A stretch of DNA of 64,000 nt from the NCBI RefSeq assembly GCF_022458985.1, contig NC_061790.1:2715001-2779000 (forward strand). Direction: 5' to 3'. The position numbers and the translations under genes are program-made. The notes beneath the pieces were generated by a model. It saw only the letters and a program-made list of their open reading frames with translations, ran no database searches and was not told the DNA's origin. This DNA comes from Mugil cephalus (taxonomy: Eukaryota > Chordata > Actinopteri > Mugiliformes > Mugilidae). Below, piece after piece: positions 1 to 64,000 of the stretch. Each line of letters begins with the position of its first letter. The stretch's first letter is position 1.

Positions 1-1665
1 CGTGATGAATAAAAACTCATAGTAATGTGCATAAAAATATGTCTGTGAGACCTCTTACTCACCCATGAGTCACTGTGATGTTCTAGCTTAATTTTGCCTG
101 TTAGAAACTACAGACTTGTTTCCAAAAAAAAAAAGAGACCTGCATGGACCAGACTTCCTCTCTTTGTCCCTAAACACATGTAGCTGGACTGGACCTTGTT
201 TGACCTGTGCCAAGTGTCTTTTGGGAAAAGAAAACCACAACCCCCTGATTTCTATGGCATTTCTATGCCACAGCAAAGGTTGTACACACAGTCCCATGGC
301 TCCCATAGTTCTCATAGCAAAATAACTCATACTAAAACAGAATTAAGACACTTTTGAACACAACTGGATAGTCATCCAGACACACAGCGTTGATTCCTCT
401 CCATGGTTCCCAGATGACACTTACTCTTCTGTCCATCTCCACTGAAATGATTTGATTGGCCGAGGCAGAATCTGTTCCCAATGGGGAGACTGCTTCCTAC
501 CCGCAAAGCATTTGTGGGCAGGAGAAGTTGGGCTGACTTCCAGGCTTCAAAGACCCATTGTTCTGTTTTGAGATGCCGTCCTCTGAATTTATTTGTTCTG
601 TCTGTGCTCTAGCTTCCCGCAGAGTGTCCCAGTGACTGCCCTTCAGAAAAGAAAACCAACGGAGTCAGGCTGGAGCCCTCGCTCAGCTTCTCCCGTGAAA
701 CCTCGCAGTGACCTGTCGAGCCAGTGATTCACAGACCCGCTGAGAAAAGGCCTCCCGGCTGCCCTGGGAAACACCTCGGCACCGCTGTCTAAGCAAAGTA
801 CTCCAAGGTGCACCTGGTTTTCATTGCCAAGTATAATCTCCTCAACATTTGGAAAGCTGTGAGGCTCTGAGCCTCGTTTAATCAAGCACAGACACTATTC
901 ACAGAGGATCCGAGGCCGGGCGGCCAACGTGGCACAAAGAGAGCTGATCTGATCACGGCTCCACACAATATTTATGAATCCTTTTCAAGCCTCCTGAATG
1001 TCTCATTTAGAGGAACTTCCGGTAAAGAGAACTTTACTCTGGGTAGTACCTGCAGAAGAAGCTGATTACTGTATGCAAATGTGAATTTTGAAGGAAGACG
1101 TGTTGGTGAAGCAAGTGCCCAGTCCCTGAATGTTTCCCGGATGTCTGATGGGATCTCCGGAGCAGGTGGGATGGAGCCACTCCACCAACATTTCCTGAGT
1201 TTACTTGAATTGACTTTAGTTGTTTCATCTCAGTCCACCTTTGCAGTAAGTCAGTCATCTGAGAGGGACTGGACTCAGATTCCTGAAATCCGTTTTAAAA
1301 CTGCTTCAGATGATGTGACAGATGTTGTGTTTGTTTTTCTAAAAAAAAGCAGCTGCAGGTAGTTTTGCACGGTTCACTTTAGCGTTCATAACAACGGCTA
1401 ATATATACTAGAAATATTCAATGTGTCTTAACTTAGCTGACATCGTCTTAAATCATCCGGAGATCCTCACAGGATTTTAATAACTGCTTCTTTTGGACAC
1501 ATGTTTACATGTAGTATAGACCAGGCCGAGTTATGTTGTTCCATTGCAACGCTACACAGACACAGAAAAAGAAGCTCTTTAGACAGATGAGGGCACGTAG
1601 GTCCGTTAAAAGGGATACACCACGGCTAAGTGAAATTTAGTTACTCAACGTATTCCCCACAGTTG
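1..1665. other. no gene recognised
   Basis: I see no convincing exon, RNA gene or known repeat here. The open frames are short, overlap on both strands and show no family resemblance. It may be distal flank or intron of a gene outside the window. Confidence 0.5.
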
Positions 1666-1934
1666 GATAAGTGAGAAAAAGCAGGCCAGGTTCAAAGACA
1701 CCACGCAGCACCTGAAAACCACCCCAACTTCCGTCAACACAGCGGCGTGACTGGTTTTCAGGTGCTACACAAGAAGGAATTAGGAAAATTCTTGAGTTTA
1801 TTTATCACTTTTGCGAATGAATGGTTAATTGGCAACACTACATTATAGCACCTATGCTAAGCTGAAGCTAACAGCTGCGCCACTGGATTAGGACAACGCC
1901 TGGACAGATTTAAAAGTGCTTTTTCTCACTTATC
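1666..1934. repeat. fold-back MITE-like element with 18-bp perfect terminal inverted repeats
   Basis: GATAAGTGAGAAAAAGCA at 1666-1683 is matched by its exact reverse complement at 1917-1934. Inside lies a second perfect 15-bp inverted pair, AGCACCTGAAAACCA at 1707-1721 with its complement at 1752-1766 and a 30-nt loop. There is no coding capacity. Size and shape fit a non-autonomous DNA transposon; I cannot name the family. Confidence 0.6.
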
Positions 1935-2749
1935 TGGTAAATTCAGCACTTAAATTTGAAAAATTTGAAAAATTCACACTCTAGGATTGACATTTAGAAT
2001 GTCAGACTATTTTAATGAGCGCCCTATGAAGGGTTAATATCAAGCCACTGATGCTGAAACTGCTAAAAGTTTAATCTTTGCTTTTGGCAGAGGCATTTTA
2101 ATACAGAATTTTCCATTTTAATGTGATAGATGGGAGTGGGTGGAAGCAGGAAATGGGACAACACACGTGATCAGATGGTGTAGGGTGGACCTGAACCTGT
2201 GAGAAGCTTCTGTTAATGGAGTCTGGATCTTTCTTGTCATATCCATCGGGGTTTTGTCTATTAGGTCGTGTGTTTTATCAGTTTCTGATGTTTTCCATGT
2301 GAAGAGAAGCTGACATCACCAAAGGCAAATACTTAACCTGTAAGGCGGTAAAGGAAAAAGAAACTGTGCGGTAGTAAACCAGAAGCTGTAGCGTCTAAAC
2401 TACCGCTCCTGACAGCACAAATGCACTGAAGTGTTCTCCAAGTCAAACCACTACGCAACAAACTGAATGTGAATCCGTTCAGAGTTCAGCGCACAACAAG
2501 AATCCCACGCACAAGTTCAGGTTTTACACTGAAATGCAGATGTTTTTTTGTTTGTTAGTTTTTTTTTGTTAAGTGTTATCACAATCTGAGCTGAGTAGCA
2601 GAGGCACAGGGAGGAAAGTGACACAATGAGAAGTGAACAGGAGAAGCACAGCCTTTAGATTCATGTTCGTTCTGCTCTGCTACAATTCAGCCATTTACAA
2701 GTCGTAGCTGCTGCAAAGAGTGAAATGGCTTAAAAGTTTGATATGTTTA
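1935..2749. other. no gene recognised
   Basis: AT-rich sequence with T-rich runs near 2545-2570. No exon or repeat family could be supported. Confidence 0.5.
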
Positions 2750-3017
2750 TTAACCCTCCTATTATTTATCTTTGGAGTCAGTTTGACCCCATTCAATGTT
2801 TAACGACACTGACCTCGACATTATAAATGTTATTAATCTTAATTCTTGACCAAATGTTATAGAGAACAAGAATATGAAGCTAGAAATGATTTAAAGCCAC
2901 TTAAACACGTCTCTTTCCAGTTTAAGGTCAATCAGTGAGATTTTATGCTGATCTTAACTTTGATACATTTTTGACATATATATATTAAAAAAAAACTGAA
3001 GGTAATAGGAGGGTTAA
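2750..3017. mobile_element. TTAA-flanked MITE (piggyBac-like ends), family 1
   Basis: The element is bounded by TTAA at 2750-2753 and 3014-3017. Its ends are inverted repeats of CCCTCCTATTA. TTAA target duplication with CCCTCC-type ends is characteristic of piggyBac-superfamily MITEs common in fish. It has no coding capacity. Confidence 0.7.
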
Positions 3018-3144
3018 AGTATGTTAAACCATCTGATTGTTGGTTGTTGATGTTACAGCATCAGCACATTTGACGATTTTTACTATTTCATCTTCTTTCA
3101 TCAGAATTTTGAGTTGAGTTCGGTTTCAATCCATTTGCATTTCA

Positions 3145-3680
3145 TTAACCTCCTGAGACCTGCATTTTTAATTTCTCCATTTGTCTTTATTTAGAATTAG
3201 TAGAACCTAAGAACTATAAAAGCTAGGGATCGTCTATGAACAGGAAGTATTGTTTGGAAAAAATTAAGTCCTCATATGTGGACACGGGGATTATTTCACT
3301 CAGCATTATAACAAAGTCTCCAATATGTAACAAAAATATGAGCAGAATTGCAAATAATGAAGCCCCAACGTCCTCAATCGAGTACTTGCTAGTTAACAAA
3401 GTTATAGCTCGTTACTATAATTTGTATCATATTGAACTAGAAAAGTTCATAATCATAAATAAACAAGTTTCAAATGTAAAATTTGATGAGGTTTTGTACC
3501 TTGTCCACTTTTGTTACATGATTGGCTGCAGAATGAATCCACTGAATCATATTTTTACACCAACTAGTATCTAATTCTAATCTAATCTAAGAGGATAAAA
3601 GTTTAAATGAAGCAGAATAAGCTGCCGCAGACCTAAAACTTAACGTCCCCATATGAGGACGCAGGGTCTCAGGAGGTTAA
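3145..3680. mobile_element. TTAA-flanked MITE (piggyBac-like), family 2, copy 1
   Basis: Bounded by TTAA at 3145-3148 and 3677-3680, with inverted ends beginning CCTCCTGAGACC. The right end is extended by the complement of TGCGTCCTCATATG. The same ends recur at 6959-7441, so this is a family. The 112-codon open frame at 3236-3574 lies inside it and resembles nothing I know. Confidence 0.7.
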
Positions 3681-5344
3681 GGAGTGTGTTTCAGTACCTC
3701 TGCACACAATTTGAAAAAAGTACAACCAATCAGAGCAACATGTTATGTGACGTTATTTTGCTTGGACTCTAAAGCAGCAGCCATTTTGTTTTAAACTAAT
3801 TTAACTCCACGGTGCTCGGACGACGTTTATGAAAAATCACCACGTTCACTTCAGACATGTGTTGGTGTGGAAGCTTCTGGGCATTTTACATCCTATTATT
3901 TATGTATCCCACCAGATATTTTCTTTTTAACTATTTAAATATTTTCTTTTACTAATGTCTTAGTGTGTTCTTAGCTAATGAATGATTTTTTTTTCTAAAT
4001 ATTTTTTACATAGCACTAAATTCTTAACATGAAGTCATAATTTATTTTTCTCGTTAGTTTAGGGCTATTTATTTTGCCTGTGAAATTATAGCAGTATGTA
4101 AAGTGATGAGAGGGTTGATGATGTCTAATCTACTGTTTGAAACGTTTCTCTGTATGACCAAAACACGTTTGTGAGCTCCAGTAAAAGGATACTGTGTAAA
4201 CTTGTCTCCACTTTTTCTTTTCCGCAGTTACAGCCTCTACATCGTTAGATTCAAGTCCTCAATTTCAAATATGAAACAGTGTTTCTATGAATGTGGACAA
4301 AGGACAACTTATAGTAATGATGTTGGAGAACTTGAACTGGCAACAGGAAAGACACAATACCTCATTTTCCAGAACACCACATTGGCTACATCGATCATCA
4401 TGACCTGCTGCCTTAGGTAGTGTTCTCGGGTTTATGTTTCTCAAACCATTCTTGCACCAGGCTGCATTACTCTACTCCAATCAGAGGTCGTACCGTAGAA
4501 GCACTGAGGGGCAAGACTCAAGGTTTCCTAAAAGAACATTTCCCAATGCACCACACGTTGCCTTCTTCCTACAAAGCATCCGGGTGCAACACGTGCAGCC
4601 CGTGCACCCATGTGATGTAAAAAAACACTTTTCATCAGACCAGACCACCACCTACTGCGCAACACTGTACAAAACAAACTGTGACGCCTTGTGTGTTCTG
4701 TCAGAACTACCTTCAACTTAAAGAAATTCAGAAATCTGTGCTAGTCTTCCCTTTTCCTTTCAGAGAATCTGAAATAAGGCAAAGAGACCAGAATGAGAGA
4801 TAGAAAGAGCTTGTCTCTAGAGTGCAGGATTTCTTTAAAAGTCTTAAATATGAGCATATTTTGCATTGTAGGTCTTAAATTACATTTAATCAAGTCTTAA
4901 ATCCTTAAGTCCATTTACCGCTTCATTCGCTTTTTTTATTTGATGCGTTGGTCGCTTTCACTGTTGGTTCCATGTATTTGTTTATGAAATTTTAACTATT
5001 TTAACTAACCATGCAGAAAGAAAACTACAAAGGAAACGTGGAAGTGGAACTACACAGGATAACAAGGTTTGGACTGGGTGAGTTTATTAAAATAAATCTC
5101 ATGTCAAATGTCTCCAGGCCATTTATCAGGTAAATGTTCATTCTGTATTCCCACTGAGACAAAATTTTAATTGAAATGCCATAAATAGGGATTATTTAAG
5201 TGCGGTCCAAACAATATGTCCTCTGAATATATCCATTAATTAACATTTCGCTTGTTGCTGAGTCCGTTTTGAGGAAGACAAGTTGCGTTTGAGGGACGTA
5301 CACGGACACCTAAAGAACTCCAAATTGTCATTTCCCTCACACTC
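3681..5344. other. intergenic, no gene supported
   Basis: This lies upstream of IGR1. The stretch at about 4430-4720 has open frames on both strands and a texture like an old dispersed fish repeat (a CATCAGACCAGACCACC-type segment near 4637), but I cannot assign it. Nothing else is recognised. Confidence 0.4.
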
Positions 5345-5364
5345 AACCACAAACACAAGGAAGT
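5345..5364 (+). promoter_or_regulatory. RUNX-like + ETS-like motif pair, IGR1 promoter
   Basis: An AACCACAAA RUNX-type core is followed by AAGGAAGT, an ETS/PU.1-type core, 54 bp before the IGR1 start codon. The same paired arrangement lies upstream of IGR2, IGR3 and IGR4. Binding is inferred from consensus only. Confidence 0.4.
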
Positions 5365-5417
5365 TTCACCACCTCCGTCACAGAGACAACGAGACTTTCA
5401 AGAAGTTAGACAGAGAA

Positions 5418-8400
5418 TGTCTCCACTGGTACTAATCCTCATGTTTCTGCTTCGGTTTAAAGGTAATTGACCATTTTTTTGTTGCTTTCTTAATTGTTTA
5501 TACCTCTTTTTAAAAAAATAAAGTGAAATAAAATGCAACTTTAACTATACTTGCTGTGGAATTGGTAAAATAATTAGAAGGTATGAGGATTCTTGTATTT
5601 TAAACTGAGCAAGATCTGTTGATAGCACAAGAAGTGTTAGGGCCGGCTAGGGTTAGGGTTAGGGTCAGGGCTCGAGATAGGGCTAGGGTTAGGGTTATTG
5701 TCGGGGTTAGGGGTATTGTTAGGGTTAGGGTTACCGTTGGAGTTGGGGTTAGGGTTATTCTCAGGGTTAGGGTTCGCCCTGTCAGTGTGATAAACCTCCA
5801 CACACTCTGCTCTGAGTCTGAATTTCAATAACAAGATAGAGATCCAAAAAAATCACTATTCCTTTAGTTAAAATTGTTGAACTTTGAAGAATTAGTAGAT
5901 CACAGTATTTTGCAAATCATGATTAAATTATATATATATATAAATGTTACCAATCAACATCCAGAAAAGATTTGAACAAAGAGAAAGCAAGTTAAAAGGA
6001 TCAGATTCAGGATTAAACTTATGGAACGTTGTGTTTCTGTGAAAGAAATCAGGTTATGGATCAATCTGAACTAAGAAATCAAAGAATCCAAATTTATATT
6101 TAGAAGAACAATCAAAGCCAGTATGTTAAGGAAATATAACCAGACGTGTTAGTTTGATTGTGTAGTCATGAAAGGTCTGCAAACATTTATTTTCATTTCT
6201 TTTGTTGTTGTTTGGTTTTCATGATGGATTTGTATCTTTGGAACTAAAATGGACACGTGACATTCAGTGTTGGCTAATACCTATTTTATTTGTAAATTGA
6301 TTCTTGGGGTAAAGTGTCATATTATATCAGATTATTATTCTTTCTGCTCCCTTTCATCCAGATTTGGGAACGTTTGTGTTAACCTCTAAACTGTGACATG
6401 GAGCGTCATCTAGTGGTGTTGAGCATAAACTACATTTTTAGCTGCAATCACCACATTATTGTGGAGTGTCTGCTGCAAACCACAAGTTCAAGTTTTCTAA
6501 TCCTGATGTGTTTGAGCCAAATAAATGAAAATACAATCAGACTGGTTGGATATGAGCAGAATACTGAGCGTCTGAATCTTCAAATCAGCTCTTAAGCTCA
6601 GGTAACCATGCTTGTTCTGCAGTTCTCAAAATTCTCAAAAGACAAAACGAAGCCTTTTAATCTTTTTCTAAATCTCTGTAAGTTGTTTATTTCTGCATTT
6701 GTTTAGACGCAATATAAAAATGTAGATTTGAAAAATCATTTATTCCCATTTCACCTTTAATACAGTTCCTATCACTTATGAAAGGTCTGACTCTAGCTGC
6801 GTTTCAATTCTAGTTTTTCTAAAAATAAAAGTGATATTTCTGAAATTTCGATAAGGTCCAATTGCTGTTTGTTGTCATTGAACGGTGTTTTGCAAATGAG
6901 CTGTAATTCTTGTAAAGTCTCGTCTGGTGATATCTCATAAATGTCTTAAATTTTTCTCTTAACCTCCTGAGACCCTGCGTCCTCATATGGGGACATTAAG
7001 TTTCAGGTTTCATTGCAGATTATTCTACTTCATTTAAACCCCTTGTCCTTGTTAGTGGACACCTTAGTCTGCCATCTAGTGGTAGCCAAGGGTCAATACA
7101 CTAGTCGGTAAAAACACAATAGTGGATTCATTCTACAGACGATTTTACGCTTATTAACGTTCCTAGTTTGATACGACGTGCATACTTAAGAAATGTTGTC
7201 AAAAGCAAAGAACTACCATGTGGCATTTGAGGATGTGACTTTATTATAATATAAATAATGAAATAACCCCAGTGTCCACGAGGACATTATTTTTGTTTTT
7301 TTTTGTTTTTTTTTCAAAAACTACAACGTCCTATTGAAAGAAGATACTTAGTTTTTATACGTCTTCGGTCCTGCTGATCCCAAACACCTTGGCGAAATTA
7401 AAAATGTGAAGCAGACAAAAGCTTGGGTCTCAAGAGGTTAAAGATGAACTTCAAATAAACTGGTCACATGACCCCCTGCATCATCTCCGGTGACGGGGAA
7501 TTGAGAAAAAAGTGTTTCCATTGCACTTTTGCAATAATGTTTTTTATCGATACGTCTGAAAAACCACCTCATATGAGCTTTAGATATCTGAGAGGTTTTT
7601 TGAAACCTTACCCATTTTTTATTGAAATATTTAGCACATTCCCAGGAGGAATGGAAACGCAGCTAATTGATAAACATGTTCACTTGCTTCCAGCAGATGT
7701 CAGAGGACACTTTACTCTCTATCACAGACCAGGAGGAGACGTCTTCCTGCCCTGTGAGGTGTCCTTGAAAGTGAAATGCTCCGTCATTAACTGGCTTTAC
7801 ACCAGAGATCCGTCTCGGACCATATTCGTGGCAGAGAACGGAAACGTTAGCAGGAACTCCGCCCGGCTCAGTCTGACCAGGAACTGCTTTCTGACCATCA
7901 GCAACATCACGGCAGAGGACGCTGGTCTCTACACCTGCCGGCCTGGAAAGAGCACTAACCACAACACACTGGTGAATCTAAACATTCTGACCAGTGAGTC
8001 TTTTTAAATGGGCCGATTATTTTCTCTTATAAACATATCACACAGATTTGAATAGTTCTACTAAGTGAAGATCATTTACATCGGGGGGGTCAAACTTAGT
8101 CTAATTTAATCTCAAGGGGGGTGTAATTGTAATGTCTTTGTTGGAGAGGCTTTACTTGATAATGACGGACCAGACTGTGTCCTTTGGTCAAATCATCCAT
8201 CAGTCAGTGTCAACTTTTTAAAATAACACTCACGGTCATGGGGAGTGAGTGTATTAGTATATTCAATAAAATACGTGTTTTCCTCGTCCATTCTTGCCAA
8301 AATAGCCCATTGAAATATGCTAACCGGCATTTACAGTTTGTAGTGTTTGAGATGTTTTGCCTCCAGTTAAGTCCCGCCCCTCAAAAAATGCCACATTGTG

Positions 8401-10755
8401 TACAAACCCTGAAGGGGTCTATATTAACTTTTTTTTTTTTTCAGTCTCTCCATCTCCACCAGATGCTGATCCAAACAGTGGTAGAACTGTCACATTAGAG
8501 TGCTCTCTGTCAAAATTCAAAGGATTCCCTTATTGTCAACCAAACAGCATCCGGTGGCTGGATGAGTCAGGAGCTGAGCTGGATGGTGAAGTAGTTGAGT
8601 ACAAGCTCAGTGGACAGAAGAACTGTGGTTCTCGTCTGACTGTGAAACGCCAGAGTGGACACAACAGAAGATACACCTGCCAGTATTTTGAGGGAGACAG
8701 TGTGAAGATAGAAGCTCACTACACTCCTGTCTTCTCAGGTAGGACACCAAACACAAACCAATCTAGCCTCTTTCTCCAGTTTCTGTGAACTCATCATTTG
8801 GACCATGTCCTTTCCACAGAGTCCTCAGACTCCACAGAGTCCACAGATGTCACAGACTCCACAGAGTCCACAGAGTCCTCAGACTCCACAGAGTCCACTC
8901 CCTGGTCTCCTCTGGCCTACGTCATGTTGTGTCTGCGGATCACGACACTGATCCTGATGATTGGAATCACCGTTATTGTCATTAGAGACAAAGGTGAGAC
9001 GGTTCCAGTTGAAATTTAACATAAATCAGAAGTTGTGGATTTAACCAGAGCTCTGTTAATGTTTCTCTTTCCAGGAAGAAAGAAGCCACTGGAACACAGC
9101 AATGTGAGTAAAAAAAAAAAAAAAAAAAATTAGATCAGGAAAGACTTTGGTCTGGGTGAACGATAAAGATTTATTTTATAACGTGCACATAAGAAAATTG
9201 TGAAACGATTAGACCAAGTAGAGACGTCATAGATTTGGAGGGACGATGAACCCTAATAATTGACATTGGATGTGGAAACTGGACATGACAAGAGCTAAGG
9301 AAAAACTTATTTAAAATTTGATATTTAATTTGATTGAGGTAGTGACAAAATCTGATGTAATATTGGACTCCGGCAGTCACCTGAGACTGAACTCCACGAC
9401 TGATTTGAAACTTAAAATGCGATACTTTGAGCACGAGCAAGACAATACAAAGGTATGTACACTGTAACATGTTGCTCAACTCCATTCATGCATCTCTGCG
9501 TGGGTCCATGGGAACCCTCAGGTTGTACCCTGGCGTCAAAGTTTTTTATTTTTTTTTTCCTACAGGCACGTGTTCATTAGACGTTTTCATATTAAATCAG
9601 ATGATTGTAATAACATGCAAACAGATTTTTATGGCAACAAACCGTACACAGCTGTCACAGGCTTGGATAACCCAGTTCACCAACAAGTGAATAAAAAGAA
9701 ATCCCTAGCTAAGGATATTTATTCTTTGATGCTAGAGCTAGCTAAGCGGTCCTGGAATTTACATGTAGTTCTTATTTGGTGTAATGTTTATGAATTAATA
9801 TCATTTAGTGCTAATTTCCAATGGTTGAAAACATTTTTATATTCAGCTCATCATATTCAGAATGTGCTATATTCTGACTCTCTCTTCCACGTTTGTTAGG
9901 GATGCAGGAAGACTGTGTCTTTACTGGACAAGTCTCACATGTCCCAGGAATGGGTGGACCCAATTTCAAGTTCCTAGCTCCGTTATTATATTTTTTATTT
10001 GTTAAAAAAATTACCTAATTTATCACAGATTTTTTGTTTTTATGAGATAATTTACAGTTTGAACAAGAAGTACTTCGGTTTAGCATGTCTTGTTGTACTT
10101 TTATTGGTATATTATATGGGGTGAAATATACCCAGTGTTAGTGATGGTGTTCTTAATTATAACGTTTAACGTGTGTTCTAGGGTTAAGGTAGTCTTAGCC
10201 CATTGACTGGATAACCCACGGGGGTCAAACATTCGACCCCCAGGTCAAAGCCGGCCCGTCAGAGGGTCTAATCTGGCCCAGGTCATGATATGTGAAACTT
10301 TAATAGAAGACTGCAGTTTCAGGAAGACTGGACAACAGAACATGAACCCAGAACTGAACAGAAGAGGGCAGCAATGTGCTGAAATTGCACTAATTTTTCT
10401 TCATTAAATGTAATTTTTTTTCACAATGTACTTGTTCTCCTTGACTTAAAACAAAGGGAAACTGTTATTATTTATGTGTTATTATGCTGTTACTGGTCAG
10501 TCTGCTTAAATTCAAAACTGGGCTGTATGCGGCCCCCTGAACTAAAATGAGTTTGACACCCATGTGACAACAGAAGAACCAAAATACTGAATGTTGTCTC
10601 CGAATCCCAAACCATGAGGTGACAGCCGATGGATGCCCAGATCAAGTTGAGATCAAACCCTCTTAGTTGTCACTTTTAAAGCATCTTTTAGTTTAATACT
10701 ACTTGTTTCACAGGTTCCTAATGTTGGTGCCAATCCCGAGGATAGACCCAAATGA
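5418..10755 (+). CDS. IGR1: two-Ig-domain type I membrane receptor, short tail, Arg in TM helix
   Basis: Six exons are read from splice signals: 5418-5463 (leader, MSPLVLILMFLLRFK), 7697-7993 (V-type), 8445-8738 (C2/I-type), 8820-8993 (stalk plus TM), 9075-9103 and 10714-10755 (tail and stop). They total 293 aa. The V domain has the B/F cysteines (LPCEV, LYTCRPG), an extra cysteine pair, Trp in VINWLYTRD and the DAGLYTC motif. The second domain again has four cysteines and ends YTCQ...[12 protein letters not shown]. The stalk is a Ser/Thr/Glu repeat. The TM helix contains an Arg (VMLCLRITTLILM), as in receptors that pair with ITAM adaptors. The tail has no tyrosine. It belongs to an uncharacterised teleost multigene Ig family that recalls DICP/NITR-type receptors; exact family name and ligand are unknown. 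Intron 1 is homologous to IGR2 intron 1, which supports the leader exon. Confidence 0.78.
5638..5777 (+). repeat. degenerate telomere-like (GGGTTA)n tract in IGR1 intron 1
   Basis: About 140 bp of interrupted GGGTTA units with many substitutions. Related tracts recur at 31868-31885 and 32181-32726. It reads as an interstitial telomere-like microsatellite. The open frames it creates on both strands are artefacts. Confidence 0.8.
6959..7441. mobile_element. TTAA-flanked MITE (piggyBac-like), family 2, copy 2, in IGR1 intron 1
   Basis: TTAA at 6959-6962 and 7438-7441. The left end reads CCTCCTGAGACCCTGCGTCC and the right end is its imperfect complement. It shares its ends with the element at 3145-3680, in opposite orientation as judged by the better-preserved end. 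Confidence 0.7.
8080..8165. mobile_element. probable hAT-type MITE fragment in IGR1 intron 2
   Basis: GGGGGGGTCAAACTTAGTCTAA resembles the left end of the element at 10217-10564 and of a common fish repeat with GGGGTCAAAC ends. No matching right end is visible, so it is a fragment at best. Confidence 0.35.
8820..8902 (+). repeat. coding minisatellite in the IGR1 stalk (Asp/Glu-Ser-Thr repeats)
   Basis: GACTCCACAGAGTCC-type units repeat through the start of the TM exon and encode about 26 residues of SDSTES-type sequence. The matching exons of IGR2 and IGR3 keep only one or two units (DSTQRS; DVPDSSDSTHRS). The product would be a Ser/Thr-rich, probably O-glycosylated spacer. Confidence 0.8.
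10217..10564. mobile_element. hAT-like MITE in IGR1 intron 5
   Basis: The ends are imperfect inverted repeats: CACGGGGGTCAAAC at the left and the complement of CATGGGTGTCAAAC at the right. The interior has the GGCCCGTCAGAGGG / TGCGGCCCCCTGAACTAAAATG text of a very common fish non-autonomous hAT element. There is no coding capacity. Confidence 0.6.
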
Positions 10756-11225
10756 AGGAAACCACCCTCCTGCTCCTGTGCTGCTCTGAGCTTCCGTAAC
10801 TCTGGAATCATTGGAATTTAATGTTAAGGAGGCTGAGATTTTAAGTTAAATGATTTAATCCCTCTGTTTTCATGTTTTCAATCATTTAGTCTCATGAAGT
10901 GAAATGAACTGTCCATACATGTACGTACCTACACAGTGAGCTGAGAGGACGTTCCTCCAGGGTCATGGAGCTACATGATTAGCACTGGGCTGAGCATAAA
11001 GTGTGTGCAAAGCCTTTCCATGTGTTTCCTGGCGTTTCTGTTCATCTACCCTGGATTTACCTTTTGTTCTTGACTGATGTATCCATGTTTTCCTTGTGGG
11101 TACCTTCCCCTTATGTGCTGATCCTCTATGCAGCACCTATTATTACCTTTATAGTAAATCTCCATTAAACTGAACTTTATTTTTACATCCAGACTTGCTT
11201 TATATATACATATATACATATATAC

Positions 11226-11284
<59 letters not shown>

Positions 11285-12255
11285 TATATATATATCATAT
11301 TTAATATACCTTATTCATATTTAATTCCAGTTTAATTTAATTATTGTTTATTTGATCATCAATCTTCTATACATTCCTCAAATAAGTTGTCTGTGACATG
11401 AGGCCGTTTGGATTTGTATCTAATTATTGTATTTTTAATAAATTGCATCATTTGTATCAGTACCACACTTTTCCATACATGAGGTCAAAAATGACTCCAA
11501 GCATTTTCTATGGAATTTCAAAGTTTAACTGTGGGAACCTTTGATTTTTATCAGCTGTGAGCGTCAGGTACATTTACTGTTGATCCACACATCTAATGCC
11601 AGCAGTCTGACCACCCTGAAGGTTATTTGTACACAGCAACATACACGTAAGCGTTATCAACATTTTTATACCTCATAATATATCTGTGCGGTTAGAAATA
11701 AGCTATAACTATAACAATTATAAAGTTAGGAACTTATTTTCCTCGACTGTGAATTGTGTGTGATAATTCATCGTTGTCAGATTACTACTTTGTAGTTAGC
11801 TAACAGTAGCTGTTTGACCCTGTGTGCATTTGCAAACTGTAATCTGGCTTGTTTTTGTGTTGCTTTTGGAGTAATGGCTCCTTCCTCGCTCAGTGGCCTT
11901 TCAGCCCATGTTGGTACAGGACTTGTTTCACTGTGGATAATGACACTTTCTTAGCCTCATAAGCCTCCGCTTCAACCATCGTCTTCACAAGGTTTTTTTC
12001 GGACTAAAATACGTTCATCTCTGGGAACCATCTCCTTCCTGAGTGGTATGATGGTTGGACATTCCCATGGTGTCTATACTTATATACTCCAACTTCTTCT
12101 GGAACCGCAGTGTCTTAACATTTCCAAGACTAAATCCAAAAATGGACATTTCCTTCATTGGTGATCCCATTTTGAGAGAGACGAACATTAGTTTTGTCTA
12201 AAGGATGTACGCAAACGCCTAAAAGAACGCCCTCCACGCTGTTCCTAATTCTTAG
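10756..12255. other. IGR1 3' UTR and IGR1-IGR2 intergenic region
   Basis: Downstream of the IGR1 stop. A possible poly(A) signal (AATAAA) lies near 11438. The stretch contains an AT microsatellite at about 11207-11301. No other gene is seen. Confidence 0.5.
11207..11301. repeat. (AT)n microsatellite
   Basis: A near-pure AT dinucleotide run flanked by ATATAC and ATCATAT variants. The Ile/Tyr open frame it creates is an artefact. Confidence 0.95.
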
Positions 12256-12274
12256 TAACACAAAAAGAGGAAAT
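12256..12274 (+). promoter_or_regulatory. degenerate RUNX-like + ETS-like motif pair, IGR2 promoter
   Basis: TAACACAAAAAGAGGAAAT lies 61 bp before the IGR2 start. The RUNX half is off-consensus (AACACA instead of ACCACA) while the GAGGAA ETS half is kept. Surrounding 5' sequence aligns with the IGR1 upstream region (GTACRCRRACRCCTAAAGAAC). Confidence 0.35.
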
Positions 12275-12334
12275 GTCAACACTCTGGTAGTTGTGTCACA
12301 GAGACAAAAAGTGTTTAAAGACATCAGAGACAGA

Positions 12335-15300
12335 ATGTCTTCACTGGGAATAATCCTCATTTTTCTGCTTCAGTTTGAAGGTAAGTTACAGATTTATGTT
12401 TGCTTAACTTTTTATAACTTTTAACCCTTTAAAGCCTGAAGTATGGCTGGTTTTCCGTTTAAAACATGTGGTATTTGACTTACTGTAACTCACAGTGGTT
12501 TGCTCTACTGGCAAAATTCAAAGTAACTCTTAATTCCTTGATAGATCATGGAAAAGTTACATTTCACATGATATTTAATATAAAACTAATTCTACAGGTG
12601 TCCATTTCTTGGTGTGATTCTAGACTGTGACACAGTTTCCCTGTGTTCCTCTTTTTATTTTTTATTTTAGTCGGCAGAAAGAGACAGAGGCATCTAGTGG
12701 TGTTGAGCAGAAATGTCCCTTTTCAGATCAGCCACAACGTTATTGCTCTGCTACAAACCACCTGTTTTTAGAGCTGACATGTCATTATCTCTGAAGATCA
12801 GTAAACCTCATATCAGTAAATGATTTTTGGTCCTTTTCAAGATCAAAATTGTGGCTTTTCAATGCAAATGCAGTTTCTCTGCTTTCTCTTCCCCTCATTT
12901 CACTTTTTACTTCAGTCCACGTCTGGAAGCAGAAAATTAACATGAAATGACTGTTTCTTTGCTGCAGGTGTCAGAGGAGGACAAGTCTTTGTTTATTACA
13001 GGCCAGGAAGTGATGTCATTCTACCCTGTGACCATGTGTTCTCAACATGCTCCAACATTAACTGGCTTTACAACAGAGATGCATCTTCTAAAACTATAGT
13101 TGAAGTTGATAGTGGAAAAGTTAAGGTCTCAGCTCGAGCTTCCAGACTGAGTCTGTCCAGTAACTGCTCTCTGATCATCAACAACGTCACTGCTGAGGAT
13201 GCTGGTCTCTACACCTGTCGGCCTGGAAGAACCACTGACATGGATACATTTGTGTTTCTAAATATTTTGACTAGTGAGTATTTTAACATGAACGCATTCA
13301 GCTGGACACAACCTCATGTTCATTGGAAACCCTCCCTCAGCTGTGTATGAGTGGATGGTGACGATTAAACATCTGTCGTCATGGGGACAACTCTTTAATA
13401 TAAAACTAATTCTACAGGTGTCCATTTCTTGGTGTGATTCTAGACTGTGACACAGTTTCCCTGTGTTCCTCTTTTTATTTTTTATTTTAGTCGGCAGAAA
13501 GAGACAGAGGCATCTAGTGGTGTTGAGCAGAAATGTCCCTTTTCAGAGCAGCCACAACGTTATTGCTCTGCTACAAACCACCGGTTTTTAGAGCTGACAT
13601 GTCATTATCTCTGAAGATCAGTAAACCTCATATCAGTAAATGATTTTTGGTCCTTTTCAAGATCAAAATTGTGGCTTTTCAATGCAAATGCAGTTTCTCT
13701 GCTTTCTCTTCCCCTCATTTCACTTTTTACTTCAGTCCACGTCTGGAAGCAGAAAATTAACATGAAATGACTGTTTCTTTGTTGCAGGTGCCAGAGGAGG
13801 ACTTGTCTATGTTTATTACAGACCAGGAAGTGATGTCATTCTACCCTGTGACCATGTGTTCTCAACATGCTCCAACATTAACTGGCTTTACAACAGAGAT
13901 ACATCATCTGAAACTATAAGTGAAGTCGATAGTGGAAAAGTTAGGAAGGTCTCAGCTCGAGCTTCCAGACTGAGTCTGTCCAGTAACTGCTCTCTGATCA
14001 TCAACAACGTCGCTGCTGAGGATGCTGGTCGATACACCTGTCGGCCTGGAAGAACCACTGACATGGATACATTTGTGTCTCTAAATATTTTGACTAGTGA
14101 GTATTTTAACATGAACGCATTTAGCTGGACACAACCTCATGTTCATTGGAAACCCTCCCTCAGCTGTGTATGAGTGGATGGTGACGATTAAACATCTGTC
14201 GTCATGGGTAGAAGTCTTTAAAGTCCAGAACAAGCTGCAGTGTTTGGGACAGCATTGAACAATGAGGGACCCTCTCAGTGATGGACTCAGGTCGTACATG
14301 GATGTGCCTTGTTTTTATTTGGTTCAGTCCATCTTCATGTTTTAAATCCATTAAACTAATGTTTTTGTTAGACATCAAATCAAACTGGGACGACAACAAA
14401 AAATGGACAGGAACTTATTGGTGTCTTGTCATGAAGAAAATCTCTAAAGTTTTTTCTGCTGCAATAATTATCATCACTTTTCTTTCAGTCTCTCCATCTC
14501 CACCAGACGCTGATCCAAAGACGGATGGAAATGTCACATTAAAGTGCTCTCTGTTAAGATACGAAGTATCCCCTCGTTGTGAACTAAACAGCATCCGCTG
14601 GCTGAATGAGTCAGGAGCTGAGCTGGATGGAGCTCGGTTTGAGGTCGATGGACAGAAGAACTGTGTTTCTTATATGACTGTGAAGCATCAGAGTGGAGAC
14701 AACATCAGATACACCTGCCAGTTTGTTGACAGAGACAGTGTGAAGATAGAAGCTCACTACACTCCTGTCTTCTCAGGTAGGACACCAAGTACAAGCCAAT
14801 CTAGCCTCTTTCTCTAGTTTCCATAAACTCTCATCATTTGAACCATGTGCTGTCCTCAGACTCCACTCAGCGGTCTGCACTGGGCTACGTCATGCTGCTC
14901 CTGAAGATCATAGGACTGATCCTGTTCATTGTGATCACCGTTCTCATCATCAGAGACAAAGGTGAGGCAGTTCAGATAATAACCAACTGAACCGAAATCT
15001 GAAGTCTGGAAGTCAACCACATCTCTCTCTATCTCTCATTCTCTCTTTCCAGGAAGAAAGAAGTCACTGGAAGACAAGAATGTGAGTTAAACAAAACATT
15101 TTCACCACCCACATAATCACTACATCCCTGTAATGTGTCATTTGCCCCCTGGTACATGTATCCATGTCCTACAGTCAGTAGTTCCCAAAAGCCTGAAAAT
15201 ATATATTTAAGGAAACATTCAAGGATTAGTTAACTCGTTGTCTCTTCTCATGTCAACTTAAAAATGGTGACTTGTGTAAATATATTTATTATAAGTGGTG

Positions 15301-16598
15301 CACCACATTCCAAAAAAGTCTGTTTTGCATTATCAGAATAACTTCGTCTTTGAGCTCATCATCTGTTATAATTTCCTGATTCGGAGTCTAAAAGGCATAA
15401 ACGTTGAGCTGTTGCCTGGTTCTCATGATTGATAGCTCTGAAGCAGATGAAAGGCTTTGGTTTGTCATACGGATCACTTAGTGAGTGTGAGCTGCTTTGA
15501 GAGTTACAAGTGTTGTATCAGATTGCGCATTTTGTGAAGAATCGTTACTTAAAATAGATAAATTAGTTACGTAGTTGGACAGAAACACAACTAAATTTGC
15601 AAAGGCCAATAGAGTGTAGCGCGAGCGTAAGTCAACAAAAAGGTGGCAATGTGTACGGGGGTTGTGGTACATCGTAAAAGTGATGATCCTGCTTTAGTGG
15701 AGCAAAGGGTTCACTTCCCACTGATGGTTATAATCTATGTTAGATTTAATTTATGATATATGTATATGATTTATTTATAACATTTAAACCACAATATCAT
15801 GTTGTGTAGTCAAACAGGAATGTGTGTGGCAAATCAAGTCCCACACAAACGTGAAGCAATAAGACACATCTCAAATGTACTACATTTCATTGTCCACTAG
15901 ATGTCCTAACAGAGCAAACTGTGTCATTAAAGCTTCCAATAATGAACCTTTTTTTCAAATCACGTGTCAAGGCCTCAACAAAGTCTCTATTGGGCATCAC
16001 TACTGCTGGGTAAGGCTGGGAGGGACAGACAGAAACCAGCAGAGACAAACTGACAAAAGACAAAGGCAGAGGGAGGACTTTACATACTCACCAAACTAAA
16101 TGGAAAACAAGAAACAGGAGTTACAAATGAGGGAAGGAGCACCGAGCAATCACAATGTGCTGGAAGTAAAATTAGAAGATAGAAGCATCCAAGTATCATA
16201 ACACAATAAAAATGGGAGCATAAGAAACAGGGATGACAATATGCTGAATCTAAAGGCTCTGTAGTTTGGACCAGATGTCAAATTCCAGCACAAAACTGCT
16301 GTATTGATTTTAAATAGTTTACCAAGGTCCAACTTTGCAGTGGTGGCTACTGCACAGGACAGGAAGTCTTAGAGACATCTGCTAGCTGGATAACTGTTAA
16401 CCAGCCAATGGGCTGTTTCCCAGACTGGTCAGCAGCGTCCTGAACCCTTTAGTTGTCACCACAGAGGTTCCCTTGAAGCTCCTCTTAGCTTATTATGTGT
16501 TGTGTTGTGTTGTGTTGTGTTGTTCACAGGTTCATGATGACGATGCCATTGCTGATGATGCACCCGACTATGAAAATGCAGCTTCTGCACTGCACTGA
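12335..16598 (+). CDS. IGR2: Ig receptor with two tandem V exons, Lys in TM helix, acidic tail with Tyr
   Basis: Exons: 12335-12380 (leader MSSLGIILIFLLQFE), 12968-13273 (V1), 13788-14096 (V2), 14489-14776 (C2/I-type), 14860-14961 (stalk plus TM), 15053-15081 and 16530-16598 (tail). With both V exons the product is 382 aa; with one, about 280 aa. Both are phase-1 exons, so either form stays in frame. Each V has four cysteines, WLYNRD and EDAG(L/R)YTCRPG, with N-glycosylation sites NCS and NVT. The C2/I domain has four cysteines. The TM core VMLLLKIIGLILFIVITVLII carries a central Lys, as in ITAM-adaptor-coupled receptors. The tail holds DDDAIADDAPDYENA; YEN fits the YxN consensus of Grb2-type SH2 domains. 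Family name and ligand are unknown. The 3' half is nearly duplicated in IGR3. Confidence 0.78.
12575..14214 (+). repeat. 820-bp direct tandem duplication containing the IGR2 V exon
   Basis: Sequence from about 12575 to 13394 repeats at 13395-14214 with an 820-bp offset, including intron, V exon and donor. The left junctions share a short TTTAATATAAAAC stretch, suggesting a microhomology-type duplication. The few differences include an extra codon in V2 (KVRKVSA against KVKVSA). Confidence 0.85.
15082..16490. other. IGR2 intron 6
   Basis: No exon is recognised between the short GRKKSLEDKN exon and the last exon. The left part (to about 15425) and the region just before the last exon align with the corresponding IGR3 intron, whose middle is interrupted by insertions. 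Confidence 0.5.
16496..16524 (+). repeat. (TGTGT)n pentanucleotide at the splice acceptor of the IGR2 last exon
   Basis: TGTGT/TGTTG units run up to the TTCACAG acceptor at 16529, replacing a normal pyrimidine tract with a GT-rich one. IGR3 has the same arrangement at about 23601-23626 with fewer units. Confidence 0.8.
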
Positions 16599-16691
16599 AC
16601 CAGCTTCAGCTCATCATTTACCTTCTCTTCTGTCATGCACACTCAACCACACGCAATGTGTAGCCAATGCACCTTATACACATGCACCTAA

Positions 16692-16695
<4 letters not shown>

Positions 16696-16757
<62 letters not shown>

Positions 16758-16768
16758 ACACACACACC
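16696..16768. repeat. (CA)n microsatellite in IGR2 3' UTR
   Basis: A run of CA dinucleotides with one interruption. The IGR3 counterpart at 23796-23822 is much shorter. Confidence 0.95.
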
Positions 16769-17239
16769 TTTTGTGTTTTTATAGTTTATATATTTTAAAT
16801 ATTTACTACTATTGTAACATTATTTTCAAACCTGCATGTCTCTGTGTTTCTCATCCTCATCAAGCTGATGGAAATGTGACTTTCTCATAAAGACGACTAA
16901 AGTATCTGTCTTTCTATCAGTTTGTAATCATTGATAGAAATCCACCATAAGACGTCCGTCTTCAGCAAAATTTTAGATCTATAGATTTCAGTCACACACA
17001 TCACAAGTTGGTACTATATGTGCCATCACCACAAATGATGTGAAATGAGCCAAATTAAGGAAGTTAAGAGGCCAATAATGCTGTTTCATTGTGTCTTTCG
17101 TAGGTGTCAGGAAGGAGATTGTTTAATGGTGGTGTAAGCAGTGAGACTTCTGTTTTCCTGTGAATAAGTCATCTAGAGGCATAGCTATTTATATCTGAAC
17201 ACAGGTTTCTGCTTCGTAAATGTTTGATGTGCAAATATG

Positions 17240-17245
17240 AATAAA
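17240..17245 (+). terminator. IGR2 poly(A) signal
   Basis: AATAAA about 640 bp after the stop. It is conserved with its surroundings at 24312-24317 downstream of IGR3. Confidence 0.55.
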
Positions 17246-17800
17246 GCTGATGAATGGTGAGAATCTGTTGTGACTGGAAAGTCCTTTATTGAAGGTCCTT
17301 TTAACTACATTTAAAACACTTTATTTTCTCCTTCCAAGCCTCCTGTTTTAATGTGGTCAGCCTAAAATCCAGACTGAGCTACTGCAGAAATACGAATTGC
17401 ATCACGTTCTACCCAATGGAAGAAGACCTGGCTTCCTGTGTAGATATAAAAGGCTCACGCTAAGCTAATGAAAATGTACCTGGTGGTTTTGGTCCACTTA
17501 AGGCTCTTGTTGGAGGTCGGCAGCTTGATGGACCTTGTTTACGTTGTAACGGTCACGAGGACGTATGATTGGACAAAGACTGTTTGGGGGCGGGGTTTTG
17601 AGAAAGGTCAATCCTCCAACAAGTCAGAGCCATTTTGATGTAAACAGATTCAACTGTAACGCTTCTGACAATTGTCCTAAGAATTTAATTGGCCCGGCAG
17701 ATCTTTGCTGGAGCATGATCAGTTTTCAAAACGTGTGAAAATGGATCTTGCAACATGCTCTGCGGGGGGGTGGGGGGTAGTCATCTTTTCATCTTAAGTC

Positions 17801-17817
17801 GACCACAAAGAGGAACT
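17801..17817 (+). promoter_or_regulatory. RUNX-like + ETS-like motif pair, IGR3 promoter
   Basis: GACCACAAAGAGGAACT lies 74 bp before the IGR3 start codon and is identical at the same distance in IGR4. Confidence 0.4.
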
Positions 17818-17890
17818 AGTGTCATCGCCTACTGATCAGAACCGGAGTCAAGCCTCACAACAACCACCCGCTGACGGAGAATGACAGAGC

Positions 17891-20800
17891 ATGGCCTTCC
17901 TGGAAATGATATTAGTTTTATTTCTGCAGTTTGAAGGTAAAAATCTTTATTTCAAATATTTCTAAGAGACGATTTCAGATTTATTCAGCTGGAAGATAAA
18001 TGTGGGTAGTATTTAATTTTGGGGCTTAGTTTTAATGGTGAACTAAAGTTATTGCTGTAACTGTTACAAGCTGCTGAATTAAGTCATAAATGAAACTTTC
18101 GTATCTGTGGTTTCAAATGTTAAGGTTGGTGATTCAGTGATGCAGTACATATAGGTACTTATATTTGTTTACAGGGGGACAGTTTATCATTTTTGCTACA
18201 ATGTGTGTTCTTTACTTTGTTGCAGGTGTCAGAGGAGGAGAAGTCTTTGTTTATTACAGACCAGGAAGTGATGTCATGCTACCCTGTGACCATGTGTTGT
18301 CAACATGCTACAACATTAGCTGGTTTTACAACAGAGATATATCTAAAACTATAGGTGAAGTTGATAGTGGAAAAGTTAAGGTCTCAGCTCGAGCTTCCAG
18401 ACTGAGTCTGTCCAGTAACTGCTCTCTGGTCATCAACAACGTCGCTGCTGAGGATGCTGGTCTCTACACCTGTCGGCCTGGAAGAACCAATGACTTGGAT
18501 ACACGTGTGTATCTAAATATTTTGACTAGTGAGTATTTTGACTTGAACACATTCAGCTGGACACAACCTCATGTTCATTGGAAACCCTCCCTCAGCTGTG
18601 TATGAGTGGATGGTGAGGATTAAACATCTGTCGTCATGGGGACAAGTCTTTAAAGTCCAGAACAAGCTGCCGTGTTTGGGACAGCCTTGAACAATGAGGG
18701 ACCCTCTCAGTGATTTAGATGGACTCAGGTCGTACATGGATGTGCCTGTTTGTTCTGTCAAACATTTAGATTTCTTGATCACATTTGGTTCAGTCCATCT
18801 TCACATTTTAAATCCATTACACTAATGTTTTTGTTAGACGTCAAATCAAACTGGGACGACAACAAAGGATGGACAGGAATTTATTGGTGTGTTGTCATGA
18901 AGAAAATCTCTAAAGTTTTTCTGCTGCAATAATTATCATCACTTTTCTTTCAGTCTCTCCATCTCCAGCAGACGCTGATCCAAAGATGGATGGAAATGTC
19001 ACATTAAAGTGCTCTCTGTTAAGATACGGAGGATTACCTCGTTGTCAACTAAACAGCATCCGCTGGCTGAATGAGTCAGGAGCTGAGCTGGATGGAGCTC
19101 GGTTTGAGGTCGATGGACAGAAGAACTGTGTTTCTTATCTGACTGTGAAGCATCAGAGTGGAGACAACAGCGGATACACTTGCCAGTTTGTTGACAGAGG
19201 CAGTGTGAAGATAGAAGCTCACTACACTCCTGTCTTCTTAGGTAGGACACCAAGTACAAGCCAATCTAGCCTCTTTCTCTAGTTTCCATAAACCGCTTCA
19301 CTCACAGCAAAGAAGAGGATCTGTGACAATTAAATATAACTCTTAATTCCTTGATAGATCATAAACGTTACATTTCACATGATATTTGCTATAAAAGTAA
19401 TTCAGTTTCTCATGGAGAGATGTCCATCTACTGGTGTGACTCTTTGTGTTCCTCTTTTTATTGAGTCTGTAGAAAGAGGCAGAGGCATCAAGTGGTGTTG
19501 AGTAAAAAGTCTGTCATGATTCTGTCTTTGTCTTGTTCTGTGATGTTTTGAGTTTCCTGTTTTATTTTGTTAACTTCCCTGGTTTCCTGTTTTGCGTTAC
19601 TCCCAGTATATGTAGCCCTGCCTTCGCCTTTGTTCTCTGTTGTGTTGTTTAAAACTCTATCATCCTCCTATGTTTTAGTCATTTTGTCATCCTTCTATCT
19701 TTGTAGCTTTTTCCTTTCTCGTTTTGGAAATACCTGCCACCTCTGCAGCGCCTTTTGTTTTCATTAAATGCTTTTTATTTCAACTCCTGCTGTCCTGCTC
19801 TTGGGTCCAACCATAAAACCTACTATTCCTGACAAAATGTCCCTTTTCAGATCAGCCACAACCACAACGTTATTGTTGGATATCTGCTACAAACCACCAC
19901 TTAAACTTTCTGAAACTTAATGATCCAGTATTACAAGGTGGAAAACTTACAGACACTTTCAACGTTTTTTTGTTCTATTTGAAGATTCCAGTTGTGGTGT
20001 TAGAGAGTTGTGTGACGACCCATTTCTCTGCTTTCTCTTCCCCTCATTTCACTTTTTACTTCAGTCCACGTCTGTTAATTTAATGTGAACTGATTTAACT
20101 TGGAAGCAGAAAATTAACATGAAATGACTGTTTCTTTGTTGCAGGTGCCGGAGGAGGACTTGTCTATGTTTATTACAGACCAGGAAGTGATGTCATTCTA
20201 CCCTGTGACCATGTGTCCTCAACATGCTCCAACATTAACTGGCTTTACAACAGAGATGCATCTTCTAAAACTATAAGTGAAGTTGATAGTGGAAAAGTTA
20301 AGGTCTCAGCTCGAGCTTCCAGACTGAGTCTGTCCAGTAACTGCTCTCTGATCATCAACAACGTCACTGCTGAGGATGCTGGTCGATACACCTGTCGGCC
20401 TGGAAGAACCATTGACTTGGATACACGTGTGTCTCTAAATATTTTGACTAGTGAGTATTTTAACATGAACGCATTCAGCTGGACACAACCTCATGTTCAT
20501 TGGAAACCCTCCCTCAGCTGTGTATGAGTGGATGGTGAGGATTAAACATCTGTCGTCATGGGGACAAGTCTTTAAAGTCCAGAACAAGCTGCCGTGTTTG
20601 GGACAGCATTGAACAATGAGGGACCCTCTCAGTGATTTAGATGGACTCAGGTCGTACATGGATGTGCCTGTTTGTTCTGTCAAACATTTAGATTTCTTGA
20701 TCACATTTTGTTCAGTCCACCTTCACATTTTAAATCCATTAAACTAATGTTTTTGTTAGACATCAAATCAAACTGGGACGACAACAAAAGATGGACAGGA

Positions 20801-23701
20801 ACTTATTGGTGTCTTGTCATGAAGAAAATCTCTAAAGTTTTTCTGCTGCAATAATTATCATCACTTTTCTTTCAGTCTCTCCATCTCCAGCAGACGCTGA
20901 TCCAAAGACGGATGGGAATGTCACATTAAAGTGCTCTCTGTCAAGATACGAAGGATCCCCTCGTTGTCAACTAAACAGCATCCGCTGGCTGAATGAGTCA
21001 GGAGCTGAGCTGGATGGAGCTCGGTTTGAGGTCGATGGACAGAAGAACTGTGTTTCTTATATGACTGTGAAGCGTCAGAGTGGAGACAACAGCAGATACA
21101 CCTGCCAGTTTGTTGACAGAGACAGTGTGAAGATAGAAGCTCACCACACTCCTGTCTTCTCAGGTAGGACACCAAGTACAAGCCAATCTAGCCTCTTTCT
21201 CTAGTTTCCATAAACTCTCATCATTTGAACCATGTCCTTTCCACAGATGTCCCAGACTCCTCAGACTCCACTCACCGGTCTGCACTGGGCTACGTCATGC
21301 TGCTCCTGAAGATCATAGGACTGATCCTGTTCATTGTGATCACCGTTCTCATCATCAGAGGCAAAGGTGAGGCAGTTCAGATAATAACCAACTGAACCGA
21401 AATCTGAAGTCTGGAAGTCAACCACATCTCTCTCTCTCTCACTCTCTTTCCAGGAAGAAAGAAGTCACTGGAAGACAAGAATGTGAGTTAAACAAAACAT
21501 TTTCACCACCCACATAATCACTACATCCCTGTAATGTGTAATTTTCCCCCTGGTACATGTATCCATGTCCTACAGTCAGTGGTTCCCAAAAGCCTGAAAA
21601 TATATATTTAAGGAAACATTCAAGGATTAGTTAACTTGTTGTCTCTTCTCACTTCAATTTAAAAAGGGTCACTTGTATATATATTTATCATAAGTGGTGC
21701 ATCAAACATGGTGGTGCACCACATTCCAAAAAATCCTTCAGTCTGTTTTGCATAATCAGAATAACTTCCTCTTTGAGCTCATCATCCGTCATAATTTCCT
21801 GATTCGGAATCTTAAAAGCAAAAACGTTGAGCTGTTGCCTGGTTCTCATGATGTGTCCTTACTGACTTAGGCCTTAGGCCAAAGGCACATAGTCCATCCA
21901 TGAAGCTCCTCCATTCACTCCGGTCTTGGGCCCTTCACTTCAAGTGTTGCCAGGACAACCCTTCTTCCTTCATCTCCTGCTTTGTGGTTCTTCTCCAGGT
22001 GGTTCTGGGTCTGCCTCTCTTTCTCTGTCCCTGTGGGTTCCACGTCAGCACCTGTTTTATGATTGAGTTCTTTCTTCTGAGTGTGTGGCTCATTGACTTC
22101 CATTGCCTCCTCTAGATTTGAATTTCTATTGAGTCTTGTTTGGTGAGTTCTCACAGGTTGGGGTTTGTGATGTTACTGAGTCAGTATATTCTCAGGAGGC
22201 ACCATTTAATGAAGGTCTGCAGCTTACTGAGTACGGTGATGGTGGTTTTCGAAGATTTGTAGCTTGGTCCTGAGTGGCAGGTTCTTTGCCTTCCAGATAT
22301 TGCTTAGCATGTTCAGTGTTGTCCTTGCCTTTCCAATCCTGGCCCGGACATCGTCGACACAAATGATGCTCGTGAGGTATGAAGCTGTTTACATCCTCTC
22401 ATGGGTTCCGGTCCAGGATTATTGGTGTGTTGTTCTTGCTGCTGATACACGTTACTTTGGATTTGATGAGTTTAATTTGAGGCCGAGAGCAGAGCAGCAG
22501 TTTTCTCCCATTTTCCTGATTTTCCCTGCATCTGTATGTATGAGCCAGTAGCACCAGGTCATCATCGAAATCCAGATCTTCCAGCTGCTCTGCCAAGTTC
22601 CACTGTATGACGGTTCATCTGTTGCTCTTTGTTTCTTTCACCATCCAGGCTATGCAGAGGAGGAAAAGAAAGTGTGAGAACAGGCCACATACCAGTCAGG
22701 ACCTCAAAAGCTTCTCGTATACATCCTTCATGAAGGACTTGTCCTCTCATCCCTTGGTTCACATGATGGCGCCCTGTTTATTTATCTCTATACGCGTCTT
22801 AAAGATGCTGATATATGACCTGAACAGATATCTGGATGTGGGTTACGTTTCAACAAAGTGTGCGAATCAAATGCAAGACGCTAAACAAAATAAGAGTTCA
22901 GGTTTAGCAACGCGATGTCAGGATGGGTGGGGGCTGAGTTACGGATCCAGGTGCAGGACAATAAGGAAGAGGAAGGGAATCTAGGGAAAAGGGGAGTTTA
23001 ATGAAAACGAACAAAACGTGATGCATTGAGGCAGGGAGTTCCACAAAATACAAAAATACAAAAAAAAGAATCATGACATGGCATGGAGACAAAATCATGG
23101 AGACAAGGACTGTGGCGTAGAGACAACATTAACGACGCAACAAGGAACAAAGCGAAGGTAGGGCTATAAAAACACAAGAAGGCTCCGGGATGACAAGACA
23201 CAGGTGAAACTCATGAGGCCAATCAAACCAATAAGCAATCAACTGACATAAGGAAACACAACTGACGGGAAATCTAAAACTTAACAAAATAAAACAGGAA
23301 ACACGACATGGCACAGACAGACATGACACGAGGAGATACCACAGACAGGAAACTAAGAGACTTGTTAAAATAAAACAGGAAACTGTAAAACGTGATCACA
23401 AAATAAAAGACAGACACAGAGCCTTGACACATAAACAGGCACCATGTAATAGTATTTAGTCCACAAATAACCAGGGAAGATATCACCCTGGGAAGGACAG
23501 ACAGAAATCAGCAGAGACAAACTGTGGTTAAGGTTCTTAATTTGGTTTGATTGGTGTTGACCAATCAAACTAGTAGATAGAAGCATCCATCACATGCTTA
23601 TTGTGTGTTGTGTTGTGTTGTGTTGTTCACAGGTTCATGATGACGATGCCATTGCTGATGATGCACCCGACTATGAAAATGCAGCTTCTGCACCGCACTG
23701 A
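17891..23701 (+). CDS. IGR3: four-Ig-domain (V-C2-V-C2) receptor, Lys in TM helix; chimeric build
   Basis: Exons: 17891-17936 (leader [15 protein letters not shown]), 18226-18528 (V), 18954-19241 (C2/I-type), 20145-20450 (V), 20876-21163 (C2/I-type), 21247-21366 (stalk plus TM), 21454-21482 and 23633-23701 (tail). They total 482 aa in one continuous frame. Promoter, leader and first V-C2 pair match IGR4; the second V-C2 pair, TM, tail and 3' UTR match IGR2. The simplest reading is two neighbouring genes joined by loss of the first gene's TM/tail and the second gene's leader. The TM has the same Lys as IGR2, and the tail the same DYENA motif. An upstream in-frame acceptor at 18174 would lengthen the leader by 17 aa. 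Alternatively the locus may be two transcription units, but no second leader exon is visible between 19242 and 20144. Confidence 0.72.
19510..19833 (+). mobile_element. solo-LTR-like fossil in an IGR3 intron
   Basis: A roughly 325-bp insert with TGTCA...TGACA ends interrupts intron sequence that is continuous in IGR2. It contains a TTTTCATTAAA stretch near its right end. A related element lies in opposite orientation at 22916-23429. No internal coding part is present; it is an old, non-coding remnant. Confidence 0.5.
21856..22630 (-). mobile_element. LINE reverse-transcriptase fragment in IGR3 intron 7
   Basis: Read on the minus strand, about 22550-22600 encodes QLEDLDFDDDLVLLAHTY, the catalytic FADD-box region of a non-LTR reverse transcriptase (here DDD), followed by a KLIKSKVT-type segment and SKNNTPI. 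Farther on, 21890-22030 gives TWRR...RSEWRSF, typical of the ORF2 C-terminus. It is 5'-truncated with several breaks. The clade is uncertain (I/Nimb- or RTE-like). Confidence 0.65.
22916..23429 (-). mobile_element. LTR-like fossil, reverse orientation, IGR3 intron 7
   Basis: Ends are TGTCA...TGACA when read on the minus strand, with internal text related to 19510-19833 (TTTCCTGTTTTATTTTGTTAA, TTTTCATTAAA). It is non-coding and old. Confidence 0.45.
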
Positions 23702-23795
23702 ACCAGCTTCAGCTCATCATTTACTTTCTCTTCTGTCATGCACACTCAACCACATACAATGTGTAGCCAATGCACCTTATACACATGCACCTAAT

Positions 23796-23822
23796 CACAC
23801 ACACACACACACACACACACAC
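23796..23822. repeat. (CA)n microsatellite in IGR3 3' UTR
   Basis: Short CA run homologous to the longer one after IGR2. Confidence 0.9.
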
Positions 23823-24311
23823 CTTTTGTGTTTTTATAGTTTATATATTTTATATATTTACTACTATTGTAACATTCTTTTTCAAACCTGCATGTCCCTG
23901 TGTTTCTCATCCTCATCAAGCTGATGGAAATGTGACTTTCTCATAAAGATGACTACAGTATCTGTCTTTCTATCTTTCTATCAGTTTGTAATCATTGATA
24001 GAAATCTACCATAAGACATCCGTCTTCAGTAAAATTTTAGATCTATAGATTTCAGTCACACATCACAGTTGTTTACAAGTTGGTACTATTTGTGCCATCA
24101 CCACATATTATTTGAAATGAGCCAAATTAAGGAAGTTAAGAGGCCAATAATGCTGTTTCATTGTGTCTTTCGTAGGTGTCAGGAAGGAGATTGTTTAACG
24201 GTGGTGTAAGCAGTGAGACTTCTGTTTTCCCATGAATAAGTCATCTAGAGGCATAGCTATTTATATCTGGACACAGGTTTCTGCTTTGTAAATGTTTGAT
24301 GTGCAAATATG

Positions 24312-24317
24312 AATAAA
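24312..24317 (+). terminator. IGR3 poly(A) signal
   Basis: AATAAA in the same context as 17240-17245 downstream of IGR2. Confidence 0.55.
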
Positions 24318-26882
24318 GCTGATGAACGGTGAGAATCTGTTGTGACTGGAAAGTCCTTTATTGAAGGTCCTTTTAACTACATTTAAAACACTTTATTTTC
24401 TCCTTCCAAGCCTTCTGTTGTAATGTGGTCACCCTAAAATCCAGACTGAGCTACTGCAGAAATACGAATTGCATCACGTTCTACCCAATGGAAGAAGACC
24501 TGGCTTCCTGTGTAGATATAAAAGGCTCACGCTAAGCTAATGAAAATGTATCTGGTGGTTTTGGGTCTTTGTTTTCCATTGGTGTCATCATTTCCTGTTT
24601 TATTTGGAAGTGCCACCAGTTTCCTAAACCACTGGAACGTAATTAATTGTCCTTTCGTAAAAGCCGGTTACAGAACGTAGTGGAGGGGTATATACAAAAT
24701 CTTAAAATATGCAACCAAGGGGAAAATATCAAGATGACGGTAGTACAGGGTTGGGATACTCAGGAGGAGGCTGTCCATTCACAAAATGCTACATGAAAGA
24801 TGAAAACAAAATAAGTTTAAACTACCTGACGCTGTGGTCAACTTTGATGTAAATTGACTCAACATATCGTTAGAGAGCGCTCCCAGCATTGAGACTCAAC
24901 GCAACAGCTAAAGTTGGCTAGCTAATGTGAACTCGCCGGCTCACTAACATGAAGTTAACTAACATTAGTTTGGCACTAATATTACTAATATTAGCCAATA
25001 GAAACCATAACTTTGATATAAGGTTTCGTATATATGAGCGTCTTGCTAGCTCAAGTTTGGCTAGCTAGTTATCACTGTGGCTTTCGGCCTTTCTTGCCTC
25101 GGAGCAGACGTATCTATGCTTGTTTATTTTCTTGAGATGTAGTTGGAGTGGGGCCTTCCACAGTGTTTGGTCCACTTAAGGCACTTAAGGAAGAACAGGA
25201 CTCCCCCAAGTACCTAGTGTCTGTCTTACATTTGTCTTCCCCATTTAGCTTGTTGGAGGTCGGCAGCTTGATGGACCTTGTTTACATAGTAACAGCTGCT
25301 AGGATGCATGATTGGGCAAAGGCTGCTTGGGGGCGGGGTTTTGCGAAAGGTCACTCCAGAACAGCTTTCCACCACAAAATTAACAAATAAAAGTATGGGT
25401 TGGGAAGTTGGTCTGACTTCCAGGCTATTGTTGGAATTTAAAGTAGCTTTTTGTTCTGTTGTCTTCCTGTGTTTGGGTCTCGCTTCCTGTAACTCTCTCA
25501 GAAAAATCACACGATCATACGCTAATGAAACACGATTGTGATTACTACATTAAGTTTATGCTGAGATCCTCCTGGATCCAACACACTGGATGTTTGACGA
25601 GGTCATCTCAAAGCAGCTGAGTCATACAGACACATACTAGTCATAGTCTGGTAGGCCTGGCTATGTCAAAGTCATGTCACTGGTGTAATGACTCATTACA
25701 GTGTTTAAATAATTCTTGCCCAATATTCAAAGCCAAGCTGCAACCTCTGGTGAAAGAGTCGTGGCATCCATTTCTCTACAGTCTATGACTTTACACATGT
25801 TTACAGCCCTGAAACAAAAGCAGTTTTAGTCTCTGTAGCTAATTTCTCCATTCACAACAACTGTACATGAGGTGAATTTTATTAGAGTCATCTGCATGTG
25901 ATGCATAACTTAAGGCAGCGTATGTAAAATCTGCACTGCCCCCTCCCCCCTTCTTGTTCACAGCCGTTGTTCCACTCCCTCCTCCCCCGCACTTAAACCC
26001 AGACATAAAATACATAAACATACATACATGCATGCATAGGCATGGAGAAGTCACTAGCAATACGACATGAATGCACATCGACTCATATAGAGTAAAATGA
26101 CCTGTGATTGGTGGAAAAATAATGTCACGGGGCGATTTTTATAAAACCTGTAAATACAACCAGGAGGAGGCACAGAAGTCAATTGATAACACTTGAATTA
26201 CAATATGCTAACAATCTTTTATTGAATTTGGACAAAACAACACCAAAAATAAACTACACACCCCACCTTTAAGTACATGACTGCTTTTTAGGAACGGCTG
26301 AGTGTGCTCACAGTTTGCTAGCAGCAGAAACTAGAAACATGACCACGAAGTAGAAGACAGACAGAGAAGTTTGGGACGTAGCTCTGGGTGACCACTTCCC
26401 CTTCTTTTATTTCTAAAGTATGATGTTTGGTTTTAATGAAGTGACATCTTTGTTTGTTGAATGCATTGCTATGAATTTTTGTCAGACACAGTCACTGCAG
26501 ACACAGACCAAACATCAATTACAAGCTAATATTTGTTGGTCTTGACCTAAACGCACTGTAAGCGGTGTCTCAGAGCTGCTGGCACGACATATTACCAAAC
26601 ATGACACTTCCTGTTTTCACCAGTGACAGGACGCCATTCAGCGATATGAATGGAAATGACACATACAAAACTTTGACAGCTGTTTGTAGCACACCTTAAC
26701 AATCGTCCATCTAAATTAATATGACCTTTTCACGTATGAAGTGGAATTTCTTTGTGAAGTTAAAGTTACATGTGTGTTAAATCTGTGGTTTGTTCAGGAG
26801 ACGCACACAAAATGTGGGGAAATGGATCTTACAACAGGCTCTGCGGGGGTGTTGCTGTCATGGCATCTTTTCATCTTAAGTC
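24318..26882. other. IGR3-IGR4 intergenic region
   Basis: No gene is seen. About 25240-25360 is homologous to the IGR3 upstream region at 17495-17615 (GTTGGAGGTCGGCAGCTTGA). The next homologous block is only at 26815, so roughly 1.2-1.4 kb of unrelated DNA has been inserted into the ancestral promoter region of IGR4. That insert is not identified. Confidence 0.5.
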
Positions 26883-26899
26883 GACCACAAAGAGGAACT
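26883..26899 (+). promoter_or_regulatory. RUNX-like + ETS-like motif pair, IGR4 promoter
   Basis: GACCACAAAGAGGAACT, 74 bp before the start codon, identical to IGR3. Confidence 0.4.
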
Positions 26900-26972
26900 A
26901 GTGTCATCGCCTACTGATCAGAACCGGAGTCAAGCCTCACAACAACCACCCGCTGACGGAGAATGACAGAGC

Positions 26973-29900
26973 ATGGCCTTCCTGGAGCTGATACTAGTTT
27001 TATTTCTGCAGTTTGAAGGTAAAAATCTTTATTTCAAATATTTCTAAGAGACGATTCTCAGATTTATTCAGCTGGAAGATAAATGTGGGTAGTATTTAAT
27101 TTTGGGGGTTAGTTTTAATGGTGAACTAAAGTTATTGCTGTAAGTGTTACAAGCTGCTGAATTAAGTCATAAATGAAACTTTCATATCTGTGGTTGCAAA
27201 TATTAAAGTTGGTGATTCAGTGATGCAGTACATATAGGTACTTATATTTGTTTGCAGGGGGACAGTTTATCATTTCTTCTGCAATGTGTGTTCTTTACTT
27301 TGTTGCAGGTGTCAGAGGAAGAGATGTCTATGTTTATTACAGACCAGGAAGTGATGTCATTCTACCCTGTGACCGTGTGTTCTCAACATGCTCCAACATT
27401 AACTGGCTTTACAACAGAGATGCATCTTCTAAAACTATAGGTGAAGTTGATAGTGGAAAAGTTAAGGTCTCAGCTCAAGCTTCCAGACTGAGTCTGTCCA
27501 GTAACTGCTCTCTGATCATCAACAACGTCACTGCTGAGGATGCTGGTCGATACGCCTGTCGGCCTGGAAGAACCACTGACATGGATACACTTGTGTATCT
27601 AAATATTTTGACTAGTGAGTATTTTGACTTGAACAAATTCAGCTGGACACAACCTCATGTTTATTGGAAACCCTCCCTCAGCTGCGTATGAGTGGATGGT
27701 GAGGATTAAACATCTGTCGTCATGGGGACAACTCTTTAAAGTCCAGAACAAGCTGCCATGTTTGGGACAGCCTTGAACAATGAGGGACCCTCTTAGTGAT
27801 TTAGATGGACTCAGGTCGTACATGGATGTGCCTGTTTGTTCTGTCAAACATTGAGATTTCTTTCTTTCTCACATTTTAAATCCATTAAACTAATGTTTTT
27901 GTTAGACATCAAATCAAACTGGGACGACAACAAAAGATGGACAGGAACTTATTGGTGTCTTGTCATGAAGAAAATCTCTAAAGTTTTTCTGCTGCAATAA
28001 TTATCATCACTTTTCTTTCAGTCTCTCCATCTCCACCAGACGCTGATCCAAAGACGGATGGAACTGTCACATTAAAGTGCTCTCTGTTAAGATACGATGG
28101 ATTCCCTCGTTGTCAACTAAACAGCATCCGCTGGCTGAATGAGTCAGGAGCTGAGCTGGATGGAGCTCGGTTTGAGGTCGATGGACAGAAGAACTGTGTT
28201 TCTTATCTGACTGTGAAGCATCAGAGTGGAAAAAACAGAAGATACACCTGCCAGTTTGTTGAGGGAGACAGTGTGAAGATAGAAGCTCACTACACTCCTG
28301 TCTTCTCAGGTAGGACAACATACTGTATGATCAGTAAGAAATCAAATCAAACAAAATCAAGCGTGCTTCGTAACGGTTTCTGTCGACAGATCCCTTAGAT
28401 CCTAACTCGTCCCTCCTCATAATCATCGGTGCAGTGGTCGGAGTGGTCGTGGTGCTTCTTGTCATCGCTGTTCTTCTCCTCAAAAGCAGGAGAAGAGCCA
28501 AAGTGCAAGAGAATGAAACCAGTACGGTATTTTATTAATGTAGCGTTCATATGTATACATGCTAAGCTCTGCAGTCTTGTAGCATCTCTTTCTTTCTGCT
28601 TGTTTCTTTTCCCCTAAATGTTGTGCATATTCATCAGACCGATGACTTCTTCCTGATTTGTTTGCATGTGCATCGAGCTCTCAGACCCATGTACGATAAA
28701 TTGACACATGTACACTTACACCACAGCCAACTTCCTTATTGTTTGCTTGTTGCTATGGAAACCTCTGAGATTTCTGAGATTGTTTTTTCTGCAGCATTTT
28801 CACGAGTATGATGACATTAACGACAAATCCTTTCTAGTTCCAGACGTCCAAAAATCAACGTACCCCTCTGTGAGTAAAGTGTTTCTTAACTGTATCTCAT
28901 ATTAGTCTACAACCTATGTTCACACTTACAGTAAGAGGCTTGTGCTTTTACTTCCTTCCTGTATGATTTAAAAAATGAGGAAACATTAATATTGGAAATA
29001 TATGAAGTCATCATTTGTTAATAGCTCACTGGTCCTTCTCATCATGAGGCAATATTAAGTTACACAGAAAAAAAGAGCACAGAGGTAAAAAAAAAAAAAA
29101 AAGAAAAAAGAAAAGTTACTCTGCTTTGCTCAACCACTACACATACCAAATGTTATGCATTCCAACTGAAATCTTTGTTTATTTGTTCACTTTTGCATAA
29201 AACAGCCTTTAATTCCCAAGGAGGGACTTGGTTAGATTGTTTTTGGCGCTTTCAAAGAGAAAAGAGTAATTGTAAAACCACAAAATGTCATATAATGTTG
29301 ACGCTCTGTGCTCGCTGCTGCCACAGGTGGCCACGAACTGAATTGCAACAGCATTGATTAATTCCATAATGTCAGATTGTTTTCCAAAATCTTTTTACAG
29401 ATTAGTAAAAGTGAGAAATAATTAGAGAATAATGAAACATTAGTATTGGAAAAACTCATCACTTATTAATAGCTCGTTGGTCCTTCTTAGAGGCAACATT
29501 TAGTTACGCAGAAAAAAACACTAAGTAAAATCCCAAGTTATTCTACTTGGCTCAACCAATACCAGTTCCATTCTAACTGAAATATTTGTTTATTTGTTCA
29601 CTTTTATCTGAAATATTTTGAGGCCTTTAATTCCCAAGGACAGTCTACTTCAGGATTACTGGGTACCGGGGCTTTTAAAGAAAACAAATGTTGCTGAATA
29701 ATTGTAAAACCACAAAATGCCATATAACGATGCCTCTCTGCACTCACTGCCCACCCACAGGTGGCCACAAACTGAGCTGTAACGACATTGATGAACTCCA
29801 TAATGTCAGATTGTCTCAAATAGTAACAAAAACATTTGCAGATACAACAGAGTAGCACAAACATTAATGCAGGGAAGAAGTGTGGATTTTATATTTGCTC

Positions 29901-30870
29901 TGTATTTGCACTCAGGATGACCCAGAGAGCGGTCTGACCTACGCCACTGTCGACCACTCCAATCAAAAGGCCACTGCCAGGACAATGGTAAGGAACCTGT
30001 GGTGTGGAAGATACACTTTTTCCATACACTTAAACTTTAATAGGATGATATATCACCCATTAAGTGTTTACGGCATTTGTAGTTACCTGAATTATATTAA
30101 ACAAATCCACCTGTGCACACCACGCTGACAGAAAGGAGTTTTCAGAGTAGTCCTGCATGCACAACCATGATTAAACATGTTAGGATGCCTTCAAGTGGTC
30201 ATTGGAGGAACTGCACATTTTGGCATCTTAAAACAATTTGAGCAAATCAGCTGTATCTTCTTGCATGGCTTCTCTCTCTCTGTGCTGCATATCATAACTG
30301 TTTATCCTTGTAGCTATTTAACCAAACAGAATCAAATTTTCCAGATTTTACTAAGTCTAAGTTTAAGCACGAGGTCCTTAAGCCACAGGGAAGCTTTGGT
30401 GGTGACTTCCACTCCAACAAAATTCTCCTACGTGCTAATAACTTTCTCCTAATTATCTGGGGATCTGATAATATTGCATGTGACATCAACGTCATATTTT
30501 AGTGACTCTGGTGCCATGTGACACCTACTGCATGTACCTGCGATGTTGAAATAAATTTTGGGGAGTTTGGGTGTCCGTATACTTGTGACTGGGTCGAGTA
30601 TCATCCACATCCAGAGGCTGTTTTGATGTGAACCAGTGACTAATTCATAAGAGGAGAATCCAGACAACCACTGTGCCGTAGAGTAAATCAGGACTCATTT
30701 GCATGTGCGTTTAAATCATGTTTAAATCATGTTTAAATCAAGTCTGTTTTGTGCTGCAGATCATACCGCATGAGGAGGCTGTGACTTACTCTACAGTCAA
30801 GACTCCCGTGAAGACAGAAGATGATCCCAGCAGTTTCTACATCTATGACAACAAAGGATTTTTAACATAG
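26973..30870 (+). CDS. IGR4: two-Ig-domain receptor with two ITIMs (inhibitory type)
   Basis: Exons: 26973-27018 (leader [15 protein letters not shown]), 27309-27614 (V), 28022-28309 (C2/I-type), 28390-28526 (short stalk, TM, start of tail), 28795-28869, 29916-29987 and 30760-30870. They total 344 aa. The ectodomain is close to the first half of IGR3. The TM helix (about [21 protein letters not shown]) has no charged residue and is followed by KSRRR. The tail has EYDDI, then LTYATV and VTYSTV, both fitting the ITIM consensus [ILVS]xYxx[ILV], plus tyrosines in SFYIYDN. ITIMs recruit SHP-type phosphatases in known inhibitory receptors; here that is inferred. TM and tail exons are unrelated to those of IGR1-3. 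An alternative acceptor at 27257 would add 17 aa to the leader. Confidence 0.82.
28975..29850 (+). repeat. diverged tandem duplication (about 440 bp) in IGR4 intron 5
   Basis: The segment from about 28975 to 29405 is repeated at about 29430-29850: both begin with GGAAACATTA/GAAACATTAG and ATTGGAAA, include ACCACAAAATG(T/C)CATATAA and end near CATAATGTCAGATTGT. Identity is visibly lower than in the IGR2 duplication, so it is older. Confidence 0.7.
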
Positions 30871-31251
30871 ATGTGTGGTGGTGGTGGGGGTATTAAACCT
30901 TTAAACCTGCTCACAGCTGTTTCCTTATCGGCTGTAGCTGCTTATGTTTTCTGTTGTTTTGCATTAATATACTTTTTAAGATTTTTAATAGGAATGTTTT
31001 CCCAAATCCAGCATGTCCCCAAAAATAATTTAATTGCCAAAAGTGAAACTTCATTTAATATTCCGCATACAATATTAATATTGTATGCAGAATTTATCAT
31101 TGTTTATGGAGCTCATTCTACTTCTTGTTTTGCAGTATTTTATTGCCGCATTTTTGTGTTATATTGTGACACAGCGCTGTTCTGATATCCAGGGAACTGT
31201 CGATGGATCAGTTGCTCCCCATTACGATGGCGGTTAGCTCATGAGTGATGA

Positions 31252-31257
31252 AATAAA
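31252..31257 (+). terminator. IGR4 poly(A) signal
   Basis: AATAAA about 380 bp after the IGR4 stop codon. No other gene follows on this strand. Confidence 0.5.
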
Positions 31258-32034
31258 AGTGACTCAGTCCAGAGGCATTCTTCCTGTCTGTTCTTTATAA
31301 ATATCAGTGTGAAGGTTTAACCTTCCCCATACCCAATCAAAACAAACTAATAAAAAAGATATCTAGTGTAGATCAGTCAGGCAATTAAAAAAGGAAAAGT
31401 TTATTATTCAAGTGAACTTTAATTTGTAGTGTAGTTACAACCTCGCTTTATTTCTTCTCCACCTTTGTGACATCAAGGTCAGTGGATTAAAATTGTTTGT
31501 TTTTACAGACTTAATGCTCTAATCAACAGGCAGCCCAGAGGGTATTTTTTATTCATAAAAGAGTAAATTGCAGTTTTGAGGATGAAATTCACATAAGAAA
31601 GGCTGAAAGTTTTACAGTAGGGTCATTTTCTTCGAACAAGCTATTTGAAGCATCAGCAAGGCTAACAACTGAAGGAGGCTTGATAAACGGTAAAAGGACT
31701 TAAATCTTTGGAGAGCAATTTGCTGTTAAGGTCAACAAAAGAAGAAAGACTTCGACTCACCACCTGACCTGCCAGGACTAGTAAACCCCAGATAGCCCCA
31801 GTCTAGCCAATCAGGGCTGAAGACCAGCTCTCGCCAACTTTTACCTGATGGCCAACCCATTCCTGTACTTAGGGTTAGGGTTAAGTAAATGCAGGGCTGA
31901 AGACAGAAAGAGTGGTCCGGTTCAGTCATGGTTTGAAACTTTATGTTGGAAATTCTTAAGTAAAGGAAAAAAATCTGACCAGCCCATTTACATGTCCAGC
32001 AAAGGAAAAATGAAAGAAAGAGAAACATAACCGG
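31258..32034. other. boundary between receptor and P450 clusters
   Basis: No gene is recognised. A short telomere-like tract lies at 31868-31885. The sequence around 31760-32030 has open frames on both strands, without family resemblance. Confidence 0.5.
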
Positions 32035-32726
32035 GGTGGAGGGAGTTCAGCATCAGGCTTTCCAACTGCAGCACCTGCAATGTTCCACGACGACCACAAG
32101 GGGCTGTGAGAGTCTCATGGGGAGTGACTTACTTGAGTCACCTTGCATCTGAAGGTACCAGATAGCTACACATTGGCTCTGTTAGGGTTAGAGTTAGGGA
32201 GGGGACAGGGTTAGGATTAGGGTTAGCAAGCAGCAAGATGAGACAAGTCTGGCAATATATAACACTAAGACCATTAGATTTACATTTAGGGTGTTCAGGG
32301 TCAGGCTTTCCAACTGTGGTCCCTGTAATGTTCTAATACGAGCACAAGAGGGTGTGGGAGAGATTTCCTTGAATCCCCTTGCATCTGAAGGTTCCAGATA
32401 GATACAAGGTGGCTCTACTAGGGTTAGGGCTAGAGAGGGGATACTGTTATGGTTATGGTTTAGGGTTAGGGTTAGGGTTAGGAGTTAGGGTTCGGAAGGG
32501 GAACACACTGCACTTCTGGAAATAACACATCATATATTGAGGGGGCACAGTGGCACTCGCAATGGTCCATGACGACCACAAGGGGGTGTGAAAGTCTCAT
32601 TGGAAGTGACCTCCTTGAATCACTTTGCATCTGTAGGTACCAGATAAGTACAAGTTGTATTCCTAGAGATGTTACGTTAGGGTTAGTTTTTGGTAAGAGT
32701 TAGTGTTAGGGTTAATGAAGGGACAC
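32035..32726 (+). repeat. three-unit satellite (about 250-bp period) with telomere-like tails
   Basis: Units start near 32035, 32286 and 32540. Each has a GACCACAAGGGG / GAGCACAAGAGG block, then CTTGCATCTGAAGGTACCAGATA-type text and ends in an interrupted GGGTTA tract (32181-32226, 32418-32495, 32674-32726). Unit 1 and 2 also share TCAGGCTTTCCAACTG. Confidence 0.75.
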
Positions 32727-32859
32727 TGATGGTTCAAAGTCTATTTCACTCTATTGAAGCAGCTGCTTGGTGCTCCCTCTTGGCTTCACAGCATTACACA
32801 AGAGTTTGTCAGAAACCTTTAGACATACCTCCAAGACACTGATGTTGAAATACCTGTGA

Positions 32860-33190
32860 TTGAACTGTCTTCACTGCTGTGTTTAGCTCTGTTTCTATAG
32901 GTCAAACTTATACATCATTAACTGGTTATGTTAATGTTTAGCTTGGGGACGTTTGTCTTAAGGGTATGGCTTTATAATCTTGGTAAGACATTAGATAAAT
33001 CAACTGAAATAACAGGAGAAACTCAGCCTTTTCAATATTTAAATCACATGACATCCTTTGCCCCAATTCCCCCTCTCTCACTGTGTTTACTCAGGAACCA
33101 TGGGAGCCTCCCCTCCTTTTTCTGCAGTGCAAACACTGGAAGGGATAGAAAAGCGCTGCTAGTTGATATAATCTAGTAAGTGATTCATCT
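32860..33190 (-). promoter_or_regulatory. orphan CYP2K 5'-flanking sequence without gene body
   Basis: This stretch aligns with the 5' flanks of CYP2K copies A (about 36930-37270), B (about 40225-40590) and C: CTATAGGTCAAACTTA, CTTAAGGGTATGGCTTTAT, CACATGACATCCTTTGCCCC, ACTCAGGAACCATGGGAGCC. In the others it is followed leftward by exon 1; here it is not, and unrelated satellite follows. I infer the relic promoter region of a deleted gene. Confidence 0.65.
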
Positions 33191-33449
33191 TTATTGTCCA
33201 AATTAAAATATAAAATATATTTTTGTTGACCGTTTCATATCAAAAGTCAACTTTGAAGCAGTAGGGACCTTACCATATGTACTATATGTAAATAAAGAGC
33301 AGCTGCTGACAACGCTCAATTTTTGGATTTGACACAAGTTCTCTCGTTTCTGTTGAACATATTTAGCAGGTGGTTTACTTTTGCATGAATCAAAGTCGCC
33401 AAACAATGCCAAATCTCAAATAACATTAAAATCCCTTCAGTCCTCCTCC

Positions 33450-36400
33450 TCACATCAGGGAGACAGCACACAGCTTATGAGGTGAAGGGTTGAGGGAGAA
33501 GCCGACACGTGGAGTCAGATCCAGGTCGTCCTCAGAAACTCCAGGTGGAGGAGTGAAGCGGAAGTGTTGCAGGAGGGTGGTGAAGAAGACGAAAAGCTCC
33601 ATCCTGGCCAGACTCTCTCCGATACAAATCCTACGGCCTGTGAGAGAGAACAAGGCTACAGCTAATCTGCCAGTAGATTAAACATTAACTTTCATTGTTG
33701 ACCTCACAAACCTGCAGAAAAAGGCATGAAGGCGTCTGGCTTGACAAACTTTCCGTCTTTGTCCAGGAAGTGGGCGGGATGGAAGGAGTGTGGTCTCTCC
33801 CATTCGCTCTCATCATGAAGAACAGAAAACAAGAGAGGGTAGACAGTTGTTCCCTGTAAAAGATACAAAATATATTAGATGTGTAACAGTGAAGCTGTGC
33901 ACTAGACAAAATATGTTCTGGAAGACATATGTCTGACTTGAAACTCAATTTGAATCATTTATAAGTTGTTTGATGGCATCATAATGAATCTTAAACTGAA
34001 CAACAGAATTTGAAAGAGGATTTGTTTAAATTATGTGTATGATGTTCAATTCTTTAATGAAAATTTTCACATTTGGTAGTTCATACATACTTAGAACATA
34101 TACCTTATAGCATCCTATTACACTAATAAACTCTTTCATAAATAACAGACAGAAATGGATGGACAAGTCTCGAGAAATCAATCTTTGGGCAAAAACTGTA
34201 GAAAATGAAAACTATTGCACATCATTTTGGCTTTAAAATCTGACATTCGTAGAGTTTCCATTGTGGGGCCTCTTCTGTTCACATCCACTTTCTCCCACTA
34301 GCTCAGCTTATGGAAAACAACAAAATATGTTACTACAGTTAGGCAGATAACACACAATTGTACATAACAATAACACCAGGGGATTAAGTCATTGTTTCTG
34401 GTGCAAAAGAAGAATGATTAAAAGTCAGTGCTCACCTACAGTCAGTCAGCCTACTATGCACGTAAGGATTTGGAAGAAAGTGCATTTAACTTCAGTAGAC
34501 TGGAGCACTGTAACAGTGTCTTTACAGGTCTCCCTAAAAAATCCATCAGACAGCTGCAGCTGATTCAGAATGCGGCTGTTGCAGGTCCACAGTAACAACA
34601 AAAAAGTGGATCATATCACTCCAGTTCTGAGGTCTTTACACTGGCTTCCTGTCTGTCAAAGAATTGATTTCAAAGTACTGATGTTGGTTTATAAAGGACT
34701 TCATGGTTTAGGACCAAAATACGTTTCTGATCTGCTGCTATGTTATGAGCCATCCAGACCTCTCACATCATCTGGATAAGGTCTGCTTTCTGTCCCCAGC
34801 GTTCAAACTAAACATGGAGAAAAGATTTTAGTTTTTTTGCCCCACATACCTGAAACCAACACTCAGAAAACAGCAGATCTGCTCCAACTCTCCGCTCTTT
34901 GGAATCAAGGCTGAAAATGTTCCTCATTGCTGATATCTGTTGTATTGTTTTTAATGTAAAGCAATCTGAGTTGCATTGTGTCTGAAATGTGCTATACAAA
35001 TAAACTTGCCTTGGTTAAATGCTCTAATAACATTGGAAATGGTGTTGGTTTCCCATTAACATCTTCGTCAGGTTAGCGTTTTAGTTTTGATTTAAATACC
35101 AGGTGCATCTTTTATTCTACGTCTGTTGGAGTGCTCCTACGTCTAAGTTGTTAAATTAAAGCTGACCTTCTTGATGAAGTGACCCCTGAAGGTGACGTCT
35201 TTGTTCGTCCTGTGAGGAAGCGACAAAAGTGCGATGCTAGCCAGTCTCTGCGTCTCATGGATGACAGCGTTGGTGAAAGGTACCTCCTTCCTGTCCTTCA
35301 ACTCCACCTGACGACTTCCTATCACCCTGGTCAACTCATCCTGGACCTGGTCTGGAAGATGAATGGCAGCCAAAGTCAAATTTATTTTTAATAGACTTAC
35401 TCAGTAGCTACAGCTGTCTAAGATGGTCATAGCTTCTTACCTTGTATCTTGGGATATTTGGCCATAAATAAAAGTGCCCATCTGAGAGTAGTTGATGTTG
35501 TATCAGTGCCACCAACAAGAAGATTGATAACGGTAATCAGCAGATTTTCATCGTGGAAGGGACTGTTGGTAATTCCAGATTTCTGTATATGAAGAACAAT
35601 AGTTATTCATCAATTCCCATATTTTATTCAGCTCATCATCAGTTCTGATAAGGTTCCCACCTCCAGCTTTTGTTTGTGGACCAGAAAGGCGTCCACGAAG
35701 CCTCTGCACATCTGTGGATTGAGGGTCGCTTTCAAATGGCTCAACAGCTTTAAGTTGTGTTTTCTATGAGCAGCAAATGATTTTGCATACTCTTTGTGTA
35801 AAGAAAACAGTTTGCCAATACATGGGAACAGGTTGTACAGCTGAAAAAAATAAATCAAAAACAACAGTATGTGTATGAAAAATAAGACATAAAATAAGCA
35901 TTTTCATGCATAATCAAAGGTTAACCTATGTATTAGATAACTAAGTTCTGGAACTTTAAAATGATACCTGTACAGATGGAGTCCCCAGGAGTTCGTTGTT
36001 TCTGCATGTGCGATCTATCAGAGATATGAACTCTACATCATCATATTCAAATCTGTGGCCGAAGATGATGGAGCAGAGGATATTAGCAACTGCATAGTTA
36101 ATTGTTTGCAGGGTATCAAAACCCTCTCCTGCCCAGAAAGGAATCAGAAAAAAAAAGTTGGAACCATTTTTACTAAAAATGTTTCCATCATCATTACAAA
36201 TACTTTACCGTTTAATTTCTTTAAAACTTCAATAAGGTAGCGACTCTCCTCAATGATCTTGTTCTCACATTCCTTCTTGCCCATCCCAAAGTCCCTCAGG
36301 TTAGTCATGATAAACCGCCGGAGGTCTTTCCATGATTCTCCATTGGACCAAATGATACCTGAGTAACAATTTACAACCAGACAAAGGATATCAATGTTTG

Positions 36401-36900
36401 CTCAACAACAACAATTATTTTCTAACTTTACTCAAGCAGCTACTGACCATTTCCATGCATAAATTCTTCCAAAATGTGAAGTTGACCTCTTTCTCCAAAC
36501 TCATCAGCACAATTTACAAGTGCCTCCTTCACCGTCTTGTATCCTGCCAGAACCACCACTTTTTTAGGTCCCATATAGATGGTGAAGACTGAGCCATATT
36601 TCTTGGAAAGCTACAACACACACACATATAATGCAGACAATGTGATTGCACTGACAACAATTAAACATAAATCCCCACCGGCCACCTCCTCAACTCCAGT
36701 AATGTGCTGTGAAGTCTCTTCAGGTCGAGTTGCAGCAGGTTACCCAGCAGGGGAAGTGGTTTTGGTCCTGGAGGTTCCTTCAGTGTTGTCTGGGAAGCGA
36801 AGCCGGAAGATGAGATGAGATAGACAAAGAATACGACCACCAGGCTTCCCAACAGGAAGACAAAGCTGGATGAATGGAGGACAAATTCTAATAAGTCCAT
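33450..36900 (-). CDS. CYP2K: CYP2K-like cytochrome P450, copy A (possibly decaying)
   Basis: Nine exons on the minus strand: 36694-36900, 36448-36610, 36209-36358, 35968-36128, 35661-35840, 35441-35582, 35167-35351, 33712-33853, 33450-33637; 505 codons plus stop, no internal stop. It shows the N-terminal membrane anchor (MDLLEF start), the [13 protein letters not shown] proline hinge, the I-helix GGTDTT, the K-helix HETQR and the haem loop FSAGRRICIG. CYP2K enzymes are ER haem mono-oxygenases acting on lipids and xenobiotics; the substrate of this copy is unknown. Two defects stand out: the exon 1 donor reads GGAG|TT where B and C have GGAG|GT, and the likely poly(A) signal at 33374-33379 is AGTAAA where B and C have AATAAA. 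The next donor-like GT is 8 nt downstream and would shift the frame. Intron 7 carries an L2-like LINE fragment. Confidence 0.85.
34480..35013 (+). mobile_element. L2-type LINE 3' fragment in copy A intron 7
   Basis: The plus strand encodes [21 protein letters not shown] and [20 protein letters not shown], typical of the L2/Maui reverse transcriptase C-terminus. It ends with AATGTGCTATACAAATAAAC, the usual L2 3' end. It is 5'-truncated and frameshifted between segments. Confidence 0.8.
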
Positions 36901-37913
36901 AGCTCCAGAAAACACTGGTGACCTTCTGTCTCCTCAGCAGTGACTGAAGTGTCCTCCTGCTGTGTTCAGCTCCGTTTCTGTAATTCAAACCTAAACATCA
37001 CTACATTAGCTCAACGATTAATTCAAAGTCCACTTTTGATTTTAGGCATGCCTTTATCACTCTGCAGAGTCATTGGACAAATCCACTGACAGTAGTCTTT
37101 CAATATTTAATCCAAATGACACACTCTGCCCTAATTTCCCGTCCGTCGCTGTGTTTACTAAAGACCCATGGGAGCCTTCCCTCCTCTCTGTGCAGTGGAA
37201 ACACTGGATGGAATGGAAAAATGCTGCTAATGGACATGATCCAGTAAGAAGTTCATCTTTATTATCCAAGTTAGGACTATAAAATGCAATTTTTGTTGAC
37301 AGTTTTGCATCCAAAAGCAACTTGGAATAAGTTACCATACTGTATCTAGTTGGAAAAATCCAGTGTGGCAGAGAGTGCCCAAAGTTCTGACATGGTGTTT
37401 TCATTGTGAACATCTATTATACATCTATGATTCCAAGTTTGACAGAATTATTTAACTGATTACCCGTAAGTAGGTCATGAAAAACAGATCATATTTAAAA
37501 ATGGACTATACTGCATTCAGTGAAAATACTTTGAAATACAACATTATTTTTATTGTTTGTTTTAAAGTTCATGAACATGACATCAAATCAGTTGCAAAAT
37601 TAGACAATTATATTGAGTAGATAGAACTGTAGGTTAGTGGTGCAGTTTATCAGGATGTTATTAGGTAATCCTTATAACTTTACTCAAATGATGTCAAACT
37701 AGGTTAATTCGTAAAAAGGCAGAATTTTAATCTATGCATTGACCTTTTAAGAAAAATAAAGAGCAGCTGCTGACAACGCTCAGCATTTGGATTTGACACA
37801 AGTTCTCTCGTTTCTGTTGAACATATTTAGCAGGTGGTTTATTTTTGCATGAATCAAAGATGCCAAACAACGGCAAAGCTCAAATAACATTAAAATCCTT
37901 TCGGTCCTCCTCC

Positions 37914-40191
37914 TCACATCAGGGAGACAGCACACAGCTTATGAGGTGAAGGGTTGAGGGAAAAGCCAACACGTGGAGTCAGATCCAGGTCGTCCTCAGA
38001 AACTCCAGGTGGAGGAGTGAAGCGGAAGTGTTGCAGGAGGGTGGTGAAGAAGATGAAGAGCTCCATCCTGGCCAGACTCTCTCCGATACAAATCCTTTGG
38101 CCTGTGAGAGAGAACAAGGCTACAGCTCATCTGCCAGTAGATTAAACATTAACTTTCATTGTTGACCTCACAAACCTGCAGAAAAAGGCATGAAGGCGTC
38201 TGGCTTGACAAACTTTCCGTCTTTGTCCAGGAAGTGGGCGGGATGAAAGGAGTGTGGTCTCTCCCATTCACTCTCATCATGAAGAACAGAAAACAAGAAA
38301 GGGTAGACAGTTGTTCCCTGTAAAAGATACAAAATATATCAAATCCATAATAACAATGAAGATGTTGCACTAGACAAAATGTCCATTTTCTTCTTTACGT
38401 CTTGGAGTGCTCCTACATCTTAGTTGTTTCATTAAAGCTGACCTTCTTGATGAAGTGACCCCTGAAGGTGACGTCTTTGTTCGTCCTGTGAGGAAGCGAC
38501 AAAGGTGCGATGCTAGCCAGTCTCTGCGTCTCATGGATGACAGCGTTGGTGAAAGGTACCTCCTTCCTGTCCTTCAACTCCACCTGACGACTTCCTATCA
38601 CCCTGGTCAACTCATCCCGGACCTGGTCTGGAAGATGAATGGGAGCCAAAGTCAAAAATATTTTTAATAAACTTACTCAGTAGCTACAGCTGTCTAAGAT
38701 GGTCATAGCTTCTTACCTTGTATCTTGGGATATTTGGCCAGAAATAAAAATCCCCATCTGAGAGTAGTTGATGTTGTATCAGTGCCACCAACAAGAAGAT
38801 TGATAACGGTAATCAGCAGGTTTTCATCGTGGAAGGGACTGTTGGTAATTCCAGATTTCTGTATATGAAGAACAACAGTTATTCATCAATTCCCATATTT
38901 TATTCAGCTCATCATCAGTTCTGATATGGTTCCCACCTCCAGCTTTTGTTTGTGGACCAGAAAGGCGTCCACAAAGCCTCTGCACATCTGTGGATTGAGG
39001 GTCGCTTTCAAATGGCTCAACAGCTTTAAGTTGTGTTTTCTATGAGCAGCAAATGATTTTGCATACTCTTTGTGTAAAGAAAACAGTTTGCCGATCCATG
39101 GGAACAGGTTGTACAGCTGAAAAAAACATACAAATAAAAAAATGACAAAAAACAACAGTATGTGTTTGAAAAATAAGACATACAATAAGCATTTTCATGC
39201 ATAATCAAATGTTAACCTATGTATTAAATAACTAAGTTCTGGAACTTTAAAATGATACCTGTACAGATGCAGTCCCCAGGAGTTCGTTGTTTCTGCATGT
39301 GCGATCTACTAGAGATGTGAACTCTACATCATCATATTCAAATCTGTGGCCATAGGTGATGGAGCAGATGATATTAGCAACTGCATAGTTAATTGTTTGC
39401 AGGGTATCAAAACCCTCTCCTGCCAAGAAAGGAATCAGAAAAAAAAGTTGGAACCATTTTCACTAAAAATGTTTCCATCATTATTACAAATACTTTACCA
39501 TTAAAATTCTTTAAAACTTCAATAAGGTAGCGACTCTCCTCAATGATCTTGTTCTCACATTCCTTCTTGCCCATCCCAAAGTCCCTCAGGTTAGTCATGG
39601 TAAACCGCCGGAGGTCTTTCCATGATTCTCCATTGGACCAAATGATACCTGAGTAACAATTTACAACCACACAAAGGATATCAATGTTTGCTCAACAACA
39701 ACAATTGTTTTCTAACTTTACTCAAGCAGCTACTGACCATTTCCATGCATAAATTCTTCCAAAATGTGAAATTGACCTCTTTCTCCAAACTCATCAGCAC
39801 AATTTACAAGTGCCTCCTTCACCGTCTTGTATCCTGCCAGCACCACCACTTTTTTAGGTCCCATATAGATGGTGAAGACTGAGCCATATTTCTTTGAAAG
39901 CTGCAACACACACACACATAATATAGACTATTGTGACTGCACTGACAACATTAAAATGAAAATCCCCTCCAGCCACCTCCTCACCTCCAGTAATGTGCTG
40001 TGAAGTCTCTTCAGGTCGAGCTGCAGCAGGTTACCCAGCAGGGGAAGTGGTTTTGGTCCTGGAGGTTCCTTCAGTGTTGTCTGGGAAGCGAAGCCGGAAG
40101 ATGAGATGAGATAGACAAAGAATATGACCACCAGGCTTCCCAACAGGAAGAGAAAGCTGGATGAATGGAGGACAAATTCTAATAAGTCCAT
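37914..40191 (-). CDS. CYP2K: CYP2K-like cytochrome P450, copy B
   Basis: Nine exons: 39985-40191, 39738-39900, 39499-39648, 39259-39419, 38937-39116, 38717-38858, 38443-38627, 38176-38317, 37914-38101, giving 505 aa with all GT/AG sites present. Exon sizes (207, 163, 150, 161, 180, 142, 185, 142, 188) match copies A and C. It has the membrane anchor, [19 protein letters not shown] in the I helix, HETQR and FSAGQRICIG with the haem-ligand Cys. AATAAA lies at 37838-37843 in the 3' flank. Introns are compact. It appears to be a working gene of the MDLLEF subgroup. Confidence 0.93.
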
Positions 40192-40594
40192 AGCTCCAGA
40201 AAACACTGGTGACCTTCTGTCTCCTCAGCAGTGACTGAAGTGTCTTCCTGCTGTGTTCAGCTCAGTTCTTATAGGTCAAACTTAAACATCAGTAACTGGT
40301 TACGTTAGCTCAACGTTTAACTCAAAGGTCAACTCAATTTCCAGTTTCGCCTTAAGGGTATGGCTTTATCATCTTGTTGAGACAATGGACAAGTCACCTG
40401 ACATACCAGGGGGACATTAGCATTTCAATATGTAAACCAAATGACATTCTTTGCCCCAATTCCCCCTCCCTCGCTGCGTTTACTCAGGAACCATGAGAGC
40501 CTTCCCTCCTCTCTGTGCAGTGGAAACACTGGGTGGAATGGAAAAATACTGCTAGTGGACATAATCTAGTAAGAAGTTCATCTTTATTGTCTAA

Positions 40595-42215
40595 TACCAC
40601 TTTCACATAGAAAATAGCAGGTTGACACAAATTTTCAGACCCAGATTGAACCTGCCTTTGGCGTGCTTTTACATTGCCAGCACTCCCAGTGTGGCAGTTT
40701 TCCCTGCCACTGGGGATGCACCACACATACACTCATTTACTCATTTCACATGTTAGCCAGGTTGTGTCCTATTGATAATTTGGTGGGTGCACACACTGAG
40801 CTATTTTTAACATTCGAGCAAGGTTCCTGTGCTATTGTCTTCCCCATAAACGTTCACAGAAACACACAAAAAAACATTGTTCTTTGAGTTAACCTTTTTT
40901 TTTAAAGACTGTAGATTATAAGTTTCTAGCTGATCATATTCCTTTCCTACCACAACGCTTCCTGGTTTTCAGGCAGTGAAAAAGGACCCGAGGATTGTTT
41001 CAGGCTGTCTTTTACAGTGCCTGAGTATGAAGTAGGGAACTTGCTCAGTCCATCTTACTGCACCATATAATTGAGGGGAGGGTTAAATGGGGCATTATGT
41101 GGATGCTTTGACTCATTTAATGTGTGGTGAATGACTGTAAATAGATTTAAAAAGGTTCCTGATATGGAAGATTTGTGGGATCGAATTGATGTGATTTATT
41201 TCAATCAAAGGTGGTATGGTCCTGTGGGAGGGGCCAAGCCTTTAAATACGGGTGATCTGTTCCGCCGCCTCAGTCTGACAAGGGCTGTTGTGCTGTGTAG
41301 GCCAAATAAAGGTTTCAGACTGAATTTTGTATATATATTTGTGTTATTTTTTTTCTATCATTAAAACTTTCTATTTTATTTATTTTGCATCAAATTGACT
41401 CTGTCTTACTACATTTTCTAGCTGTCTGAGGTTGAATTACTCCATTTTTTCAATCAACATTTCACTGGACTACCCTCATTCTAGGTTAGAATGTGACACT
41501 CGGGATTGACCTCCCGCTGTGAGAGCTGCGTACCTGTTTTTTCCTCCCTCTTATAGGTAATCGTGTTGACAATGTCCTCATTACATATTTAAGTAAACTG
41601 GAACAATGTGAGGTAAACAATGGACAGCATGGTGCATGCCATGGTATTTTTTTTTAACGCTTTCAGTTTGTTGATGACCTGACGAACTGACCGGTCAAAC
41701 CCCCGCTCTTCTCAAAAACCTGCTGATATTCAAATAAATCACTGTGTCCTGCATAGAACCAGATATCTGCCGCTGAATCTCCTCTTCTCCACGGATGCAG
41801 AGCAGCTTGCGGATCCCATGGTCTTGCCAGTGCACTGCCACGATCATTAAAGTGTACCACATCACTGTACAAGCTTTATATAAACACAGTAGCAAGTCAA
41901 TCTGCAATCGGTGCAATTTCCCAAACATGACGTAGGGATAATTCACCTATGAGCTTCCATTAACGATCATGTAACAACACATTTGATTTGTTTGATTGAC
42001 AAAATGGACAAGAATTTCTGCCCTTCAGTGATTGGTCTCGAGGAGACCAACAGGAAGACTGATCTTAAGGGAGTAGACCAGAAAACAGAGCAGATACATC
42101 AACCTGATGGTGTAAATTAGTGGGTCGACGCGAAATTCCTGTTCACATTGAAGCTGAGCTGTTTAAGTCCCAGGTCAACCCTTTCACATCAAACGAAAAT
42201 CCCAGGTCGACGTCA
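40595..42215 (-). mobile_element. insertion with PIF-Harbinger Myb/SANT-like gene remnant
   Basis: About 1.6 kb interrupts sequence that is continuous between copies A and B. On the minus strand, about 41700-41870 encodes IRKLLCIRGEEEIQRQISGS and DTVIYLNISRFLR, then in another frame FDRSVRQVINKLK near 41650-41690. This is the Myb/SANT-like DNA-binding protein that accompanies Harbinger transposases in fish. The frame is broken. No transposase is visible, and the element ends are uncertain. Confidence 0.6.
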
Positions 42216-42887
42216 AAGGTACTCAAGTTAGGACTATAAAATATAATTTTTGTTGAAAGTTTTGTATCAAAAAGCAGCTTTGAAGAACTTCCAATAATAT
42301 AGTTAGCTCCAACGAGGCAGAGAGTGCAGAGTATCTCCAAAGTTCTGACATATTAAGTTGTTTTCATTGTGAACACCTATTATACATCAATGATTCCAGG
42401 TTTGTGATTACCTGTAGGTAATCAGTAGGTCATGAAAAATAGACCTTATTTAAAAATGGACTGTACTCCATTCAGTGGAAATACTGTTAAATACAATATT
42501 ATTTTTATTGTTTGTTTTAAAGTTCATGAACATCACATCAAATCAGTTGCAAAATAAGACAATTACAGTTTACTGAGTAGATGTAATAACTGTAGGTTAG
42601 TGGTGCAGTTTATCAGTATTTTAATCAGCCAGGTTATGCTTATATAACATTACTCTAATGATGTCAAACTAAGTTAAACAATTCCTAAAAAGGCAGAAAT
42701 TTAATTTATGCATTGAACTTTTAACAAAAATAAAGAGCAGCTGCTGCCAACGCTCAGCATTTGGATTTGACACAAGTTCTCTCATTTCTGTTGAACATAT
42801 TTAGCAGGTGGTTTATTTTTGCATGAATCAAAGATGCCAAACAACGCCAAAGCTCAAATAACATTAAAATCCCTTCAGTCCTCCTCC

Positions 42888-45800
42888 TCACATCAGGGAG
42901 ACAGCACACAGCTTATGAGGTGAAGGGTTGAGGGAGAAGCCAACACGTGGAGTCAGATCCAGGTCGTCCTCAGAAACTCCAGGTGGAGGAGTGAAGCGGA
43001 AGTGTTGCAGGAGGGTGGTGAAGAAGATGAAGAGCTCCATCCCGGCCAGACTCTCTCCGATACAAATCCTTTGGCCTGTGAGAGAGAACAAGGTTACAGC
43101 TCATCTGCCAGTAGATTAAACATTAACTTTCATTGTTGACCTCACAAACCTGCAGAAAAAGGCATGAAGGCGTCTGGCTTGACAAACTTTCCGTCTTTGT
43201 CCAGGAAGTGGGCGGGATGAAAGGAGTGTGGTCTCTCCCATTCACTCTCATCATGAAGAACAGAAAACAAGAAAGGGTAGACAGTTGTTCCCTGTAAAAG
43301 ATACAAAATATATCAAATCCATAATAACAATGAAGATGTTGCACTAGACAAAATGTCCATTTTCTTCTTTACGTCTTGGAGTGCTCCTACATCTTAGTTG
43401 TTTCAAGCTGACCTTCTTGATGAAGTGACCCCTGAAGGTGACGTCTTTGTTCGTCCTGTGAGGAAGCGACAAAGGTGCGATGCTAGCCAGTCTCTGCGTC
43501 TCATGGATGACAGCGTTGGTGAAAGGTACCTCCTTCCTGTCCTTCAACTCCACCTGACGACTTCCTATCACCCTGGTCAACTCATCCCGGACCTGGTCTG
43601 GAAGATGAATGGAAGCCAAAGTCAAATTTATTTTTAATAAACTTACTCAGTAGCTACAGCTGTCTAAGATGGTCATAGCTTCTTACCTTGTATCTTGGGA
43701 TATTTGGCCAGAAATAAAAATCCCCATCTGAGAGTAGTTGATGTTGTATCAGTGCCACCAACAAGAAGATTGATAACGGTAATCAGCAGATTTTCATCGT
43801 GGAAGGGACTGTTGGTAATTCCAGATTTCTGTTTATGAAGAACAACAGTTATTCACCAATTCCCATATTTTATTAAGCTCATCATCAGTTCTGATATGGT
43901 TCCCACCTCCAGCTTTTGTTTGTGGACCAGAAAGGCGTCCACGAAGCCTCTGCACATCTGTGGATTGAGGGTCGCTTTCAAATGGCTCAACAGCTTTAAG
44001 TTGTGTTTTCTCTGAGCAGCAAATGATTTTGCATACTCTTTGCGGAATGGAAGAAAATTGCCAATCCATGGGAACAGGTTATATAACTGAAAAAAATAGT
44101 ATTTATAACAGAAAATACATTTTTTTGTTTTGTTTTGTTTCTTTTGTCTATTGTCCACATAGTCAAACAGCACAGGGAGTCAACAGCATATGAGATTGAT
44201 GCAGTTATATTCTTGCGGCCGAATATTTTATGGTTTCAGTGTGTGTATGTGACCATCACAGATCCTCCATGGAAGCTAGTTTGTTGACCTTGTGTGTCAG
44301 GCAGTGTTACACCTCAGTGAATATTGGGGGAATAAACAACAGAAAAGATGTGAAAGGATGGACAGAGGAAGGGAGACTTGTGGTGCTGGTAGGAACTAGT
44401 GGAGTGAAAGACCCTGTGCTTTCCAAGCCACCTCACTCAGGATTGAGGGGGTTCAGGGGTTTCTGTGTTTCTGTGTAGATCTCTGGAGAGATGGGAGAGT
44501 CTAGGAGGATTAATATGTAACAAGAATCCCCTAAATAAGGATTAACTTAATGTAATTTGCAATCTCATAAGAAGTGTGCGTGCACTCCAATCCTTTCTTT
44601 TAATCACCAAAGGTGTCTACAGCTAGCAGTGGCTGGCATGTGATAAAACGTAAAGCAACGTAAAACAAGTTAGTGTTTTTGATTTTTCGGTTTCATCACC
44701 AAAAAATACAACAAGACAACATTTCCATGGTTGAAGGTGACTGCGTTCGCCTCAAGCTTCCCCCTGTTTTGCCACCAGCTAACATGACGTCACAGTGACG
44801 TGGGCCATGAAGGAATCTATAGGGCATGTTACAGCCATGGCGCACATGGGGTTGCTAAGGAAGGGGCACCCCTAATGCATGCTCAAGGTGTTGTAGTCCA
44901 GGGATCCAACATTGTGAACCTGGATGTGGATGGTAATAACAATTTTGACATAACAACAGTTCCCTTAAATAAAGAGATTAATATTGTTTTGCAGAGCAGA
45001 TGAGCAGAGATGGCATGAACTAGCAGGTACAATCAAGTGGTAACTTAAAATTAAGGGAGTCACTGAATGCAGCCCATTTTTTATAAGTCAGGTCACTTGA
45101 TTTTTTTTTCGGGTAGAAGATTTTTTTCTGCAATGATATATAGTAGGCAAGAAGGTACAACCATTGGGAGATGTTTAGAGAATATTTATCCAATTATACA
45201 TTTTTTTTCTGTTAATTCCAAACAGAATGTATAATGTATGTAAGTTATGATATAATGTAATGTGATATAAGTATAATGTAATTAAGTAATGAAGCTTTAA
45301 AATGATACCTGTACAGATGGAGTCCCCAGAAGTTCGTTGTTTCTGCATATGCGATCTATCAGAGATGTGAACTCTACATCGTCATATTCAAATCTGTGTC
45401 CGAAGGTGATGGAGCAGATAATATTAGCAACTGCATAGTTTATTGTTTGCAGGGTATCAAAAGCCTCACCTGCCACAAGAATCAGAAAGAAAAGTTGGAA
45501 CAATTTGACTAAACATGTTTCCATCATTGTTCCAAATACTTTACCTTTGAATTTCTTTAAAACTTCAATAAGGTAGCGACTTTCCTCAATGATCTTGTTC
45601 TCACATTCCTTCTTGCCCATCCCAAAGTCCCTCAGGTTAGTCATGGTAAACCGCCGGAGGTCTTTCCATGATTCTCCATTGGACCAAATGATACCTGAGT
45701 AACAATTTACAACCACACAAAGGATATCAATGTTTGCTCAACAACAACAATTATTTTCTAACTTTACTCAAGCAGCTACTGACCATTTCCATGCATAAAT

Positions 45801-46237
45801 TCTTCCAAAATGTGAAGTTGACCTCTTTCCCCAAACTCATCAGCATAATTTACAAGTGCCTCCTTCACTGTCTTGTATCCTGCCAGCACAACCACTTTTT
45901 TAGGTCCCATATAGATAGTGAAGACTGAGCCATATTTCTTGGAAAGCTGCAACACACACACATATAATGCAGACTATTGTGACTGCACTGACAACAACTA
46001 AATAAAAATTCCCTCCAGCCACCTCCTCACCTCCAGTAATGTGCTGTGAAGTCTCTTCAGGTCGAGCTGCAGCAGGTTACCCAGCAGGGGAAGTGGTTTT
46101 GGTCCTGGAGGTTCCTTCAATGTTGCCTGGGAAGTGAAGCCGGAAGATGAGATAAGGTAGACAAAGAATACGACCACCAGGCTTCCCAACAGGAAGACAA
46201 AGCTGGATGAATGGACGGCAAATTCTAATAAGTCCAT
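42888..46237 (-). CDS. CYP2K: CYP2K-like cytochrome P450, copy C
   Basis: Nine exons: 46031-46237, 45784-45946, 45545-45694, 45309-45469, 43907-44086, 43687-43828, 43413-43597, 43150-43291, 42888-43075; 505 aa, consensus splice sites. Motifs are as in copy B, including FSAGQRICIG and HETQR. Exon 5 differs from A and B near its start ([12 protein letters not shown] against the KLFSLHKEY of B). Intron 4 is 1.2 kb instead of about 0.13 kb owing to an insertion. Intron 3 is exactly 75 nt without a stop, so retaining it would add 25 residues in frame. AATAAA is at 42812-42817. Confidence 0.92.
44150..45290. repeat. insertion in copy C intron 4, partly shared with the D-E and E-F spacers
   Basis: The part at about 44235-44475 (ACCATCACAGATCCTCC, CCTCAGTGAATATTGGGGG, GTGGTGCTGGTAGGAACTAG) is homologous to 52895-53150 and 59755-60010. 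In all three places it lies just upstream, in gene direction, of a CYP2K exon 5. It therefore marks common descent of copy C intron 4 and the spacer relics. The rest is unassigned. Confidence 0.65.
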
Positions 46238-46683
46238 AGCTCCTGAAAACACTGGTGACCTTCTGTCTCCTCAGCAGTGACTGAAGTGTCCTCCTGCTGA
46301 ACTGTTTAGCTCAGCCTTTATAAAAGAAATTGCTCTGTCAAACTTGAACATAAATAGTTTGTGACAGAACAACTCAAAAGTTATGTATTTAGGATATGGC
46401 TTCATAATCTTGGTGACACACTGGATATGTCAGGTTGACATAACAGGAACACATTGACCTTTTCAAATTTTAACCGATATGACATTCTTTGCCCCAAATG
46501 TTCCTTTGTTGTTATGTTTACTCATGCACGATGGGTACTACCTCCTCTGTGAGGTGCAAACACTGGATGGATGCCAGTGGACACAACCCAGTAAGCAGTT
46601 CATCTTCATTTATTGTCTATGTTAGGATTATAAAATATTGTTTTTTGGCAATTTTGTATGAAAAATCAAGTAATCATACTCAG

Positions 46684-46975
46684 GGCTGTCGCACGTGGAC
46701 GGGGAAACAAGGCAATTGCCTAAGGCAAACTGGAAGGAGGCCCCCAGAGATGGCTTCTATTGGTCCATATCAATGATAATGATGGGTCCCCTGTAACACA
46801 ATGGGAATCCGCCCTAATGGGGCCCCCTTCAAGCTGCTGCTTGCTCGTGGCTAGAGGGGGCTTCCTGGGAACTACTGACATTTGGTAATCATAGACACAA
46901 CTTGAAAACCCCTTAAACACTGCAACGATGACATGTTGGGAGTCTCCTTGATGGGGCCCCACCTACACAGGGCAA
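46684..46975. repeat. putative MITE-like repeat with GGGGCCCC blocks
   Basis: CAGGGCTGTCGCACG near the left edge and GGGGCCCCACCTACACAGGGC near the right, with GAGGCCCCC and TGGGGCCCCC inside, resemble a common fish non-autonomous element. Ends are not clearly matched, so the family is left open. Confidence 0.35.
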
Positions 46976-48488
46976 AATGAACTGAACTTACCTTTCAGGA
47001 CATGCAAAAAAATGAAAACAAGAAGGGGGTGTTAAAAATGAGACGTGTTAAGTATGAATATATGTTTAATTAAAAGTAGTTTTTGCCACTGTGGCTTTGT
47101 CGCAGTCCCAACAAGCATCAGAAAAGTTTAGTGTTCACTGCACTACAACAGCTAATGCTAGTTAGACAATGAACCAGTATAAAGCTTTTAAACTCTTGAC
47201 ATATCTGTTGGAATTTGTCTGAACAGAAGAGATGTATTATAAAATAATGACACCAGTTTTGTTGCCAATAGATGTGTACACAGAACACTGTGCCTGCAAT
47301 AAGTTAACACTGCCAACGACAATGTTCCTCCAATATCTCCTATTAGTAATGCATTTGTTGTTACTAACACAGATGAAACCAACATCAGTTCTGCTGTCAG
47401 TAGATAACCCTATTCTATCCAAACTGTGACTATTTTGTTTTTAGAAGAGGAAGACATTTCATGCCCATGCCTTTGCTGGTATAAATTAAACAATAAACAA
47501 AATGTTAACATACAGCACTGAAGTTGTTGCTGTTGTTTGCCCTTGTAGTGCATGATGAGGGCACTAAGTTCAGTTTAGAAATGCCGGAAAAGTGTTTGTT
47601 TAATAACAGAAGTGCGTTAAGAGTGGAAAGGCATAATTTAACACACTCATCTCTTAGCTGTTTGCAAGAAAGGCCCTGTGTATTGTTTTGGTTTCCAGTT
47701 AATGAAGGATGCCATAAGAGCAGAGTCAGCTTAGATTTCCCAGAGAGAAAGATATCAGTGTAACTGTCAACATGTGAACTTAAGTAAAGCTAACATTTGT
47801 TCACCTGAGTTGAATTAAGTCGAGGTAACTGTTCATTCCATTCCATTCATTACATGTTGGCACATGCCATGAATGGTGGTACAACAGACAACAAACATGA
47901 TTTAGCCTTTTTGTACTAAACAAGACCCTTTTTTTAATGATATGTAAACATGCCTTGGTGATTCATTAGTGGGAAGTTTGATGGATTCTACAGTGTGCAC
48001 AATTGTAGAATTTGATTGAATGGAAATTGCAGACTGTAGTGGAGGAATCAGCAGTATTTTGTTGTCAGGTCTCTCTTTAAAAGGTAAATTTGGTTATCTA
48101 AATGTCCATATGGCACAAAACAAATCAAACACTGTCCATGATTGGAAACACAACACAGTGAAGCATGGTGGTGGCAGTATCATGCTGGGGGTTGTTCTAC
48201 AACAATGGTGATGAACTCAGGTGTTTCTGTTACATTTGAGAAGGACAAATGTCAGTATTTATTTATCTTATCATCTATGTATGCGTGCATGTGTGCTTTT
48301 AAAACTGTGGAGCTTTCATTTTGTTCTTTTGGACAAAAACATTACACCCAAATATTACATCGTCATTTTACAACAATATTTAATCCATAGTGTCACTTTC
48401 CAAAAATATGCAAAAAGATTCCTTCAGTTTTTGTTATCTGTGTCATCTGTAGAAGATAATTTCTAATATGTTACTTTTTTGTGAGTTT
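46976..48488. other. C-D intergenic region and 3' flank of copy D
   Basis: No gene is recognised. From about 47915 to the copy D stop the sequence matches the 3' flanks of E and F (ATGATATGTAAACATGCCTTGG, TTAAATCCATAGTGTCAC-type text). It contains a Tc1-like scrap at 48149-48200. Confidence 0.5.
48149..48205 (+). mobile_element. Tc1-like transposase scrap
   Basis: Encodes KHGGGSIML, the conserved WWWHHGGGS-type motif region of Tc1/mariner transposases, and nothing more. The same scrap is at 55050-55105 and 61912-61967, so it predates the unit duplication. Confidence 0.65.
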
Positions 48489-51029
48489 TTAAATACGGGG
48501 GATGGCACACAGTTTATGAGATGAAGGGCCGAGAGTGAAGCCGACACGTGGAGTCAGATCCAGGTCATCCTCAGAAACTCCAGGTGGAGGAGTAAAACTG
48601 AAGCGCTGCAGGAGGGTGGTGAAGAAAAGGAAGAGCTCCATCTTGGCCAGACTCTCTCCGAGACAAATTCGGCGACCTGTGAGAGACGACAAGGTAAATA
48701 CTAACCGAGGGTTGGCCGACCCTTGACAGCAAGTGATACTGAGGCTCACAAACCTGCAGAAAATGGCATGAAGGCGTCTCGCTTGACAAACTTTCCGTCG
48801 TTGTCCAGGAAGTGGGCGGGATGGAAGGTCCCTGGCTTCTCCCACTGACTCTCATCGTATAGGACTGACATTAGAAGAGGGAACACTGTGGTGCCCTGTT
48901 GACGACATCAAAACTGAAAAGCTTGCCCTGTAGGTTTGTATCTATATGTTGTTTCACATTTTAAGGAATTAAAATTAATGATTACATCATGATCAGATTC
49001 TTTCATGTTCCTGTTGCCATTAGCTCATAGATCTTAGTTATTTTATTCTCTCAGACCTTCTTAATGAAGTAACCCTGGAAGGTAACGTCCTTGCTGGTTC
49101 TGTGGGGCAGTGACGCGGGGACGATGTTGCCAAATCTTTGTGTCTCATGGATGACGGCGTCAGTGAAGGGCAGGTTCTTTCTGTCCTCAACCCGTGCCTG
49201 ACGATCTCCTATAACCCTGCTCAGTTCTTCGTGGACCTTTTCTGGAGAAGAGCAAAAACAAATACTCTTAGGAATATATTTTTTTATATGTCTATGCATT
49301 TAAACAATGCATATTTATGTCTCTTTACCTTGTATTTTTGGATATTTTGCCATAAGTAAGAGTGCCCATCTGAGCGTGGTTGCAGTTGTTTCGGTGCCAG
49401 CACCGAACAAATTGAAAACAGTCATCATAAGGTTTCTTTCGTTGAAAATATTGTCTGTGCCTTGAGATTCCTGCACAAAAAAGAGTAACAAGCTGTAATA
49501 ATTTGTAATTTGAAGAACTGCTGCTTTTGGTGGGCTGTGTCTGTCTTCATTTAATTTTTCAGCCTTGGGTTTTGCCTCAAGCCCTTGATATATAAATAGA
49601 ACTTTTAGCTCTGACAATTACCTCTGTTAATCATCAATTGTGCTGTAGTAAGATAAGATTTCTGCAAGTGTAGATGTCAGTCAAACATAGGTATAAAAAT
49701 AGGCTGCAATATTTAACCTGAATATAATTTAATAGTAAGCTGTTTCTATATGTTTATATATCATAGAGTTTTCCAACCTCCAGATGTTGTTTGCGGACCA
49801 GGAAGGCATCCACGAAGCCTCTGCACATCTGTGGGTTGAGGGTTTCTTTCAAACGACTGAACAATTGTAAGTTCTGTGTCTTATTGGCAAGAAACAACTG
49901 CTCCAGTTCCTTCTTGTTAGCAATCAGTTTGCCAAGCCATGGGAACAGGCTGTACAACTGCAAATAAATAAATAATGACAAGATTAGTTTGTGAATTGAT
50001 ATCTTCATGTAATACAATATACATGGACTCATGGACTCAGTTATACCTGCATTGAGGGAGAGCCTATAAGTTGAATGCTTTTGTTTGCTCTGTCTACCAT
50101 AGATGTGAACTCAGGATCATTATACTCAAATCTGCTTCCATAAACCATGGAGGAGATAATATTAGAGACAGCAAAGGTCACTGGTTGGGTTGTATCAAAA
50201 GGTTCTCCTGTGGTCAGAAAAAACAAAAAGAAACATCACATGGTTAAAATGTTGCCCATGTTTTTTTTCTATTATTTTTTTTCTTTTTTCTTTTTTTTTT
50301 CTTTGTTTTTGAATGAAGACACTCACCTTTGAATTTCTCTATCACTTTCATGAGCTGGTGACATTCCTCAGTGATTTTGTCCTCACACGCCTTCTTGCCC
50401 ATTCCATAGTCTCTTAGGTTAGTCAATGTGAAGCGTCTCAGTTCTTTCCATGTGTTTCCATTGGACCATAAAACCCCTGACGAGAAGAACCATCATATTA
50501 CATACCTAACCAATTAAAAGTGAATCAACATTTGCTAAAAAGTCAAAGAGTAACAGAGAAGCTTCTTGTTTCCAGCTTCATACCATGTCCCTGAGTTAAT
50601 CTATCTAAATTCCGCAGTGGGGATCTTTCCCCAAACTCTTCATCATGGTTGACAAGTGCCTCCTTCACCGTCTTGTATCCGGCCAGCACCACCACTTTTT
50701 GGGTTCCCATGTAGATAGTAAAGACTGATCCATATTTCTTGGAAAGCTGAAAACAATGACAACAAAAAAGTTATTGATCTGGTATATGATGGCGTCTACG
50801 TACAGAAGCTAATTCTTGACTCTGCCTTTACCTCCAGGAAGGTTTGGTAGGGTCTCTTGATGTCCAGCTGCAGCAGGTTACCAAGAATGGGAAGTGGTGT
50901 CGGTCCTGGAGGTTCCTTCCTGTGCTCCTGGGTGTTGAAGAAGATAATATAGGTGAGAAGAAGAACCACCAGAGCTCCCAATATGGAGAAAGTAGTGGAG
51001 GACTGGAGGAAAATATCAAGCACCGCCAT
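48489..51029 (-). CDS. CYP2K: CYP2K-like cytochrome P450, copy D
   Basis: Nine exons: 50832-51029, 50584-50746, 50327-50476, 50047-50207, 49778-49957, 49329-49470, 49057-49241, 48754-48895, 48489-48676; 502 aa, all splice sites consensus. It belongs to the second subgroup (start [20 protein letters not shown] hinge). The I helix reads GAGTETT, K helix HETQR, haem loop FSAGRRICLG. The Gly in GAGTETT is Asn in copies E and F, a change beside the oxygen-activating Thr. A TATA-like box lies about 100 bp upstream. It appears intact. Confidence 0.93.
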
Positions 51030-51123
51030 GACTTAAAAATGAGCGGCACTCAATGTGTCCTGTGTGCTAAGTGTGATCTTTCTGCTGCTTGGCAGTGCAT
51101 ATGACAGTACTAAGGGGTGGAGG

Positions 51124-51131
51124 TTATATAT
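51124..51131 (-). promoter_or_regulatory. TATA-like box of copy D
   Basis: ATATATAA on the minus strand, about 95-100 bp before the start codon. It is conserved at the same distance in copy E. Confidence 0.5.
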
Positions 51132-51579
51132 TTACTTACTGAGGCCGGCTAATCATTCATAGAAAGTGTAACAATGTGAAGCAACATATTTAAAGAAAAA
51201 AAAAAGATGATTAAGAGAGGGCATTATACAACATCGTCAGCGTGGCTGATTGTGTGCCACGCCTGCTCCCGTGGGATAAACCGATCTCGCTGGGGCAAAG
51301 CACATCGAATCTTAACCAGTTACACACAAGAAAAACATGTATCTTTTATTCACTGTACATATTTTGAATCAGTAATAGTTTCTCATCATGGTGCTTTAAG
51401 CCATTTCCTGACAGCTCAGATATGACTGAACAATCTCTGTGTATTCATAAATTATGTGTGTTTACTATTTACAATAAATGAAGTTTTAAGCTAAGTCCCA
51501 GTGTTGGTGTAAAACTACTCACGTTACTATGGAATAGTATGAGACACAAATGTAAACACGATGTTTCAGTGTCTGGGTT

Positions 51580-52861
51580 CAATGGTTGGGTTCTATCAAA
51601 AGGTTCACCTATGGCCAGAGAAAGAAACAAGGTCAGACTGAACGGCCCACGTGGGTTCAGTATGTGCAAAGTTGAAGGAGGAGTGGTGTGATATTATGCT
51701 CTAAAACCCACAAAGTTGACAGTCTTTTTTTTTTTTTTTTAATATTTCAAATGGAGACCACACACCTCCAATTTGTGTATGTATATATCTATATCAGGCT
51801 TTGGCTTTGTCTGCTTTGTCTGATTGTTTGAACTTGGACTCAAATCATGGAGGAGATAATATTAGAGAAGAAGGAAAGCCAGATTGAAGGGCCCATGTGA
51901 GTTCAGTATGTGCAAAGTTGAAGGTGAAAGAGGAGGAGGAGTGATGTGATATTATACACTAAAACCACAAAATGATCATTCGACTGAACATTACACAATT
52001 ATTTTATATTATTTGGAGACCACACAACTCACAGTAATACACATGCACCATCTGAGCTCTATTATTTCCACCTTTCCACCAGAATAATGTCCTCCACGAA
52101 AAAAGTTCAACGGTGTCCTAACTTTTAAAACTATTAAATGAATTTAAATAACAACACAAAGTTAGTGTCTGCAGTTTACATGTTGGGACAAGACTTCAGT
52201 TGTTATAGTACTTGCAGATGATACAAAGCTTTCCATTTCATCATTCCAACAGAGTGCTGGGATTGTCTCAGAAAGAGAAAACCAAGTCAGGGGTCAAACT
52301 CATTCTGTGTCTTATTGGCAAGAAACAACTGCTCCTGTTCCTACTTTTTAACAATGGGTTTGCCAATCCATGGGAACAGGTTGCACAACTGCAAATAAAC
52401 AATACGTATTTACTCACGTGAGTGAGTTCAGTGTGTGCAAAGTTAAAGGTGAAGGAGGAGGAGGAGTGATATTATACACTAAAGCCACAAAGTTATTGTT
52501 CGACTACACATTACACAATTATTTTATATCATATGTAGGCCACACACCTCACATGCACCACCTGAGCTCTATTATTTCCACCTTTCCACCAGAATAATCT
52601 CACCTACTAAAACACATTACGTAACACCATAAAGGAAGTGTCAGCAGTGTATGTGTTGGGACAAGACTTCAGTTTTTATAGTACTTGCAGATAACACAAA
52701 GCTTTCCATTTCATCATTCCAACAGAGTGCTGGGATTGTCTCAGAAAGAGAAAACCAAGGCAGGGGTCAAACTTATTCTGTGTCTTATTGGCAAGAAACA
52801 ACTGCTCCTGTTCCTTCTTTTTAACAATGGGTTTGCCAATCCATGGGAACAGGTTGTATAG
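51580..52861 (-). pseudogene. scrambled CYP2K exon relics in the D-E spacer
   Basis: Recognisable pieces on the minus strand are: start of exon 4 at 51580-51608 (GEPFDRTQP), an inner exon 4 piece at about 51837-51870 (the SNIISSM coding region), the first half of exon 5 at 52303-52388 with an in-frame stop, and again at 52774-52861 ([20 protein letters not shown]). They sit in a degenerate tandem array: a TTCAGTATGTGCAAAGTT block recurs near 51660, 51905 and 52435, and the exon 5 pieces repeat with a 470-bp period. No other exons remain, so no product is expected. Confidence 0.75.
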
Positions 52862-53289
52862 CTGATAAAAAGTATTGATATTTATGGTTTCAACGTGTGT
52901 GTATGTGACCATCACCGATCCTCCCTGGGAGCTAGTTTGTTGGTCTTTATTGAGTGGAGTGACCTCGTGTGTCAGGGAGGGCAGTGTTTCACCTCAGTGA
53001 ATATTGGGGGGAATAAACAACAGAGAAGATGTGGAAGGATGGAAAGATGAAGGGATGCTTGTGGTGCTGGTAGGAACTAGTGGAGTGAAAGACCCTGTTC
53101 TTTCCAAGCCATCTCACTCAGGATTGAGGGGGCCCAGGGGGTTTCTGTGTAGATCTGGATTTCTGCCTACTTCATTAGTCCTGCATCTGGGTCCTCACCT
53201 CAACACCCTTCCCACTTGATAGAACGACGTGACCAGCATGGACCAAGCAGACTTTTTTTTTCTTTTTTTCGATGAGGCAGAGCATATGA

Positions 53290-53535
53290 GGCGAGTACTT
53301 GCATATTACAAAGAATGTATGCATGGGAGCAAGCCCTGGCTCATGCCTGAGTTCCAGCCCCTGTCTGAGGGGACTCGCCTGGCCAGGAGCACCCCGACTG
53401 GAAGGCATGGCCCTCGTGGTGGCCACGAAAGCAGACCCGGCCCCCCGCAGCGCCCCTAGTTCCCGATCCTTCCACGTTACCGATCCTGAGGAGCCATTTG
53501 TTCCGGCAGTCCACGTTCCCGATCATGATCTCTTA
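53290..53535. other. GC-rich segment of unknown origin
   Basis: About 250 bp, far more GC-rich than its surroundings (CCCCGACTGG, GCCCCCCGCAGCGCCCC), open in several frames. It contains no family motif I know. The copy at 60152-60397 is virtually identical. It may be a transposon scrap or a displaced exon. Confidence 0.4.
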
Positions 53536-53839
53536 ACAAGACCCTTTTGTGATGATATGTAAACGTGCCTTGGTGATTCATTAGTGGGGAGTTTTATGGA
53601 TTCTACAGTGTGTACAATTGTAATATTTGATTGAATGGACATTGCAGACTGTAGTGGAGGAATCAGCAGTATTTTGTTATCACATCACCGTTTAAAAGGT
53701 AAATTTGGTTATCTAAATGTCCATATGGCACAGAAAGAAACATCATCATCAGCATGCTTTCTTGTCTGCACTTGTGTTCTTGTGGCCTTAGAAAACATCC
53801 TCAGACACTGATTGAGTTCGGATTCAAAGTACACATCTC

Positions 53840-54720
53840 TCAATTCAACTCAACTCAACTTTATTTATATAGCACTTTAAACAACAGCTACGGCCAAGAC
53901 AAAGTGCTTTACATGGATAAAATGAGAGCATAAAACATAACACAATTAAAAGCAATAAAACAATAGACAATAACAATAATACAAAGCACTAAAAGCAGCA
54001 AGCAAGGACAGACTCTCATGGAAAGCTTGAACGCCATGGAATAAAAATGGGGTTTTAGACGAGTTTTAAAAGTCGACAGTGAGGGGGCTTGTCTGATGTG
54101 CAGTGGTAGATTGCTCCACAACTTAGGAGCAGCAACAGAAAATGCTTTGTCCCCTCCGAGCTTCCGCTTGGACCTCCAGGAACAACTGATCAGCTGACCT
54201 GAGATACCGAGCAGAAGTGTAGGGATGAAGAAGCTCAGAGAGGTAAGGCGTAGTGAGACCATTCACAGATTTAAAAGCAAATAATGAATCTTAAAATGGA
54301 CCCTCAAGTGCACAGGCAGCCAGTGAAGCGAGGCCAGAATGGGGGTTATGTGCTCTCTCTTACGTGTTCCAGTTAAGAGACGAGATGCCGCATTCTGGAC
54401 TAACTGGAGGTGTGCAAGGGAGGACTGGCTGACCCCAAAATAAAGTGCGTAACAGTAATCCAGCCGAGATGTAATGAAGGCATGGATTACTGGCTCAAGG
54501 TAAGGAGTGCAAGTGCAAGGAAATACGTCACCTTTACTAGCTGCCTTAGGTGAAAACTGCTGGACTTAACTACGGTACCAATTTGATGATCCAAATCACT
54601 GTCCATCTTGAAACGTTAAAATCACATAAAATGCGAAGGGGCCCAAGTCAGTAGTAGGGGTTCACATGAGTTACTGGGACCAAACACCATCACCTCAGTT
54701 TTCATCTGACCAAGTACAAT
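53840..54720 (-). mobile_element. L2/CR1-clade LINE 3' fragment
   Basis: The minus strand encodes HLQLVQNAASRLL, the LASLHWLPVH region and GGDKAFSVAAPKLWSNLPLH, then ends at AACTTTATTTATATAGCAC read on plus. This is the C-terminal reverse-transcriptase region and 3' end of an L2-like fish LINE. It is 5'-truncated with several breaks. Copy D's flank lacks it; the E and F flanks share it. Confidence 0.8.
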
Positions 54721-54783
54721 CCAAATATTTGGATGTGTTCTTGGTTAAAGGTTAAAAAGTGTTGCTTGTCATGTGTTTTTAAA

Positions 54784-54832
54784 ATGAAGACACTGACCTT
54801 TGAATTTCTCAGTCACTTTAATGACCACCTAA
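54784..54832 (-). pseudogene. CYP2K exon 3 scrap
   Basis: ATGAAGACACTGACCTTTGA is a near match to the donor end of CYP2K exon 3 and its intron (compare 57134-57180), but the donor GTGAG has become GTCAG. Only about 50 bp survive. It recurs at 61646-61694. Confidence 0.6.
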
Positions 54833-55049
54833 GAATTTTAGACAGGAGATTATTGAAAAGTAGAATTGGCATGGAAGGAATAAATCTACCAAGAATAGTC
54901 ACCAAGACACCTATGATTAACCTGAAAGAGCTGCATTGGTTCGTCACCAGTTAAAGAGAGTGGCAAAGCTCATATTTAATCTTTTGGTGCTGGGACTAGA
55001 ATCTTTATTTGGTAGAAATCAAACACTGTCCATGGCTAGAAATGCAACA

Positions 55050-55105
55050 CTGGGAAGCATGGTGGTGGCAGTATCCTGCTGTGGGGTTGTTCTACAACAA
55101 TGATG
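55050..55105 (+). mobile_element. Tc1-like transposase scrap
   Basis: GGAAGCATGGTGGTGGCAGT-type text, homologous to 48149-48205; no longer coding. Confidence 0.6.
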
Positions 55106-55304
55106 ATGAACACATGTCTTTCTGTGTTTTTTTGTTTTTGAACAAATACATTACACATAAATATTCCATCATCATTTTGCAACAATATTTAATCCATAGT
55201 GTCACTCTCCAAAGGGTAGAAATATGCAAAAAGATCCCTTCAGTTTTTGTTATCTGTGTCATCTGTTGAAGATAATTTTGATGTGTTACTTTTTTTTTGA
55301 GTTT

Positions 55305-57848
55305 TTAAATACGGGGAATGGCACACAGTTTATGAGATGAAGGGCCAAGAGTGAAGCCGACACGTGGAGTCAGATCCAGGTCGTCCTCAGAAACTCCAGG
55401 TGGAGGAGTAAAACGGAAGCGCTGCAGGAGGGTGGTGAAGAAAAGGAAGAGCTCCATCTTGGCCAGACTCTCTCCGAGACAAATTCGGCGACCTGTGAGA
55501 GACGACAAGGTAAATACTAACCGAGGGTTGGCCGACCCTTGACAGCAAGTGATACTGAGGCTCACAAACCTGCAGAAAATGGCATGAAGGCGTCTCGCTT
55601 GACAAACTTTCCGTCTTTGTCCAGGAAGTGGGCGGGATGGAAGGTCCCTGGCTTCTCCCACTGACTCTCATCGTACAGGACTGACGTCAGAAGAGGGAAC
55701 ACTGTGGTGCCCTGATGACGACATCAAAACTGAAAAGCTTGCCCTGTAGGTTTGTATCTATATGTTGTTTCACATTTTAAGGAATTAAAATTAATGATTA
55801 CATCATGATCAGATTCTTTCATGTTCCTGTTGCCATTAGCTCATAGATCTTAGTCATTTTATTCTCTCAGACCTTCTTAATGAAGTAACCCTGGAAGGTA
55901 ACGTCCTTGCTGGTTCTGTGGGGCAGTGACGCGGGGACGATGTTGCCAAATCTTTGTGTCTCATGGATGACGGCGTCAGTGAAGGGCAGGTTCTTTCTGT
56001 CCTCAACCCGTGCCTGACGATCTCCTATAACCCTGCTCAGTTCTTCGTGGACCTTTTCTGGAGAAGAGCAAAAACAAATACTCTTAGGAATATATTTTTT
56101 TTATATGTCTATGCATTTAAACAATGCATATTTATGTCTCTTTACCTTGTATTTTTGGATATTTTGCCATAAGTAAGAGTGCCCATCTGAGCGTGGTTGC
56201 AGTTGTTTCGGTGCCAGCATTGAACAAATTGAAAACAGTCATCATAAGGTTTCTTTCGTTGAAAATACTGTCGGTGCCTTGAGATTCCTGCACAAAAAAG
56301 AGTAACAAGCTGTAATAATTTGTAATTTGAAGAACTGTTGCTTTTGGTGGGCTGTGTCTGTCTTCATTTAATTTTTCAGCCTTGGGTTTTGCCTCAAGCC
56401 CTTGACATATAAATAGACCTTTTAGCTCTGACAATTACCTCTGTTAATCATCAATTGTGCTGCAGTAAGATAAGATTTCTGCAAGTGTAGATGTCAGTCA
56501 AACATAGGTATAAAAATAGGCTGCAATATTTAACCTGAATATAATTTAATAGTAAGCTGTTTCTATATGTTTATATATCATAGAGTTTTCCAACCTCCAG
56601 ATGTTGTTTGCGGACCAGGAAGGCATCCACGAAGCCTCTGCACATCTGTGGGTTGAGGGTTTCTTTCAAACGACTGAACAATTGTAAGTTCTGTGTCTTA
56701 TTGGCAAGAAACAACTGCTCCTGTTCCTTCTTGTTAGCAATCAGTTTGCCAAGCCATGGGAACAGGTTGTACAACTACAAATAAAAAATGACAAGATTAG
56801 TTTGTGAATTGATATCTTCATTTAATACAATATACATGGACTCATGGACTCAGTTATACCTGCATTGAGGGAGAGCCTGCAAGTTGAATGATTTTGTTTG
56901 CTCTGTCTACCATAGATGTGAACTCAGGATCATTATACTCAAATCTGCTTCCATAAACCATGGAGGAGATAATATTAGAGACAGCATAGTTCACTGGTTG
57001 GGTTGTATCAAAAGGTTCTCCTGTGGTCAGAAAAAAAACAAAAAGAAACATCAGATGGTTAAAATGTTGCCCATGTTTTTTTTTTTTATATTTGTTTTTT
57101 TTTTTTTGTTTTGTTTTTTGGTTTTTTTTTAATGAAGACACTCACCTTTGAATTTCTCTATCACTTTCATGAGCTGGTGACATTCCTCAGTGATTTTGTC
57201 CTCACACGTCTTCTTGCCCATTCCATAGTCTCTTAGGTTAGTCAATGTGAAGCGTCTCAGTTCTTTCCATGTGTTTCCATTGGACCATAAAACCCCTGAC
57301 GAGAAGAACCATCATATTACATACCTAACCAATCAAAATTGAATCAACATTTGCTAAAAAGTCAAAAAGTAACAGAGAAGCTTCTTGATTCCAGCTCCAT
57401 ACCATGTCCCTGAGTTAATTCATCCAGAATCCGCAGTGGGGATCTTTCCCCAAACTCTTCATCATAGTTGACAAGTGCCTCCTTCACCGTCTTGTATCCG
57501 GCCAGCACCACCACTTTTTGGGTTCCCATGTAGACAGTAAAGACTGATCCATATTTCTTGGAAAGCTGAAAACAACGACAACAAAAAAGTGATTAATCTG
57601 GTATATGATGGCGTCTACGTACAGAAGCTAATTCTTGACTCTGCCTTTACCTCCAGGAAGGTTTGGTAGGGTCTCTTGATGTCCAGCTGCAGCAGGTTAC
57701 CAAGAATGGGAAGTGGTGTCGGTCCTGGAGGTTCCTTCCTGTGCTCCTGGGTGTTGAAGAAGATAAGATAGGTGAGAAGAAGAACCACCAGAGCTCCCAA
57801 TATGGAGACAGTAGTGGAGGACTGGAGGAAAATATCAAACACCGCCAT
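55305..57848 (-). CDS. CYP2K: CYP2K-like cytochrome P450, copy E
   Basis: Nine exons: 57651-57848, 57403-57565, 57146-57295, 56860-57020, 56595-56774, 56146-56287, 55873-56057, 55570-55711, 55305-55492, with sizes 198, 163, 150, 161, 180, 142, 185, 142, 188. The product is 502 aa, usual for CYP2K. The start MAVFDIFLQ was chosen because it opens the hydrophobic anchor; an upstream in-frame codon would only add a polar stretch. Motifs: [14 protein letters not shown]-helix NAGTETT, HETQR, FHPAHF and FSAGRRICLG. Intron 3 holds long T-runs. It is almost identical to copy F over the shared exons and close to D. Confidence 0.94.
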
Positions 57849-57942
57849 GACTTGAAAATGAGCGGCGCTCAATGTGTCCTGTGTGTCAAGTGTGATCTTT
57901 CTGCTGCTTGGCAGTGCATATGACGGTACCAAGGGGTGGAGG

Positions 57943-57950
57943 TTATATAT
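57943..57950 (-). promoter_or_regulatory. TATA-like box of copy E
   Basis: ATATATAA on the minus strand about 95-100 bp before the start, matching copy D. Confidence 0.5.
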
Positions 57951-58427
57951 TTACTTACTGAGACCGGCTAATCATTTATAGAAAGTGTAACAATTTGAAG
58001 CAACATATTTAAAGAAAAAAAAAGATGATTAAGACAGGGCATTATACAACATCGTCAGTGTGGCTGATTGTGTGCCACACCTGCTCCCGTGGGATAAACC
58101 GATCTCACTGGGGCAAAGTACATCGAATCTTAACCAGTTACACACAACTAAAACATGTATCTTTTATTCACTGTACATATGTTGAACCAGTAATAGTTTG
58201 CCATCATGGTGCTTTAAGACATTTTTTGACAGCTCTGATATGACTGACATAGACCTCTGGCGATTTTGTCACTATGAACAATCTTTGTGTATTCATAAAT
58301 TATGTGTGTTTACTATTTACAACAAATAAAGTTTTAAGCTAAGTCCCAGTGTTGGTGTAAAACTACTCACGTTACTATGGAATAGTATGAGACACAAATG
58401 TTAACACAATGTTTCAGTGTCTGGGTT

Positions 58428-58575
58428 CAATGGTTGGGTTCTATCAAAAGGTTCACCTATGGCCAGAGAAAGAAACAAGGTCAGACTGAACGGCCCACGT
58501 GGGTTCAGTATGTGCAAAGTTGAAGGAGGATGAGTGGTGTGATATTATGCTCTAAAACCCACAAAGTTAACAGTC

Positions 58576-58606
<31 letters not shown>

Positions 58607-59725
58607 TTCAAATGGAGACCACACACCTCCAATTTGTGTATGTATATATCTATATCAGGCTTTGGCTTTGTCTGCTTTGTCTGATTGTTTGAACTTGGAC
58701 TCAAATCATGGAGGAGATAATATTAGAGAAGAAAGAAAGCCAGATTGAAGGGCCCATGTGAGTTCAGTATGTGCAAAGTTGAAGGTGAAAGAGGAGAAGG
58801 AGGAGTGATGTGATATTATACACTAAAACCACAAAATGATCATTCGACTGAACATTACACAATTATTTTATATTATTTGGAGACCACACAACTCACAGTA
58901 ATACACATGCACCATCTGAGCTCTATTATTTCCACCTTTCCACCAGAATAATGTCCTCCACGAAAAAAGTTTAACGGTGTCCTAACTTTTAAAACTATTA
59001 AATGAATTTAAATAACAACACAAAGTTAGTGTCTGCAGTTTACATGTTGGGACAAGACTTCAGTTGTTATAGTACTTGCAGATGATACAAAGCTTTCCAT
59101 TTCATCATTCCAACAGAGTGCTGGGATTGTCTCAGAAAGAGAAAACCAAGTCAGGGGTCAAACTCATTCTGTGTCTTATTGGCAAGAAACAACTGCTCCT
59201 GTTCCTACTTTTTAACAATGGGTTTGCCAATCCATGGGAACAGGTTGCACAACTGCAAATAAACAATACGTATTTACTCACGTGAGTGAGTTCAGTGTGT
59301 GCAAAGTTAAAGGTGAAGGAGGAGGAGGAGTGATATTATACACTAAAGCCACAAAGTTATTGTTCGACTACACATTACACAATTGTTTCATATCATATGT
59401 AGGCCACACACCTCACATGCACCACCTGAGCTCTATTATTTCCACCTTTCCACCAGAATAATCTCACCTACTAAAACACATTACGTAACACCATAAAGGA
59501 AGTGTCAGCAGTGTATGTGTTGGGACAAGACTTCAGTTTTTATAGTACTTGCAGATAACACAAAGCTTTCCATTTCATCATTCCAACAGAGTGCTGGGAT
59601 TGTCTCAGAAAGAGAAAACCAAGGCAGGGGTCAAACTCATTCTGTGTCTTATTGGCAAGAAACAACTGCTCCTGTTCCTTCTTTTTAACAATGGGTTTGC
59701 CAATCCATGGGAACAGGTTGTATAG
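58428..59725 (-). pseudogene. scrambled CYP2K exon relics in the E-F spacer
   Basis: Duplicate of 51580-52861: exon 4 start ends at 58456, exon 5 pieces at 59167-59252 and 59638-59725, with the same in-frame stop in the first exon 5 piece. A poly-T run of about 30 at 58577-58602 is longer than in the D-E copy. Confidence 0.75.
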
Positions 59726-60151
59726 CTGATAAAAAGTATTGATATTTATGGTTTCAACGTGTGTATGTGACCATCACCGATCCTCCCTGGGAGCTAGTTT
59801 GTTGGTCTTTATTGAGTGGAGTGACCTCGTGTGTCAGGGAGGGCAGTGTTACACCTCAGTGAATATTGGGGGGAATAAACAACAGAGAAGATGTGGAAGG
59901 ATGGAAAGATGAAGGGATGCTTGTGGTGCTGGTAGGAACTAGTGGAGTGAAAGATCCTGTTCTTTCCAAGCCATCTCACTCAGGATTGAGGGGGCCCAGG
60001 GGGTTTCTGTGTAGATCTGGATTCCTGCCTACCTCATTAGTCCTGCATCTGGGTCCTCACCTCAACACCCTTCCCACTTGATAGAACGACGTGACCAGCA
60101 TGGACCAAGCAGACTTTTTTTTTCTTTTTTTCGATGAGGCAGAGCATATGA

Positions 60152-60397
60152 GGCGAGTACTTGCATATTACAAAGAATGTATGCATGGGAGCAAGCCCTG
60201 GCTCATGCCTGAGTTCCAGCCCCTGTCTGAGGGGACTCGCCTGGCCAGGAGCACCCCGACTGGAAGGCATGGCCCTCGTGGTGGCCACGAAAGCAGACCC
60301 GGCCCCCCGCAGCGCCCCTAGTTCCCGATCCTTCCACGTTACCGATCCTGAGGAGCCATTTGTTCCGGCAGTCCACGTTCCCGATCATGATCTCTTA
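60152..60397. other. GC-rich segment of unknown origin, second copy
   Basis: Essentially identical to 53290-53535, as expected from the unit duplication. Confidence 0.4.
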
Positions 60398-60701
60398 ACA
60401 AGACCCTTTTGTGATGATATGTAAACGTGCCTTGGTGATTCATTAGTGGGGAATTTTATGGATTCTACAGTGTGTACAATTGTAATATTTGATTGAATGG
60501 ACATTGCAGACTGTAGTGGAGGAATCAGCAGTATTTTGTTATCACATCACCGTTTAAAAGGTAAATTTGGTTATCTAAATGTCCATATGGCACAGAAAGA
60601 AACATCATCATCAGCATGCTTTCTTGTCTGCACTTGTGTTCTTGTGGCCTTAGAAAACATCCTCAGACACTGATTGAGTTCGGATTCAAAGTACACATTA
60701 C

Positions 60702-61582
60702 TCAATTCAACTCAACTCAACTTTATTTATATAGCACTTTAAACAACAGCTACGGCCAAGACAAAGTGCTTTACATGGATAAAATGAGAGCATAAAACAT
60801 AACACAATTAAAAGCAATAAAACAATAGACAATAACAATAATACAAAGCACTAAAAGCAGCAAGCAAGGACAGACTCTCATGGAAAGCTTGAACGCCATG
60901 GAATAAAAATGGGGTTTTAGACGAGTTTTAAAAGTCGACAGTGAGGGGGCTTGTCTGATGTGCAGTGGTAGATTGCTCCACAACTTAGGAGCAGCAACAG
61001 AAAATGCTTTGTCCCCTCCGAGCTTCCGCTTGGACCTCCAGGAACAACTGATCAGCTGACCTGAGATACCGAGCAGAAGTGTAGGGATGAAGAAGCTCAG
61101 AGAGGTAAGGCGTAGTGAGACCATTCACAGATTTAAAAGCAAATAAAGAATCTTAAAATGGACCCTCAAGTGCACAGGCAGCCAGTGAAGCGAGGCCAGA
61201 ATGGGGGTTATGTGCTCTCTCTTACGTGTTCCAGTTAAGAGACGAGATGCCGCATTCTGGACTAACTGGAGGTGTGCAAGGGAGGACTGGCTGACCCCAA
61301 AATAAAGTGCGTAACAGTAATCCAGCTGAGATGTAATGAAGGCATGGATTACTGGCTCAAGGTAAGGAGTGCAAGTGCAAGGAAATACGTCACCTTTACT
61401 AGCTGCCTTAGGTGAAAACTGCTGGACTTAACTACGGTACCAATTTGATGATCCAAATCACTGTCCATCTTGAAACGTTAAAATCACATAAAATGCGAAG
61501 GGGCCCAAGTCAGTAGTAGGGGTTCACACGAGTTACTGGGACCAAACACCATCACCTCAGTTTTCATCTGGCCAAGTACAAT
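60702..61582 (-). mobile_element. L2/CR1-clade LINE 3' fragment, second copy
   Basis: Duplicate of 53840-54720 with only a few differences. Confidence 0.8.
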
Positions 61583-61645
61583 CCAAATATTTGGATGTGT
61601 TCTTGGTTAAAGGTTAAAAAGTGTTGCTTGTCATGTGTTTTTAAA

Positions 61646-61694
61646 ATGAAGACACTGACCTTTGAATTTCTCAGTCACTTTAATGACCACCTAA
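61646..61694 (-). pseudogene. CYP2K exon 3 scrap, second copy
   Basis: Duplicate of 54784-54832. Confidence 0.6.
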
Positions 61695-61911
61695 GAATTT
61701 TAGACAGGAGATTATTGAAAAGTAGAATTGGCATGGAAGGAATAAATCTACCAAGAATAGTCACCAAGACACCTATGATTAACCTGAAAGAGCTGCATTG
61801 GTTCTTCACCAGTTAAAGAGAGTGGCAAAGCTCATATTTAATCTTTTGGTGCTGGGACTAGAATCTTTATTTGGTAGAAATCAAACACTGTTCATGGCTA
61901 GAAATGCAACA

Positions 61912-61967
61912 CTGGGAAGCATGGTGGTGGCAGTATCCTGCTGTGGGGTTGTTCTACAACAATGATG
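61912..61967 (+). mobile_element. Tc1-like transposase scrap, third copy
   Basis: Duplicate of 55050-55105. Confidence 0.6.
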
Positions 61968-62165
61968 ATGAACACATGTCTTTCTGTGTTTTTTTGTTTT
62001 TGAACAAATACATTACACATAAATATTCCATCATCATTTTGCAACAATATTTAATCCATAGTGTCACTCTCCAAAGGGTAGAAATATGCAAAAAGATCCC
62101 TTCAGTTTTTGTTATCTGTGTCATCTGTTGAAGATAATTTTGATGTGTTACTTTTTTTTGAGTTT

Positions 62166-64000
62166 TTAAATACAGGGAATGGCACACAGTTTATGAGATG
62201 AAGGGCCAAGAGTGAAGCCGACACGTGGAGTCAGATCCAGGTCGTCCTCAGAAACTCCAGGTGGAGGAGTAAAACGGAAGCGCTGCAGGAGGGTGGTGAA
62301 GAAAAGGAAGAGCTCCATCTTGGCCAGACTCTCTCCGAGACAAATTCGGCGACCTGTGAGAGACGACAAGGTAAATACTAACCGAGGGTTGGCCGACCCT
62401 TGACAGCAAGTGATACTGAGGCTCACAAACCTGCAGAAAATGGCATGAAGGCGTCTCGCTTGACAAACTTTCCGTCTTTGTCCAGGAAGTGGGCGGGATG
62501 GAAGGCGCGTGGCTTCTCCCACTGACTCTCATCGTACAGGACTGACGTCAGAAGAGGGAACACTGTGGTGCCCTGATGACGACATCAAAACTGAAAAGCT
62601 TGACCTGTAGGTTTGTATCTATATGTTGTTTCACATTTTAAGGAATTAAAATTAATGATTACATCATGATCAGATTCTTTCATGTTCCTGTTGCCATTAG
62701 CTCATAGATCTTAGTTATTTTATTCTCTCAGACCTTCTTAATGAAGTAACCCTGGAAGGTAACGTCCTTGCTGGTTCTGTGGGGCAGTGACGCGGGGACG
62801 ATGTTGCCAAATCTTTGTGTCTCATGGATGACGGCGTCAGTGAAGGGCAGGTTCTTTCTGTCCTCAACCCGTGCCTGACGATCTCCTATAACCCTGCTCA
62901 GTTCTTCGTGGACCTTTTCTGGAGAAGAGCAAAAACAAATACTCTTAGGAATATATTTTTTTTATATGTCTATGCATTTAAACAATGCATATTTATGTCT
63001 CTTTACCTTGTATTTTTGGATATTTTGCCATAAGTAAGAGTGCCCATCTGAGCGTGGTTGCAGTTGTTTCGGTGCCAGCATTGAACAAATTGAAAACAGT
63101 CATCATAAGGTTTCTTTCGTTGAAAATACTGTCGGTGCCTTGAGATTCCTGCACAAAAAAGAGTAACAAGCTGTAATAATTTGTAATTTGAAGAACTGTT
63201 GCTTTTGGTGGGCTGTGTCTATCTTCATTTAATTTTTCAGCCTTGGGTTTTGCCTCAAGCCCTTGACATATAAATAGAACTTTTAGCTCTGACAATTACC
63301 TCTGTTAATCATCAATTGTGCTGCAGTAAGATAAGATTTCTGCAAGTGTAGATGTCAGTCAAACATAGGTATAAAAATAGGCTGCAATATTTAACCTGAA
63401 TATAATTTAATAGTAAGCTGTTTCTATATGTTTATATATCATAGAGTTTTCCAACCTCCAGATGTTGTTTGCGGACCAGGAAGGCATCCACGAAGCCTCT
63501 GCACATCTGTGGGTTGAGGGTTTCTTTCAAACGACTGAACAATTGTAAGTTCTGTGTCTTATTGGCAAGAAACAACTGCTCCTGTTCCTTCTTGTTAGCA
63601 ATCAGTTTGCCAAGCCATGGGAACAGGTTGTACAACTACAAATAAAAAATGACAAGATTAGTTTGTGAATTGATATCTTCATTTAATACAATATACATGG
63701 ACTCATGGACTCAGTTATACCTGCATTGAGGGAGAGCCTGCAAGTTGAATGCTTTTGTTTGCTCTGTCTACCATAGATGTGAACTCAGGATCATTATACT
63801 CAAATCTGCTTCCATAAACCATGGAGGAGATAATATTAGAGACAGCATAGTTCACTGGTTGGGTTGTATCAAAAGGTTCTCCTGTGGTCAGAAAAAAACA
63901 AAAAGAAACATCAGATGGTTAAAATGTTGCCCATGTTTTTTTTTTTTATATTTGTTTTTTTTTTTTTTTGTTTTGTTTTTTGTTTTTTTTTGAATGAAGA
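62166..64000 (-). CDS. CYP2K: CYP2K-like cytochrome P450, copy F (5' end beyond window)
   Basis: Exons 4-9 are visible: 63721-63881, 63456-63635, 63007-63148, 62734-62918, 62431-62572, 62166-62353, encoding about the last 332 residues. The window ends inside intron 3, just short of the exon 3 donor. Splice sites and frame are intact, with NAGTETT, HETQR and FSAGRRICLG present. Differences from copy E are few: EKPRAFHP for EKPGTFHP in exon 8, a C-terminal CI for RI, and NKSIQ for NKIIQ in exon 4. Whether the full gene is intact cannot be seen here. Confidence 0.9.

Follow-up and report, generated by a model that had tools for sequence, protein, structure and literature searches.

Mammalian KIRs follow a paired design in which activating forms, derived from inhibitory ones, share near-identical ectodomains of C2-type Ig domains; the evolution of paired receptors is ascribed to pathogens that mimic the ligands of inhibitory receptors. 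Several teleost Ig receptors invite comparison. In NITRs as described, a J or J-like peptide (FGXGTXLXV) ends the V and/or I domain and the second domain has six cysteines (PMC2442602), and salmon NILT Ig domains are described as carrying extra cysteines in CX3C, CX6C or CX7C spacing (PMC3022915). Zebrafish dicp genes have served as NK-like cell markers (PMC5340972), and zebrafish DICPs are reported to bind lipids through their Ig domains (PMC6869251) and to be linked to MHC class I. For catfish LITR 2.6b, a receptor with a transmembrane (TM) lysine, the reported partners are FcR-gamma, FcR-gamma-L and CD3-zeta-L, not DAP12, and changing the lysine to alanine leaves adaptor binding in place (PMC4810170).

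Here we describe four receptor genes, IGR1–4, from Mugil cephalus (GCF_022458985.1, NC_061790.1), in a window of 64 kb, the whole stretch analysed, at 2,715,001–2,779,000 of chromosome C21. These linked genes have related ectodomains and divide into a set with basic TM helices and short tails and a set with a neutral TM helix and ITIMs; this anatomy is best read, and with good support, as a paired activating/inhibitory cluster. The genes add one more case to a known design and do not represent a new type of system. Our full explanation, to which we assign a probability of roughly 0.7, is that IGR1–4 form a paired array within an ITIM-tailed C21 family, with IGR4 putatively coupled to phosphatases and IGR1–3 putatively coupled to adaptors. 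An inhibitory form, three activating forms that are probably derived, and recombination breakpoints stand together within 26 kb, on a chromosome holding about 40 related D1 exons and ITIM tails in seven fully readable last exons, so that related species can serve to test which way the switch went and by what mechanism. Fish immunologists also gain gene models for some members of a large family of receptors that we did not find described in the literature searched.

Four intact gene models at the edge of a larger family

All four models are intact and lie on the forward strand between window positions 5417 and 30870 (Table 1), beside a far larger family of receptors that C21 also carries. Joined from genomic sequence, their exons have GT/AG sites and agreeing phases, with no internal stop and no frameshift; the start of IGR1, earlier placed at 5418, is corrected to 5417. 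For the IGR4 TM exon, the donor chosen among candidate splice sites follows base 28526 and is the one used in the spliced protein given to Pfam, which found Ig domains in the three IGR proteins submitted, spliced IGR4 among them. The receptors have two, three or four Ig domains each.

Table 1. Exons and duplicated segments of IGR1–4 (window positions).
Feature	Positions	Strand	Basis
IGR1 signal-peptide exon (MSPLVLILMFLLRFK)	5417..5462	+	exon joining
IGR1 D1 exon, V-type Ig	7697..7993	+	exon joining, Pfam, D1 comparisons
IGR1 D2 exon	8445..8738	+	exon joining, copy comparison
IGR1 stalk (Ser/Thr-rich) and TM exon, helix with Arg	8820..8993	+	helix windows, genome search
IGR1 short cytoplasmic exon, GRKKPLEHSN	9075..9103	+	
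IGR1 last exon, VPNVGANPEDRPK then stop, no tyrosine; homologue of IGR2 last exon	10714..10755	+	shuffle test
IGR2 signal-peptide exon	12335..12380	+	
IGR2 D1a exon	12968..13273	+	
IGR2 D1b exon, tandem copy of D1a	13788..14096	+	
IGR2 D2 exon	14489..14776	+	
IGR2 TM exon, helix with Lys	14860..14961	+	helix windows, genome search
IGR2 short cytoplasmic exon, GRKKSLEDKN	15053..15081	+	
IGR2 last exon, VHDDDAIADDAPDYENAASALH then stop, single YxN tyrosine, no ITIM	16530..16598	+	
IGR3 signal-peptide exon	17891..17936	+	
IGR3 D1a exon	18226..18528	+	
IGR3 D2a exon	18954..19241	+	
IGR3 D1b exon	20145..20450	+	
IGR3 D2b exon	20876..21163	+	
IGR3 TM exon, helix with Lys	21247..21366	+	helix windows, genome search
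IGR3 short cytoplasmic exon	21454..21482	+	
IGR3 last exon, VHDDDAIADDAPDYENAASAPH then stop	23633..23701	+	
IGR4 signal-peptide exon	26973..27018	+	
IGR4 D1 exon	27309..27614	+	
IGR4 D2 exon	28022..28309	+	
IGR4 TM exon, helix uncharged	28390..28526	+	
IGR4 cytoplasmic exon	28795..28869	+	end read from sequence
IGR4 ITIM1 exon (LTYATV), phase 0	29916..29987	+	
IGR4 ITIM2 exon (VTYSTV), phase 0, homologue of family last exons	30760..30870	+	
Tandem duplication copy 1, IGR2 back part to IGR3 front half	12515..19252	+	piecewise matches
Tandem duplication copy 2, collinear, IGR3 back half to IGR4 front half	19328..28320	+	piecewise matches

D1-like places on C21 number 46, six of them within the window and 38 at 2.79–3.49 Mb. 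Family D1 domains have four cysteines: besides the canonical two, one precedes the C-strand Trp and another opens the E-strand motif. The IGR D1 domains have these four as well; in a D1 tree, a branch with support 100/100 separates the six IGR D1 from 28 further D1. The comparison shows that, in sequence, IGR1–4 form a divergent subgroup of a large family on C21. A family ITIM exon used as query found 14 further places, all on C21 and each individually weak (E 6e-4 to 0.9). Among the readable family last exons, query included, seven of eight carry an ITIM like that of IGR4, the eighth being incomplete; within the IGR set this motif (VTYSTV or similar) occurs in IGR4 only, not in IGR1–3.

Comparison with described receptor families

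Kinship with NITRs had been offered as a guess, and the IGRs are indeed like NITRs in their V-type first domain, their clustered inhibitory and activating forms and the basic TM residue of an activating minority (PMC2442602). We reject the guess: FGXGTXLXV is absent, six D1 exons ending in LNILT and five D2 exons in TPVFS or TPVFL, and each of five IGR D2 domains has four cysteines rather than the six conserved in NITRs. NILT membership fails too, as the extra cysteine pair in CX3C, CX6C or CX7C spacing is not found in IGR domains; the two extra cysteines lie 39 positions apart in D1 (C27/C66) and 28 apart in D2 (C30/C58), numbered as in IGR4. Shared with NILTs as described are a 46-nt leader exon (present in many NILTs), Ig exons in phase 1 and ITIM exons in phase 0 (PMC3022915).

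Cyprinid DICPs, also named in that guess, are possible kin, compared here by description; like them, the IGRs are teleost multigene Ig receptors. ITIMs occur in IGR4 and in the readable family last exons, where recruitment of SHP1, a property of ITIM-bearing DICPs, would be putative. MHC class I linkage, a DICP association and not a definition, was absent from C21: none of 105 MHC_I matches lies there (104 on C14, one on C18). The IGRs differ from KIRs in combining a V-type D1 with a distinct D2. Catfish LITRs, set apart by description, we take to be a different Ig family. The features described for LITR 2.6b, namely a TM lysine, an ITIM-free short tail and ITAM adaptors, are nonetheless a likeness (PMC4810170).

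PDB sequence searches returned only general Ig similarity for D1 (CEACAM, contactin, polymeric Ig receptor, antibody chains) and mostly antibody light chains for D2 (best E 0.012). The predicted D1 structure was poor (mean pLDDT 56.7) and was left out of the fold search; that of D2 was moderate (74.3), and its search placed PD-L1, B7 and MHC-type domains first, none at E ≤ 0.001, so that no family is assigned. Pattern hits in public microbial and viral collections (26, 55 and 24) included no confirmed relative. CYP2K synteny was set aside as a tag for naming the family, the available part of the killifish CYP2K paper making no mention of Ig receptors (PMC5751882). In the non-subscription literature searched, we found no named family with the features of the IGRs.

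Helices and tails of the two receptor types

The preliminary description gave IGR1–3 a basic TM residue and no ITIM, and IGR4 an uncharged helix and two ITIMs (LTYATV, VTYSTV). Both statements are borne out: IGR1–3 have short tails and one Arg or Lys per helix, and the IGR4 motifs occupy separate exons. The best 21-residue helix window is VMLCLRITTLILMIGITVIVI in IGR1 and VMLLLKIIGLILFIVITVLII in IGR2 and IGR3, with the basic residue at helix position 6 in all three (Arg, Lys, Lys) and none in IGR4. Basic TM residues are rare among readable family helices: none of 24 other family TM exons, picked by hydrophobicity from part of the C21 cluster only, has one in mid-membrane (helix positions 4–18). 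Used as a genome query, the basic TM exon matched only the three window places at E ≤ 10, and neither this search nor the 24 helices yielded a close copy outside IGR1–3. Three of the 24 have an Arg at the outer edge (helix position 3), and several more have one just outside the helix, so 'activating' may not be confined to IGR1–3. Taken with the ITIM in seven of eight last exons, the absence of mid-membrane basic residues from these 24 helices suggests that an inhibitory tail is probably the ordinary state of the family and IGR1–3 probably derived activating forms.

Two of six tyrosines in the IGR4 tail, 25 residues apart, match the ITIM consensus [ILVS]xYxx[LVI], which is weak on its own (chance of at least two roughly estimated at ~0.06). 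When the IGR4 last exon is scored on a profile built from seven ITIM exons found elsewhere in the family, however, none of 1000 shuffles reaches its score, which argues that its ITIMs go beyond chance. For the ITIM1 exon, a small local search gave a match to a family ITIM1 peptide (E 0.004); as a genome query, the last exon finds only itself at E ≤ 10. Having kept this family-type tail, IGR4, if expressed and phosphorylated, would recruit SHP-type phosphatases. Its TM exon ends in phase 0 and has itself as sole C21 match, while those of the family apparently end in phase 1, as in IGR1–3; IGR4 is thus not a simple ancestral form.

IGR1–3, with a basic TM exon of their own and an ITIM-free short tail, would signal via ITAM adaptors, the candidates being FcR-gamma, FcR-gamma-L, CD3-zeta-L or DAP12, and published teleost receptor and adaptor rules, as far as the available sources describe them, count in favour of the paired array. 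The adaptor binding that catfish LITR 2.6b keeps without its lysine (PMC4810170) counts against this step, and would suit receptors that work without an adaptor: the tail motif PDYENA of IGR2 and IGR3, with its YxN tyrosine, might signal directly via YxN-binding SH2 proteins, or the receptors might be decoys or co-receptors, with Lys or Arg tuning surface expression. We consider this quite improbable, since IGR1, whose tail has no tyrosine, yet keeps an Arg at the same helix place, which points to charge as the conserved function.

A recombinant origin for IGR3

IGR3 combines an IGR4-like front half with an IGR2-like back half, joined within a tandem duplication (a collinear chain of matches). 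That its front half is a plain IGR4 copy, downstream intron included, is partly contradicted, as sequence up to 19293 matches the activating-type intron and does not match IGR4. Homology of IGR4 to the other IGRs ends 11 bases past its D2 exon (28320), in agreement with separate TM/tail modules behind a common ectodomain. Of the earlier proposal of a paired system made by exchange of TM/tail exons, the paired anatomy stands; the history is more specific than exchange, the ITIM exon being shared with further C21 family members, the basic TM exon having no close copy beyond IGR1–3 in the sequences searched, and IGR3 being a fusion.

A tentative scenario, which we regard as possible but well short of probable, is that a sub-lineage of an inhibitory teleost family turned activating in place. 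It would have gained a basic-TM exon; its ITIM exon would have eroded to an acidic YxN (PDYENA) in IGR2 and IGR3 and been truncated before the tyrosine in IGR1; and tandem duplication would have joined an IGR4-like front to an activating back as a four-Ig activator. If so, intermediates still stand side by side and the change from 'stop' to 'go' could be read exon by exon.

The evidence that the IGR2 and IGR3 last exon is an eroded ITIM exon is suggestive only. The last exon of IGR1 is homologous to that of IGR2 (0/2000 shuffles). Protein comparison with the ITIM profile did not support homology, since shuffles scoring as high numbered 345 and 367 of 1000 for IGR2 and IGR3 and 64 of 1000 for IGR1, and a hidden ITIM1 exon sought in the IGR1–3 introns gave no convincing match (best E 0.35). 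In DNA, the start of the IGR2 last exon has a 17-base near-match to one family gene, reached by 0/300 dinucleotide, 1/2000 mononucleotide and 64/2000 codon shuffles; the dinucleotide control is lenient, because unrelated upstream repeat matches also scored 0 and 1/300. Three other family genes gave no exon-start match to IGR2 (21, 70 and 5/300, the last a simple repeat), nor did the IGR1 last exon match the family exon (221 and 329/2000).

Divergence of the ectodomains

The IGR4 ectodomain had been called near-identical to half of IGR3, which holds for DNA (D1 93–95%, D2 95%) and not for protein: IGR4 D1 is 82% identical to IGR3 D1a, 87% to D1b and 90% to IGR2 D1a, protein identity falling below DNA identity because most differences replace an amino acid. 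Among recent copies of the ectodomain, 54 changes are replacements and 6 are silent (P 0.007), an excess that suggests diversifying selection.

With related V-type ectodomains, activating and inhibitory forms would be able to recognise a common ligand or related ones. Alternatively, the likeness could reflect recent gene conversion alone, with no ligand common to IGR4 and IGR1–3. Homogenisation is visible at exon scale (dS of IGR1 to other copies is 0.11–0.13 in D2 against 0.70–0.81 in D1), and D2 replacements lie mostly in loops, BC and FG included; yet the D1 proteins compared among IGR2–4 are 82–92% identical and conversion itself keeps ectodomains alike, and we judge this alternative unlikely.

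Some loci might instead be decaying birth-and-death copies, with IGR1 (truncated tail) and IGR3 (four-domain fusion) perhaps non-functional. Rearrangement at IGR2–4 is recent, the IGR1 last exon is short and stop-bearing family places occur elsewhere in the genome. Decay is nevertheless very doubtful, given the intact exons of all four models and the combination of Ig exons rich in replacements with aligned TM and tail exons in which IGR2 and IGR3 differ by three substitutions only, of which two fall in the TM exon and one in the last exon, the short exon being unchanged. The TM exons of these two genes also differ in length, by 18 bases.

A probable paired receptor design

Judged from its predicted genes, the array IGR1–IGR4 would by design be a paired activating/inhibitory receptor set; by membership, it is a divergent branch of a family of Ig genes on contig C21 of the Mugil cephalus genome. 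The preliminary description had placed a basic residue inside the helix of IGR1–3, with tails lacking an ITIM, and two ITIMs behind an uncharged helix in IGR4, and both observations hold: at position 6 of the best 21-residue hydrophobic window we find Arg in IGR1 and Lys in IGR2 and IGR3, and the corresponding IGR4 window is uncharged. The IGR1 tail ends in VPNVGANPEDRPK and has no tyrosine; those of IGR2 and IGR3 end in VHDDDAIADDAPDYENAASA(L/P)H, with a single YxN tyrosine; and the IGR4 tail carries LTYATV and VTYSTV, each in its own phase-0 exon, the phase that a passage of PMC3022915 gives for NILT ITIM exons.

All four models, predicted from the sequence, have GT/AG at internal exon borders, matching phases and zero internal stops; for IGR4, the last three exons were taken in frame and the transmembrane (TM) donor was chosen from splice-site candidates. 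Pfam identified V-set and other Ig models in IGR1, IGR2 and IGR4, the three proteins submitted. Because D1a and D1b of IGR2 are both phase 1 at both ends, either could be skipped. The stalk of IGR1–3 is likely length-variable.

Features of the receptor array and its surroundings (window positions unless a contig is given; SP, signal peptide; D1, V-type Ig exon; D2, second Ig exon; a/b, first and second copy)
Feature	Position	Strand	Description
IGR1	within 5417-30870	+	SP-D1-D2-TM-short tail; predicted exon model
IGR2	within 5417-30870	+	SP-D1a-D1b-D2-TM-short tail; predicted exon model
IGR3	within 5417-30870	+	SP-D1a-D2a-D1b-D2b-TM-short tail; predicted exon model
IGR4	within 5417-30870	+	SP-D1-D2-TM-long tail; predicted exon model
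IGR1 intron 1 repeats	5648-5780		degenerate, TTAGGG-like; spotted by eye
IGR1 stalk	8820-8905		short repeat rich in Ser, Thr, Glu and Asp; IGR2 and IGR3 have a shorter one
Self-comparison pair	12515-12713 / 19328-19508		75%
Collinear chain	13694-15429 / 20023-21852		91%
Collinear chain	16501-17492 / 23604-24564		91%
Collinear chain	17506-17614 / 25249-25357		87%
Collinear chain	17727-19252 / 26808-28320		94%
IGR4 intron repeat	28968-29814		two ~400-base copies, 70% identical; self-comparison
Downstream of IGR4	32040-32660		repeated stretches; self-comparison
P450 array	33436-62451	-	six tandem last-exon regions, two groups (33-43 kb, 48-62 kb)
Main cluster	C21:2791810-3492266	both	roughly 40 D1-like exons, some fragments with stops
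Main-cluster TM exons	C21, near 2842297, 2847630, 2853551		outer-edge Arg in LLRSII(V/A)SVGLAALL
Isolated D1-like exon	C9:2072439-2075714		four-cysteine pattern same as C21 family
MHC class I domains	C14:21.06-24.08 Mb		104 matches, two large arrays

It is established that activating receptors with basic TM residues couple to ITAM adaptors, and that receptors bearing ITIMs attract SHP phosphatases. Two reports describe fish activating NITRs interacting with Dap12 (PMC2442602), and the TM-Lys receptor LITR 2.6b of catfish binding FcR-gamma, FcR-gamma-L and CD3-zeta-L but not DAP12, adaptor binding persisting after Lys neutralisation (PMC4810170). Since NITRs use Dap12 and LITR 2.6b does not, the charge in IGR1–3 points to no one adaptor; by analogy, it would be an indication of adaptor coupling, short of proof.

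Assembly of the array and a moderate selection signal in its ectodomains

From the collinear chain in self-comparison it follows that the front half of IGR3 is collinear with that of IGR4, and its back half with that of IGR2. Homology of IGR4 to the other copies stops at 28320, 11 bases past its D2 exon; downstream of IGR3 D2a, an activating-type intron extends as far as 19293. IGR1 is a mosaic, its D2 lying near the other copies (dS 0.11–0.13) and its D1 distant (dS 0.70–0.81), with a D1–D2 intron about 47% identical to theirs.

With IGR1 excluded, a parsimony count over the five D1 and four D2 copies of recent origin gave 54 replacement changes at 453 sites versus 6 silent changes at 138 sites. 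This excess had P values of 0.007 when rates were set equal and 0.001 when transitions were given double weight (0.043 and 0.015 for D1 alone; 0.069 and 0.026 for D2 alone), in a test whose assumed independence is violated by gene conversion. The signal is moderate, because the D1–D2 intron (28 changes at 373 sites, four copies) has a rate between silent and replacement. By hand count on predicted structure, replacements in D2 fall mostly in loops, the BC and FG loops among them: they affect 14 of the 52 positions in loops or at the ends, and 4 of the 43 in strands.

Probable order of the signalling states

We regard an ITIM tail as ordinary for the family and the basic TM as a derived trait, on the strength of last exons, an IGR4 profile score, the family helices and a search with the IGR1–3 TM exon. 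A family last-exon query matched 15 places, all on C21: its own locus and 14 more, each of them a weak match (E 6e-4 to 0.9); seven of the eight readable exons contain an ITIM (VTYSTV three times, VVYSTV twice, VTYSTL and VIYSAV once each), the eighth being cut off. Against a profile of those seven, the IGR4 last exon outscores 1000 of 1000 shuffles, although as a genome query it matched only itself. In 24 other family TM exons, hand-picked for comparison, helix positions 4–18 are free of basic residues; Arg occurs at position 3 in three of them and Lys at position 19 in one, and in several others an Arg lies just beyond the 21-residue window. The IGR1–3 TM exon found no further genome match at E ≤ 10, with a 34-residue query that would miss diverged relatives. 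Two points count against an ITIM-first order: the TM exons of the family seem to share with IGR1–3 an end in phase 1, and that of IGR4, which ends in phase 0, is matched nowhere else on C21.

An outer-edge TM Arg is reminiscent of FcR-gamma-binding receptors, and the three main-cluster genes with this feature are possible further activating members.

Family membership and genomic setting

The earlier guess of NITR kinship fails, the J motif and the six-cysteine second domain both being missing, which rules out NITR membership; NILT membership is ruled out by a different extra-cysteine spacing. DICPs, as described in the literature, are similar in design. Zebrafish DICPs are reported to be linked to MHC class I, whereas none of 105 MHC class I matches in this genome lies on C21. 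The literature searched yielded no published name for the C21 family.

The window corresponds to C21:2,715,001–2,779,000. Across the genome (634.8 Mb, 24 contigs), where all counts of places are lower bounds, the IGR2 D1 query matched at least 51 places at E ≤ 0.001. Of these, C21 holds 46 (6 inside the window, 38 between 2.79 and 3.49 Mb and 2 near 1.28–1.35 Mb); 5 lie elsewhere, one of them strong (C9, E 1.3e-12; the others 1e-5 or worse). A main-cluster query matched at least 50 at E ≤ 1e-6; C21 accounts for 49, and the remaining place, which contains a stop, is on C20. Because some places are fragments, genes are fewer than places. The main cluster apparently includes one-Ig and two-Ig genes, and the C9 exon is possibly a single-copy relative.

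A midpoint-rooted tree was built from 34 D1 exons, after 3 of the 37 rows in the profile had been removed. A branch supported at 100/100 separates the six IGR D1 exons from all others in it, and IGR1 D1 sits on a long branch. The IGR D2 query found its own five copies and no other at E ≤ 0.001; profile comparison matched it to main-cluster D2 (probability 91.6, P 8e-7, 58 columns), so IGR D2 appears to be homologous to it but diverged.

The P450 array separates the IGR genes from the main cluster. The one open reading frame tested in it matches Pfam p450, and the copies appear CYP2K-like.
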